Source: Lichina pygmaea (taxonomy: Eukaryota; Ascomycota; Lichinomycetes; Lichinales; Lichinaceae). From it: a stretch of 64,000 nt of DNA. This document shows, piece after piece, positions 1 to 64,000 of this stretch. Under the pieces are notes generated by a model. The model did no database searches and was not told the origin of the DNA. It saw only the letters and a list, made by a program, of their open reading frames with translations. How positions within the stretch are numbered: position 1 is the first letter of the stretch; each line of letters begins with the position of its first letter. The position numbers and the translations under genes were made by a program. The DNA lies in the NCBI GenBank assembly GCA_963422465.1, contig OY730172.1, positions 2,976,001-3,040,000 on the forward strand. Direction: 5' to 3'.

Positions 1-945
1 GCTCGTCCTCGCTGATCGTCGTCCGATGCTCGCCGAGCCAGCCCGGAAAGCGCTCGTGTAGCTCCTTCATGTGCTCGTACATGACGTCTTTGTTGGTCAG
101 CTGCTCCATCCACTCGAGCAGCATCTCTGGCACCTCTTCCTCGTCACCGTCTTCTGCAAGCCCCGTCTCTGCGGAGCCGGGCGCGAGATCGGGAGTGCCA
201 TCCTTGGCTTCGCTTGCCTGCAGTTGCTTGATCAGCTCCAACAGAAGCTCCTCGGGAACGGGATCGTCCGAGAGAGAACCTCCAGGTGCTGAGGTGGAGG
301 CGGTAGCCGCGGCGGTGGCTTGTTCGCCGGACTGCTGCATCCGGTGCATGGTTCGCTGGATGGTTTCTTGAAAGGACTCTGTGGGGTCCACCGCGGTCGA
401 GGAGGGGGCGTTAGATCCGACTTTGGACTCGAGAGAACCATCGGGTTTTATGGGCCCATTCACGCCAGATGCTGCGACTGTGGCATGGCTGGTGTCGTTG
501 ACGAGGCTTTCAAACTGCCGACGCATCTCTGGCTTGTAGATCCGTCAGGCTTCTGCTCTTCGATGGGACGTCATGGTCGTACAAGCTCACCGAGCTCTCC
601 AACTCGCCCAGTAACTCCGCCATGCCGGCCTCGATGTGCTTGGAGAGTTCGTCTTCTGGATTTTGACCGGCAGGCTGCTTCTGCTGGGGTGCATCATGTC
701 CGCCGAGGCTGCTCGGAAGCGGCGTAGACCTTGAGCTGTCTTCTTGCCTCTTCTCGACATTGACCTTTGGTAGCGCGGAGAACTCATCCAGCACGTCTAC
801 ACACGGGAGTCAGAATGCCGAATATGATGCGAGATGCGGATATCAACACTACCAGACCATCAAGATCGTCGAGGTAGTCTTCGTCGGGATCCGGCGCATC
901 CTCCGTGACCTCAGCTGAGGGCCGGCGCGGGTCGTCTCGCTCCAT
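1..945 (-). CDS. pex19: Peroxisomal membrane protein import receptor PEX19 (3' end off window)
   Basis: The product is the cytosolic receptor and chaperone that binds newly made peroxisomal membrane proteins and docks on PEX3. I read three exons: complement of 858..945, 591..796 and 1..532. The introns are 797..857 (GTCTGG...GTGTAG) and 533..590 (GTGAGC...CTGAC...AAG). Exon 1 starts MERDDPRRPSA and gives the acidic PDPDEDYLDDLDD segment typical of the PEX19 N terminus, followed by VLDEFSALP. The middle has ELSKHIEAGMAELLGELESS, then PEMRRQFESLV. The C-terminal part has the helical signature EEVPEMLLEWMEQLTNKDVM and ERFPGWL. The last residues, where a farnesylated CaaX box would lie, are beyond base 1. 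Each exon junction restores the frame and a family motif, so the model is firm although the gene is incomplete here. Confidence 0.93.
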
Positions 946-1088
946 CGTGAGCGGTTTTGTCTTAGCTGGAGCTGTGTGGGGTGAGCCTTCAAGGCACAAT
1001 CAAGTGGCCAGTTGAAGATCGGGCGGAAACATGGTCACCGTTGGTTATTTGGTCCACGCTGGTGATCTAACCTCGGCTCATCCCATGC

Positions 1089-1133
1089 CGTACGGTACGG
1101 TACGGTACGGTACCGTACAGTACAGTACCGTAC
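1089..1133. repeat. GTACGG short tandem/palindromic tract
   Basis: GTACG units repeat here and then flip to CCGTAC, so the tract is close to self-complementary. It lies 14 bases outside the left end of the TIR element. Similar GTAC-rich patches occur at about 7315-7335, 7460-7490, 13200-13350, 23815-24030 and 24800-24870, always outside genes. Confidence 0.6.
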
Positions 1134-1146
1134 CAGTGCGTACGTA

Positions 1147-1256
1147 CCCGTGCCATGGGGAGGTATTACCCCCCTCATCCCATCCCTTCGGTACGTCCGG
1201 GACCTCCACCGGGAGGGGTGTCAGACAGTTCAACAACCCAGACAGTTCAATGATCA
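1147..1256 (+). repeat. Left terminal inverted repeat of the 1147-7294 element
   Basis: Pairs with 7185-7294. It contains the near-palindrome GGAGGTATTACCCCCC and two ACAGTTCAA-type boxes. Short gaps separate blocks of high identity. Confidence 0.7.
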
Positions 1257-1536
1257 CTTTCTTGTCAGAATTAACTGCAATGTCTATATTTCCACAACAC
1301 AACAACTAGATTAAGACGTAAGTGGCTTATTTGATTCCTATACTTCTGCACTATTATCTCTGAAGTTATAGACTTCTCTAGATTTTTGTGGTGTCGCTGA
1401 GAAGTCATAATAGTGGTCACTCAATAAACAAGAGGTTTCCAGTAACATTAATTTTACAACACTTATAACTCCACAACTAGATACTTCCGTAGACAAGTAG
1501 CAATTTTTATGTCTATCTGATTCCCCTACTCTTATA

Positions 1537-2969
1537 CGTAAGTTCGTTCGCAAAGTATTACCGGCTCAATACTTTTGGTGGTCTCATGAATTTTCGGGTA
1601 AACCACGGTAGAAAGCTGATCCTCGATCGACCGACCGACTCGACCGACTTGACCAACTTGATCAACTCAGCCACAAAATGCTGAAGACGAAGAACTACAC
1701 TGTTGCAGACTGAGTCCAGGCTCTTACTCTGGCTGAAGAAGGTAAGTCTCATGCTGAAATCAGCAGTATTACTGGAATATCCTTGTCGCAGATCACACAA
1801 CTCTGCAGAAAGGCCAGAGAGCGAGGATTCAACCTATCAGTCTCCAAGCAGATCACAGGAGAACATGTGCAGGATGCACCAAAGACTGGCCGGCCTGAAG
1901 TGATAGACAAGGAGAAGGAGAAGCAGATGCTGGAGCTTGTACAAGCAACCCATGAATCCTGAGAGATGTCAGCAGCAGAAATTGCAAGGGAGATTGTGAT
2001 CTCTGACAAAAGCCTGCAGGATAGACACCCCAATAGCACTTCACAGCCAAAAGAGGTAAGGTTATACAACAAGGCAAAGGAGGAATTGATTAGTATCGAT
2101 ACGGCAAGATCATCCTACACCAGAAGCTCCTAACCTTCACTCAGGAATGCTAGAAGGATTAACCCAAGACAATTATGCAAGAGGACAGAGCAACACCTTG
2201 TAAGGGCGGGTCTTGCTCCAGCAGCGTGTCAAGATGAACGTTTGAACGATGATCGAATTGTTCGCTGGCCTCCTAGAGAGGCCAGCTACCTCTCTCCTAT
2301 AGCTCTAGCTGATGTCCCCAACCACAGCCATAAGCCCCCTTCCCTGTGCTTTGGCCTCCTGTTCAGGAGTCGAGTTGATGTCGGTCAGCTATCGTGGTGC
2401 GGCTCTTATCTGGCCAATCTGCGGCACGCGACAGTCTTTGAAGGCCTGTGCGCGGCTTTAGGCGGCTCTTGTGCCACGCCTGGTCAGGTGATCGCTTTGC
2501 GAGCCCCTGTTGTAAGCCTGTGTCGAAACGGGCCTTACACACCTCATGTTTCCCCGCATAACCTTGCTCTTTTTGGAGAGTACGGCCTTGAGCGCTTGGA
2601 CTGGCCAGGCAACTCACCAGATCTGAACGCCATTAAGCCATGCTGGCCATGGGTGAAGTGGGTGACAACAAAGAGTGGTTCTCTGCAATGTCAAGGCCGA
2701 GCAGAAGAAGTATGGCTCAAGTGCTGGGATAAGCTCCCACAAAGTGAGATCCAGTGTTAGATTGAGCAGATCCCTCACGCCATCCAGAAGATCATCAAGC
2801 TGGAGGGAGGGAACAAGTATCTGAAGACTTCAAGGTATCAGCGAGCAGTGCGATCTCCTGGCAGACCTCGAGTGTCGCTGCCGTCAGGACTCCAAATAGC
2901 TGGATAGTGTCAAAAGTAATAAGACACGCAAAATTACCGACCCGGCAATACATTGCGAACGAACTTACG
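1537..2969 (+). mobile_element. Degenerate Tc1/mariner-type transposon
   Basis: The ends are inverted repeats (CGTAAGTTCGTTCGCAA at the left, its complement at 2953-2969) flanked by TA at 1535-1536 and 2970-2971. Length is 1,433 bp, normal for the superfamily. Plus-strand translation shows pieces of a transposase. An N-terminal helix-turn-helix stretch (HAEISSITGISLSQI) and a GRPEVIDKEKE segment lie around 1740-1920. A C-terminal DDE-type motif, LDWPGNSPDLNAI, lies near 2595-2635. Multiple stops and frame changes separate these, so no protein is made. It sits inside the 1147-7294 element and is therefore younger than that element. Confidence 0.8.
1700..2880 (+). pseudogene. Tc1-like transposase remnant
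   Basis: The reading frame survives only in blocks. About 1730-1960 encodes the DNA-binding N terminus. About 2575-2760 encodes the end of the catalytic domain with the SPDLNAI signature and a following WVKWV segment, in which the usual Glu of SPDLNxIE is Lys. Stops break it at about 1961, 2130 and 2758. The first catalytic Asp cannot be placed with confidence. Confidence 0.7.
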
Positions 2970-2989
2970 TAGTGCTATCCTTAAACTGT

Positions 2990-5450
2990 CCTGCGCGACG
3001 CCACCACAGGGGCGCTCTGCACCGACACCATACAAAAGGCGGAGATCCTCCGGAACCTGTTCTTTCCCCAGCCCATGCCGACTGACCTAACCGACCTGGA
3101 GGGCTTCAATTACCCCGCGCCACGAGAAGATAACCCCGCCATCACCCCGGAAGAGATCCGCCACGCCATCTTCAAGCCAGCGCCGGACAAGGCCCCCGGA
3201 CCCGACGGGATACCGCACCGGATACTCCGGCTTCTCCACGAGGACATGGCGGAGCCGCTCCGACAACTGTACAACAGATGCCTGCAACTGGGCCACCACC
3301 CGACCTGCTTCCGGGAGGCAACCACCGTCGCTCTTCAAAAGCCCGCCAAAGCCGACTACACAGTCCCGAAGGCGTGGCGCCCAATAGCGCTGCTCAACAC
3401 CCTGGGCAAGGGCCTGGAAGCGATAGTGGCGTGACAGATCCGCTACATAGCGGAGAAATACCACCTGCTACCCGCCGCGCAGCACGGGTGCCGACGACAG
3501 CGCGACACCTCGACAGCACTGGAGCTACTCACAGAGCAGATCCACACGGTGTGGGGCCAGGGCCGCGACAAGGTGGCGACGCTACTCAGCCTGGACATGG
3601 CAGGGGCCTTCAACCACGTCTCCCACAAACGGGTACTGCACAACCTGCGGAGGAACGGCTTACCGACAGTGATTGTGCGGTGGATGGCCAGCTTCCTGGC
3701 GGAGCGCCAAACCTCACTGGTGCTGGGCCGCTGGCAGGGCCCGGCCCACCGGGTAACCACGGGCATCCCGCAGGGGTCCCCCATCTCCCCCATCCTCTTT
3801 TTGTTCTTCAATGCTGATCTTGTGGAGCTATGCTCACGACGCACCTGCAGGGTGTCCGGTCTAGGGTTTGTCGACAACGTCAACATCCTAGCCTACGGCA
3901 CCAGCACGGAAGGCAACTGTCAACTTCTGGAACGAGTACACCGCGACTGCCTCTCGTGGGCCGCCCGGCACAGGGCCACTTTCGCACCACAGAAGTACAA
4001 GCTCATGCACTTGACCCGGTCTCCAAAGAGGTTCAATATGGCGGCCACCCTGCGGCTCCCTGACAGCAACACGAAGGAACCCTCCCCCACCGTCCGGGTA
4101 CTAGGCGTCCTCCTGGACTCAAAACTCCGGTGGGGCCCACACATCAAACGCACAATCAACCGGGCGGCGCAGCAGAGCTGGGCCCTCACTGCCCTCAGTG
4201 CCTCCACATGGTGAGCCAGTTTCTCACGGGCTCGCTTGGTATACAATGCTGTTGTGCGCCCCTCCCTTACCTACGGGTCCACTGTTTGGGCACCACTGGA
4301 GGGGCTCCTACAGCCTGCCGGCCGGAGTTGGATTGGAGAACCACTGGAACAAGCCCAGCAAAGGTGCCTCCAGACTGTCACCGGAGTCTACAAGGCCACA
4401 AGCCGGAAGGTCCTCGAACAAGAAGCAGCAGTCCCCCCCCTCCGGGCCCACATAGCCCGACTCCAGCTACAGGCCCGCGCCCGCCTTGAAGCCTCCGGTA
4501 CCCACCAGGAGACAGCCACAGCATGTGACCAGATCCGCAGACACCTTGCTCCACGAAGGGGCCACCACCGCACCGCCGGCACCACACCAGGCAAGACTCG
4601 ACACCAGTGGGCAAAGGATATACTGTGGAGACAGCAACAGTGGATGGAGGACACCACCACAGGACTGGGCCTTCCCCCCTGGTCGGACAACCCCCACCAA
4701 GGCCCCGCACAGCCCTCAAGACACCACCCCACCCCCACCCCACCCCAAACACTCTGGGTTGCCTACCAACTGGCAGAGCAGTGGTGCTGGGACTGCTGGT
4801 GACAGCTGGAAGGGGGACCCTCCCCCCCCCCCCCCCCCCCCCCCCCCCGGATGACTGACCCCGACCCGGGGGGGGATGTGGAAGCCTGACAAGATGCCCT
4901 ACATGATGGCGCTCCGGCTGCACACCGGCTTACCAAAGGCACACACCAGTGTCTTAACACAGATCCGCACTGGCAAGATTGGCCTTGCAGCCTTCCTCCA
5001 CCGCTGCCAGGTCCCCGGCTTCGAGTCTCCGGCCTGCCCCTGCGGGTGGCAGTCGGAGACAGCCAAAGATGTGATCCTCCAGTGCCGGCAGTTCACTAAC
5101 AAGCGACAGGTGCTCCAACAGCTCACCTCCACAACTAACTTCCAGCAACTGACCTCCAACCACCGGGCAGCAGCCGTCCTGGCTCCGTGGTTCCTACGTC
5201 TTGGCCTTCTCCCTCAGTTCTCCTGGGCCCAGGACCAGCTCCCCCCTGCTTGACTGCCAAGCAGCCACTTTCTTTGTTCTATAGTCTCTTGGTAGGATGG
5301 TGCCTGCCTAGGGGCCGCAGGGGAGGTTTTCATCCTATGGGCCGGTGGCCAGCCACCTGGGCCAAAAGGTTTCCTTACCACTTTCATAGTGTTCCCAGCA
5401 TAATCTAGCCTAGCTAGTTTTAGCATGGTGTAGGATCTCAATACAATACA
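2990..5450 (+). mobile_element. 5'-truncated LINE, family 2, copy 1
   Basis: The insertion is bounded by a perfect 13-bp direct repeat, ATCCTTAAACTGT, at 2977-2989 and 5451-5463. It ends in an A-rich ATACAATACA tail, so it is a target-primed reverse-transcription product cut short at its 5' end. Only the C-terminal part of ORF2 (reverse transcriptase onward) is present. The target is just outside the right end of the Tc1-like element and inside the older TIR element. Unlike most LINE sequence further right, this copy is rich in CpG. Confidence 0.88.
2991..5253 (+). pseudogene. LINE family 2 ORF2 fragment (reverse transcriptase), inactivated
   Basis: Recognisable RT blocks run in order: APDKAPGPDGIPHRILRLL (3180-3236), AWRPIALLN (3373-3399), LSLDMAGAFNHV (3586-3621), GIPQGSPISPILF (3761-3799), then the active-site block read as GFVDNVN at 3864-3884 where FADD is expected. 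A TGA near 3433 and a TGA near 4213 interrupt the frame. A 27-base C run (4822-4848) breaks the downstream part. The C-terminal Cys-rich segment CPCGWQSETAKDVILQC follows at about 5038-5088. Changes at the active site (GCC GAC GAC to GTC GAC AAC) are both at CpG. The protein is not functional as it stands. Confidence 0.87.
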
Positions 5451-5463
5451 ATCCTTAAACTGT

Positions 5464-5758
5464 AGACTCTTTCTGATTCCACTGGTGTTGCTGAGTAGCT
5501 ATTGTTGTCCAACTTGCCTAAGTAGTAGTCCTTCTCAATTCTCTTATAAGAGAAGTGACATGATCGGGTCGTGATCCCGTGACCTGCACGTGATGCCTAG
5601 ATCCCACTTGACCCTTGGACCCCCATATAGCTCGCTAGATAGCTCTTAGCTAGCTCATCATCTATCTACACACGCTTTCAGACGCTTCCGCTGTGCCCTT
5701 CGTAGGCCTTCCGCTACAAAAGCTTGCTTCTCTCACAATAGTGAGCTTTTTCTACTCT
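5464..5758. other. Interior of the 1147-7294 element between two LINE insertions
   Basis: No coding potential. The stretch about 5555-5740 begins TGACATGATCGGG and ends TTCTCTCA, with a TATAGCTCGC segment, which resembles a solo LTR. I find no target duplication around it, so this is only a possibility. Confidence 0.35.
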
Positions 5759-5773
5759 CAAAGTTGCTGTACT

Positions 5774-6810
5774 CGGGGTCCACCTGGGGAGCCACCTTCG
5801 CTAAGGCACGGCTGATTTACAGTGCAGTAGTGCGCCCGGCTATCACCTACGGAGCGACGATCTGGGCACCTACGGAGGGCCTCCTTCGGCCGGCAAACCG
5901 TCGCTGGATTGGCGACGCACTGGAACGTCGACAACAGGGCTGCCTCCGGACAGTCACCGGCGGCTACAAGGCGACCAGCCGGCAACAGCTGGAGGCTGAA
6001 GCGGCAGTCCCACCTCTCCGCGCACACGTCGCACGTTTACAGCTACCTGTGTGCGCCCGGATGGAGGCCTCCGGGGTACAAGCTGAGATCCAGGAGGCCT
6101 GTGCCAGAATCCAGTGTCAGCTTGCCCCGAGGCGAGGCCGCCGGTGCCGCCCTGGCATCACCCCGGGCCAGCACCGCCAACAGTGGGCCAAAACAATCCT
6201 GTGGCCACGAAGAACCATTGAGGACTCGACGGCGAGGCTCGGCATCCCCCCGTGGTCTGATGGACTACCCCCGCCCCCCGCTGTCACCACGCCGAACACC
6301 CCCCTTCCGCGGTCAGTTTGGCAGGCATACCAGCTGGCAGAGCAATGGTGCTGGGAGCGCTGGCACCAACTGCATGGAGGTCCCCCGCCAACAACACAGA
6401 CACTGGACCCGGACCCCGGAGGCGGAGACAACTGGAAGCCCAGCAAGATGCCGTACCGGTCGGCCCTCCGGCTACACGCCGGCCTGTCGAAGGCGCAGAG
6501 CAGTATTCTGACGCAGGTCCGCACAGGCAAGATTGGACTGGCGGCATTCCTCTGCAAGCGACGGGTGCCTGGCTTCCCCACACCGGCGTGCAGCTGCGGA
6601 GCGCCGTGGGAGACAGCCAAACACGTGGTTCTAGACTGTCCACGCCTTCTCCGAGCGCGGCGAAGCCTGTATCTAGCAGCTGCCACCACTGAATACCAGG
6701 CTTTGACATCCCGACCACGGCCCGCCGCCGCCCTCACAGCGTGGATCCTCCGACAAGGCATTCTCCCCCAGTTCTCCTGGGCTCAGGAGCAGCTGGAAGC
6801 TGGCTGCTAG
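5774..6810 (+). pseudogene. LINE family 2 ORF2, C-terminal fragment
   Basis: An uninterrupted frame of about 345 codons, without its own start, runs to TAG at 6808-6810. It opens with GSTWGATFAKARLIYSAVV and includes RPAITYGATIWAPTEG, the region after the RT domain. It then has the LQAR/RTGKIGLAAF segment and a C-terminal Cys/His box (CSCGAPWETAKHVVLDC). Copy 1 has the same order. A 19-base C run (6818-6836) lies just after the stop. The frame is open only because the insertion is young; no catalytic domain is present. Confidence 0.8.
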
Positions 6811-7000
6811 CCAGCCACCCCCCCCCCCCCCCCCCCACGTTCTACAGCATCTCGACAGGATAGTGCTGGCCAGGCACTGCAGAAGGAGGTTTTTCACCTT
6901 AGCAGGCCTAGGGTTTTCCTTGCTTAATTTTTCATAGCTGACCCAGCATAGTCTAGATAACTAGCACTAGAATGGAGTAGGAATACCAATTACCCATTAC
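5774..7000 (+). mobile_element. 5'-truncated LINE, family 2, copy 2
   Basis: Bounded by a perfect 15-bp duplication, CAAAGTTGCTGTACT, at 5759-5773 and 7001-7015. The 3' end is AATTACCCATTAC rather than plain poly(A). The insert starts far downstream in ORF2, beyond the RT active site, and aligns with 4215-5440 of copy 1. Two independent truncated insertions with intact duplications in a 1-kb target show that this family was recently active. Confidence 0.88.
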
Positions 7001-7184
7001 CAAAGTTGCTGTACTGGAATATCAAATTCCCTGGCTAACTTTGGTATGATAATAGTATTTTTACAGTCAGATGGAATCCACACCTTCTGTGATGTGAGCC
7101 TCAGCTTCCTTGTAAGATTTGGCTGTGTTGTGGTGAATTTGTAGTGGTTTAAAATTGGTGGCTATCAACAAATTTACTAGCAAT

Positions 7185-7294
7185 CATGGAACTGTCCAGG
7201 TCATTGAACTGTCCGACCCACTTCCTGGCGGAGGGGTGTCCCAGACGTACCGAAGGGACGGGAGGAGGGGGGTAATACCCCCCTATGGCACGGG
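7185..7294 (-). repeat. Right terminal inverted repeat of the 1147-7294 element
   Basis: Reverse complement of 1147-1256 with mismatches. It shares GGGGGGTATTACCCCCC and CCTTCGGTACGTC with the left arm and is followed by TA at 7295-7296. Confidence 0.7.
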
Positions 7295-7739
7295 TATTAC
7301 GGGACAGTGCACTCCGTACGTTGGTACGGTACTGTACAGCATTAGCTCCAGCACTGCTTGTGATCGAAGTCTCACTGGTCTTGTGGATAACACCGCTTGC
7401 TTGTAGCTTCTATCAAAACTCCTGCATTCAATCGGAAAGTCAAGGTCCCCCCTGACAGCCTTACCAGTACTGTACTGTACGTACGTATTGAACCTTTTGT
7501 ATTCAGCCATTCTGGTGATACTTCCTGCCCGGATCCTACAGCATTCCTACCAGTCCAGCATCCATTGGCAGGAGTCAAGCATCAAAGCCCTCCTGATTTC
7601 GATCTGCTGTGCTGGTGAAGTCGACGCGTTGAGTACGGTACCGTACCACACAGCGCAGCCCTCGCTGGCGACTGGTTTGATATCTCCACCAAACCCCATC
7701 GATCGTTCAGCGGATATATTCCTCCAGAGCGCAGACACC
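7295..7739 (+). other. Intergenic, 5' region of ubc9
   Basis: No gene seen. It holds GTAC-rich patches (7315-7335, 7460-7490, 7636-7650). The ubc9 promoter and 5' leader must lie here, because the TIR element ends only 445 bases upstream of the start codon. I see no convincing TATA box. Confidence 0.5.
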
Positions 7740-8509
7740 ATGTCCCTCTGTCTCAATCGCTTACAAGAAGAACGGTACGGTCACTTTTCTCTTTGCTTTG
7801 ACGTCTCTTACCTTCTCTGATATTCACGTTGGGTGGCATCCCTCCTTCTCTCCGCAAGTGCATCAACTGCCTCTGTTCTCCAGAACTGCCTGTCTACAGC
7901 ACCTCTGACTCTTGTCACCAGGAAACAATGGCGACGGGACCACCCGTTTGGATTCTATGCCAAACCTCACCGGAACGCCCAGGGCGTACTGGACCTGAAG
8001 AGGTGGGAGTGTGGCGTACCCGGCAAGGAGAAGACCATCTGGGAAGGAGGCCTGTTCAAGCTCGACGTCACGTTTCCCGATGGTATGTCTGCTGCTACCG
8101 CTGCTTCGACGGTCGACTCTTGGTGTCCCTCTGCGTCCGGTCTGTGACAGCGCTAATGCGGAGGAATCTCACAGAATACCCTACAAAACCACCCAAATGT
8201 CTGCCACCGCCGCCAAATACCTGCCTTGAGTGACGGAGCTGACAAGGCAAGCCAGGCAAATTCACGCCACCGCTCTTCCACCCAAACGTCTATCCGTCCG
8301 GTACGGTATGCCTCTCGATCCTGAACGAGGAAGAGGGGTGGAAACCTGCCATCACGATTCGACAGATCCTCCTCGGCATTCAGGATCTCCTGAACGACCC
8401 CAACCCGGACTCGCCCGCGCAAGCGGATGCCTACAATCTCTTCAAGAAGGATCGACCGGCCTACGAGAGACAAATCAGGCGCGTGGTCAAGGACAACCCA
8501 GCACCGTAG
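7740..8509 (+). CDS. ubc9: SUMO-conjugating enzyme E2 (UBC9/Hus5)
   Basis: This E2 takes SUMO from the E1 as a thioester and passes it to lysines of target proteins, mainly in the nucleus. I read four exons: 7740..7774, 7922..8082, 8175..8198 and 8256..8509. That gives 157 aa, the normal UBC9 length. The order is [27 protein letters not shown], the [16 protein letters not shown] core, [10 protein letters not shown], then [20 protein letters not shown] with the catalytic Cys in GTVCLSI. It ends [23 protein letters not shown] and a TAG. All three introns are GT-AG, and exon 3 is only 24 nt. A longer frame through intron 1 and another through introns 2-3 are artefacts. The gene looks intact. Confidence 0.96.
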
Positions 8510-9848
8510 GCCCGAGCACATCAGGCTCGAACTGCGGGGCTGCATTGGAGAGCACGATGCGGCACGAGATGCGACGAGCTCGGACGGTACGAGGCGGTGT
8601 TCGAGGGGCTGAGACTCCTTTTCTCGCTGTTGGGGCGCATCTATCTGTTTTCCTGTGTTGCGTTCCTTTCTTCATCTATCTGTCAAGGCCTCACGATAGC
8701 GGGCTCGATCTGGTGTTGTAGGCTATCGGGAGACTTGGGCATATGGGGACGTCATCTCGAGCGGTAGCACAATCCGTAAGGCTGCTGGATCGGCTTGCTG
8801 CCTCCCGAGTCCCTCTCCCCTCGCCACCGCTCGGTCAGGTGGCGTTGGTGACGAGAATGCAGCGGCCGAGCCCCGCAGCCGGATGCCTTGGTGCTGTGTT
8901 GCTGTAATACAGACGTCCTCTCCACGGAGTAGCCTCGTCGCCTGACAGGAGGTCCGAGAACAGCTCAGGGGGGTTGGAAGGCCATGTCAACTCAGTGAAT
9001 ACTACAGACGATTTAGCCGATCGAGTTCCCATACCAATAGGCATCGCACGCCTAATGTTAGTGGAAGTCTCTACTGCGTCTTTGCAGTACCAGGACTGGT
9101 ATCGGCAGAAGCTTGAGGGTAGCCCGTACGTCTGTACTTCCGTACTAACGCTCACGATACAGAAGTACGGTAAGGGGTGGAACAGAGGGTAATTACCTCT
9201 CATTTCCAGGATATTCTGATTTTCACTGTGAAACCTTTTCTCTTCGAGTGGTATCTGCATCCTGCAATGCACCACGCCTTTGAAAGAAGGACAGGACGTG
9301 TCTGCGTTGTGAAATCTTATAAATATTCTCCGGTGGGACGAGACTAGTCTGTGTGCAACCCCATATAAGATTGACTCCGGGTACGTCTGATTTTTAGTAA
9401 TGTGACTTCGGTATCGCGAAGAAATATTGAGATTGCCACATTATTCATGAACATTACGACCAACGGTACTGTACGTAGGCGTGTACACAGACTTGTGTCG
9501 CGATACCGTCGCTCAAGAGCTACTAAGTGGGGGTAGCAACGTGCCCCACAATGGGGCGCCGCGGGGGCAGGCGGACCGTGCGGAAGGCCATTCTAGGCAC
9601 GATATACCGTAATGTAGGGTACGTGTAGGGGTGCGAAGGTACGGCCAATGCCGCCGAACACCGTTGATACCCGCTTTTCGCCGTAGCTGGTGCAACCAGT
9701 AAGGTAACGGGGGAGGAAAATGTTGGATGTATAAAAGTCAAGAAGCTCTGACCGCCCCTCGAGCTTTTAAGTCAACGTTCAACTGGACTCTCCGTCTTGG
9801 GCACTCGAGCATAGAATTCTACCACCGTCAGAGAAGTAAGGACCCATC
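8510..9848. other. Intergenic between ubc9 and asparagine synthetase
   Basis: No gene recognised on either strand; the short open frames have no family motifs. A TATA-like TATAAAAG lies at 9730-9737, about 115 bases before the asparagine synthetase start, and is a plausible core promoter. Several short GTAC-type palindromes are present (for example near 9125 and 9470). Confidence 0.5.
9730..9737 (+). promoter_or_regulatory. Possible TATA box of the asparagine synthetase gene
   Basis: TATAAAAG is 112 bases upstream of the start codon, with CT-rich sequence after it. Assigned by position and sequence only. Confidence 0.45.
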
Positions 9849-12340
9849 ATGTGTGGGATCTTCGCCTGTCACCGGTGAGCGACCAGAACTTCTTACCCCG
9901 TCCAGATGCGGCCTTCGACACGATCAGTAGTCGTGGGATCGTGGTGGGCACGCCGAAGAGTGGCCGCACGTGCCCCCGTCCCTGGCAGCTGCAGTGACAG
10001 TGAGCCGAACACAGAGATGCAGGAGCTGATCAATGTCGGTCTCGGGGCCACAGGCATCCAGACGTCCAGGAATTCAAGGCCACGGCCTTGAAGCTCGCTA
10101 AGGCGTAAGTGCGCCTCGTTCGAGCAGCGATCCCACATCAAGGATGCAGCGATCCCCTTGTTAATTGCCCACTGTTTCTAGAGTCCGGCATCGAGGCCCA
10201 GATTGGAGTGAGTCCGTCCCGCCGTGAGCGGGTCTTCAGGATACCGCGGGAAATTATGACTGGAGCTCACTTGTGCATCAGGTGGGAATTATGTGGGAAA
10301 CAACACGAGTGAGTCCGATACGGTCCTAGATGTCGGAGCCGCGGTGGTCTGATGCTGATCTTCGCCATCTGAGCAGTTCTCGTTCACGAGAGACTGAGCA
10401 TTGTCGGAGTTGGTACGCAGAAAACGCCGATCCGCTGGAGATTTCACCAATCTACCAGAAGCTGATGAGTCGCAGAGAGCGGGGCTCAGCCGCTAACCAA
10501 CGAGGATGAATCCGTCGCTTTGGCCGTCAACGGCGAGATCTACAACCACCGCGTCCTACGCAAGCACCTGAAGCAGCAGCATCCCTTCAAGACGACTTCA
10601 GACTGCGAGGTCATCATCCCGTTGGTACGTCCGTCCGTCCGTTCGCCAGTCTCGTCGCGGCGTGACCGATGATTGCCCCTCCATGCCAACGAGCCCTGCA
10701 GTACCTGGAGCATGGCGTGGATGTGCCCAGCCGACTCGACGGCATCTTCTCGTGGGTGTTGTACGACAGGAGCCAGGACCGCATCCTGGCGGCCAGAGAC
10801 CCCATCGGCGTGACAACATTCTATCAGGGCTGGTCGAGCCAGGCCCCAGACTCGGTGTACTTTGCGTCCGAGCTGAAATGCCTTCATCCCGTCTGCGACA
10901 GGATCATCTCGTTCCCTCCAGGTCACATCTACGACTCAAGAACGAATAAGACGACGAGGTACTTTCAGCCGCCCTGGTGGGACCCGGCCGACGTGCCCTC
11001 GGCGCCGATCGACTACGCCGCGCTTCGACGGACGCTGGAGCGCTCCGTGCGCAAGCGCCTGATGGCCGAGGTTCCGTACGGCGTCCTGCTCTCCGGCGGT
11101 CTCGACTCGAGTCTGGTGGCCTCGATCGCCTCGCGTGAGATCCGAGAGGTGCGCGACAGGCGGTCGCGCGAGGCCAAGGAAGCGAACGGCGTCAACGGCG
11201 TCGCTGGCGCTCAAGCTTTGCACGAGCCGGGCACCCACCCGCTCGTGGGCATCGACGGCGATGACCGATTATCTACCGTTGCCGCCGTACAAGATCTTCA
11301 TTCCTTCTCCATCGGCCTGCCGGACGCCCCGGATACCAAGGCCGCCCTCGAAGTGGCCAAGTTCCTGGGTACCAAGCATCACGATTTTACCTTCACCGTC
11401 GAGGACGGTCTCAACGCCCTGCCCGACGTCATCTACCATCTCGAGACGTACGACGTCACCACCATCAGGGCCTCGACTCCCATGTTCCTGCTGAGCCGCA
11501 AGATCAAAGCCCTCGGGGTGAAGATGGTCTTGAGCGGCGAGGGCAGCGATGAGATCTTCGGTGGCTACCTGTACTTCCATGCCGCGCCGGACAAGGAAGC
11601 CTTCCACGCCGAGACCGTTCGGCGCGTCAAGAATCTGCATCTGTCGGACTGCCTGCGTGCCAACAAATCGACGGCGGCGTGGGGTGTCGAGGCGCGCGTG
11701 CCGTTCTTGGACAAGGAGGTAAATGCCCCGAGCGCGTCCCGTGACCTTGCGTCCCCGCTCTGACCACCGTCGATCCTGCATCCAGTTCCTCGAGGTGGCC
11801 ATGGGCGTCGACCCGGCCGAGAAGATGATCACGAAGGACAGAATCGAGAAGTACATCCTACGGAAGGCGTTCGACACGAGCGATGAGTCCGACACGCCAG
11901 CCTATCTGCCGGAAAAGATTCTCTGGAGGCAGAAGGAGCAGTTCAGCGACGGCGTCGGCTACGGCTGGATCGACGCCTTGAAGGATGCAGCGGCGCAGAA
12001 GGTCACGGACGAGCAGCTAAAGGGTCCCAAGCCCGAGTGGGGCGATGACATTCCTGACAGCAAGGAAGCGTGCGTGGTCACCTCACACTTTGCTCCTGTT
12101 CTGAAACCCCGCTGATCGCAACTGTGCTGACTCCCCGGCTTAGGTACTGGTATCGATGCATGTTCGACGAGCTCTTCCCACCGCACACCGCTTCCACGGT
12201 CATGCGCTGGACGCCGACCTGGTCGCAGCAGACTGATCCCAGCGGAAGGTCGGTCACCACCGCAACTGATCTGCCTATCTGATCGATTCACGGCTGACCA
12301 CCAAGCCAGGGCCATCGCAACACACGTTGCGCGCTACTAG
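9849..12340 (+). CDS. Asparagine synthetase (glutamine-hydrolysing), class II
   Basis: Makes asparagine from aspartate, ATP and glutamine in the cytosol. Ten exons: 9849..9874, 10054..10104, 10182..10207, 10282..10308, 10377..10412, 10476..10624, 10702..11718, 11786..12069, 12144..12248 and 12310..12340 (583 aa, usual fungal length). MCGIFAC supplies the processed N-terminal Cys nucleophile of the glutaminase domain. Next come [28 protein letters not shown] and [15 protein letters not shown]. The synthetase domain has the ATP-binding SGGLDSS at 11092-11112, [13 protein letters not shown] near 11530-11570 and EARVPFLDK near 11690-11715. The C terminus [12 protein letters not shown] needs the last small intron (12249..12309); without it the frame ends in an unrelated DLPI tail. 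Five introns sit in the first 630 bases, an unusually fragmented start, but every junction restores a family motif. Confidence 0.95.
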
Positions 12341-13977
<1,637 letters not shown>

Positions 13978-14472
13978 ACTCTTCCCAGAACCACGTCCTT
14001 CAAGGACCATCAATTTTGACAAACACCACAATTTGTCATATGTTCTGGAAAACAGCCCAGTTCCTCTCTGAAACCACCCAAACCTTAACGTGAAAACCCA
14101 TCACCTTTGAGAATCACACCTGTTTGTCAAAAGTTGTGATCTTGAATCCACGATCTTCTTCTTCAACAACCAGCAATCTACCCACAACCAGAGAGAGAGT
14201 CTCAGGATAAGAGGAATGGTTAGAGTCTGACTGACTCTGGAGCTAGCAGAGTCTTTGGCTCAAGGAAAGTCTAGATAGGGGGTCTGGTCCCTAGTCTAGG
14301 TTAATACTTCTAGCTTTGCCCAGAGCTTAGTTGGAAAAAGCTGCCCAGGAAAGTCTAGTCTTGGGGATTAGTCCCAGGACTAGATTATTACTGCTGGGAA
14401 ACCAGGTGACTCTTCTTTCTGGCAGTACTCTGCAGACAGGAAACACCCAACCAGTGCCAAACAATCTCTAAC
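13978..14472 (+). promoter_or_regulatory. 5' UTR and presumed internal promoter of LINE copy A
   Basis: Non-coding, and shared with 48460-49082 of copy B at clear but imperfect identity, with extra blocks in B. Tad-type LINEs carry their promoter inside this region. I cannot point to a specific element. Confidence 0.55.
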
Positions 14473-15862
14473 ATGGCTCCCAAGAAGAAAAAACCCACCT
14501 TTTCAGAAAGTAACACCAGAGCTACACCAGCTACTCTCCCAACCAGCTCCCAGTCTGGCTAGCACCCAGTCCAGCTCTCCTACCCCCCAACCAGCTCCCC
14601 AGAGTGACTACAAACTAGTAGACTCCTGGATCAAAACTCAACCAGTCCCAGAATCCATTCTGAAAAGCTGGGAAAATATCAAAAAGAACTCCTTCTCTAC
14701 AGAAGCCCAGTCTAGCTCCACTGGCCTCACCAACAGAATCTTCCAGAAGCTGGAGAATATCAACAAGCGGCTGGACAAACAAGAAGCCAAGCCATCATAT
14801 GCCCAGGCTGTCCAAAAATCTATTCCAGCACAAATCCCTCTAACTGCAAGAATTCTCAAAGAAGTTCTTGTACATCCTGGTATCCAGCCACCTGACATGG
14901 CTAATAGAACTCACATCCAGCTTTTCCAGGCTCTTCAAGACAGACTACCCAGCCCCTACAACAAGCAGGTCAGAGTAGTAAGGAAACTTCCTTCAGGGGA
15001 TATCCTTATTAACACAGAAAGCCAAGAGACTAAAGTCTTCCTAGAGAAAAACCCTGCCTGGGTATCAGCTATCTTCACAAAGGAAGCAACCATCCAGCCC
15101 AAGAGATTTCCAGTTCTGATCCATGGAGTCAGAACAGAAGATATCCAACCTGAAGACCTGGAGAAAACCCGCCAGATAATCCAGAACAGCAACCCATCTC
15201 TGAGCAAGCAAATCACCATCCTGAGAGCCTACTGGTCTAAGAAGGCTATAGCTCAAAAGAAGCCAGTTACCTCTCTCCACCTGGATCTGGCTACCCCTGA
15301 ACAAGCCAATCTTTTGATTGAGAGTGGGCTAGTGCTGGGGCACAGGATGCATGAAGCAGAACCTTTTCTGGCAGACACAGTTATTGCACAATGTTTCAAG
15401 TGCTTTGGCTATGGGCACCAAGCACGCTTCTGCAAGAACAAAGCTGTGTGTGGTGCCTGTGGAGGCCAGCATGAAAGGAGAGCCTGCCAAGTTCCTGAAC
15501 AGCTTCTCAAGCCAAAATGCTGCAACTGCAGAGGAGCTCACCCAGCCTGGGCCAGTGTCTGTCCAGTACGCCAGGAAGCAGCCAAGAAGGCAAGAGAAGC
15601 ATGGAACACACGCCCAGGAAAATATGAGATCCCAACAGCTACCTCTGTTCCAGCTCTACAACCCCCCCCAGTTATGTCTTTCCCTCTCTCTCAGTCTCTA
15701 CCAGGGGGGAAAAAACGTAAAACAGCTGAGCCAAGCAGAAGCTCAGAGAGACTCAGAGGTGCACTCCCAGAAGTGCAAATTCTTTCTTCAAGATCAGCCA
15801 ACTCTGGAGGAAAGCTACCAGCTAACTCCTTCAAGATCTTTGATGCTGAGATGTCTGCATGA
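14473..15862 (+). pseudogene. LINE family 1 ORF1 (RNA-binding, CCHC knuckles), one frameshift
   Basis: Starts MAPKKKKP at 14473, then leaves frame near 14560. Copy B has one extra T at the equivalent place and stays in frame there, so A carries a 1-base deletion. The frame from 14606 is open to TGA at 15860-15862; its first ATG is 14897 (321 aa). It includes a predicted coiled segment (LENINKRLDKQE), a central domain, and three Cys/His knuckles at about 15390-15590 (CFKCFGYGHQARFC, CGACGGQHERRAC, CCNCRGAHPAWASVC) that bind nucleic acid in LINE ORF1 proteins. Translation from 14897 would lose the basic N terminus. It could still be partly functional, so this is a mildly damaged gene and not a relic. 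Confidence 0.82.
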
Positions 15863-18800
15863 AAGACACAAAGCTGACACTTCTCCAGTATAATGTGCAA
15901 AAAAGCCAATCAGTCCAAGAGCTACTGCTAGCAACCTCAGCTCTCCAAGAGGTGGACATTATTGCACTTCAAGAGCCCTGGAAAAACCCTCACCTAGAAA
16001 CAAGCACTTCAACTGTTTTCTCTTCCTTTCTTCCTCTCTACTGTTCAGAGATTGGCAGAACACTTTTTCTTATTAATAAAAATCTGAAACTCTCTTCTCT
16101 TCATCCTACCTTCTGGAATAAAGACTTTGTTTCTCTTGAAATCTACTTGGAAAACTCTTCTACTTCTCTTTGGGTACATAATCTCTACTTCACCCCATCA
16201 AGTCAAGAAAACTACACAGAGGCATCAGAAGCTCTTCTCTGTTTACTCCAAAATGCTTTACAAGAACAAGGACAACATATTCTTCTCACAGACTCAAATC
16301 TTCACCACCCAGACTGGTCAAAGAAAAGAAGACTGTACTCTGAGACTGCAAACAAGTTTCAAGACCTAATGAAAGATTTAAATCTGGATTTAGCTATTGC
16401 ACCTTTCACCCCTACCAGAGCAAGATCTCTTTCTGAAAAACCATGTTCTTCTATTGATCTGTCTTTTATTTCTTCTTCTCTTTCTAACTCTCTGATTTTC
16501 TCTAAAGTGGCTCTTCAGTTCTTTCATGGGTCTGACCACAGACCTGTACTAACCTGCCTGGACCTGGATCCTCCAAGGAAAATCTGGAAACCAGAAAGAA
16601 ACTGGAGAACACTGGACTCAAACCTTGCAAGAGTAGAGTGTGAGAAGCTACACCTGCCCTTCCACTTCCAAGACAAATATGAAGTGGATGAGTACTTGGA
16701 GTATCTTGACAACTTTCTCCAAGAAATAGCAAGCAAATCCACACAGCTCCAGAAGCAATCTGGCCACTCAGTTCCCTGGTGGAATCAAGAGATCCAAAAC
16801 AAGGTTAAAGAGGAAAGAAGAGTAAGAAGAAAAGTGCAAAAAAGGCAAGCAAGTCAAGAGGAACTTGAGCAAGCAACTAAGCTCAAGAAAAAGGCAGTCA
16901 GAGATGGAAAACAGAACACTTTCAGACACCAAATCCATGAGCTGGCCAGCTCTTCAAAGTTCTGGAAGCTTGCAAAGTGGGGAAAGTCCAAAGCCAACAA
17001 GACTCCTGATCTTCCTCTGGTTCCTGACCTGGAAACACAAGAAGGAATAGCCAAAACCTTTGAGGAAAAGACCAAAGCCTTCTCAGAACAGTTCTTTCCA
17101 AAAGCTCTAGTTCCAGAACCAGGCTCAGAAAGCTCCCAGACTATCTCTGAGATACAGCTCTCCCAGGAGGTAACATGTGAAGAAGTGGAGCAAATTCTGG
17201 CCAAGAAGAAACCTTTCACAGCAGGAGGGAGAGATAAGCTGCCAAATGGATTTCTGAGAGCTCTGGGGCCTAGGTTCTGCCAAGCTCTAGCTATTCTGAC
17301 TTCAACATGCTGGAAACTGGAGTACTTCCCTGAAAGATTTAAGAGTGCAAAAACAGTCTGCTTGAGGAAACCTGGCAAGGGAACCTACAATCAAGCTAAA
17401 GCCTGGCGCCCTATAGCTCTGCTAAACACAACAGGCAAGCTGATGGAAGCTATTGCTGCAGCCAGACTAAGCAAGATAGCAGAAGAAGCTGGACTATTGC
17501 CAGATATCCAGATGGGCTTTAGGAAAGGAAGATCCACAGAAGCAGCACTTTTCCTTCTAACCTCCCAAGTGGAAAAAGTCTGGAAGGAAGGCATGGTTGC
17601 ATCCCTACTCTCACTGGATATCTCAGGAGCCTATGACAGAGTTCTCCCCAAGATACTACAGCAAATTCTGAAAAGAAAAGGAATACCTGCCTGGCTAGCT
17701 TCCTGGATCTACTCCTTCTGTGATAAGCGCTCTACCACTCTTGTCTTTGATGATTCTGAGTCTTATTCTATTCCTATTCATTGTGGAGTTCCTCAAGGTT
17801 CTCCATTATCCCCTATTCTTTTTCTATTCTACATTTCTGAATTGCATGAGACTGTGCATACTCCCTCTTCTGGTGTATCTGCCCTGGGGTTTGCAGATGA
17901 TACAAATCTGCTTGCTTTTGGTCACTCCTTGAAAAGTAACCTTCTGAAGTTAAAGAACACACACCACAAATGTCTATCCTGGGCTGCAAGACATGGAATG
18001 GTCTTCTCACCTGAGAAATATGAAATACTTCATTTTTCCAGAAGAAGATCAGACAATCTTCAGCTCAAGCTCAGACTGGGGAATGTGATTCTCAAACCAA
18101 AAGAAGAAGTGCGAGTACTTGGAGTGTACCTAGATGCAAAGCTCCACTGGCACAAACACCAGAGGATTATTCTTCAAAAAGCACAGAAAGCACTCTCTTC
18201 TCTTTCTAGAACTTCCTATTCTACTTGGGGCTTTCCAGTTCACACATCACGTCTGGTGTACACTGCTATACTGAGATCTCTACTGAGCTATGCAGTGGGG
18301 ATCTGGTTTAACCCTCTAAGAAAATCCTCCAATATCTCTTCTCTTGTTTCATTTCAAAACAGATGCCTAAGACTTATTGGGGGTGCCTTCAAAGCCACTC
18401 CTTCTTTTCTATTAGAGAGTGAGCTTTTTCTTCTACCTCTAGACCTATACTTTAAATTTCACACTGCCTGTTTTCTTTCTTCTATTCAAAACTCCCCTCT
18501 CAAATACTTTCTTGACAGTATCTTTTCCACTATTTCCAGCTATGCCTCTCTCTTGAAGAAACCTTTAAAGAAATCCTCAACTATCTCTCCTAAGTGGAAA
18601 TTCACTTGGTTAAGTCAAATAACTACTAACCAGGCTAGTTCAAAGAAAGAACTACAAAAGCTCTTTACTAAAGAGTGGGAAGACCAATGGGAAGAGAAGA
18701 AAAGAAGAAGCTATCCAGGCTGGCAGACTTTCTGTCAAAAGCCACACAAAAACAATCTGAAGCTCTACAAAGAGTTACAGAAAGCTGAGGCAAGTCTGCT

Positions 18801-19101
18801 ACTGCAAATCAGGACTGGAAGAATTGGTCTGGCAAGTTTTCTTTTCAGAGCTGGAGCTCCTGACTTCCCTACCCCACTATGTGTGTGTGGCCAAGCAGAA
18901 GAAACTGCAAAACATATCACCTCTTCATGCTCTCTTTATTCAAGACAAAGACAACAAGTCTCTTTTAATCCCCAAGACTTCACCACTATTATTTCAAACC
19001 CAGAGCTACTACAGAAGTTCTTGTACTGGTTTATGTCTTTGAAAAGACTAAACCAGTTTAATCTAGCTTTCAAACTCCACTATTCCCAATCCAATACCTA
19101 G
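15859..19101 (+). CDS. LINE family 1 ORF2: endonuclease-reverse transcriptase, intact
   Basis: 1,080 aa, with a start that overlaps the ORF1 stop in ATGA, suggesting stop-restart translation. The N-terminal APE-type endonuclease has QYNVQKS, LQEPW (residue about 37, catalytic Glu) and GSDHRPVLT (about 223, catalytic Asp/His). The RT domain has AWRPIALLN (about 515), SLLSLDISGAYDRV, CGVPQGSPLSPILFLFY and the active site GFADDTN (about 677). Near residue 1007 a Cys/His box (CVCGQAEETAKHITSSC) ends the protein. No RNase H domain (TDGS-type motif) is visible. All key residues are present and there is no stop. The coding sequence has only four CpG; the catalytic Asp pair is GAT GAT. This is the only complete LINE ORF2 in the window and a candidate source of the activity that mobilised the SINE and X units. 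Confidence 0.92.
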   Translation: MKDTKLTLLQYNVQKSQSVQELLLATSALQEVDIIALQEPWKNPHLETSTSTVFSSFLPLYCSEIGRTLFLINKNLKLSSLHPTFWNKDFVSLEIYLENSSTSLWVHNLYFTPSSQENYTEASEALLCLLQNALQEQGQHILLTDSNLHHPDWSKKRRLYSETANKFQDLMKDLNLDLAIAPFTPTRARSLSEKPCSSIDLSFISSSLSNSLIFSKVALQFFHGSDHRPVLTCLDLDPPRKIWKPERNWRTLDSNLARVECEKLHLPFHFQDKYEVDEYLEYLDNFLQEIASKSTQLQKQSGHSVPWWNQEIQNKVKEERRVRRKVQKRQASQEELEQATKLKKKAVRDGKQNTFRHQIHELASSSKFWKLAKWGKSKANKTPDLPLVPDLETQEGIAKTFEEKTKAFSEQFFPKALVPEPGSESSQTISEIQLSQEVTCEEVEQILAKKKPFTAGGRDKLPNGFLRALGPRFCQALAILTSTCWKLEYFPERFKSAKTVCLRKPGKGTYNQAKAWRPIALLNTTGKLMEAIAAARLSKIAEEAGLLPDIQMGFRKGRSTEAALFLLTSQVEKVWKEGMVASLLSLDISGAYDRVLPKILQQILKRKGIPAWLASWIYSFCDKRSTTLVFDDSESYSIPIHCGVPQGSPLSPILFLFYISELHETVHTPSSGVSALGFADDTNLLAFGHSLKSNLLKLKNTHHKCLSWAARHGMVFSPEKYEILHFSRRRSDNLQLKLRLGNVILKPKEEVRVLGVYLDAKLHWHKHQRIILQKAQKALSSLSRTSYSTWGFPVHTSRLVYTAILRSLLSYAVGIWFNPLRKSSNISSLVSFQNRCLRLIGGAFKATPSFLLESELFLLPLDLYFKFHTACFLSSIQNSPLKYFLDSIFSTISSYASLLKKPLKKSSTISPKWKFTWLSQITTNQASSKKELQKLFTKEWEDQWEEKKRRSYPGWQTFCQKPHKNNLKLYKELQKAEASLLLQIRTGRIGLASFLFRAGAPDFPTPLCVCGQAEETAKHITSSCSLYSRQRQQVSFNPQDFTTIISNPELLQKFLYWFMSLKRLNQFNLAFKLHYSQSNT

Positions 19102-19274
19102 ATTCTCTTCTCTTACCAGAAACTTCAAGATTCCTTTTGTTACATTCCGTAGTCACACCCTGCCTTCAGTTTTTATCCCTTCAAAGGTTTTCTGAAGGAG
19201 TTCACTATTAGCTAGAAGATCTGCATGGCTGTAAAGCTACTACCAGTGTAAGAATCAAATAAAATAAATAAAAA

Positions 19275-19648
19275 ATTTGTCTTGGAAGTGGAAGGGCAGG
19301 TGTAGCTTCTCACACTCTACTCTTGCAAGGTTTGAGTCCAGTGTTCTCCAGTTTCTTTCTGGTTTCCAGATTTTCCTTGGAGGATCCAGGTCCAGGCAGG
19401 TTAGTACAGGTCTGTGGTCAGACCCATGAAAGAACTGAAGAGCCACTTTAGAGAAAATCAGAGAGTTAGAAAGAGAAGAAGAAATAAAAGACAGATCAAT
19501 AGAAGAACATGGTTTTTCAGAAAGAGATCTTGCTCTGGTAGGGGTGAAAGGTGCAATAGCTAAATCCAGATTTAAATCTTTCATTAGGTCTTGAAACTTG
19601 TTTGCAGTCTCAGAGTACAGTCTTCTTTTCTTTGACCAGTCTGGGTGG
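19275..19648 (-). mobile_element. LINE family 1 ORF2 fragment (endonuclease region), inverted
   Basis: Reverse complement of about 16305-16680 at near identity, covering residues around MKDLNLDLAIAPFTPTRAR to LHLPFHFQDK. In minus-strand sense it follows directly on the 3' end of unit X (boundary 19648/19649). It is the LINE half of an X-LINE chimera, now cut at 19274/19275 by the tail of copy A, which points the other way. Confidence 0.85.
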
Positions 19649-20771
19649 CCACAGTTGAGCTATGCCGAGGCATAGCGCAGAGTCGACATCCCGTGCAGGG
19701 TCTCTGCCACGCTTCCCCGCAGTCCTGAGGTCTTTTGCGCTCCGCCGTGTACGCTCACCCCTAGGTCCTGCTTCGGAGCGCCGGGTTGCCAGCCCGGAGC
19801 CCACGCTCCAACTGCAGTTTGCTCCTTGAGCCCGTTATTTGCAGCCTGAGCCTGCACTCTGTACGGACCGGCATGCGCTTCCGTCCTCTCGGGCCATATA
19901 GACAGTCTCGTAGTAGGCCCAGACCCTACTGCCGTCACTGCCATTATATGCCACGCCCCGCAGCTCTCGCTGTTTCGCGTTATCTCTGTAGATCTCTCGT
20001 ACAGAGGCCGACCATGCCTCGCAGGCTCTACGGACCCTGCAGGCCATGCCAGCACCTGCAGGACCGCCTTTCCAGCCCACTAACCAAGTAGGGAGAAGTC
20101 TCCGTCTGCCCGCTGTCGCCTGTGGGACCCCGGATGTACGTGGTGGCCCACTGGAGAACCTCCAGTGCCCTAGCCCCGGTCCGTAGGTGGCCCGAAGAGA
20201 ATCCGTGGCAAGACCTTAGGCAAAACCATCAAGCCAGCACTTTGACTATCACACAGCCCTTAGGTACTGGAGCGGCGGAAACCCTTCGTGCCACCTGCTC
20301 GCCTTCTTTAACACGTAGTCCCCGTTCGATTAACAACGCCGCGGTACAGACATCGCTCCCCTCCTAGAACAAGATCCTCGATGCATCAGCTGCTGGAGAC
20401 TCTGCCAGAAGGGGGGTGTGCGATAGGAACTCCTCTCGTCTACTCCAGAGGTGCCCTGTCGGGTGTCTAGACTTCACATCCACCAGTTGCAAGGCTGGCT
20501 TCGGGCCGTAGCGTACACGGTAGACATCCGTCGGGTGGTTTTCATAACCAGTTTGGTCGAAGTCCTCTGTTCTGCTGATGTCGCTTCACGGGGGTGTCCA
20601 GGGTGCCTGCACGACACCTCCGGTGGCCCGTCGCTCCACGGGCACCAGCAGCTCGACCGGTGACTCAATTAGCTCTCGGTGCAGCGACTACAAGCAGCTT
20701 GGGAGACTGCCTGCCATCGCTGCCCCGAGGTTCCCAGCCTGCACCGCGTGGAGGTTTGAGTCTTCGCAGGC
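19649..20771 (-). mobile_element. Unit X copy 1 (1,123-bp non-coding module fused to LINE)
   Basis: In minus sense it starts GCCTGCGAAGACTC and ends CTCAACTGTGG, where LINE sequence begins. Copy 2 (35806-36928) has exactly the same length and ends and only a handful of differences. GC-rich and full of CpG. Short open frames exist on both strands but none resembles a protein. A fixed 3' end joined to different LINE positions in three copies shows that X is a discrete unit, most simply a reverse-transcribed RNA. By size and arrangement it resembles WEIRD, the 5' part of the composite element MINE of Magnaporthe; I cannot test sequence homology. Confidence 0.8.
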
Positions 20772-20933
20772 CACTGGAAACTTGTAGCTGATGTCAAGAG
20801 CAGACATTTCTTGTCTATGACAATCCTTCCTGACTAGGTGAAGAAGATCTTTGGTCTGCTGCTTATTTAGAGCTTTTGGTCAACCAGTTCATGGAGTGCC
20901 CTTGAAGAACTTGTCCTGGAAGACTGCATTGGT

Positions 20934-21314
20934 TGTCACGGTTCTGGCCCAGTTGCATATCTGGCACAAGTCACGCACCTTGCCGGGAAGTTCCATCTGC
21001 ACTGTTGCCTGTTTGCTCTGCCATTGCCTCGTTGCATATCTGGCACAAGTCACGCACCTTGCCGGGAAGTTCCATCTGCACGCACCTTGCCGGGAAGTTC
21101 CATCTGCACTGTTGCCTGTTTGCTCCGCCGTTGCCTGATCCCCTGCCTATAAGAACTTCTCCTGCTCCCCCAGCTTCTTCTCTTCTTTTCTCTTTTTCTT
21201 CCTTCCTTGTCTTTCGTCTTGTACATCAATCCAAGTCTCAAGTCTCAAGCCAAGTCAGGTCAAGGTTACCGAATCAGTTAGGCTCGAGTTCTGCTCTGCC
21301 ATTGCCTCGTCACA
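20934..21314 (+). repeat. Solo LTR of gypsy family 1
   Basis: 381 bp, starts TGTCACGG and ends CTCGTCACA, flanked by the 5-bp duplication TTGGT (20929-20933, 21315-21319). It matches the LTRs of the gypsy copies at 44078 and 57414. It contains about two copies of a 79-bp minisatellite unit. It arose by LTR-LTR recombination inside the Tc1-type element. Confidence 0.9.
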
Positions 21315-21367
21315 TTGGTGACTGGATTGTAGCCATGCTTGTACACAAGTTGACAAATTCGATAGAT

Positions 21368-21807
21368 TTTTGATTTGATTTGATTTGATTCTTACACTGA
21401 TTTGGCTGTTAAGCCATGCAGAACTTCTTGAAGGATTTTTGTCTCTTGTAGACTTGACTCGGGTACCTCACGCATTTACCGTACACCCCGTGGTTTGTAG
21501 TGTACGTACTGTGGGAAAACCCCAAACCCCGTAGGGGAAATAGGAAAACCACAGTAATGAGGGTTTTGTGGATCTTGACAGATATTGGGTGAGCTATTTC
21601 TTGGGGGTTTTCATACATCTTGCGAGGAGTACATCTTAGACAAGTTCTATGAATCTCGGGGGTTTTTGTGGCAGAATGTGGGGTGGGTCAGATTCGAACT
21701 GACGACTGGTTTAGTCAGGTTCTCCAGGCCTGACACCACTAGTTCCGGGTCATGGGTGCCACGTAGTGGGAAACTCTCACCAGCTTCCCGCTACACCATG
21801 CCGTCCC
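21368..21807 (-). mobile_element. tRNA-type SINE, copy 1
   Basis: 440 bp between 13-bp duplications AAATTCGATAGAT (21355-21367, 21808-21820). In minus sense it opens with a pol III-like head: A box TGGTGTAGCGGG (nt 10-21) and B box GTTCGAATCTG (nt 109-119). It has an unrelated middle and ends in CAGCCAAATCAGTGTAAGAATCAAAT plus (CAAAT)n. That tail is almost the same as the 3' end of LINE copy H (38073 onward) and resembles that of copy A. Copy 2 lies at 44255-44686. No coding capacity. A and B boxes are further apart than in a plain tRNA gene, so the head is derived. Confidence 0.87.
21689..21798 (-). promoter_or_regulatory. Internal pol III promoter (A and B boxes) of SINE copy 1
   Basis: A box at 21787-21798 and B box at 21689-21699, read on the minus strand. 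Both fit the consensus well. In SINE copy 2 the B box has lost its CpG (GTTTGAATCTG), which should weaken it. Confidence 0.7.
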
Positions 21808-22032
21808 AAATTCGATAGATAGTGCTGAAAGAAAGACCTGTGAGGTTGATGATATGATTCACAGGGACACCCTCCTCAAGAAGAGCAAATATACGTGCTT
21901 TCTGCAAGATGCTGATGGCTTTGCTACCCATGGTGTCAGTGATGTGGGTGGTGTCATTCGCAGATTTAGGTGGTGATCTCCAGTCTCATCACTTTTTGGA
22001 GGGATTGCGAATACTTTTGTCGCCGGCTTCCG

Positions 22033-22371
22033 TACGTACGTAGCGAAAGAAGTGGTGTAGGGTCCCAGATGCACCCCTACGTCCTCTCGGTTTCTCGCGC
22101 AAGCGCTCGGAATTTCCTTGGTCCCAGGGCCGTCGTGACAAGGATCACCTTGCGTCATTCTGCAGCGGGTGCAGCCGACCCCACCTGCCGTTCCACCCAG
22201 ACCTCGGTGTGCTTCGCGACCAATTCCTTCAGGACCACATTCACTCTTGGGGAGCCAACAAAAACCTTGGGAAGGCTGAGAGGACGCGGATCATCTTACG
22301 CTTCGAAACTAGCATTGAGGGCGAACGCTGCTAGCAGGGAGACTTTTAAAGCAGCGACACAGATCAAGAAC
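22033..22371 (+). other. Intergenic, 5' region of the YCII-domain gene
   Basis: GC-rich; begins with a CGTACGTACG palindrome at the edge of the Tc1-type element. A plus-strand frame is open upstream of the chosen start at 22372, but shows no conserved motif; a longer N terminus such as a targeting peptide cannot be excluded. Confidence 0.45.
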
Positions 22372-23323
22372 ATGGCGACGAATGACCCCGGCATCGCTAT
22401 CTCCGAGTCCGGTCCGCTCGGCAACACCGGGAGTACGACGGTGATCAGCGCGTCTCGCACTGGCAGGGAATGGTTGGTGATCGCATCTGACCGCGATGGA
22501 GCGCTGCAGCGGCGACTGGAAGTGCGAGAGTACGTCCTGGATCTTCTACTCTCACGCGCTTTCGCTTGCTTTTTCCATGAGCTCTTCAAACAGCTTCAGC
22601 ACTGCCTCTTGCTTGCTCGTCTGCGGATGGCAACAAAGAAGCTCGCGGCCTCGCTTGTCAGATGGTCTTGACGCCCCCCAGGAGCCTTTCTTTCTAACCA
22701 CTCTTTGGTCTTTTCCTGTACATGAACACAGAAATGACGTTCACAGCTTTCCTTGCGGCGACCCACCAAAGTGTGCAGTGAATCACTATATATATGCTTG
22801 CATTGACTCATCTTCCCCTTCAATGTTGCTTCCTACATCTCATTCGCTAAGTCGGTGAACAGCCAACATATTAACAACATGAAACCTCTCGTCAAAGACG
22901 GTGTGGCTAAACTCGGGGGTAAGCGCCTTGCGCCTCCCCCAGCAGTCTATTCAGTTTTGAACTTCTCTACTTTCCTCCTCTGCGCTCCCGATTCCTCTGA
23001 CCTACCTGTTTTAAAGAGATGGCTGACCCGTATCTTCTCCCCTCCTAGGTGCAACACTGGACGCCCATCCAGCTGGTGGAGGACAAACGCCCAAGATGAA
23101 TGGCAGCGTTCTTATCTATGTAGCAGATACAGAAGAGCAGGTGTGGCAGCTGGTCAAAGATGATATCTATACGACAACGGGGGTGTGGGACTCGGACAAG
23201 GTCAGCAGCTTCTGCGTTCTCGTCCCTCAAGCTACAGGTTTTTTTTCTGCCAAGAGCCAGGACAGGCAGGGTCCTTATCAAAGCCATCGTTCGGGGCGCT
23301 TTGATGGCGGTTCATCATCATGA
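22372..23323 (+). CDS. YCII-related domain protein
   Basis: YCII proteins are small dimeric alpha/beta-barrel proteins related to muconolactone isomerases, usually of unknown substrate. Exons read: 22372..22529, 22863..22918 and 23049 onward. The assembled order is REWLVIASDRDGALQRRLEVR, HINNMKPLVKDGVAKLGG, ATLDAHPAGGG, PKMNGSVLIYVADTEEQVW and VKDDIYTTTGVWDSDK, which is the normal order of the family in fungi. Intron 1 is long (333 nt) but ends are GTACGT and CAG; intron 2 is 130 nt. The 3' end is uncertain. Reading on after 23200 gives a non-conserved tail to TGA at 23321-23323. A frame further on (KAIVRGAL, about 23280-23303) looks like the family C terminus but cannot be reached by a clean splice. 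It may be a 3'-end frameshift. Confidence 0.75.
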
Positions 23324-24052
23324 CATGGCTAACCAAGACCGTCTTCGATCGCACACGGAAAGGTGAAGATATATCCGGTGAGTTGCCCCCTTCCTTCCTA
23401 CTCTCAAGACGCACCATCAGTCTCTTCAGTCGGCGTCTACCTCAACTGATAGCTATGATGTCTTCTCGAATACGAAAAGTTCCGCTCGGCGATTCGGGAA
23501 CCGCTCTAGAGACGCCTTTCATCGGTGCGAATCATTTCGGCAGTATCGAAGATTTATAAGCCCAAAGCTCAAGTCCTATTGCTTGTTGATAGACGCAAAG
23601 GATGTTTCAACCCTAGAGCCCCTTGAATTGATATCGTGGATGTATCTCAACTACAATCAATATGACATGAGCATTTCATCGGCATGATATGTTGATCTGA
23701 AGTTTAAGCGTGGCATGTTGAGCTGGGCAGCACTCTCGGAGATGACACCAAGTCATTGTGGGAGTCCAGCAGGGCGTGAAGGGGTAGGTTCGCAGGTTCG
23801 GAAAGGATCTCCAGATACGTACGTAGTACCGTACGGCACGAGGTTCGTAAGCAGATATCTACAAGTATACTGGAGCGGTCGGTGCTTGGACCGAGAGAAA
23901 GATCCTGGGGAATACGTATACTGCTCTGTAGTGGAGTACGGTACGTTACGTACTGCAAGAGTTTTAAGAGTATAGGGTATTACATGTGGCAGCCGCTCTA
24001 GTACGGAGGTACAGTACATACGTTACGAGTATGCTTGCAGTCACGAACCACG
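23324..24052. other. Intergenic
   Basis: No gene recognised. 23815-24030 is rich in GTAC palindromes (ACGTACGTAGTACCGTACGG and similar). Confidence 0.5.
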
Positions 24053-24054
24053 TA

Positions 24055-24730
24055 CGGAAGCCCGCGACAAAAGTATTCGCAATCCCGCCAAAAAGTGACG
24101 AGACTGTAGGTCACCGCCCAAACCTGCCCACTGACACCACCCAAATCACTGACACTATGGGCAACAAAACCATCAGCATTGTGCAGAAAGCATGTGTACT
24201 TGCTCTTCTTGAGGAGAGTGTCCCTGTGAATCATATCATCAATCTCACAGGTCTTTCTTCATTCCAGCACTATCTATTGAATTCATCAGCATGTGTACAA
24301 GCATAGTGTCAGGAGCTAGTTGCCCGACCGGGCGCTTAGTCATCGTGACCTCTGACTAGGCAGGCGGGTGCAGCCGCATTTATCTATCGCTAGTACAGAG
24401 AGTAGTAGTCTTTTGGCTCAGTTCGCTTTAGCCTACTCCGTACGGCACCGCGCGACACATAGCTACAATTCAGTCACCAATACAGTCTTCATGAGGACCC
24501 AAAGATGTAGTGGCATCAGAGGAAGAAGAAGAGAAGTAGCAGAGTGACAAGAGCTCAGATTGGGAAGATGACTAGTCACAAGACTCAAGACCCAAGAATT
24601 CTGGTGGTGGAGAAGAGGACCAGCGATAATAGCAACAAGAACTCAGATTAGGAGGAGAAACGCGGGTGTGTCTCACGAATTTTGTTGCCCCCATACAAAT
24701 GATTGCGAATACTTTTGTCGCGAGCTTCCG
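24055..24730 (+). mobile_element. Short Tc1-type element (internally deleted) related to 20772-22032
   Basis: Terminal inverted repeats CGGAAGC(C/T)CGCGACAAAAG continue to about 30 bases, with TA on both sides (24053-24054, 24731-24732). After a spacer it encodes MGNKTISIVQKACVLALLEE and VNHIINLTGLS, the same helix-turn-helix as the element at 20772-22032. It then breaks up; most of the transposase is gone. A 151-bp solo LTR is inserted at 24307. Length without it is about 520 bp, so it is a MITE-sized derivative. Confidence 0.83.
24307..24457. repeat. Very short solo LTR (151 bp, TRIM/SMART-like)
   Basis: Starts TGTCAGGAGC and ends GCGCGACA, flanked by CATAG on both sides (24302-24306, 24458-24462). 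The flanking sequence continues the transposase frame of the surrounding element. LTRs this short are typical of miniature LTR retrotransposons. No internal sequence remains. Confidence 0.78.
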
Positions 24731-24960
24731 TACTGTACCCCTGAATGTTACTCAGCAGAGACAACGTCTTTTATGATCGTCGCTTCCAAGACGTTAAATT
24801 ACGTACTCGTACTGTGCGTGCAGTACGGAGTACGTAGATACTTAAAGACTCGTACAGTACGTATATGCTACAGCAGAGACTTCGAGCGCGTGGAATTGGA
24901 CCGCTAAGCTCAAGTCCGGCAAATGAACAAGCCAGGAGCACGGCCAAGCCACGGATCATA

Positions 24961-27456
24961 ATGACGGCTCGTAAAAACCAATTGAAGGAGTTGGAAGAGC
25001 AAGTTGATATCGTCGATGCTACTCAAGCAATCAACTCGGCCTACCATGTCCATGGCTGGCTGGGAGGTTTCGAGGGCGTTGATCTACTCCTGTCAACATA
25101 CATAAGCCCAATCGCCGTGGCTGCCCGAGCGGAAGAGCTTCGACTGGACGTGAGCAAGGGCCTGTGTCCGATCCAGGTCTCCGTCTTGACCGGTCAAGGC
25201 CCTGTGGAATGCATGATCAAAGACTCGGCCGAGGCGTATGGCGGGACTCTCTCGACTCAGATCGTGGGCCTCACCCTTTGCGCCCTTTTCCATGAATGCG
25301 ATCAGCGCGATGCGTTGATGGTGTTTATGAAGGCCATGGTGCCGTATTTCTTCGAGGGCTTGGACGAGGTGGTCGACGACCTGCAGACGCAGATCAACGA
25401 CAATTTCGACCGGATATACAATGAAGGGGCTGCCCGCTGCCTGACGGACCGCTTCAGGTGCGCAGTGGCCGACTTGGACAACCATGGCGGAGACCGGGCA
25501 TACCTACGAGAGTATTCCAGAATCGATTTCATTGCCGACCCTCATCCGTCTGAGGTGTCCATGTTAGGAGGCTTCCTGAAGTGGATCACCCAGTACAAGA
25601 AGGGAACGTACTTCACCAGGAGTGGCCTGGTAGCCCGGGTAGCGGCCTGCCTGAAAGTGGTCGGGTACCCCATTGGCTCCATCCAGACCGCTACAGGGAC
25701 CGATGATCCCGAGCTCCCACCCAAAGATACTGGCTTGATCCCCGTCGTGGTCGTGCTCGGTGGCTCCAGCCTGTACGATCCACTACAGCTCGGACACGAT
25801 GAGGTCATGGGGGGTTGGTACGCGGATCATTATAGCCACCAGTCGGTAGGGCGTATGCTTGTGGCCGCTCTCGGCTATCAGTCGGATATCAGCCCTGAAT
25901 TCCTCCAGAGGGAATTTGAATACATCTACGACTACCTCGAAGAATACCTGGTCATCACATACGAGGCGTGCGATGACGCGGTCGCGGCCCCCAGGGCGAC
26001 GGCGGACTGGTCGAGAGAGCCGCCACTGTGCGAGGAGGACGACGAATACTACCGCATGGTCGCACTCGCCGAACTCTACTTCCCTAGCTCGGGAGAATAC
26101 ATCGCGCACTGCTACAGGGCCATCACCAGCCGGCAAGCGTACGAAGAGATTTTGGACAACCAGGCGATCATGGGCGTCTTCGATCATCCGTTCCCGGAGA
26201 GCCTGGCCTTGTTCCGCGCGATCACGGCTGCCATCGCCATCTCAATCGCGAGCCGTCTCGCGCCCGACACGTTCAAAGACACCGAGCACTGCGTCAGCCT
26301 GGACCTTGGAGACGACAATTGGCTCCAGGACTTCGGCGACATCGTTGAAGAGCTGTTAGGCCCGGACGACGACGGCAAGAAGGGGCTGGAGTTTCACAAG
26401 GCGGTCGGAGTGGTTGCCGCTGTCCACACCGCGGCACAGATCGAAGAGGTCAGGTCGACCAGGTCGAACGTGATAGGTTATCGCACCGCAGTCTATTCGG
26501 TTGTGCCGTCCTTACTGGTCAAGATGGCCCCCTCGAGGGACGCGCTTGGGCTGTGTTGTCTTGATGGATTCCTGGGCAACATAAGAACCAACAAGAAGGG
26601 CATTGTTAGGAGCTCATCTACTGTAAGGCTGTATCAGGCTTGGCATCCTTCCGACGTGGACAACGGCTCGTTGGATCCTCCCACTTCCGGCACCGACCCT
26701 CCCACGATCGAGCCTCCCGACGTCCCTATGACGCTACATCTTGGGGCTCCGGCCTGGCACGGGAGTTCTGCGTTGTGTCTCCGTGGTAAGGCTGGAAAGA
26801 CCGTCGCAGGCGAAGCCAGCATCGTGGACGTTCTCGCAGTCCTTGCCGCCAGCCTACGGGAACCGCAAGTCTGCACTCACCAGATCCCTTGCAAGATCAA
26901 CGTCATCAACACAAACGTGAGCACGTGGATCGCCGGCGGACACACCAAGCCGGCGAGGCGATATCAGGTCACGTACGTGCCCGTCCACCGCCACGGCCCC
27001 TCGGCTCTTTTCTTCGCCGGACAGGCAGCCCAGTTTGGCGCGAGGATCATCTACCGATGCGTCGAATGCGCCGTCGTACGACGTAAATCGCACGAATGTG
27101 TCCTTTGCCCAGACTGCCGGACATGTCATGATTGTTGGTCGGGTCCAAGCTCCGGTGGGCATCAGCTCCTCAATGAAGGCGGTGATGCCAACCAGGGGGG
27201 CGAAGAAGGAGATGAGCACGAGAATGGCGAAGGAGACCATGATCCGGCTACGACCGATGATGAAGATCAGGGCAACAACACTCCGATCACGGCGACCACA
27301 GGAGATGATTGGGAGGATATCGAAGGGGACGAGCCGAGCACCACCAGCAGCGGCACTGATGAGTTCGAATTCGCGTATGGCGATTTCGGAAAGGTGCCCG
27401 TGACGGTGTTGATTGGCTACCACTCGTCCCAAGATCACGATTCCAACGCTGCCTGA
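24961..27456 (+). CDS. Orphan intron-less protein, 831 aa, Cys-rich near the C terminus
   Basis: I do not recognise this protein. The frame is open from 24865, but I prefer ATG 24961 (MTARKNQLKELEEQ); the upstream residues are low-complexity and the next ATG follows a short leader. Residues 1 to about 640 look globular and acidic, with motifs such as VDIVDATQAINSAYHVHGWL and LGGSSLYDPLQLG. A Pro/Ser/Thr linker follows (about 26670-26730). Then a Cys cluster at 27055-27150 (CVECAVV, HECVLCPDCRTCHDCW) could bind zinc. The tail is strongly acidic (DDEDQGN, DDWEDIEGDE). No signal peptide or membrane segment is evident. The coding sequence is GC-rich and keeps CpG, unlike the surrounding repeats, so it looks selected. 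It lies in a transposon-rich island, 230 bases from a Tc1-type element. Confidence 0.8.
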   Translation: MTARKNQLKELEEQVDIVDATQAINSAYHVHGWLGGFEGVDLLLSTYISPIAVAARAEELRLDVSKGLCPIQVSVLTGQGPVECMIKDSAEAYGGTLSTQIVGLTLCALFHECDQRDALMVFMKAMVPYFFEGLDEVVDDLQTQINDNFDRIYNEGAARCLTDRFRCAVADLDNHGGDRAYLREYSRIDFIADPHPSEVSMLGGFLKWITQYKKGTYFTRSGLVARVAACLKVVGYPIGSIQTATGTDDPELPPKDTGLIPVVVVLGGSSLYDPLQLGHDEVMGGWYADHYSHQSVGRMLVAALGYQSDISPEFLQREFEYIYDYLEEYLVITYEACDDAVAAPRATADWSREPPLCEEDDEYYRMVALAELYFPSSGEYIAHCYRAITSRQAYEEILDNQAIMGVFDHPFPESLALFRAITAAIAISIASRLAPDTFKDTEHCVSLDLGDDNWLQDFGDIVEELLGPDDDGKKGLEFHKAVGVVAAVHTAAQIEEVRSTRSNVIGYRTAVYSVVPSLLVKMAPSRDALGLCCLDGFLGNIRTNKKGIVRSSSTVRLYQAWHPSDVDNGSLDPPTSGTDPPTIEPPDVPMTLHLGAPAWHGSSALCLRGKAGKTVAGEASIVDVLAVLAASLREPQVCTHQIPCKINVINTNVSTWIAGGHTKPARRYQVTYVPVHRHGPSALFFAGQAAQFGARIIYRCVECAVVRRKSHECVLCPDCRTCHDCWSGPSSGGHQLLNEGGDANQGGEEGDEHENGEGDHDPATTDDEDQGNNTPITATTGDDWEDIEGDEPSTTSSGTDEFEFAYGDFGKVPVTVLIGYHSSQDHDSNAA

Positions 27457-28110
27457 GCATGAGGACAGGGAAGAAGGTGAGGCTGAGGAACAGCGACGGT
27501 GGGACACGACAGCTGTGAACAGATCCAGGCTGCTTGTCAGCGCGCGGCGTCATGAAAATCCCCTGTCTTACATGACCTCGGCTTTGGCAGCGAGCGAGGA
27601 CTGGTCTCCACTCCCACCCTCCGGTTGACCACATTGTACCCATCATATCCTCTCCTCCGGCAGCCTTTGACATTAATATTATCATTGTAGCAAGTGGCTT
27701 TTAATGCATGTACGTACTACAAGTACTGTATTGAGGCATTCGCCGTCGGCCAGACACATCGTCCCAATAAGCGGTCTCTTGATCACTCTAACCTACCGTG
27801 CCTACATGCTGTCTCGCAGTCTATGTCCAAATCAATGACATAACATCGTACTCACAGTAGTGGCACTCAACCAGACTAATCATCAAAAAGTGGATACATA
27901 AACGTAGTCCAGGTGCTCTGATCATTCGATGTTCAACGCGGTGACGTCCAACATCATAGTACGTTGGATACAAGTACACTATGTAGTTACTAACAGTACC
28001 CGTGCCGGGGGAAAGGGGTGGCGTCCTGGACATACAGCGTCACGACACAAGTCTGACATACGTACGCCCCTACGTGCTTTTGGTCACAAGAGTCATAAGT
28101 ATTACTGGTA
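27457..28110. other. Intergenic, between the orphan gene and the repeat block
   Basis: No gene recognised. It probably holds the 3' end of the orphan gene; AT-rich sequence at 27670-27690 could serve for polyadenylation. The right edge is the tail of a minus-strand LINE. Confidence 0.5.
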
Positions 28111-28696
28111 TTTTTTTATTTTACTTTATTTGATTCTTACACTGGTAGTAGCTTTACAGCCATGCAGATCTTCTAGCTAATAGTAAACTTCTTCAGAAAA
28201 CCTTTGAAGAAATAAAAACTGAAGGCAGGGTGTGACTAGAGGATGTAACAAAAAAGATCTTGAAGTTTCTGGTAAGAGAAAAAGATCTAGGTATTAGATT
28301 GGGAATAGTGGAGTTTGAAAGCCAGATTAAACTGGTTCAGTCTTTTCAAAGACATGAACTAGTACAAGAACTTCTGTAGAAGCTCTGGGTTTGAAATAAT
28401 AGTGGTGAAGTCTTGAGGATTAAAAGAAACTTATTGTCTGTCTTGAATAAAGAGAGCATGAAAAGATGATATACTTTGCAGTTTCTTCTGCTTGGCCACA
28501 CACACATAGAGGGGTAGGGAAGTCAGGAACTCCAGCTCTGAAAAGAAAACTTACTAGACTAATTCTTCCAGTCCTGATTTGCAGTAGTAGACTTGGCTCA
28601 GCTTTCTGTAACTCTTTGTAGAGCTTCAGATTGTTTTTGTGTAGCTTTTGACAGAAAGTCTGCCAGCCTGGGTAGCTTCTTCTTTTCTTCTCTTCC
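28111..28696 (-). mobile_element. 5'-truncated LINE family 1, copy D
   Basis: Reverse complement of the last 590 bases of family 1: A-rich tail at 28111, GTAAGAATCAAATAAAG, 3' UTR, then the C-terminal codons of ORF2 back to the region around 18690 of copy A. Stops and indels interrupt the frame. No target duplication found. Confidence 0.85.
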
Positions 28697-28821
28697 TATT
28701 CATCTTAATAAGAAAAAAACTTTGAATAGCCACAACCAGCTTTGTAGAGAAAGCTTGCACACTCCACTCAGAGCTACAGCAACTTATAGAAGTAGCCAGT
28801 CCCACTGCTGATAAGACCCAG

Positions 28822-29863
28822 GTGAACAGAGGACTACTCTGGCAGATCACCAGACACCTGCAGGCATCAATCACACAGACTGAGACCTCCAACACCAGTG
28901 CTGCAACACCACCTGCCCACCACAACACCACTGAGCCCACCCCAAGAACTATCCTTAAGGTGGTTCAGTGTATTGAACAACAACTGGATACTGGCCTACC
29001 ACCTCCCAATAGTGACAACTCCTACACAGTGGCAGTCCAGCAAGACACCACCATGCACCCAGCCCCACAGCAACAACAACTGCCTTCACTACTGCAGTCT
29101 ACAGCACCCCCCCAGTGCAAGTTCAAAACTATTATAGTCTACACCAGAGACTCAGATCAGGTGGCAGGCCTACAGTGGGTAGCCTGCAAGAAGCTTCTGA
29201 AGCACATCCAGATGGCTGGTGGCCACACCTCACAGATCATCAAGATCTGCCATATAACAAGTGGTGACTTGCTTATCAGAACACAGACAGAGGCAGCCCA
29301 CCAGAACCTTGAGAAGGATACAACATGGCTGGAACAGGTGGCCCCCTCTGTGATCATCAAGAGGTGTACCTACACAGTTGCTGCCCACAGTATTCAGATC
29401 ACCAGTGTGAACACAGTGTCAGAGCTGGACTATTAAGACTCTGCTACAGCAGAACTGGTGACTACACCTGGAGCTTTGCATCAAACAGCTCACCTGGCCC
29501 AAATCTGTAGAAGGCAAACACTACTCTATATTGCACATCAACACCTACAATGTGGCAGCAGCCAACCACCTACTCAACAAAAAGCTAATCAAGAACTTGG
29601 AGATCCACACCTGTGAGGTGTACAACAGGGCTGCCCACCTTACACAGTGCTTCCACTGCCAGACTTACAGTCATGTTGCCAGAGCATGCAGAAACATAAC
29701 CAAATATACCTACTGCACTGGAGAGCACTTCTCTGGAGGGTGCAGAAGAACTGACAACCTCTTGAAAACAAAGTGCACCAACTGCCACAGAGCAGGCCAC
29801 TCAGCCTGGATGAAGGTGTGCCTAGTCTGTGACTGGAAGATTGAACAACTCCAGACTATTTGA
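28822..29863 (+). pseudogene. ORF1 remnant of LINE copy E (CCHC knuckles)
   Basis: Two main frames, 28822-29436 and 29531-29863, separated by a stop and frame change. The second has three knuckle-like units: CFHCQTYSHVARAC, CTGEHFSGGC and CTNCHRAGHSAWMKVC. The layout (three knuckles at the C terminus) matches family 1 ORF1, although sequence identity is low. Confidence 0.75.
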
Positions 29864-30350
29864 ATAAGCACCCCAGCAAGATTCTGCAAAACCCAGAAGT
29901 GAAGCCAGATATGATCAGGTGTCCAGTCACCAGCTCACCAGAGATCCCCAACAGCAACCTCCCCTCCCCAGCCCACCACACACACAAACTCTACCCACAT
30001 ACCCCTACCTTCCCACCCCCAGTTGCCAGCAACCACCCAGCACCCCCCACCCCCTCAGCAGATATTGAAAAGAACCTGTGAAGGCAGTGATTCTCTAACC
30101 TCTTCTGGCCACAACAGTAGCAGTAGTAGTAGTGACAACAGCCACACAGCCACTGTTTCCACAGCAGCCAGGCAGCCCAGTAACACCCCAGTGGCTGGAC
30201 CTCAAGCTCCGCAGATCTTGGAAGTTCTCCAGACACTCCCTGGGGCAGCCCCCTCTTCCCTCTCTTCCTGCTTAGTCAGAGCAGTATTAGCAGCTTCCAG
30301 GCAGACACTATCACTCTGCAGAACCACTGCCCTCACACTGACAAATACCT

Positions 30351-32345
30351 GTGAGCCCCCACCTCTGGATCCTGCAGTACAACATCTGTAAAGAAAAGAA
30401 CAGCACTATAGCCCCTATGCTCCACAGACCTGTAGTGGCTGCAGAGCTGGATGTTATCATGATACAGAAACTGTGGCAGAACCTCTTTTGTCAGATGTCT
30501 TTCAATCTTCTGGACAGCAGATTCTATTTAGTCTACACACCAACACCCCACACCAGAGTCTGTTTCTACATCAATAGCCATCTAGATTCTGACTGCTGGG
30601 AGATAGACAATACTGGCAATCCTGACATCACCACACTCTCTCTGCACACTATGTGTGGGAATACTCTGGCCACTGTCCAGATACACAATATCTACAACCT
30701 CTCCCTCTGCCACTGAACAGTGATGGAAGTGCTGGTGATCAACAAGCTGGCAGCACATCTTCAAGCTACCCCTGACAGACTACATGTAGTGGTGGAAGAC
30801 TTCAACCTACACCACCTATCTTGAGGAGGCCACTGATACCTCACATGACATGTGGCAGTGGACAGACTTCTTGACATAGTTGCAGAATCAGGTCTTCACC
30901 CCACTCTTTCTCTGGACACTATCACATGGAGAGCATGCTCTCTGGAGAGTAAAATTAACCACATCTTTGTGTCTGCAGCACTCACTCTCTGGGTAATCAC
31001 CTGCCAGCTGGTGGACTACTGGGAGAAGTTGTCAGATCACAGGCCTATCCTCACACACCTTGACCTGGCAACAACAGAAGAGACTTCAAGACTCTGACAG
31101 ACCTGGCAACACACTGACACATCTCAACTCAGGGCAACCTTCTGAAGACTGATAGTGGAGTGTCTGTGGCCTCACCTAGAGATGACTGAGAGTCTAGACA
31201 AGGTGGTAGAACTTATCAACTCTGCTATCCAAACAGCTGTGGAGATAGCTACTCTATAGTCTCAACACTCAACCTGAGCCTGACCCAGCTGGACACCAGT
31301 CTGCAGGGAAGCACTGGCAAGTGTGAAGACAGTACACCAACAGTGGTGCACCACCCAGACAGCCTGGGACTGGTGGGACTACCAACACAAGAAACATGAG
31401 AAGGTGCAGTGCATCAGGAAGACTATGACAACAGAGTTCTGCAAGACAGTACAAAAGATAACCAGGAAGCTGGCAGGTCTCTGGCAGCTGGCCAGATAGG
31501 GCTGCCTGGCTTTCTCCACCTTCCCCCCAGCTCTCCAGTTCCTCCCTCTCTGAGACTCACTTACAGGAACTCTGCAGACTGATGCTGAAGCCAAGGTGGC
31601 CACCCTACAACATGTCTTCTTCCCAGAGCTCCAGTCTGCTGACCTTACAGATACCCACAACTAGAACTATCTGGCACTGGTCAAGGACACCCTGCCTATC
31701 ACAGCAGCAGAACTGAAAAAGACTGTCTTCAACCTAGCACTAGACAAAGCACCAGACCCCAACAGTATCCCACACCACATTCTCCAGCTTCTATACAAAG
31801 ATACTGCAGGCTACCTACACAACTTGTTCAACACATACCTGCAGCAAGACCACCACCCCCACTGCTTCAGGATAGTAACAACAATTGCCCTACACAAGCC
31901 AGCCAAACCAGACTACAAAGAGCTGAAGGTCTGGTGCCTAATCACTCTTCTCAACACTCTCAGGAAAGCACTGGAAGCTATTGTCACTTGGAGAATCTGC
32001 TACATTGCTGAACACTACAACCTGCTCTCCCAGACACAATACAGGTACTGCAGACAACACAACACCACCACAGCCCTGGAGCTACTGATGGAACAGGTCC
32101 ACACAGTGTGGGGTCAAGACTGTGACAAGATGGCCACACTGCTCAGTCTGGACATAGCTGCAGTCTTCCCCAATATATCACACCAACAGCTACTGCACAT
32201 TCTCTGGTGAGACTGTGTACTAACAGCACTTTTCAATGTGAGAATGTTACCAGTAGTGTGCTCAGGTGACTGCTTGGTGGGAAGAATCAAGTGTGTTGCT
32301 AGAATTGTTCACTGGTCTCCAAGAAGAACAGCAAGAGTGGCTCTA
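30351..32345 (+). pseudogene. ORF2 remnant of LINE copy E (endonuclease and RT)
   Basis: The N terminus LQYNICKEKN and a later SDHRPILTHLDLA are endonuclease motifs; the LQEPW site reads IQKLWQ, so the catalytic Glu is lost. The RT begins near 31640 and reaches LLSLDIAAVFPNISHQQ before the sequence is cut. At least ten in-frame stops lie between. The RT active-site block is missing. Confidence 0.82.
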
Positions 32346-32350
32346 TATAC

Positions 32351-33178
32351 TATTTTTTTATTTGATTCTTACACTGATTGTAGCTTTACAGCCATGCAGA
32401 TCTTCCAGCTAATAGTGAACTTCTTCAGAAAACCTTTAAAGAAATAAAAACTGAAGATATAGAAGTGACCAGAAAGTGTAGTAAAAGAAAATCTTGTAGT
32501 ATCTGGTAGAAAAAGCTTCTAGATGTTGGGGTGTGAATAGTGAAGTTTGAAAGCCAGATTAAATTAGTTTAGTCTTTTCAAAGACATGAACCAGTACAGA
32601 AACTTCTGTAGAAGCTCTGAGTTTGAAATAATAGTAGTGAAATCTTGAGGGTTGAAGAGAGTATGTTGTCTTTAACTTGAGTAGAGAGAGCATGAAGAGG
32701 TAATATATTTTACTATCTTTTCTGCTTGACTACACATGTATAAGAGAGTAGGAAAGTCAGAGACTCCAGCTCTGAAAAGAAAACTTGCTAGACTAATTCT
32801 CCCAGTTCTGGTTTGCAGTAGTAGACTTGCCTCAGCTTTCTGTAGCTTTTTGTAGAGCTTCAGGTTGTTGTAGTGAGGTTTTTGGCAAAACATCTGCCAC
32901 CCAGTATAGCTTCTTCTTTTCTTCTTCTTCTATTGGTTTTCCCACTCTTTAGTAAAGAGTATTTGTAGTTCTTTCTTTGAACTAGCCTGGTTAGTAGTTA
33001 TTTGACTTAACTAAATAAACTTCCAATTAGGAGAGATAGTTGAGGATTTCTTTAAAGATTTTCTCAGTGAAGAAGTATAGAAAGAAATAGTAGAAAAAGT
33101 ACTGTCAAGAAAGTTTTTCAGAGAGAAGGTTTGGATAGAAGAAAGAAAACAGACTGCAAAATTTAAAATAGAGATCTA
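32351..33178 (-). mobile_element. 5'-truncated LINE family 1, copy F
   Basis: Tail TTTTTTTATTTGATTCTTACACTG at the left, then 3' UTR and the C-terminal part of ORF2 in minus sense (MFCQKPHYNNLKLYKK near 32893). Degenerate with stops. It ends at 33178 where a copia LTR begins, so copia went into F or the two were joined later. Confidence 0.83.
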
Positions 33179-33461
33179 TGTTCAACTGTGAACACTACAG
33201 TGAGCAGTGGGAAGAAGAAGATGAGTGTCATGACTGATTACATTGATTAGGGAAGACTAGCTAATCATCTATATGTAGACACAAAGCTGATGTTTGCCTT
33301 AGAGCAGCAGAAGGCTCTAGAAGGCATGATGCAGCTCCATGCGGGATTGACAGAAGGCAGTGTTGACAGGAGACAGCAGAGACAGCACTGGGCAGCTCCA
33401 TGCTGGATCAGCTGCAATATGCGGCAGTGCTATGTGGCAGCAGCAGAATCAACATCAAACA
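33179..33461 (-). repeat. 3' LTR of the copia element
   Basis: 283 bp; in minus sense TGTTTGATGTTG...CAGTTGAACA, directly after the purine-rich GATCAAGTGGGAG. No second copy is present in the window, so the end is inferred from the TGTT/AACA termini. Confidence 0.7.
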
Positions 33462-34643
33462 CTCCCACTTGATCTGCTGCAACATCATGCAAGATCAATC
33501 TTGACCTGCCACAACACCATCAAGCCCCAGTTGTTGAACAAACCTCCCAAATTTGATCAGCCCTAATAGCTTTGTCAGGCTGTCTGCCATCATGTCTGCT
33601 GTAGGGATGTATGTTAGCAGGATCTTATTGTCTTCAGCTTTCTCCCAAACATAGTGATACTGAATGTTGATGTGCTTCATGTGTTTGTGGTGCATCAGGT
33701 TCTGCGACACTTGGATAGCACCCTGGTTGTCACAATAAAGCAATGTCAGCTCAGTCAGATCTGAGTTTAGCTGTCCCAGGTGAGCAAGAAGTCTTTGTAG
33801 CCACACTACTTCTTTAGTAGCTTGTGTGGCTGCCATGTACTCAGCTTCACAAGACAAGAGAGTGACAGTTGGCTGCAGCTTTGACTTCCAGCTGATTAGC
33901 CTGTTGCCCAGCTGAAAAACATAGCCTCCAGTAGATCTTGTCTCCTTGTTGCCTGCCCAATCTGAATCAGTGTAGCCATGTAGATCTCTGGTGCTGAGTT
34001 CTCTGTAAGTGATGCTGTAGTGCAGTGTCCTCTTAACATAGTGCAAGACTCTCTTGAGCACTCTCCAATACACATCAGTCAGGTTTGTCAAGTACTGGCT
34101 CAGCCTAGAGAGGGTGTAGGCTAGATCTGGGTGAGTGTTGAGCATCATGTACATCAGAGATCCAATTGCTGATTAGTATAGCTTGGCTAGCTTATCAGGC
34201 AGTCCAGAGTCTGGAGGTGGAAGGTGCAGGCCTTCTTCCATCAGAGTTGCAACAGGCTTGCTGTCATCCATGTGGTGGTTCTCTAGCACTTTGCAGAGAT
34301 ACTCAGTCTGATCCAGGTGTAACATCTGTTTCTCCCTGTCACAGGTGACCTGGATTCCTAGGAACTTCTTGCACAGTCCTAGATTCTTCATCTTGAAGTG
34401 TTGGCTGAAATGCCTCTTCAGCTGGATGATCTTGTTGGTGTTTGAACCAAAAAACAGCATGTTGTCCATGTTTTTTTTGATTTGATTTGATTCTTACACT
34501 GTTTGTAGCTTTACAGCCATGCAGATCTTCCAGCTAATAGTGAACTTCTTCAGAAAACCTTTAAAGGAATAAAAACTGAAGACAGGGAGGTGACTAGAAA
34601 GTGTAGCAAAAGGAAATCTTGTAGTGTCTGGTAGGAAAAGCTT

Positions 34644-35795
34644 CTAGATGTTGGAGTGTGAATAGTGAAGTTTGAAAGCCAGATTAAATTGGTTTAGTCT
34701 TTTCAAAGACATAAACCAGTACAGAAACTTCTGTAGAAGCTCTGGGTTTGAAATAATAGTAGTGAAATCTTGGGGGTTAAAGAGAGCATGTTGTCTTTGA
34801 CTTGAGTAGAGAGAGCATGAAGAGGTGATATGCTTTACTGTCTCTTCTGCTTGACCACACATGCATAGGGGGGTAGGAAAGTCAGGGACTCCAGCTCTGA
34901 AAAGAAAACTTGCTAGACCAATTCTCCCAGTTCTGGTTTGCAGTAGTAGACTTGCGTCAGCTTTCTGTAGCTCTTTGTAGAGCTTTAGGTTGTTGTAGTG
35001 AGGTTTTTGGCAAAACACCTGCCATCCAGCATAGCCTTTTCTTTTCTTCTTCTCCCATTGGTTTTCCCACTCTTTAGTAAAGAGTATTTGTAGTTCTTTC
35101 TTTGAACTAGCCTGGTTAGTAGTTATTTGACTTAACCAAGTGAACTTCCAATTAGGAGAGATAGTTGAGGATTTCTTTAAAGGTTTCCTCAGTGAAGAAG
35201 CATAGGAAGAAATAGTAGAAAAGGTACTGTCAAGAAAGTCTTTCAGAGAGGAGGTTTGGATAGAAGATAGAAAACAAGCTGTGCGAAATTTAAAATAGAG
35301 ATCTAGAGGTAAAAGAAAAAGCTCACTCTCTAATAGAAAAGAAGGAGTGGCTTTGAAAGCACCCCCAATAAGTCTCAGACATTTGTTTTGGAATATGATA
35401 AGAGAGGAAATATTAGAGGATTTTCTGAGTGGGTTGAACCAAATTCCCACTGCATAGCTCAGTACAGATCTGAGTATTGCAGTGTACACAAGGCGTGCTG
35501 TGAGAACTGGAAAGCCCCAGGTGGAGTAAGAGGTTCTAGAAAGAGAAGATAGTGCTTTTTGTGCTTTTTGAAGAATAATTCTCTGGTGTTTGTGCCAGTG
35601 GAGTTTGGCATCCAGGTACACTCCCAATACTCGCACTTCTTCTTTTGGTTTTAGAATCACATTCCCAAGTCTAAGCTTGAGCTGCAGATTGTCTGATCTT
35701 CTTCTGGAAAAATGAAGTATTTCATATTTCTCAGGAGAGAAGACCATTCCATGTCTTGCAGCCCAAGATAGACATTTAAGATGTGTATTCTTCAA
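34644..35795 (-). pseudogene. LINE family 1 ORF2, C-terminal part (copy G)
   Basis: An open frame of 383 codons in the LINE half of the composite, from MKNTHLKCLSWAARHGMVF to the normal C terminus HYSHSN. It lacks the endonuclease and the RT active site. No stops, about 95% identical to copy A by eye, so the insertion is recent. Confidence 0.85.
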
Positions 35796-35805
35796 CTTCA
35801 GAAGG

Positions 35806-36928
35806 CCACAGTTGAGCTATGCCGAGGCATAGCGCAGAGTCGACATCCCGTGCAGGGTCTCTGCCACGCTTCCCCGCAGTCCTGAGGTCTTTTGCGCTCC
35901 GCCGTGTACGCTCACCCCTAGGTCCTGCTTCGGAGCGCCGGGTTGCCAGCCCGGAGCCCACGCTCCAACTGCAGTTTGCTCCTTGAGCCCGTCATTTGCA
36001 GCCTGAGCCTGCACTCTGTACGGACCGGCATGCGCTTCCGTCCTCTCGGGCCATATAGACAGTCTCGTAGTAGGCCCAGACCCTACTGCCGTCACTGCCA
36101 TTATATGCCACGCCCCGCAGCTCTCGCTGTTTCGCGTTATCTCTGTAGATCTCTCGTACAGAGGCCGACCATGCCTCGCAGGCTCTACGGACCCTGCAGG
36201 CCATGCCAGCACCTGCAGGACCGCCTTTCCAGCCCACTAACCAAGTAGGGAGAAGTCTCCGTCTGCCCGCTGTCGCCTGTGGGACCCCGGATGTACGTGG
36301 TGGCCCACTGGAGAACCTCCAGTGCCCTAGCCCCGGTCCGTAGGTGGCCCGAAGAGAATCCGTGGCAAGACCTTAGGCAAAACCATCAAGCCAGCACTTT
36401 GACTATCACACGGCCCTTAGGTACTGGAGCGGCGGAAACCCTTCGTGCCACCTGCTCGCCTTCTTTAACACGTAGTCCCCGTTCGATTAACAACGCCGCG
36501 GTACAGACATCGCTCCCCTCCTAGAACAAGATCCTCGATGCATCAGCTGCTGGAGACTCTGCCAGAAGGGGGGTGTGCGATAGGAACTCCTCTCGTCTAC
36601 TCCAGAGGTGCCCTGTCGGGTGTCTAGACTTCACATCCACCAGTTGCAAGGCTGGCTTCGGGCCGTAGCGTACACGGTAGACATCCGTCGGGTGGTTTTC
36701 ATAACCAGTTTGGTCGAAGTCCTCTGTTCTGCTGATGTCGCTTCACGGGGGCGTCCAGGGTGCCTGCACGACACCTCCGGTGGCCCGTCGCTCCACGGGC
36801 ACCAGCAGCTCGACCGGTGACTCAATTAGCTCTCGGTGCAGCGACTACAAGCAGCTTGGGAGACTGCCTGCCATCGCTGCCCCGAGGTTCCCAGCCTGCA
36901 CCGCGTGGAGGTTTGAGTCTTCGCAGGC
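35806..36928 (-). mobile_element. Unit X copy 2
   Basis: 1,123 bp, same ends and length as copy 1. Differences are few; those I noticed are single transitions such as T/C at about 35990 and A/G near 36412. CpG retained throughout. Confidence 0.82.
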
Positions 36929-38072
36929 CATGTTGTCCATGTAGATCATGATTGTGACTCACCTGTTGGTGTAGACTACATGATCCATGTCTGTTGTGTA
37001 CAGATTCTGATCGTACTCCACTGAGTCCTGGGAATAGTCTTGCTTATTCAGGAAGCTAGCTAACATTCTGAACCAGGCTCTTGGGGATTGCTTCAGTCTG
37101 TAAAGTGACTTGTTGAGATAGCATACCATGCCAGGGATGTTGCTCTGGAAGCCTTCTGGCTGCACAACATACATGTCTTCTGCCAAATCACCATGGAAGA
37201 AGGTAGTAACAACATCCATTTGCTCTATCTCCTGATCTTCAACAGCCGCAATAGCAAAAAGAGTTCTGACTGACACTATCTTCACAACAGATGCAAACAT
37301 GTTCTTGAAATCCAGCCCTGGATGTTGCATGTAGCTTTTGGCTACCCAGTGTGCCTTGAACACTGGCTCTTCTCTGTCTCTTGGCTTCAGATAATAAACC
37401 CATCTTCCAGGTAGGGCTTTCTGATCAGGTGGCAGCTGAACTAGATCCCAGGTGTTATTCTTGTTATGAGAGGCAATCTCTTGTTCTATTTCTTTGTTCT
37501 ATTTCATCCAATTTGGATTCTTTTTGGCTTTCTGGTAAGTCCTAGACTCTGTCCCTGTCTCAGAGATAGCCAATAATCCTCTGGCAGGTGGTCATCCTTT
37601 GTTGATTCAATCAGAACAACAATTTGGAGGTGGGGCTGCAGTTGCAGAGTCCTGCTGATTTGCACAGTCAGAATTGGTGGGATTTGGACAGTCAGGATTG
37701 CCAGAATTTGGACAGTTGGGATTGCCAGAATTTGGACAGTTTGAACAGTCGGAATTGGGGGCTGGAGTAGGAGCATCAGCAGTAGCTGAGTCCTTGAGAT
37801 TTGCACTGTCAGTACAACAGGGATGTTCTGGAAGAGTAGCAACAGGCTGCTTGACAGTCAGTTGCTCCATAGTCAGTTGCTCTTGATGATTACTGCTAAT
37901 CTCTTCAGCTAGGATCAGATTCAGCTCCACTGTCAAGCTGATGCCTAAGGGCAACAACAGATTCTTGTCCTCCAGCTGCACTGAGGTATTGCCTGTGCCT
38001 TGCCCTTTGCTGTTTTTGTTGAAGACCATGTCTCTGGCCTGTATGTGACTTTCTTCTTTGGATCCCACAGCC

Positions 38073-39978
38073 TATTTTTATTTTTATTTTATTTTATTCT
38101 TACTCTGATTTGGCTGGTGAGCCATGCAGAACTTCTAGATACATGCTTTTTTTTCCAGAAAACCTTTGAAGGAATAAAAACTGAGACTTGGGTAAGACTA
38201 GGGAATTATCTGGAAGAATATACAGTGTCTGGAGAAAATAAAATCACAGAGATGATAGGTTTTCTGGTAAGAGTTGGTGTGCTAAGTTAAACTAGTCTAG
38301 TCTTTTCAAAGACATAAACCAGAGAAGAAATTCTTTAAGCACTTTAGGCTTTTGAAGTAAAGTAGAGAAATTATAGAAAAGAAAAGTGGCTTGCTGTCTT
38401 TGAGTAAGAAACTTGTTACAAGAGAAAGTGATATATTGAGCAGTCTTTTCTCCAAAACCACAGAAACATAGAGGGGATTAGAAGTCTGGAACATTTGCTC
38501 TGAAAAGAAAGCTGGCTAGTCCTATCCTTGCTGATAGAATCTGCAAGTAAAGACTAGCTTCAGCTTTTCTCAAGTTTTTGAAAACTTTGAGAATTTTCCT
38601 TTGGGGTAGTCTGCAAAATAGCTCCCAGACTGGAGAACACTTCTGTCTGTTTACCTGCCATCTGGCTTCCCACTCTTTCTGAAACACTTCTTGAAATTGT
38701 TTCTTAGAGTAATCTTGGTTAGTGGTTAGTTCTTCTAGCCATCTTGCTTTCCAGTTAGGTGTGACAGTAGACAGAGACTTTGGAAGTGTTCTCAGAGTAG
38801 AAACAAAAACAGTGATCTGAGAAAAGAGCTTATAGAGAAGTGAGAAGAGGATTAGAAGAAGTATTAGAAAAATAGAAAGATTGTAGGAAAGTTGCTGTTC
38901 TGAATTTGAAATAAAGATCAAGAGGTGGTAGGAATAGTTCTCCTTCAATAAGAAATGTAGGAGTAGCTTTGAAGACATCTTCTATAGTTTTTAGACACTT
39001 AGTCTGGAAAAGATTTAGAGAAGAAATATTAGAAGGTTTTTTGTGGAGATTGAACCAGATTCCTACTGCATAGCTGAGAAGTGATCTCAGTATTGCAGTG
39101 TAGACAAGTCTAGCAGAGAGAACAGGTAGACCCTATATAGAAAAAGTAGTTCTGGAAAGTGCTGAGAAAAACTTGGAAGCTTTCTGTAACATGATTCTCT
39201 GGTGTTTTTTCCAGAGAAGCTTGGAATCCTAGTGTAGTCCCAGAATACACACTTCTTCCTTAGACTGTAGTACCACTTCTCCAAGTCTTAGACTAAGCTG
39301 AAGATTATCTGTTCTTCTTCTAGAAAAATAGAGAAGTTCATACTTTTCAGGTGCAAACTTCATTCCATGTTTTCTTGCCCAGTCTAAACACTTGGAGTGA
39401 GTAGACTTTAGCTTCAGGAGATTGCTTTTAAGAGAAGGGGAAAATGCCAGAAAGTTTGTATCATCTGCAAAGCCCAGAGCTGATACACCTTTCTCTGGTG
39501 TATGAACAATATTATGAAGATCTGAAATATAGAAAAAAAATAAAATAGGAGAGAGAGGTGAACCTTGAGAGACTCCACAGTGTACTAGAAAAAAAGAAGA
39601 CTCTGAATCATCAAAAACAAGAGAGGTTTTTCTTTGGGTAGTGAAAGAAAAGATCCAGTTAACAAACCAGCTGGAGATTCCTTTTCTCTCCAGGATTTTC
39701 TTGAGAATTTCTGGCAGAACTCTATCATAAGCTCCTGAGATATCCAGAGAAAGAAGACTGGCTACTATTTCTTTCTTCCAGACTTTTTCAACTTAGGAAG
39801 TGAGTAAAAATAGTGCAGACTCAGTTGATCTTCCTTTTCTGAAGTCTATCTGGATTTCTGGTAGTAGGTTTTCTTTCTCAGCCAGTTCACTTAGCTTTGT
39901 GGCTGCCAGAGCTTCCATCAGCTTCCCAATTGTGTTGAGAAGTGCTATTGGCCTCCAAGCTTTGGAATAGCAATAGGA
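38073..39978 (-). mobile_element. 5'-truncated LINE, subfamily with the SINE-like tail (copy H)
   Basis: Tail A-rich, then (minus sense) GCCAAATCAGAGTAAGAATAAAAT. Encodes a diverged family 1 ORF2 C terminus (WKARWLEELTTNQDYSKK, RKAEASLYLQILSARIGLAS) with stops. The 5' end at 39978 lies in the RT domain (SKAWRPIALLN) and is fused to unit X copy 3. The tail is closer to the SINE than copy A's tail is, which makes this subfamily the likely partner. Confidence 0.82.
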
Positions 39979-40322
39979 CCACAGTTGAGCTATGCTGAGG
40001 CATAGTGCAGAGTCACTATCTCTTGCAGAGTCTCTGCCACACTTCCCTGCAGTCCTGAGGTCTTTTGCACTCTGCCATGTACACTCACCCCTAGGTCCTG
40101 CTTCAGAGTGCTGGGTTGCCAGCCTGGAGCCCACACTTCAACTGCAGTTTACCTCTTGAGCCTGTTATTTGCAGTCTGAGCCTGCACTCTGTACAGACTG
40201 GCATGCACTTCTGTCCTCTCAGACTATATAGACAGTCTTGTAGTAGGCCCAGACCCTACTGCCATCACTGCCATTATATACCACACTCCACAGCTCTCAC
40301 TGTTTCATGTTACCTCTGTAGA
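39979..40322 (-). mobile_element. Unit X copy 3, truncated and stripped of CpG
   Basis: Aligns without large gaps to the first 344 bases of 19649 onward. Nearly every CpG in copies 1 and 2 is TpG or CpA here (CCG to CTG, GCG to GTG, ACG to ACA), while most non-CpG cytosines are unchanged. The 3' end (CTCAACTGTGG in minus sense) is the same; the rest of X was lost where LINE copy C begins. Confidence 0.85.
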
Positions 40323-40512
40323 TTTTTTTTGTTTTATTTTTATTTTATTTTTATTTGATTCTTACACTGATAGTAGCTTTTCAGCCATGCAGATCTTCTA
40401 ACTAAGAGTGATTTTCTTCAGAAAACCTTTAGAGGAATAAAAACTGAAGACTGGGGGTGACTAGAGGATGTAGCAAAAGGAAATCTTGTAGTGACTGGTA
40501 GAAAGAAAACTT

Positions 40513-43500
40513 CTAGATATTAGAGTGTGAATAGTGGAGTTTGAAAGCCAGATTAAACTGGTTCAGTCTTTTCAAAGACATGAACCAGTATAGAAACTTC
40601 TGTAGAAGCTCTGGGTTTGAAATAATAGAAGTGAAATCTTGAGAATTAAAAGGAGCTTGCTGTTTTTGACTTGAATAAAGAGAGCATGAAGAGGTGATAT
40701 GTTTCACTGTCTCTTCTGCTTGACCACAGACACATAAAGGGGTAGGAAAATCTGGAACTCCAGCTCTGAATAGAAAACTTGCCAGGCTAATTCTCCCAGT
40801 TCTGGTTTGTAGTAGTAGACTTGCCTCAGCTTTCTGTAGCTCTTTGTAGAGCTTCAGATTGTTGTGGTGAGGCTTTTGACAAAACACCTGCTACCCAGAG
40901 TAGCTTCTTCTTTTCTTCTCCTCCCATTGGTTTTCCCACTCTTTAACAAAGACTTTCTGTAGTTCTTTCTTTGAACTAGCCTGGTTAGTAGTTAATTGGT
41001 TTAACCAAGTGAACTTCCAATAGGGGGAGATAGTTGAGGATTCCTTTAAAGGTTTCTTCACAGAAGAGGCATAGTGGGAGATATTGGAAAAGATATTGTC
41101 CAGAAGTGTTTTCAGAGAGGAGGTTTGAATAGAAGAGAGAAAACAGGCTGTGCGAAATTTGAAATAGAGATCTAGAGGCAAAAGAAAAAGCTCACTCTCT
41201 AAGAAGAAAGATGGAGTGGCTTTGAAGGCACCTCCAATAAGTCTCAGGCATTTGTTCTGGAATGTGCTAAGAGAAGAGATATTAGAAGATTTTCTTAGAG
41301 GATTGAACCAGATCCCCACAGCATAACTCAGTAAAGATCTGAGTATTGCAGTGTACACAAGACATGATGTGAGGACTGGGAAACCCCAAGTAGAATATGA
41401 AGTTCTAGAAAGAGAGGAAAGTGCTTTCTGGACTTTTTGAAGAATAATTCTCTGGTGCTTATGCCAGTGGAGTTTTGCATCCAGGTACACTCCTAGTACT
41501 CGCACTTCTTCTTTTGGTCTTAGAATCACATTCCCCAGTCTGAGCTTAAGCTGAAGATTGTCTGATCTTCTTCTGGAAAAATAAAGTATTTCATATTTCT
41601 CAGGAGAGAAGACCATTCTATGTCTTGCAGCCCATGATAGACATTTGAGGTGTGTGTTCTTTAACTTCAGAAGGTTGCTTTTTAGAGAGTGTCCAAATAC
41701 AAGCAGATTTGTATCATCTGCAAATCCCAGAGCAGAAACACCAGTGGAAGAAGAGTGTACAGTTTCATGAAGTTCAGAAATGTAAAATAGAAATAGAATA
41801 GGAGATAAAGGGGAACCTTGGGGAACTCCACAGTGAATAGGAATAGCAGAAGACTCAGAGTCATCAAACACAAGAGTGGTAGAACAACTGGTGCAGAAAG
41901 AGAGAATCCAGGAAGATAGCCAGAGAGGAATTCCTTTTCTCTCTAGGATTTGTTGGAGGATCTTAGGTAGAACTCTGTCATAGGCTCCTGAGATATCCAG
42001 AGAAAGTAGAGATGCAACCATGCCTTCCTTCCAGACTTTTTCCACTTGGGAAGTTAGTAGGTAGAGTGCTGATTCAGTTGATCTTCCTTTCCTGAAGCCC
42101 ATCTGGATTTCTGGCAAAAGTCTAGCTTCTTCTGCTACCTTGCTTAGCCTGGTTGCTGTAATAGCTTCCATCAGCTTGCCAGTTGTGTTTAGCAGAGCTA
42201 TAGGGCACCAGACTTTAGCTTGGTTATAGCATCCTTTACCAGGTTTTCTTAGACAGACTGTCTTTGCATTCTTGAACCTCTCTGGAAAGTATTCCAGTCT
42301 CCAGCATGTTGATGTGAGAACAGCCATAGCTTGGCAGAACTTGGAACCCAGAGCTTTCAGAAATCCATTTGGCAGCTTATCTTTTCCCCCTGCTGTGAAA
42401 GGTTTCTTTTTGTTCAGGATTTGTTCCACTTCTTCAGTAGTAACTTCCTGAGAAAGCTGGATCTCTGGAGTACTCTGGGAACTCTCTGTACTTGGTTCTG
42501 GAACAAGTGCTTTGGGGAAGAACTGGGCTGAGAATGCTTTTGTCTTCTCCTCAAAGGTTTTAGCTAGTCCTTCTTGAGTTTCCAAGTCTGGGACCAGGGG
42601 AAGATCAGGAGTCCTGTTGGCTTTTGTTTTTCCCCACTTTGCAAGCTTCCAGAATTTTGAAGAACTGGCTAGCTCATGGACTTGTTGTCTAAAGGTGGTC
42701 TGCTTTCCCTCTCTGACTGCTTCTTTCTTGTTCTTAGTTACTTGCTCAAGGTCTTCTTGGGTTGCCTGTCCTCTGAGAACTTGTCTTCTTACTCTTCTTT
42801 CCCCTCTAACCTTGTTTTGGATGTCTTGGTTCTACCAGGGAACTGAGTGACCAGATTGCTTCTGGAGCTGTGTACATTTGCTTGCCACTTCTTGGAGAAA
42901 GTTGTCCAGGTACTCCAAGTACTTATCCACTTCATCTTTGTCTTGAAAGTGGGAAGGTAGCTGTAGCTTGTCACACTCTACTCTTGCAAGGTTTGAGTCC
43001 AGTGTCTTCCAGTTCCTTTCTGGCTTCCAGGTTTTCCTTGGAGGATCCAGGTCCAGGCTAGTTAGTATAGGTCTGTGGTCAGACCCATGAAAGAACTGGA
43101 GAGCCACTTTAGAGAAAATCAGGGAGTTAGAAAGAGAAAAAGAAATAAAAGACAGATCAATTGCAGAACATGGTTTTTCTGAAAGAGATCTTGCTCTGGT
43201 GGGAGTAAAAGGTGCAATAGCTAAATCCAGATTTAAATCTTTCATTAGACTTTGGAACTTGTTCGCAGTATCAGAGTACAGTCTTCTTTTCTTTGACCAG
43301 TCTGGGTGGTGGAGGTTTGAATCTGTGAGAAGAATATGTTGTCCTTGTGCTTGTAAAGCATTTTGGAGTAAACAGAGAAGAGCTTCTGATGCCTCTGTAT
43401 AGTTTTCTTGACTTGATGGGGTAAAGTAAAGATTATGCACCCAAAGAGAAGTAGAAGAGTTTTCCAAGTAGATTTCAAGAGAAATAAAGTCTTTACTCCA

Positions 43501-43755
43501 GAAAGTAGGATGAGGAGAAGAGAGTTTCAGGTTTTTATTAATAAGAAAAAGTGTTCTACCAATCTCTGAACAGTAAAAAGGAAGAAAAGAAGAGAAAACA
43601 GTAGAGGTGCTTATCTCCATGTGAGAGTTTTTCCAGAGTTCTTGAAGTGCAATAATGTCCAACTCTTGAAGAGCTGAGGTTGCTAGAAGTAGCTCTTGGA
43701 CTGATTGGCTTTTTTGCACATTATACTGGAGAAGTGTGAGCTTTGAGTCTTTCAT
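40513..43755 (-). pseudogene. ORF2 of LINE copy C, two nonsense mutations
   Basis: Starts at 43755 in an ATGA overlap with ORF1, as in copy A. Endonuclease motifs LQYNVQKS and GSDHRPIL are present; LQEPW reads LQELW. A TAG replaces the Trp codon of VPWWNQ near 42830, and a second TAG replaces a Trp near 40893. The RT has GVPQGSPLSPILF and GFADDTN. Without the two stops the protein would be about as long as that of copy A. Confidence 0.87.
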
Positions 43756-44077
43756 GTAGACATCTCATCTTCAAAGATCTTGAAAGGGTTGGCTGATACT
43801 TTTCCCTTATTATTTGTTGATCTTGCCCCCAGAATTTGAACTTCTGGACAGCTTCCCCTGATTCTCTCTGAGCTTCTGGTTGGCTCAGCTGTTTTATGTT
43901 TTTTCCCCCCTGGGAGTGGCTGGGAGAAAGAGAAAGATATAGCTGGAGATTGGGGTACTAGTGTCAGAGATGTAGAGATTGGGATCTCATACTTCCCTGG
44001 GCGTGAAATCCAAGCTTCCCTGGCTTTCTTGACTGCTTCCTGGCGTACTGGGCATGTGCTAGCCCAGGCTGGGTGAG

Positions 44078-44841
44078 TGTGACGAGGCAATAGCAGAGCA
44101 GAACTTGAGCCTAACTGATTCAGTAACCTTGACCTGACTTGGCTTGAGACTTGAGACTTGGATTGATGTACAAGACGAAAGACGAGGAAGGAAAAGAGAA
44201 AAGAAGAAGAGAAGAAGCTGGGGGAGCAGGAGAAGTTCTTATAGGCAGGGGATCTGATTTGATTTGATTCTTACACTGATTTGGCTGTTAAGCTATGCAG
44301 AACTTCTTGAAGGATTTTTGTCTCTGGTAGACTTGACTCGGGGACCTCACGCATTTACTGTACACCCCGTGGTTTGTAGTGTACGTACTGTGGGAAAACC
44401 CCAAACTCTGTAGGGGAAATAGGAAAACCACAGTAATGAAGGTTTTGTGGATCTTGACAGATATTGGGTGAGCTATTTCTTGGGGGTTTTCATACATCTT
44501 GCGAGGAGTACATCTTAGACAAGTTCTATGAATCTTGGGGGTTTTTGTGGCAGAATGTGGGGTGGGTCAGATTCAAACTGATGACTAGTTTAGTCAGGTT
44601 CTCCAGGCCTGACACCACTAGTTCCGGGTCATGGATGCCACGTAGTGGGAAACTCTCACCAGCTTCCCGCTACACCATGCCGCCTCTAGGCAGGGGATCA
44701 GGCAACAGCGGAGCAAACAGGCAAACAGTGCAGATAGAACTTCCCAGCAACAGCGGAGCATACAGGCAAACAGTACAGATAGGACTTCCCGGCAAGGTGT
44801 GTGACTTGTGCCAGATATGCAACTGGGCCAGAACTGTGACA
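44078..44841 (-). repeat. 3' LTR of gypsy family 1 copy 1, carrying the SINE
   Basis: LTR sequence at 44078-44254 and 44687-44841; without the SINE and its duplication it is about 319 bp. Starts TGTGACGAGG and ends AACTGTGACA in plus orientation. Confidence 0.85.
44255..44686 (-). mobile_element. tRNA-type SINE, copy 2
   Basis: 432 bp inserted in the LTR between TAGGCAGGGGATC duplications (44242-44254, 44687-44699). Same ends as copy 1. Differences from copy 1 fall largely at CpG (for example CGAACTGACGAC against CAAACTGATGAC at the B box). It is younger than the gypsy insertion that holds it. Confidence 0.88.
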
Positions 44842-45600
44842 TTACCCCCCTCCTTCACATGGCGAACTCCTGTGAGCCTCAGGCCACTCGTGGGTGTAGT
44901 TCTGTTGCTGTGGCTTCCTTGGGTATTTCTCATGGAAGTTGTAGATGGCGTCTTTGGCGTTGTCAAGATGCTCAATAGGCTCTACAGTGGTATCTTCAAT
45001 TGGCCATCCAGACTATTTGACCAGGTACTTGAACTTCTGTCAAGACATTGCTGGCTTGGAGTCAAGGATTTCTTCAACCTGGAACTCTTTATCTGTGTCT
45101 TGACCAATGACAGGGCCAGGGTGTTCATTTGATTGGCCAGGGATAGGATTAGCAGGTGTCAGATGTAGAAGGGAAACATGAAAAACAGAGTGGATCTTGA
45201 GAGTGTGTGGAAGCTCCAGATGGCAGGCACAGCTTCCGACTGTCTTCAACACCTTGAATGGTCCAATCCACTTGTCGTCAAGCTTTTTGCATGGGCGGCA
45301 TGTCCTGATGTTCTTGGTATTCAGCCAAAAAAGATCTCCAGTTTGATAGGACAGTGACAGGACTACACCCACGAGCGGCCTGAGGCTCACAGGAGTTCGC
45401 CATGTGAAGGAGGGGGGTAATGTCATGGTTCTGGCCCAGTTGCATATCTGGCACAAGTCACACACCTTGCCGGCAAGTCCCATCTGCACTGTTTGCCTGT
45501 ATGCTCCGCTGTTGCCGGGAAGTCCCATCTGCACTGTTTACCTGTTTGCTCCGCTGTTGCCTGATCCCCTGCCTATAAGAACTTCTCCTGCTCCCCCAGC
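44687..45600. repeat. Inverted repeat within gypsy copy 1 (arms about 225 bp)
   Basis: 44687-44908 holds the inner LTR end and the adjoining 3' internal sequence. 45359-45590 carries the same sequence inverted, from CTACACCCACGAG through the LTR to CTGCTCCCCCAGC. A loop of about 450 bases with the integrase tail and chromodomain separates them. Transcription through it would give a long hairpin. Confidence 0.8.
44842..45358 (-). pseudogene. Gypsy family 1 integrase C terminus and chromodomain (copy 1)
   Basis: Minus sense: LSYQTGDLFWLNTKNIRT, DDKWIGPFKVLK, then FHVSLLHLTP, EFQVEEILDSK and, after a stop, KFKYLVK-SGWPIEDTTVEP. The last two are the start and core of a chromodomain; a TAG sits where the conserved Trp of VKWxGW belongs. 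This domain directs such elements to chromatin marked for silencing. Confidence 0.8.
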
Positions 45601-46476
45601 TTCTTCTCTTCTTCTTTTCTTCATCCGGATACAGTTGAAGGCACTAACAATGTCAAGCTTGGTGTACCACACAGCTTTGGAAAGCTGGTCCAACATCTCC
45701 CGGATCAGTGGTAGGGGGTAACAGTTCTTGATGGTGATGGTGTTGAGTGCTCTGTAGTCTACACAGAAATGCAATCCACCTCCTGGCCTCTTGACAAAGA
45801 GGACTGGTGCAGCAGCAGGTGATGAAGATGCTTGAATGAAGTCCTTGTTCAGGTTCTCTGTCAGGTACTTCTTGAGAACTTCAAGTTCTTCTCTGCTCAT
45901 GCTGTACAGAGGTCCAGAGGGTGCCTGGGTTCCTGGTTCCATCTTGATCTTGTAGTCAACTCCTGGGCGTAGAGGAGGAAGCTTGTCAGCGTCATCCTTG
46001 CTGAAGACGTCCAGGAACTTGTGGTACTGAGCAGGGAGAAGTGTGGCAGGATCCACACACTTCTTTGGCTTCAACACCTGCTCAATGTCTCTCAGAGAAA
46101 CACTGAACACCTGGTGATCTGGCTTGGCAGCAAGGAGAGAAAATACGGCAGCATTGATGGAGATTGGTGTGGCAGAAAGAGGCTTGGGATTCTGAGGCTT
46201 TCCAGCAGACGTCTTGGCTTCAAGATCCAAAGAGATTGGATAGCTATTATTTAACTTGAGGCATGTGGATCAGCAGTGATCTGACTTGAACATGATTGAG
46301 GTGTTTGTCCAATCAATATGTAGCCTGTGCTTCTGGAGCCATGGTATCCCCAGAATCACATCATAGTGAAGACCAGGAGACACAAAGAGAGAGACTTCCT
46401 CCTGGTGCACGCCATGTACTGTGGTCATGATTATCTTGGTGAGATATGTGGTTTGTGACATCTTGCCATCAAACAA
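45538..46476 (-). pseudogene. Gypsy family 1 protease-like region and RT start (copy 1)
   Basis: 46476-46270: YLTKIIMTTVHGVHQEEVSLF, then HYDVILGIPWLQKHRLHIDW, the end of the aspartic protease/linker. 46230-45625: PATLLPAQYHKFLDVFSKDD, GPLYSMSREELEVLKKYL, SPAAAPVLFVKRPGGGLHF, CVDYRALNTITIKN and TKLDIVSAFNCIRM, standard RT blocks 1-3. It then runs into the inverted LTR piece. Confidence 0.85.
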
Positions 46477-47138
46477 TCACAATGTGCGTGGGTAGGGGAG
46501 AGGTTCTTGGTGAAGAGATTGCACAAAGGAAGCACTAATGCAGCCAAATGCTGAACAGCCAGAGTCAATAAGAGTATTGCACTTGAATTTCCCATCTAGG
46601 ATACAAGGAAGAAATAAGCACTTACTGTCCAATTGCTGGTCTGGAGACAGATAGCCAACATGAAGATCCTTTTCATGTTCTTGGGCACGACAATGACCAA
46701 GGACTACTTGTTTTCCGACTCTGGAGTAGTCTCAACAGTGGCAGACTTGGTGATGGTTGTGGTGGTGGCAACAACAGGCATGTTTTTCACTGGACAGAAG
46801 GTTGAGACGTGACCTTGGTTCCCACAGTAGAAGCAGAGGCTTTTGCTTTGGTGATGTTCTCACTCTTCTGGTGTCAGCTTAGAGTGGCTGAGATCCATGG
46901 TAGGACTTGGTGGCTGTGGCGTGAAGGCTGGCTTGATGAACCCTGGACACAGAACTGAAGCTCCTGACTGTGGAACTGAGGCTTGGGTGGGAGCTGCCCC
47001 ACGTAGACGGTGAGAGTTGGCAGAAGTGGCACGCAACTGGTTGTCCTGCAGCTGGCATTCCTCAACAAGCTTCTGATAGCTGATGTCCTTGAGGTTGATG
47101 CTGACAAGCTGCTTGGCAAGCTCTTCAGAGACAGCGCA

Positions 47139-47636
47139 TCAAAGATGGCACTTCAAGGCCTTGTTGTTGAAGTCTGTGTGTGGAGCATACTGATTGAACT
47201 CTGTGAAGAACTCGGCAAAGAAACAGTTGGCCTGACACAAGGTGATGAGCTTTCTCTGAGCTAGGAACTCTGGGTCTGGGTTGGAGAAGGTGTTCCGGAG
47301 ATCTTGGACAATGTTGTGCCAGTCAATGTACTGGCCAGCTGTGATCTTAGCTGAGATGTAGGACTGCGCAGTGCCAGTCATGCGTGAAAAGACGTACGCA
47401 ATCTGTGATGTTTCCGTGGGGTACCAGTCAGTGTTGAGTGTCATCTTGAGTGACAGTGACATGATAAAGCTCTCAAGCTTCTCATGCATGATTTCTGTGT
47501 TTCTGCCATCACCACTGAAGATCTCTGGGTCAGCAGTGTGTTCGGACTTGGACTTGGGAGTAGTGTTAGTAGCTTGAATTTGCATAAACTCTGCAAACAT
47601 GTTACAAAGGAAGTTGTCATTTCCAGCAACTGGCAT
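47139..47636 (-). pseudogene. Gypsy family 1 gag (copy 1)
   Basis: From MPVAGNDNFLCNMFAEFMQ, 165 codons to a stop, including DPEIFSGDGRNTEIMHEKLE and TAQSYISAKITAGQYIDWHN, which fit a retrotransposon gag core (capsid-like). The frame is broken after KCHL; further gag/nucleocapsid sequence continues downstream with a CxxC-type stretch near 46830 that is degenerate. Confidence 0.8.
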
Positions 47637-47718
47637 GGCTTAGTCTGGTTGTTGAGATATGACAAGGACATGAACATGGCTTGGTGAAGTGTGTTATGGT
47701 TGGGTAGATCTTTTGTAG

Positions 47719-48034
47719 TGTGACAAGGCAATGGCAGAGCAGAACTCAAGTCTAACTGATCCAGTAACCTTGACCTGACTTGGGTTGAGACTTGAGACTT
47801 GGATTGATGTACAAGACAAAAAACAAGGAAGGAAAAGAGAAAAGAAGAGAAGAAGCTGGGGGAGCAGAAGAAGTTCTTATAGGCAGGGGATCAGGCAACA
47901 GCGGAGCAAACAGGCAAACAGTGCAGATAGGACTTCCCGGCAACAGCGGAGCATACAGGCAAACAGTGCAGATAGGACTTCCCAGCAAGGTGTGTGACTT
48001 GTGCCAGATATGCAACTGGGCCAGAACTGTGACA
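47719..48034 (-). repeat. 5' LTR of gypsy family 1 copy 1
   Basis: 316 bp, TGTGACAAGG...AACTGTGACA in plus orientation. Contains a duplicated 41-bp block (CAACAGCGGAGCA...) not present in the LTRs of copy 2. Confidence 0.85.
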
Positions 48035-49810
48035 GTGAGATCCCTGGCAATTGCAGCATTTTGGTTTCAGCAAGTTTTCAGGAATTGGGCATGCTCTCCT
48101 CTCATGTTGTCCACCACATACTCCACAGGCAGTTCTGTTCCTGCAGGCATGAGCTTGGTGGCTATAGCCAAAGCACTTGAAGTATTGTGCAATAACTGTG
48201 TTTGCCAGGAAGGGTTCCACTTCATGTAGTCTGTGTCCCAGCACTAGTCCATTCTCAATAAGAAGATTAGCCTGTTGGGGAGTAGAGAGATCCAGGTGGA
48301 GAGAGGTGACCTGTTTCTTTTGAGCTATGGATTTCTTGGACCAATATGCTCTCAGAATAGTGATCTGTTTGCCAAGAGAAGGGTTGCTAGTCTGGATTTT
48401 TTTGCAGGTGTCCTCCAGATTCTCCGGCTGGATATCTGCTGTTCTCAAAATCCCTCAAAACTCTTCCCAGTACCACTACATTCAAGGACCATTCCTTCTG
48501 ATAATCACCGGACTTTGTCAGAAGTTCTGGAAACCAAACGAGTATCTGTTGGGAACCACCAAAACCTTAAGATGAAAACCCATCACTTTGGGTAACCCAG
48601 CCTGTTTGTCAAAAGTTGTGATCTCTGAATCTTCGATCTTCAACTTCAACAACCAACAGACTATCTATAACAAGGCAGAGAGTGGCCAGTGGGATTCTGA
48701 AAGACTGGGGACAGGCCCCAATTACCTAGGAACACTCAGTCTTGGGGTGTGGTCCCAGGATTGAGCAAGTACTCCCTGTCAGACAGAGATAACCGCTTGA
48801 ACTTCTCTTAAGAGAAACATCTAGCATCAAGAAGATCAGGGCTCCCAGGATAAGAGAAATAGTTTAGAGCTTGCCTCTAGTGCTGGTAGAGTTGAAAAAC
48901 TGTAGGAAAGCTCAGGCAGGGGGTGTGGTCTCCAGCTTGAGTTAATACAGCCAGATTTCTCTAGAGTCTAGTTGGAAAAGACTGCCCAGGAAAGTACAGT
49001 CTTGGGGAGTGGTCCCAGGATTGTGCAATTACTGCTAGAAACCAGGTGACCCTTTGTGAACAACCCACTATGCAGGTTACCTACTCTATGCCTGTCAAAA
49101 AGAAGAAACCAGACTCCTCCCATAACACTACCAGAAAAACAACACCTTCTCCAACAATGCCAGCTCCCAGTTCTGCTGGTACTCAGCCTAGTTCTTCTAC
49201 CCCCTATCCAGCTCTCCAGAATGACTACAACCTACTGGACTCATAGCTCAAGACTCAAGCTACCCCAGAATCTGTACTGAAAAGCTGGGAGAATATTAAG
49301 AAAAACTCTTGTACTAATGAAGCCCAGTCCACCAAAACCCAGTCTCTCCCCACTGGTCTGACCAACAAGATTTTCCAGGAGCTGGAGAATATTAACAAGC
49401 GGCTAGACAAGCAAGAATCTAAGCCATCATATGCCCAGGCTGTTCAGAAACATATCCCAGCTCAAATCCCTCTAGCTGCAAGGATTCTGAAGGAAGTTCT
49501 TGTCCACCCTGGTAACCAGACACCTGATATGTGTGACAAGGCAATGGCAGAGCAGAACTCAAGCCTAACTGATCCAGTAACCTTGACCTGACTTGGCTTG
49601 AGACTTGAGACTTGGATTGATGTACAAGACAAAAGACAAGGAAGGAAGAAAAAGAGAAAAGAAGGGAAGAAGCTGGGGGAGCAGGAGAAGTTCTTATAGG
49701 CAGGGGATCAGGCAACAGCGGAGCAAACAGGCAACAGTGCAGATGGAACTTCCCGGCAAGGTGTGTGCAGATGGAACTTCCCGGCAAGGTGTGTGACTTG
49801 TGCCAGATAT

Positions 49811-49996
49811 GCAACAAGGCAATAGCAGAGCAAACAGGCAACAGTGCAGACAGAACTTCCCGGCAAGGTGTGTGACTTGTGCCAGATATGCAACAAGGCA
49901 ATAGCAGAGCAAACAGGCAACAGTGCAGACAGAACTTCCCGGCAAGGTGTGTGACTTGTGCCAGATATGCAACAAGGCAATAGCAGAGCAAACAGG
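49811..49996. repeat. 79-bp tandem repeat in the family 1 LTR
   Basis: Units start at 49811, 49890 and 49969 (GCAACAAGGCAATAGC) and are nearly identical. The same unit occurs in different copy number in the solo LTR at 20934-21314 and as a single copy in the 274-bp LTRs of copy 2. Confidence 0.88.
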
Positions 49997-50483
49997 TGTT
50001 ACGACCCAGGAGGAACACAGTCTTTATATACTCACAGAAAGCAGCAGACAGGATACTGGACGGAAGTACCAGACAGCGTGACACGGGAACCGGTCACGTG
50101 ACCGGCGAGATAAACCAGGGGGTGCTCGCCGCAGCATGCATATAAAGTGAGCAAAGTGAGCAGAGCTCACCCAGCTCACTGCAGCGTGCATGAAAAGTGA
50201 GCAAAGTGAGCAGAGCTCACTCTGCTCACAAACTGGGCACTATATAGTCCGGCGATAGTTTCCCTATAGAATGATTGTCTTCAACTCATGTTGTGATCCA
50301 GACAACTAGATCTACTTCAATACAATCCTTTTGTACGAAGCTGTTGATCAGGTGTCACCACCACCACATTCCACCAAACCCCTTCGCACTCCTTGACACT
50401 CCTCTCCTGCGAGAACCAACCCGCCTTCCACATCTCGCCCTAATCCTATACTCAGATAGGACAGTACAGTACAGACTGCAACA
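49997..50483 (+). repeat. 5' LTR of gypsy family 2
   Basis: 487 bp, TGTTACGACC...GACTGCAACA. Contains two copies of a 50-bp unit (starts 50145 and 50195) that includes GTGAGCAGAGCTCAC. Keeps CpG that the 3' LTR has lost. Confidence 0.9.
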
Positions 50484-50501
50484 CTTTGAAGACCCTCAAG
50501 G

Positions 50502-51329
50502 ATGAGTACCTCAGGAGCAACCAACCCCAACTTCCCAGATAGAAAGATTAGTGTCGCCAAGCCAGACCTGTTCTACGGTGAAAGGAACAAGGTTGACGAC
50601 TAGCTCATGCAACTCCAAGTCTACTTTCAATTCCAACCAGAGACAAAGTTGCCTAAGGAGAAGTGGCCCCTCTTTGCAACCACTTACATGAGAGGCAATG
50701 CTTATCGATAGATCAAGCCCTACGTCAACAAACATCTCTCAGGAAACAGAGACCACGATGGCACAACAGAATGGATGACAAAATAGACATGATTCAAGGA
50801 CAAGATCAAAAGGATCCTTGGACTATCTAACAAAGACAAAGTGGCTATACGAATGATCCAGCACATCAAACAACAACGCTCAGCCGCAGAGTACACCACG
50901 CAGTTCAAACAATACTCAGTACTGACTGACTGGGATAACAACACTCTGATGGTCATGTACTGACGTGGACTCAAGGAAAACGTGAAGGATGAGATCACCT
51001 TCGATGGACAAGCAGTTGACACACTGGACAAACTCATCGCACAAGCAATCGACATTGATGACAAGCTATTCAAGCGAGCGATGGAGAAACACCACGACAG
51101 AGGATACAGCCACCCCGCATGGCATGTGAGCAACCACTACAAGCTGCCTAACAAGACACCACCACATGACCCATATGGCTATGCACCCATGGAACTGGAT
51201 GCAGTCCACCACAAGGGAAGGTTCACGAAGGGAAGGAACAACAAAAAGGGGAAAGCACTGAAGTGCTATGCCTGTGGCAAGCTAGACCACATAGTGAAAG
51301 ACTGTCGTTCAAAGAACAAGGTGCACTGA
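50502..51329 (+). pseudogene. Gypsy family 2 gag
   Basis: Begins MSTSGATNPNFPDRK. A capsid-like part follows (KWPLFATTYMRGNAYR, SAAEYTTQFKQYSVLTDW, RGLKENVKDEI), broken by at least five stops before 50965. The last 115 codons are open and contain a zinc knuckle CYACGKLDHIVKDC (CX2CX4HX4C, near 51270). Confidence 0.85.
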
Positions 51330-54300
51330 CAGCAACTTAATACGCTTGACGGAGACTGGAATGTCATCAAGCCAGAGGACCCACCAGGAGAGGCTCAGCT
51401 ATCCCTCGAACAATGGGACAACTACGATCAGACATTGCAAGCAGCCCACCAACTGGCAACATCAGAAGGCAAGAACCTACCAGAATAGACAGGTCAGGAC
51501 AAGGGACAGGAGCCCTTAACCACCTCTGATAGGGACTGAGACAAACCTGCGTCTATCAAAGAAGAAATACCACAAGGAAGCTATGCTTACAGCATGGACC
51601 CACGAAATCTACAGCACAGCGAACTACAGTGGAGGTTTTGCACAAAGCACTACTGCACCTACCACAAACAACTACAAAGGTACAGAGGACATTCACCCTA
51701 CCACGCCACCTGCCACAAGTATTGGGTCAATTGCGAGAAGGATGCGTGTGAGATCTATCTTTGGGACAAACACCAACACACCGCATTCTCTGGGCACACA
51801 CATGATTGGCACGAACACCTCATGTTCCTACAGCAAGACAACAACTACAACTGCTACGTCAACAATTGGCAGTACTGCCTCAAGCCTGGATGTGACAAGC
51901 ATCAGCAAGACAAATTCATGAACAGATTCCTCAGAACTGATGGGAATGGCTGGACCTATTGCCCAGTCAGTGGTAAGACACTTCGATTGGGAAAAGACTG
52001 AACTCCCTTGTCAAGGGGTGACATCAGGAGCTCAACAACATGACCCCTAGCAACACAAAGCACCTGTGATTGCCTGTGTCACTACACGCCAACACGCCAG
52101 TACAGACATACGCACTTGTTGACTCTGGAGCCAGTGGAAACTACATCTCAAGACAACTTTACAATACCCTCAGCACTGGAAGGAGACACAAGCAGCAGCC
52201 CTATCAGCTCGCAATAGCAAATGGACAGACAGAGCTAGTCTGCCATGAGACGCAGCCAATGGAAGTAGTTACCAGACACCATGCTGAAAGGATCCACCTT
52301 GATATTGTCAAGTTGGCCACTCAGGATATCTATTTGGGGATGCCTTGGCTAAAGAAGCACAACCCAGTTGTTAACTGGAAGACAGGAGTACTCACATTTA
52401 GGAACTGCACTAACAACACAGCTCAGACCTGTTACCAGCCGCAGAAGGCGTGGACAGATAAGGGAAGGAGTCCTCAGTGGAACCTCACTGACAGAAAGGA
52501 CAACTCTCAAGAGAAGAGGTCTGCCTTGACAGGCACACCCTGGAACCAGGTGGCCAAACAGTCAGAGATGAAGAGAGAGGAAGTTGTTAACCCTCTGGAG
52601 ATCTCTGAAGAGTACTGACCTGGGTATGATAACTTCTTTCAGGAAGAGACAATGACAGCAGTGTTGCCTAAGCACCAACCTTGGGATCATGAGATCAAGT
52701 TGCAACCAGGGACAGAGCCAGGATTTGGACCAATTTACCAGTTATCAGAGAAAGAGCTCCAAGTACTTCACGAGTACCTGGAGGAAAACCTGAAAAAGAG
52801 TTTCATTCAAGAATCTCAATCACCAGCAGGATACCCGATACTATTTGCACCAAAGAAAGACAGAAGTCTTCGACTTTGTGTGGATTACAGGAAACTCAAT
52901 AACATTACCATCAAGAACTGATATCTGTTGCCAAATACAAACAAATTGCGAGACAGGATCAGCCAAGCTACAATCTTTACCAAGCTGGACTTGAAAGGAG
53001 CATACAACCTGATACGCATGAAAGAAGGAGAAGAATGGAAGACAGTCTTCAGAACCTGATACAGACACTACAAGTATCTGGTTATGCCATTCAGACTCAC
53101 AAACACACCAGCAACATGTCAAGCATTGATCAACAACATCATCAGAGCACACCTGGACCAAACAGCTATCACCTACCTGGACAACATTCTTGTCTACTCG
53201 AACACGTAACAGGAACATACCAAACATGTGAAGGATGTTCTATGATGCCTACAACAGGCAGGGCTCAAGCTCAACCCAAAGAAATGCGAGTTCAACAAAC
53301 CGGAAGTTGAATTCCTTGGATATGTCATAGGGATTGAAGGGATCAAGATTGACCCTGAGAAAATCAAAGTGATTCAGCAATGGCCAACACTGATGTCAGT
53401 TAAGGAAGTACAAGCCTTCCTAGGATTTGCCAACTTCAACTGACAGTTCATTAAGAACTACTCACAGATGGCAACACCACTAACAGAACTCACAAAGAAG
53501 GATGTGGAGTACTGGTGGACGGAGAGACAACAAAAAGCATTCCAACAGCTCAAGGACACTTGCGCCAAGGAACCAGTTCTCCTCAACTTCAAGACAGGCC
53601 AACCAACACAAATCAAGACAGATGCTTCAGATCAGGCAGTGGGAGCATGTCTATGCCAACAGGCAGACAGCAAGTGGCACCCAGTTGCCTACTACTCACA
53701 AAAAATGACACAAGCAGAACAAAACTATGATATCCACGATAAAGAGCTACTGGCAGTCGTCAACGCACTCGAACACTGGAGAGTGTACGCAGAAAGCAGT
53801 TCTGAACTCACTGTTCTCACAGACCACAAGAATCTGACAACATTCATGATAACCAAGAAGCTGAACAGACAGTAAGTCAGATGGGCTGAACTCCTAGGGC
53901 AACACAAGTTCAAGATCTTGTACACCCCTGGACAAGACAACAGGAGAGCAGACGCACTAAGCTGACGAAAAGACTATATAGAAGATGATGAACACCAAGG
54001 AATGATCTTACAGCAGGACTAGCAAGGAAACCTGGTGCCTCAACCACAGATCAACAAGCTCACAGCAGAAGACACTGAAGAACTAATAAGGAACTACTAC
54101 GATAATCCAGCACATGGTCACCGAGGAATCTCCAAGACCACAGACCTTATCCAACAGGCAGGGAACAATGTTATTAATCTCTGACAACATGTCACAAACT
54201 ACATCAGCAAGTGTCTACTATGCCAGAAAAACAAACATGGAAGACACAAGCTATACGGAGAAGGACACCTGAACACAATACCAAGAGGCCTGTAGGAAGA

Positions 54301-55339
54301 CGTGTCAATGGACTTCATCACAAAGCTACCCAAGTCCAAAGACCCAGTCACAGGAATCACCTACAACTTGATTATGGTGATAGTGGACAGATTCACAAAA
54401 TATCTAATAGTGGTACTATTCAAGGAGACCCACACAGCAGAACAGTTGGGACACCTTTTACTGGACAGATTGGTCAGAGACCACAGAGTTCCAATCACAA
54501 TCATTACAGACAGAGACAAACTCTTCACATCCAACTACTGGAAGACAATCAGTGCAGCTATGGGAACAAAACCCAAAATGTCTACAGCCTATCACCCACA
54601 AACTGACAGCCAGACAGAGTGAGCAAACCAAGTCCTGGAGACTTACTTACGGCATTACATCAACCAGACCCACAGCAATTGGGTACAGTTATTACCGGTG
54701 GCACAGCTGGCAATCAACCAGCACAGATCAGACTCAACAAAGGAATCACCATTTTTTGCCAATTTTGGACAACATGCGAACATCAGGATACCAAGCAGAG
54801 CTTCACCAAACACGGAGAAAGCACTCCAACATGACAAGCTTCTACGACAAACACACACGATGATGAGGCACTACCTTCAAGAGACCTCAGAAAGAATGCA
54901 ACATCAAATAGACAAGAAATCGAAAATGGCACCTCAGCTAAAGAAGGGGGATAAAGTCTACCTCCTTACAAGAAATTGGAAAACAAAGAAACCAAAGATA
55001 AAGAAACTTGACAACATCAAGGTCAGACTATTTTCAGTTGAAGAAAAAACAGGACCAGTCAACATCAAGATACAACTACCAAGAGATGCCAGAGTCCATC
55101 CAAACTTTCATATATCAATGATTGAACCAGCCGACCAGAGCACACCCTTGCAGGAAACATTCTATTACCAACCTGAAGAAGAACAAGAGTTTGAGGTTGA
55201 ACAGATCCTGGCTAGAAAAGGTCAGCAATACCTTGTCAAGTGGAAAGGATACCCAGACTCAGAAAATACCTGGGAACCACTCAAGAACCTCACGAACTGC
55301 CAGCTTCTTCTGCGACAGTTTCAGCAGGAGCAGGACTGA
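51330..55339 (+). pseudogene. Gypsy family 2 pol (protease, RT, RNase H, integrase, chromodomain)
   Basis: Protease: ALVDSGASGNYISRQL near 52110, with the catalytic [33 protein letters not shown] and the active site TYLDNILVYSNT at 53171-53206, where YLDD is normal. RNase H: IKTDASDQAVGACLCQ, YDIHDKELLAVVNALEHWR. Integrase: GHRGISKT and a CLLCQKNK half of the zinc finger, core with MDFITKLPKS, IITDRDKLF and MSTAYHPQTDSQTE. The chromodomain [20 protein letters not shown], then [14 protein letters not shown], ends the protein at TGA 55337-55339. More than ten stops interrupt it. The stretch 51330-52069 between gag and protease encodes a Cys/His-rich segment (CKYWVNCEKDACEI, HTHDWHEHLM) of unclear role. 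Confidence 0.9.
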
Positions 55340-55466
55340 ACAGCTTGGCCTGCAGGAGGGACATGTCAATGACTGATCAAGTCAAATCCTTGCCATCCGA
55401 CTCCATCTCTTTCACCAAGCACTGAAGCTTCTGCCTCGCACAGACCTTGGCGCCCTCCAACACCTT

Positions 55467-55658
55467 TCACTTCTGAGACAGATAAGCCTGCACTGTGGCA
55501 AGTTGTTCAAAGAGTGCATCGTGTGTTGCCTTGTCAGTGGCAACATCCTCACGGAGGTTGTCCTGGGACATGTTCAAAGATTCCCAGGACACAGAGACAC
55601 AAGACCTTCCACGCTGAGTGCACGCAGCACATTTCAACTTATCGTCTTCTCCTGGCAT
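55467..55658 (-). other. Antisense open frame between pol and the 3' LTR of gypsy family 2
   Basis: 63 codons in the opposite direction to the element: MPGEDDKLKCAACTQRGR, SCVSVSWESL, then a helical stretch rich in Asp/Glu/Gln. The CxxC-(x)n-RGRSC pattern followed by a predicted helix resembles short proteins I associate with fungal gypsy elements and zinc-cluster N termini. It may be an accessory gene, or chance. Upstream codons are not open. Confidence 0.4.
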
Positions 55659-55824
55659 CTGGAAGCACAGACAACCACAGAGAACACAAAAGTTGCAGGG
55701 TGTACATGAAACAAAACTCTGATCGCAGATTTGAGCAGCCAGCTGAGTTCAGCTAACAGTCGCACGTGACTTTGGAGGCATGACCAGATTTCATCAAGAT
55801 GATGAAAGATGGAGAGGAGGATAG

Positions 55825-56418
55825 TGTTACAACCCAGGAGGAACACAGTCTTTATATACTCACAGAAAGCAGCAGACAGGATACTGGACAGAAGTACCAG
55901 ACAGCGTGACACGGGAACCGGTCACGTGACCGGCAAGACAAACCAGGGGGTGCTTGCCGCAGCATGCATATGCATGAACAAGTGAGCAAAGTGAGCAGAG
56001 CTCACCCAGCTCACCGCAGCGTGCATGAAAAGTGAGCAAAGTGAGCAGAGCTCACCCAGCTCACCGCAGCGTGCATGAAAAGTGAGCAAAGTGAGCAGAG
56101 CTCACCCAGCTCACTGCAGTGTGCATGAAAAGTGAGCAAAGTGAGCAGAGCTCACTCTGCTCACAAACTGGGCACTATATAGTCTGGTGATAGTTCCCCT
56201 ATAGAATGATCATCTTCAACTCATGTTGTGATCCAGACAACTAGATCTACTTCAATACAATCCTTTTGTACAAAGCTGTTGATCAGGTGTCACCACCACC
56301 ACATTCCACCAAACCCCTTTGCACTCCTTGACACTCCTCTCCTGCGAGAACCAACCCACCTTCCACCTCTCGCCCTAATCCTATACTCGGATAGGACAGT
56401 ACAGTACAGACTGCAACA
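55825..56418 (+). repeat. 3' LTR of gypsy family 2
   Basis: 594 bp. Four copies of the 50-bp unit (starts 55981, 56031, 56081 and 56131) explain most of the extra length over the 5' LTR. Most substitutions between the two LTRs are CpG to TpG or CpA. Confidence 0.9.
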
Positions 56419-57413
56419 ACAGGCAACAGTGCAGACAGAACTTCCCGGCAAGGTGCGTGACTTGTGCCAGATATGCAACTGGGCCAGAACCGTGACAATA
56501 TAGCCAACAGGACTCACGTCCAGCTTTTTCAAGCTCTCCAAGACAGACTCCCCAGTCTCTATAATAAACAAGTCAGAGCAGTGAGAAAACTTCCCTCAGG
56601 GGACATTCTTATTAACACTGAAACCCAAGAGACTAAGAGTTTTCTGGAGAAAGACTGCCTGGATATCAGCTATTTTTACCAAGGAAGCAACTATCCAACC
56701 CAAGAGATTCCCAGTGTTGATTCATGGAGTCAGAACCACAGACATCCAGCCAGAAAACCTGGAAAAAACTCGCCAGACTATCCAGAACAGCAACCCATCC
56801 CTGAGCAAGCAAATCACTATTCTAAGAGCCTACTGGTCAAAGAAGGCTATAGCTCAAAAGAAACCAGTTACTTCACTCCACCTGGATCTGGCCACCCCAG
56901 AACAGGCCAATCTTCTAATTGAGAGTGGAGTAGTGCTGGGCCGCAGATTGCATGAGGCAGAGTCTTTTCTGGCTAACACAGTGGTGGCACAATGCTTCAA
57001 GTGCTTTGGGTATGGACACCAAGCTCGCCTGTGCAGGAATCAAGCTGTATGTGGTGCCTGTGGAGGCCAGCATGAAAAAAGAACCTGCCAAATCCCTGAG
57101 CAACTGCTAAAGCCAAAATGCAGCAACTGCAAAGGAGCTCACCCAGCCTGGGCTAGCACATGCCCAGTACGCCAAGAAGCAGTCAAGAAGGCAAGAGAGG
57201 CATGGATTTCCCACCCAGGGAAGTATGAGATCTCCACTGCTACCACTGTCCCAGTCACACAGTCTCCAGTTACTTTCCCCTTCATACAGACTCTTCCAGG
57301 GGGAAAAAGACAGAAAACCACAGAGCCAACTAGAAGCTCAGAGAGACTCAGAGGAGAGTCTCCAGAAGTGCAAATTCTGTCTACAAGATCAACAAACACA
57401 GGGGGAAAGCAGT

Positions 57414-57687
57414 TGTGACGAGGCAATAGCAGAGCAGAGCTCAAGCCTAACTGATTCGGTAACCTTGACCTGACTTGGCTTGAGACTGGAGACTTGGATT
57501 GATGTACAAGACGAAAGACAAGGAAGGAAGAAAAAGAGAAAAGAAGAGAAGAAGCTGGGGGAGCAGGAGAAGTTCTTATAGGCAGAGGATCAGGCAACAG
57601 CAGAGCAAACAGGCAACAGTGCAGATGGAACTTCCCGGCAAAGTGTGTGACTTGTGCCAGATATGCAACTGGGCCAGAACTGTGACA
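57414..57687 (-). repeat. 3' LTR of gypsy family 1 copy 2
   Basis: 274 bp; TGTGACGAGG...AACTGTGACA in plus orientation. It has a single copy of the 79-bp unit and matches the other LTR closely. Confidence 0.9.
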
Positions 57688-57699
57688 TTACCCCCCTCC

Positions 57700-60600
57700 T
57701 TCACATGGCAAACTCCTGTGAGCCTCAGGCCACTTGTGGCTGTAGTTCTGTGACTGTGGTTTCCTTGGGTATTTCTTATAGAAGTTGTAGATGGTGTCTT
57801 TGATGTTGTCAAGATGCTCAATAGACTCTTCAGTGGCATCTTCAATTAGCCATCTAGACTATTTGACTAGGTACTTGAACTTCTGTCAAGACATTGCTGG
57901 CTTGGAGTCAAGGATTTCTTCAACCTGGAACTCTTCATCTATGTCTTGACCAATGACAGGGCCAGAGTGTTCATTTGATTGGCCAGAGATAGGATTAGCA
58001 GGTGTCAGACGTAGAAGGGAAACATGAAAGACAGAGTGGATCTTGAGAGTGTGTGGAAGCTCCAGATGGCAGGCACAGCTTCCGACTGTCTTCAACATCT
58101 TGAATAGTCCAATCCACTTGTTGTCAAGCTTTTTGCATGGGTGGTGTGTCCTGATGTTCTTGGTATTCAGCCAAACAAGATCTCCAGTTTGATAGGATAG
58201 TGACAGGACTTGATGCAAATTGCTGGTGTGAGCTTGAGCTTTCTGGGATAGTCGGAGTTCAGCTTGCAACTGTTCCAGAATCTGCGTTATTTCTCCAGAG
58301 ATTTCCATAGCATCTTGGTTGCAGGCTTCCCTTGTGGGTGTGATGCTGAGCTGTGGATGGAACCCTTTGTTGGCAAAGAACAGTGACATGCCAGAGGAAT
58401 CAGACTGGGAGTTGTTCTGTGTGAACTCTGCCAGAGGAAGCCATTGGACCCAGTCATCTTGGAGATAGTTGACATAGGATCTCAGGTAGTGTTCAAGCTC
58501 CTGATTCTCTTGTTCTATCTGACTATCTGTCTCTGGGTGGTGTCCTGAGGATAGTCATAGCATGACATCAAGATGGGCACAGAGTGCTTTCCAGAATAAG
58601 CTGACAAACTGACTTCCTCTGTCTGAGACAATACTCCTGGGCAAGCCATGGGTATAGACAACAAACTGGATGAACATCCAGATAAGATGTGAGGTTGTCA
58701 TCTCAGCACATAGCACAAAGTGGTCTTCTTTGGTGAGATAGTCAGTGATGACCCAGATGTGCTTGGCACCAGGGAAGTAGGTATCTCTTGACTTGGGCAA
58801 GTCAGTAATAAAATCTATAGCCAGATCCTGCCAACATTGCTGAGGTACAGGAAGAGACAGCAGCTCTCCTTGGTGATCACAGGCAGGCTTTGCTTGAGAG
58901 TAGACATGACAATTCCTGATGTACTGCTGTATGATGTTCACCATCTTTGGCCAATAGTACCAACAAGACAGGAGATTGTGAGTCTTGGCAATCCCAGTGT
59001 GGCCAGCCATTGCTTGGTCATGAGCTTCTTGGAACAGGTGTAGGTGTAGCTCATTGTTCTCAAAGATCCAGAGTTGGTTCTTGTAGAAGAGACAGTTATT
59101 TTCCAAGCTGCAGTCTGAGAGAGACACTTCTTGACTGTGCCTGACACTATCCCTTAGCATCTGTGACACTATTGCCACTGGATCACCTTCAGCAAGGTTG
59201 TTATAGGCAGCTTAGATGATGTCTGAAAGAGGTGCAGCACTAGGTTCAGTGTCAACTGGTGCAGCTTCTGAACATCTCAGGATCTGGATGGGCTTGACTT
59301 GAACCTCTGAATGTGCAAGATTCTTGGGCTTGAGGACAACTTGCTCCATGAAGTTTTGACAGGGATCACTGTCTGACAGGAGGTCTTGGGAACGTCAAGT
59401 GAGGGTGTTGGCCTTACACTGACTGCCTGGACAGTAGCTGATCTTGAAATTAAAGTGTGACAAGAACTCACTCCAACAGGCTTGACAGCAGGAAAGGCAC
59501 TTTGACAACATGAAGTACTCCAAGTTCTTGTGATCAGAGATCACCTTGACAGATTCTGGAGATCCTTCAAGCTCTGCTCACCATTCTTCAAAGGCACAGA
59601 CAATTGCCAGCAACTCTTTGTTGTAGATCTTGTAGTTGCATTCTGCTGGCAGGTGGTGGTGTGACAAGAAGGCAACAGGGTGTAGAACTCCTTCATGATC
59701 TGGCTGTGACAGGACAGCACCAGAGACATAGTCAGAAGTGTCACTCTCAACAACACACTCCTTCTCCAGATCAAAGTACTGCAGGATGGGTGTAGTGCTG
59801 AACACCTTCTTGATGCTTTCAAACAAGCACTGCTCTGGAGTTTCCTACTTGAAGGCAACATTCTTCTTAGTCAGAGCTGTGAGTGGGGATGCAAGCTTGG
59901 CAAAGTCTTTGATGAACCAGCGGTAGAAGTTTGCAAAGGCAATAAAGCTCTGCACTTCCTTGAGACTGGTAGGAGGCTTCCACTCCTTGATAGTGTTAGT
60001 CTTGGCTGGGTCCATACTCACAGATCTGGTTCAGCTGTCTTCAGTGGCAGACTGAATGATGAGGCCAAGATACTTGACTTGATGTACTTCAAAGTCACAC
60101 TTGGAGATGTCAACTTACAGGCTTGCATCTTGTAGTCGACTGAGAACAAGCTTGACATGCTTCTGGTATTCCTTGAGTGTCTGACTGTAAACAAGGATGT
60201 TGTCCATATAGGCAGTGCCAAAAACATCAAGGATGTCAGGTCCCAAAACATCATTGATGTAGTTCTGGAATGTGCTTGGAGTATTGGCAAGACCAAAGGG
60301 TATGACAAGGTATTTGTAGAGGCCTGAGTGTGTGCGGAACACAGTCTTCTATTCTTCATCTTCCTTCATCCGGATACAGTTGAAGGCACCAACAATGTCA
60401 AGCTTGGTGTACCACACAGCTTTGCAAAGCTGGTCAAACATGTCCTGGATCAGTGGTAGGGGGTAACAGTTCTTGATGGTGATAGTGTTGAGTGCTCTGT
60501 AGTCTACACAGAAATACAATCCACCTCCTGGCTTCTTGACAAAGAGGACTGGTGTAGCAGCAGGTGATAAAGATGCTTGAATGAAGCCCTTGTTCAGGTT

Positions 60601-61221
60601 CTCTGTCAGGTACTTCTTGAGAACTTCAAGTTCTTCTCTGCTTATGCTGTACAGAGGTCCAGAGAGTGCCTGGGTTCCTGGTTCCATCTTGATCTTGTGG
60701 TTAACTTCTGGGTGTAGAGGAGGAAGCTTGTTAGTGTCATCCTTGCTGAAGACATCCAGGAACTTGTGGTACTGAGCAGGGAGAAGTGTGGCAGGATCCA
60801 CACACTTCTTTGGCTTCAACACCTACTCAATATCTCTCAGAGAAACACTGAACACCTGGTGATCTGGCTTGGCAGTAAGGAGAGAAAATACGGCAGCATT
60901 GATAGGGATTGGTGTGGCAGGAAGGGGCTTGGGATCCTGAGGCTTTCCAGCAGACATCTTGGCTTCAAGATCCAAAGAGATTAGATAGCCATTGTTTGAC
61001 TTGAGGTATATGGATCAGTAGTGATCTGACTTGAACATGATTAAGGTGTTTGTCCAATCAATGTGTGGCCTGTGCTTCTGGAGCCATGGCATCCTCAGAA
61101 TCACATCATAGTGAAGACCAGGAGACACAAAGAGAGAGACTTCCTCCTGGTGCATACTATATACTGTGGTCATGATTGTCTTGGCAAGATATGTGGTTTG
61201 TGACATCTTGCCATCAAACAA
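57700..61221 (-). pseudogene. Gypsy family 1 pol (copy 2)
   Basis: Minus sense in order. Protease end: HYDVILRMPWLQKHRPHIDW (61130-61040). RT from 60822: SREELEVLKKYLTENLNKGF, CVDYRALNTITIKN, LVIPFGLANTPSTFQNYIND, and active site AYMDNILVYS (60215-60185) instead of YxDD. RNase H near 59750 with [17 protein letters not shown] and [15 protein letters not shown]. Integrase from 59178 with GHTGIAKTHNLL, LAIDFITDLPKS and SIVSDRGSQFVSLFW. Tail and chromodomain to about 57740 (FQVEEILDSK). Several stops and frame breaks; not functional. Confidence 0.88.
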
Positions 61222-61883
61222 TCACAATGTGCGTGGGTAGGGGAGAGGTTCTTGGTGAAGAGATTGCGCAAAGGAAGCACCAATGCAGCCAAATACTGAA
61301 CAGCCAGAGTCAATAAGAGTATTGCACTTGAATTTCCTATCTAGAATACAAGGAAGAAACAAGCACTTGCTGTCTAATTGCTGGTCTGGAGACAGATAGC
61401 CAATATGGAGATCTTTTTCATGTCCTTGGGCGTGACGATAACCAAAGACTACTTGTTTTCCAACTCTGGAGTAGTCTCAACAGTGGCAGACTTGGTGGTG
61501 GTTGTGGTGGTGGCAACAACAGGCATGCTTTTCACTGGACAGAAGGTTGAGACATGATGTTGGTTCCCACAGTAGAAGCAGAGGTCTTTACTTCAGTAAT
61601 GTTCTCACTCTTCTGGTGTCAGCTTAGAGCAGCTGAGATCCATGGTAGGACTTAGTGGCTGTGGTGTGAAGGCTGGCTTGATGAACCCTGGACGCAGAAC
61701 TGAAGCTCCTGACTGTGGAACTGAGGCTTGGGTGGAAGGTGCTTGACATGGACAGTGAGAGTTGGCAGAAGTGGCACGCAACTGGTTGTCCTGCAGCTGG
61801 CATTCCTCAACAAGCTTCTGATAGCTGATGTCCTTGAGGTTGATGCTGACAAGCTGCTTGGCAAGCTCTTCAGAGACAGTGCA

Positions 61884-62381
61884 TCAAAGATGGCACTTCA
61901 AGACCTTGTTGTTAAAGCCTGTGTGTGGAGTATACTGATTGAACTCTGTGAAGAACTTGGCAAAGGAACAGTTGGCCTGACATAAGGTGATAAGCTTTCT
62001 CTGAGCTAGGAACTCTGGGTCTGGGTTGGAGAAGGTATTCCAGAGATCTTGGACAATGTTGTGCCAGTCAATGTACTGGCCAGCTGTGATCTTAGCTGAG
62101 ATGTAGAACTGCGCAGTGCCAGTCGTGCGTGAAAAGATGTACGCAATCCACAATGTTTCCGTGGGGTACCAGTCAGTGTTGAGTGTCATCTTGAGTGACA
62201 GTGACATGATGAAGCTCTCAAGCTTCTCATGTGTGATTTCTGTGTTTCCACCATCACCACTGAAGATCTCTGGGTTAGCAGTGTGTTCAGACTTGGACTT
62301 GGGAGTGGTGTTGGTAGCTTGAATTCACATGAACTCTGCAAACATGTTGCGAAGGAACTTGTTATTTCCAGCAACTGGCAT
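61884..62381 (-). pseudogene. Gypsy family 1 gag (copy 2)
   Basis: Starts MPVAGNNKFLRNMFAEFM, then a TGA, then IQATNTTPKSKSEHTANPEI and the capsid-like part to KCHL as in copy 1. The stop near the start and changes downstream inactivate it. Confidence 0.82.
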
Positions 62382-62463
62382 GGCTTGGTCTGGTTGTTGA
62401 GATATGACAAGGACATGAACATGGCTTGGTGAAGTGTGTTATGGTTGGGTTGGTCTTTTGTAG

Positions 62464-62737
62464 TGTGACAAGGCAATGGCAGAGCAGAGCTCAAGCCTAA
62501 CTGATTTGGTAACCTTGACCTGACTTGGCTTGAGACTTGAGACTTGGATTGATGTACAAGACGAAAGACAAGGAAGGAAGAAAAAGAGAAAAGAAGAGAA
62601 GAAGCTGGGGGAGCAGGAGAAGTTCTTATAGGCAGGGGATCAGGCAACAGTGGAGCAAACAGGTAACAGTGCAGATGGAACTTCCCGGCAAGATGCGTGA
62701 CTTGTGCCACATATGCAACTGGGCCAGAACTGTGACA
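62464..62737 (-). repeat. 5' LTR of gypsy family 1 copy 2
   Basis: 274 bp, ends at the GCAGT duplication. The internal sequence that follows in minus sense (CTACAAAAGACCAACCC) shows no obvious tRNA primer-binding site. Confidence 0.9.
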
Positions 62738-62782
62738 GCAGTCAGTCAACCCCTTCAAGATCTTTGAAGATGAAATGTCTAC

Positions 62783-64000
62783 ATGAAGAATACAAAGTTC
62801 ACACTTCTTCAATACAATGTGCAGAAAAGCCAATCAGTCCAAGAGCTACTTCTAGCAACCCCAACTCTTCAAGAAGTAGATATTATTGCACTTCAAGAAC
62901 CCTGGAAGAATCCTCACCTTCAAACTAGCACCTCAACTGTTTTTTCTTCTTTTCTTCCTTTATATTCTCCAGAGATTGGTAGAACTCTTTTTCTTATTAA
63001 CAAAAACCTGAAACTGTCATCTCCCCACCCTACTTTCTGGAGTAAAGACTTTGTTTCTCTTGAAATTCATCTGGAAAACACCTCTACTTCTCTGTGGGTG
63101 CATAATCTATACTTCACTCCCTCAAGTCAAGAGAACTACCTACAAGTATCAGAAGCTCTTCTCTGTCTACTCCAAAATGCTTTACAAGCAAAAGAGCAGC
63201 ATATTCTTCTTACAGACTCAAATCTTCATGACCCTGACTGGTCAAAGAAAAGAAGACTATATTCTGACACTGCACACAAGTTCCAAACTCTAATGAAAAA
63301 CTCAAATCTGGAGTTAGCTATTGCACCTTTTACACCCACAAGAGCTAGATCTCTTTCCCACAAACCCTGTTCATCTATTGATCTTTCCTTTATATCTTCT
63401 TCTCTTTCTAACTCTCTAATCTTTTCTAAAATTGCTTTGCAGTTCTTTCATGAGTCTGACCACAGACCTGTGCTAACTAGCCTGGACCTGGACTCACCAA
63501 GAAAAACCTGGAAGCCAGAAAGGAACTGGAAAAGACTGGACACAAATCTGGCAAAACAAGAGTGTAATAATTTTCAGCTGCCCTTCCATTTTCAAGATAA
63601 ACATGAAGTGGATGAGTACTTGGAATATCTTAACCACTTTCTCCAAGAAATAGCAGACAGATGCACAGAACTCCAGAAGCAATCTAGCCACTCAGTCCCC
63701 TGGTGGAACCAAGAGATCCAAACTAAAGTTAAGCAGGAAAGAAGAATAAGAAGACAAGTGCTCAGATGACAGGCAAGCCAAGAAGAGCTAGAAGAAGCAA
63801 CTAAGCTCAAGAAGAAAGCTGTCAGAGAAGGCAAACAGAACACCTTCAGAAACCAAGTTCATGAGCTAGCCAGTTTCTCAAAATTCTGGAAGCTTGCAAA
63901 GTGGGGAAAATCAAAAGCTAACAAGACCTCTGATCTTCCTCTGGTCCCTGATCTGGAGACTCAAGAAGGACTAGCCAAAAGCTTTGAGGAGAAGACAAAA
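62783..64000 (+). pseudogene. ORF2 of LINE copy B, broken, continues past the window
   Basis: Starts in an ATGA overlap with the ORF1 stop. Endonuclease motifs LQYNVQKS, LQEPWKNP and ESDHRPVLT are present. Open for 328 codons, then TGA at 63767-63769, after which homology to copy A continues to the window edge (QEELEEATKLKKK). The RT domain would lie to the right. Confidence 0.85.

Follow-up and report, generated by a model that had tools for sequence, protein, structure and literature searches.

The closest described system is MINE of Magnaporthe grisea, in which a full-length 1.1-kb noncoding 5' part (WEIRD, 1113 nt) is followed in the same orientation by a 5'-truncated LINE (MGL), with target site duplications (TSDs) of 10-20 bp and no solo copies (PMC2104539). 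Magnaporthe has 31 MINEs and two other WEIRD chimeras; one case is tripartite, and the junction motif is GCC*A/U (PMC2104539). The WEIRD half is an expressed RNA of unknown nature, for which no gene was found (PMC2104539). Template-jump chimeras of this type are thus already published. What is new here is an apparent HDV-like ribozyme at the start of the fused module, the module as a structured RNA with co-active lineages, and a preference for CC at the junctions.

The module, X, was recognised in a 64,000-nt stretch of the Lichina pygmaea genome, the whole of which we call the window. The likeness to MINE drawn in the initial annotation holds for the architecture (PMC2104539): a full-length 1.1-kb noncoding 5' part, a 5'-truncated LINE on the same strand, a TSD, no solo copies, a tripartite case and CC in the junction motif. 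Homology to WEIRD is not supported, as two 20-nt WEIRD primers (PMC3978060) match X at 12 and 11 of 20 positions and shuffled primers give means of 12.2 and 11.9; this is a weak negative, because the letters compared are those of two primers and not of full WEIRD. The CC at X junctions belongs to the LINE and may pair with the end of X RNA, while the MINE paper reports no microhomology, and the word "ribozyme" is absent from its main text (PMC2104539). X also differs in its number of places, 137-236, and in having several LINE types and other X as partners.

The Varkud satellite RNA of Neurospora, shorter than 1 kb, is another noncoding fungal RNA; it has a self-cleaving ribozyme and depends on the reverse transcriptase of another element, but it is mitochondrial and plasmid-borne with a VS-type ribozyme, while X copies are nuclear and HDV-type. 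Elements of the L1Tc/ingi clade have their own 3' end for target-primed reverse transcription, unlike X, which lacks a LINE-like 3' tail and would enter as a second template. According to the available portion of the report on that clade, these LINE-type or LINE-dependent elements resemble X in having a 5'-terminal HDV-like ribozyme (PMC4035085). The R2 SIDEs of Drosophila (R2 ribozyme plus an R2 or R1 3' end), so far as the accessible text of their description goes, share with X a 5' HDV-like module and a LINE 3' part recruiting LINE machinery, but they retrotranspose as such (PMC3414825), whereas X has been attached afresh to dozens of LINE positions. Mammalian template-switch chimeras, including U6-L1, also carry a full-length small RNA 5' of a truncated LINE with a TSD; in the part of the source that covers them the donor is mostly U6 snRNA (PMC2104539), whereas here it is an RNA with an apparent ribozyme, from a small number of evolving source lineages.

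X copies in the window

X lies at the three sites originally assigned to it (19649-20771, 35806-36928 and 39979-40322), and the end common to all of them, CCACAGTTGAG (the reverse complement of CTCAACTGTGG), occurs in the window only at these three X ends. The two complete copies were said to be of equal length, and at 1123 bp and 99.7% identity they are, but this is one base short of the true 1124 nt (see below; Table 1). The three LINE attachment points do differ, falling in LINE-1 coordinates at 16305 (ORF2 endonuclease region), 17940 (in RVT_1) and about 17384 (the RT WRPI block). The LINE-A piece fused to X1 is 100% identical to 16305-16678, and its far side adjoins the tail of a LINE in opposite orientation. 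Two copies at other loci, L002 and L003, have X letters identical to those of X2 (L004) but different LINE junctions. X3 is a partial copy, cut on its 5' side where a different LINE-A (44077->40336) ends with its 3' tail; its LINE breakpoint is shared with three copies elsewhere (L064, L076 and L086).

Table 1. Coordinates of X, its LINE partners and associated features in the window (a slash marks the junction)
Feature	Position	Strand	Remarks
GC-rich LINE-B remnants	3134..6810	(+)	RT PF00078; second LINE family fused to X elsewhere
LINE-A ORF1	14384..15862	(+)	zinc knuckles by eye; without Pfam match
LINE-A ORF2	15850..19101	(+)	endonuclease PF14529 and reverse transcriptase PF00078; open in this copy
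LINE-A piece joined to X1 3' end	19275..19648	(-)	374 bp; junction GTGG/CCACCCAG
X1, complete copy	19649..20772	(-)	1124 nt; 5' end 20772, 3' end 19649
Predicted HDV-like ribozyme of X1	20662..20772	(-)	RF00094 match; fold descriptor match starting at 20772
X2 composite, 3' TSD	34459..34471	(-)	letters as in 5' TSD; immediately after LINE tail
5'-truncated LINE-A joined to X2 3' end	34472..35805	(-)	junction GTGG/CCTTCTGA; A-rich tail at end
X2 (L004), complete copy	35806..36929	(-)	
Predicted HDV-like ribozyme of X2	36819..36929	(-)	whole-window Rfam match; descriptor match starting at 36929
X2 composite, 5' TSD	36930..36942	(-)	ACATGGACAACAT; next G possibly part of TSD
LINE-A-related piece joined to X3 3' end	38076..39978	(-)	junction GTGG/TCCTATTG
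X3, 3' portion of older X copy	39979..40323	(-)	344-345 bp, 88% identical
LINE-A copy, 3' tail adjoining X3	40336..44077	(-)	

X composites across the genome

The 17-mer of the X end, allowing at most one mismatch, occurs at 137 places genome-wide, and the 5' end of X marks 236; controls gave 0. Chance occurrence of the X end is excluded, because the same pattern reversed has no match. We read 137 copies, consisting of the 40 best matches, 77 found via 3'-end places and 20 via 5'-end places. Sequence 3' of X is visible in 133 of them, and in 126 of these it matches a LINE of the window (twice via a second X), the match beginning no more than 15 nt from the X end in 120. The remaining seven 3' flanks match no LINE DNA of the window and were placed in LINEs on weaker grounds. 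The initial annotation had held that many LINE-free X copies with their own target duplications would refute the fusion model; among the 133 copies with a visible 3' side there is no solo X. X also fails the criteria for a SINE: no solo copy was seen, the X 3' end has no A-rich tail, and the best match to an internal Pol III B box within X is 8 of 11 letters, with up to 9 in controls.

A TSD of 11-14 bp encloses the whole X+LINE unit in 14 of 20 composites tested, in addition to window X2, and was not found in the other six; even the tripartite X-X'-LINE composite L013 has a single TSD. Each composite with a single TSD therefore represents one retrotransposition event. Copies with the same junction do not group together by X sequence in a tree (judged by eye), and the identical X copies L002, L003 and L004 have three different junctions, from which it follows that the jumps were independent. 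X composites thus meet the description of a MINE-type LINE template-switch chimera, with a 5' part that copies one noncoding RNA in full, a truncated same-strand LINE and a TSD around the whole unit. The jump of LINE reverse transcriptase to the 3' end of a second RNA, as originally suggested, is supported by the fixed X 3' end, the many LINE breakpoints and the common strand; it also fits the copying of X mostly to its 5' end and the one TSD per composite.

The 5' end of X and an HDV-like ribozyme

The first base of X is G in 102 of the 113 copies read that reach the 5' end (A in 10, C in 1), and the start reads GGCCTGCG in 93 of them. The preceding base is mixed (T46/A34/C24/G10, a count that includes L073 despite non-X letters over its first 17 nt), and the TSD stops before the first G of X in 10 of 14 cases, the other four being ambiguous. 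X is for these reasons one base longer than first stated, giving X1 = 19649-20772 and X2 = 35806-36929. Among the 117 copies not selected by their 5' end, 93 reach it. A complete 5' end is missing in 23, many of which were cut by insertions that came later; L073 is without the first 17 nt. Some copies are probably also truly truncated within X, since several 5'-incomplete ones (e.g. L047, L051, L048 and L115) show no later insertion. L119 and L129 have a deviating X 3' end.

No Rfam family matched X at its cut-off, but at lax thresholds the best match was HDV, exactly at the X 5' end. On a 1151-base stretch RF00094 scored 42 bits (E 2.1e-4, at 20659-20774) and in the whole-window search 32 bits, neither reaching the gathering score of 50 bits; P4 of X has 33 nt, against 3 in the model. 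The whole window, compared with 4227 Rfam families, gave only five matches at E<=2, two of which are HDV at X1 and X2. The HDV fold is complete in X, with a nested double pseudoknot, a 7-bp P1 from G1, P2, P3, P1.1, P4 and the J4/2 C. In X1 the elements are P1 GGCCUGC/GCAGGCU, P2 GACUCA/UGAGUC, P3 ACC/GGU, P1.1, a long P4 and the J4/2 C in GCUAA; P1.1 and the role of the J4/2 C are our assignments by analogy to HDV. A fold descriptor matched with starts exactly at 20772 and 36929, and also at 28929, 6164 and 6056; these last three exceed the roughly 0.5 matches expected from controls (2 matches in eight one-strand controls). The predicted cleavage site coincides with the 5' end of X, G1 being its first base. 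Covariation lends the ribozyme no support, because its sequence varies too little within X: there is no excess over shuffles, and 7 of 47 have a broken outermost P2 pair. X thus appears to begin with an HDV-like ribozyme whose predicted cut falls exactly at the X end, although self-cleavage is inferred in the absence of RNA data.

X as a structured RNA with several lineages

X as a whole is a structured RNA, and its structure is conserved. Its fold energy is -366.6 kcal/mol, whereas 12 column shuffles reach only about -270, and it contains 33 compensatory pairs, against 14.6+-2.7 in shuffles. The predicted fold is branched rather than rod-like. The tree of X copies has the form of a ladder with few sources, and at least three diverged lineages have recent copies, so that lineages were co-active. 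Lineages A and C have a single difference in the first 120 nt, and 43 of their 51 substitutions lie within 301-720. The nature of X RNA, left unknown in the initial annotation, is thereby narrowed: X RNA is structured and apparently noncoding, and its 5' terminus carries an HDV-like ribozyme, but no source of an X RNA having the X 3' end was identified.

Origin and spread of X

The junction structure, the TSDs, the fixed ends, the lack of solo X among the copies read, the conserved structure and the fit to the HDV fold are observations. We consider it probable that X RNA is processed by its ribozyme and reaches the genome as the second template of LINE reverse transcription, with the cleavage and a terminal CC being inferred, as is the spread of X in this way as a non-autonomous element. 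X would be the DNA copy of a structured noncoding RNA of 1.12-1.16 kb, with a 5' terminus that results from self-cleavage of an HDV-like ribozyme. Target-primed synthesis by LINE reverse transcriptase would begin on LINE RNA, and copying would halt part way, often within one 240-base stretch of ORF2. The enzyme would then jump to the X RNA 3' end (...CUCAACUGUGG-CC), probably by pairing of the two terminal bases of its cDNA (mostly GG, the complement of CC), and copy X RNA up to its ribozyme-cut 5' end, and ordinary target duplication would close the X+LINE composite. The source of X RNA is most likely the transcription of some composites themselves; the alternatives are a locus missing from the assembly (e.g. 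rDNA) or an RNA replicon. The 5' ribozyme would free X from any upstream transcript, and the 3' end would come from cutting directed by a signal within X.

One alternative makes X a LINE 5' UTR (5' module) and sees the composites as LINEs with internal deletions, which would suit the 5' location of X and the HDV ribozymes that mark R2-type LINE 5' ends. It is nevertheless very unlikely, because X has no window match outside X copies, is therefore not in the window's LINE-A 5' UTR (whereas the initial annotation had named a match of X to the 5' UTR of a full-length LINE as refuting the fusion model), and accounts for the only Rfam HDV matches in the window. Moreover, X is joined to LINE-A, LINE-B, LINE-C and other X, and in L005 and L033 it stands ahead of the LINE-A 5' UTR or of sequence just upstream of that UTR. 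We give almost no credence to splicing of an X exon to 3' splice sites in LINE RNA, as in spliced L1 copies: a single fixed X end and the reuse of several LINE positions would be expected of it, but AG lies directly upstream in the LINE at only 17 of 108 junctions, and CC follows the junction instead.

A more serious but still unlikely alternative is that X is an ordinary abundant host noncoding RNA gene, a housekeeping gene as proposed for WEIRD, caught accidentally by LINE reverse transcriptase, its ribozyme-like 5' end being coincidental or a host processing device. The ladder-like tree with few sources and the constrained, structured nature of X agree with this, as does WEIRD, which is reported to be highly expressed and without a solo copy (PMC2104539). 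However, none of the 133 visible copies is a LINE-free host locus, and the recent copies in three or more diverged lineages also speak against it. In the available parts of two reports, 5' HDV-like ribozymes are known from co-transcribed mobile RNAs (PMC3774820, PMC3414825), and we infer that a promoter-driven gene would need none. It is doubtful, though conceivable, that X RNA is an extrachromosomal viroid-like replicon and its genomic copies fossils left by LINE reverse transcriptase. An HDV-type ribozyme on a compactly folded noncoding RNA of about 1.1 kb, several simultaneous lineages and the unseen source locus would fit, and one ribozyme cut in a circle could yield both X ends. One ribozyme can suffice for a viroid-like RNA: the accessible portion of one source has a Trichoderma viroid-like RNA replicating with a single (hammerhead) ribozyme (PMC13343976). 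Against a replicon, there is no exact head-to-tail X-X junction; near matches (at most 3 mismatches) number 39 against 19 in the control, and 17 of the 39 are one other repeat. The opposite X strand, on which symmetric replication would call for a ribozyme, has no ribozyme family at E<=10, the predicted fold is not rod-like, and RNA data are lacking. A fungal HDV-ribozyme RNA replicon evolving at the RNA level in several lineages and archived more than 100 times by LINE jumps onto its linear monomer is, accordingly graded, a long shot; if it were true, the genome would preserve the fossils of a parasitic noncoding RNA that has no gene in DNA, and Magnaporthe WEIRD may be another such parasite.

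On the preferred reading of X as a processed second template, this independent case, with far more copies than MINE, suggests that a WEIRD-type RNA can start exactly with an HDV-like ribozyme. The "unknown RNA" becomes testable as a ribozyme-processed RNA that, unlike a SINE, would exploit LINE reverse transcriptase by serving as its second template.

Sequence preference at the junctions

Among the 108 junctions with a reference, 93 are distinct, and the LINE dinucleotide at the junction is CC in 48 of the 93. By family, CC is found in 30/63 for LINE-A (background 5.4%) and 25/41 for LINE-B (background 12.1%), against 0/6 in ordinary, non-X LINE truncations. This control comprises only six cases, for which the chance of 0/6 at the LINE-A rate is about 0.02; a seventh non-X truncation (L178), located in another LINE and without a clear boundary, was left out. 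Junction positions 1-2 show no enrichment of non-LINE letters (9 and 9 of 108, compared with 7-12 at positions 3-6). Given CC in 48/93 against 0/6, the jump may rely on pairing of 2 nt with a terminal CC of X RNA, a CC that is itself inferred. In vitro, jumping by R2 reverse transcriptase works best when 1 nt, or no more than 2, is complementary to the acceptor 3' end, according to the part of the study available (PMC8857657). The 93 distinct junctions, the CC preference and the hot stretch in ORF2 constitute a natural record of LINE reverse transcriptase jump sites. The base before the junction CC is A in 52% and G in 27%, and the base after it A in 38% and T in 28%, compared with the G before and A/U after in the MINE motif.

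X is a high-copy module joined to LINEs by a fixed 3′ end

The X module (~1.12 kb) is present at the three window places reported in the initial annotation, as two nearly identical copies and one more diverged copy (table). The sense-direction 3′ end of each is ...CTCAACTGTGG, followed by LINE-A or a close relative, which is entered at a different LINE place each time.

X copies and LINE family references in the window
Feature	Position	Strand	Remark
X1	19649–20771	minus (sense)	99.7% identity to X2 over 1123 bp
X2	35806–36928	minus (sense)	99.7% identity to X1 over 1123 bp
X3	39979–40322	minus (sense)	88% identity over 344–345 bp
LINE-A	13.9–19.3 kb		reference; the family also includes its relatives
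LINE-B	2.9–7.3 kb		reference
LINE-C	28.7–32.3 kb		reference

We searched the genome (32.47 Mb, 8 contigs; the window is C4:2976001–3040000) and found the 17-mer of the X 3′ end at 137 places at ≤1 mismatch (reversed-pattern control, 0) and a 32-mer from the X 5′ part at 236 places at ≤3 mismatches (control, 0). Among solved structures, the RPL2 of this genome (L159) comes nearest to 7olc, followed by 7r81 and then others; these two are of Chaetomium and Neurospora, and we regard the host as a filamentous ascomycete. A similarity search, with the best 40 of 302 first-look candidates scored, gave 42 matches; 39 span X 1–1123, one spans 1–1121, and the remaining two shorter ones are diverged copies (X′), each directly beside a complete X. 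We read 137 X copies: 40 from the best-match list, 77 from listed 3′-end places and 20 from listed 5′-end places without a recognised X 3′ end. Four of the 137 (L118, L120, L133 and L137) are broken off inside X ahead of its 3′ end, and the 3′ end is non-standard in L119 and L129. At C7:1795.8–1797.7 kb, two oppositely oriented copies (L089 and L090) lie ~2 kb apart with LTR-like sequence between them, and a short inverted X piece is found near the 5′ side of each.

Among the 133 copies with a visible 3′ side there is no solo X. In 126 of them X is followed, on the same strand, by a DNA-level match to a window LINE: 81 LINE-A (two of which, L013 and L034, are reached after an intervening X′), 43 LINE-B and 2 LINE-C, counts that rest on the window references alone. 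The match begins ≤15 nt from the X end in 120 copies, at 16 in L054 and at 25 in L007. For L002 it begins at 67, with matches to further X–LINE loci already from base 1. For L033 it begins at 255, and the stretch before it is sequence from upstream of the part of the LINE-A 5′ UTR that the window contains. Seven copies lack such a match. Looser comparison assigned two of these (L058 and L128) to a LINE, and the other five (L050, L084, L091, L093 and L130) were assigned by hand to LINE ORF1 regions, because four overlap each other or L128 in a zinc-knuckle frame and L091 resembles the ORF1 coiled coil.

The junctions vary on the LINE side. For 108 copies a reference covers the LINE sequence upstream of the junction, and among these we count 93 junctions distinct by their letters, a number possibly inflated by mutations. 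The shared X end is what the initial annotation had noted in the window copies. The 240 bases at 17269–17508 (LINE-1 coordinates) in ORF2 of LINE-A are a hot stretch for jumps, holding 26 of the 69 mapped X junctions. Within window 15850–19648, the tail of a LINE-A with an open ORF2 meets the tail of the 374-bp LINE piece of X1. This piece shows 100% identity to 16305–16678, and no remainder of the LINE part of X1 was found in the window.

Composites are enclosed by single target duplications

The LINE 3′ end was retrieved for 20 X–LINE composites, 10 by pattern and 10 by prediction from the junction. In 14 of the 20, a target site duplication (TSD) of 11–14 bp immediately follows the LINE tail and recurs at the X 5′ end. 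When each is compared with the 3′ ends of the other 19 composites, matches extend to 0–10. The exception is L009 with 14; the 3′ end of L017 also has the L009 target sequence. No TSD was found in six of the 20 (L057, L017, L011, L019, L026 and L036). The window X2 composite bears its own TSD, ACATGGACAACAT. In L013, a single TSD encloses X, a 5′-truncated X′ (83% identical) and a LINE, a structure comparable to the tripartite element described in the MINE paper (PMC2104539). The fixed X end, the varied LINE junctions and the one TSD around most composites tested support the template-jump mechanism advanced in the initial annotation.

The order of X, diverged 5′-truncated X′ and LINE is found in both L013 and L034 (sense 1324 onward), and in L058 the 3′ end of X′ is joined to X beginning at about position 45. 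Such fusions could arise if the template jump happened twice, or if an X′–LINE RNA was retrotransposed and one jump followed.

X is apparently a structured noncoding RNA with a putative 5′ ribozyme

The initial annotation had pointed to folding and to Rfam as ways to characterise X. The consensus fold of 24 copies of all lineages has −366.6 kcal/mol and 328 pairs, 33 with compensatory changes, and is far more stable than 12 column-shuffled alignments (−261 to −285 kcal/mol; 14.6 ± 2.7 compensatory pairs). The resulting z of −13.7 is rough, because column shuffling ignores neighbours. A G-C to A-U exchange occurs in the 3′-terminal hairpin GCTATGCC..GGCATAGC in 3 of 24 rows. Rfam gave zero matches in the whole window at curated cut-offs. 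With lax filters, the HDV ribozyme (RF00094) was the best match in the X1 region (42.0 bits, E 2.1e-4, 20659–20774 minus), short of the curated cut-off of 50 bits. A scan of the entire window on both strands with 4227 families left five matches at E ≤ 2, of which two are HDV (X2, 32.5 bits; X1, 32.2 bits).

A purpose-written descriptor of the HDV double pseudoknot found 5 start sites across both window strands, and two of them fall exactly on the first base of an X copy, X1 and X2 respectively. As controls, eight Markov sequences of 64 kb, each scanned on one strand, gave 2 sites in total. The other three (minus strand 28929, 6164 and 6056), all within LINE-B/LINE-C-type stretches, are above chance too and lack Rfam support. 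Among the 113 copies in which the X 5′ end is present, 102 begin with G, and the base in front of it is mixed. In 10 of 14 TSDs the duplication stops ahead of this G (ambiguous in the other 4). Since this G is conserved, the TSD ends before it and the predicted ribozyme starts there, the integrated 5′ end corresponds to the predicted cleavage product. Lineages A and C have one difference in the first 120 nt, and 43 of their 51 substitutions fall within 301–720. Three diverged copies (L122, L130 and L135) retain the pairing of helix P4 by way of G-U changes, and 98% of ribozyme cells in the X family are paired, 30–40% with partners slid. Covariation shows no excess over shuffles in this ribozyme, which is too invariant within the family for the test. 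Judged by these models, the X 5′ end looks like an HDV ribozyme, and self-cleavage is inferred.

Several other identities for X were considered. A protein-coding X is rejected: the longest sense ORF has 94 aa in each of lineages A, B and C, against 120 aa in C2, and these lengths are inside Markov controls (median 82, 95% 149). We reject a SINE with an internal B box, as no B box stands out in X, and a telomerase RNA, as lineage A has neither CCCTAA nor TTAGGG. The position of X ahead of LINE sequence could suggest a LINE 5′ UTR; we reject this too, as X matches in the window occur only at X copies, and Rfam HDV matches only at X. Splicing as the origin of the junctions is rejected on the junction letters. 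No relative of X was found in plasmid sequences by blastn or in viral contigs, where one exact 25-base pattern only was searched. From its predicted fold and short frames, X is apparently a structured, noncoding RNA.

LINE bases at the junction are enriched for CC

Of the 93 distinct junctions, 48 have CC as their two LINE bases, 16 have TC and 14 have CT. We ran the test per LINE family; the background of the pooled test (5.8%) had come from LINE-A alone. By distinct 8-mers, CC is found in 30 of 63 for LINE-A (background 5.4%) and in 25 of 41 for LINE-B (background 12.1%). The CC consists of LINE letters, because positions 1–2 differ from the reference in 9 and 9 of 108 chimeras, no more than positions 3–6 (7–12). 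If the X RNA ends in ...GUGGCC, the last two cDNA bases would pair with its CC, giving the observed product. The genome has 708 LINE-A 3′ ends. As a control we took 20 young LINE-A 3′ ends that lack X, chosen at random; 13 extend beyond the retrieved stretch, one (L178) has an unclear boundary, and none of the 6 usable truncations starts with CC (GT, TA, TA, AT, CT, TT). At the LINE-A CC rate this has a chance of ~0.02 and is therefore modest support only.

In work with purified R2 RT, jumping was best when one or at most two bases were complementary to the 3′ end of the acceptor (PMC8857657). For MINE junctions, the motif GCC*A/U and an absence of microhomology are reported in PMC2104539. The MINE GCC motif and the X junction CC would be the same thing, if WEIRD, the noncoding 5′ part of MINE, ends in (G)CC.

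X copies fall into several lineages and decay after insertion

In a tree built with FastTree from 93 near-complete X copies, inspected by eye and without support values, at least 3 lineages have recent copies. The best of these differ from the majority of their lineage at 0, 3 and 5 positions; older copies split off ladder-wise. X is identical in L002, L003 and L004, yet joined to three different LINE positions. Some junctions are reused (four copies at CCAAGACA, three at CCAGACGT), as they would be if one composite had been copied; same-junction copies are ungrouped in the tree by eye, so we reject this, and the reused sites look like hot spots. Private mutations are mostly at CpG (1196 of 1625 G>A after C; 1130 of 1352 C>T before G) and so point to decay after insertion. 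The usual RIP is CpA-type, and the sequence pattern of the X copies suggests CpG-directed decay instead.

The tree and lineage pattern would mean few sources for the X copies. Transcribed and trimmed composites, a locus missing from the assembly and RNA-only replication all remain open candidates. rDNA as a source cannot be judged, because a conserved 28S 32-mer has 0 genome places and rDNA may be missing from the assembly. The putative 5′ ribozyme argues by inference that X is a mobile RNA, because a host gene with its own promoter would have no need of it. No head-to-tail X multimers were seen. Near matches to a head-to-tail X junction included 17 occurrences of an unrelated repeat that contains the 18-mer CAACTGTGGTGCCTGAGT; the X end also has CAACTGTGG of this repeat, which may be a chance resemblance.

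Comparison with MINE and R2 SIDEs

The likeness to MINE, the WEIRD–MGL chimera of Magnaporthe, suggested in the initial annotation, holds for architecture (PMC2104539), and the X–LINE set is a new, much larger instance of this known kind. Homology of X to WEIRD is unsupported by two WEIRD primer sequences, a weak test on primers only. R2 SIDEs (PMC3414825) unite a 5′ ribozyme and a LINE 3′ end in one unit, as X composites appear to do; the R2 ribozyme features compared with X come from PMC3774820. We found no description of an HDV-like ribozyme on WEIRD or a fungal LINE chimera in open-licence PMC titles and abstract openings, which leaves its absence from print unproven. The putative 5′ ribozyme of X is new for this kind of element and is relevant to what the donor RNA in MINE-type chimeras may be.

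Other window features

An open frame of 872 aa at 24838–27456 has zero Pfam matches. A frame at 2134–2760 with an SPDLN-like stretch resembles, by eye and without a Pfam match, the end of a Tc1/mariner transposase. A 79-bp unit is repeated three times in tandem at 49765–50001, with single related units at 44773, 47966, 56429 and 57619. A 50-bp minisatellite (AAGTGAGCAAAGTGAGCAGAGCTCACC...) occupies 50145–50229 and 55980–56164, in sequence that appears by eye to be of LTR type.
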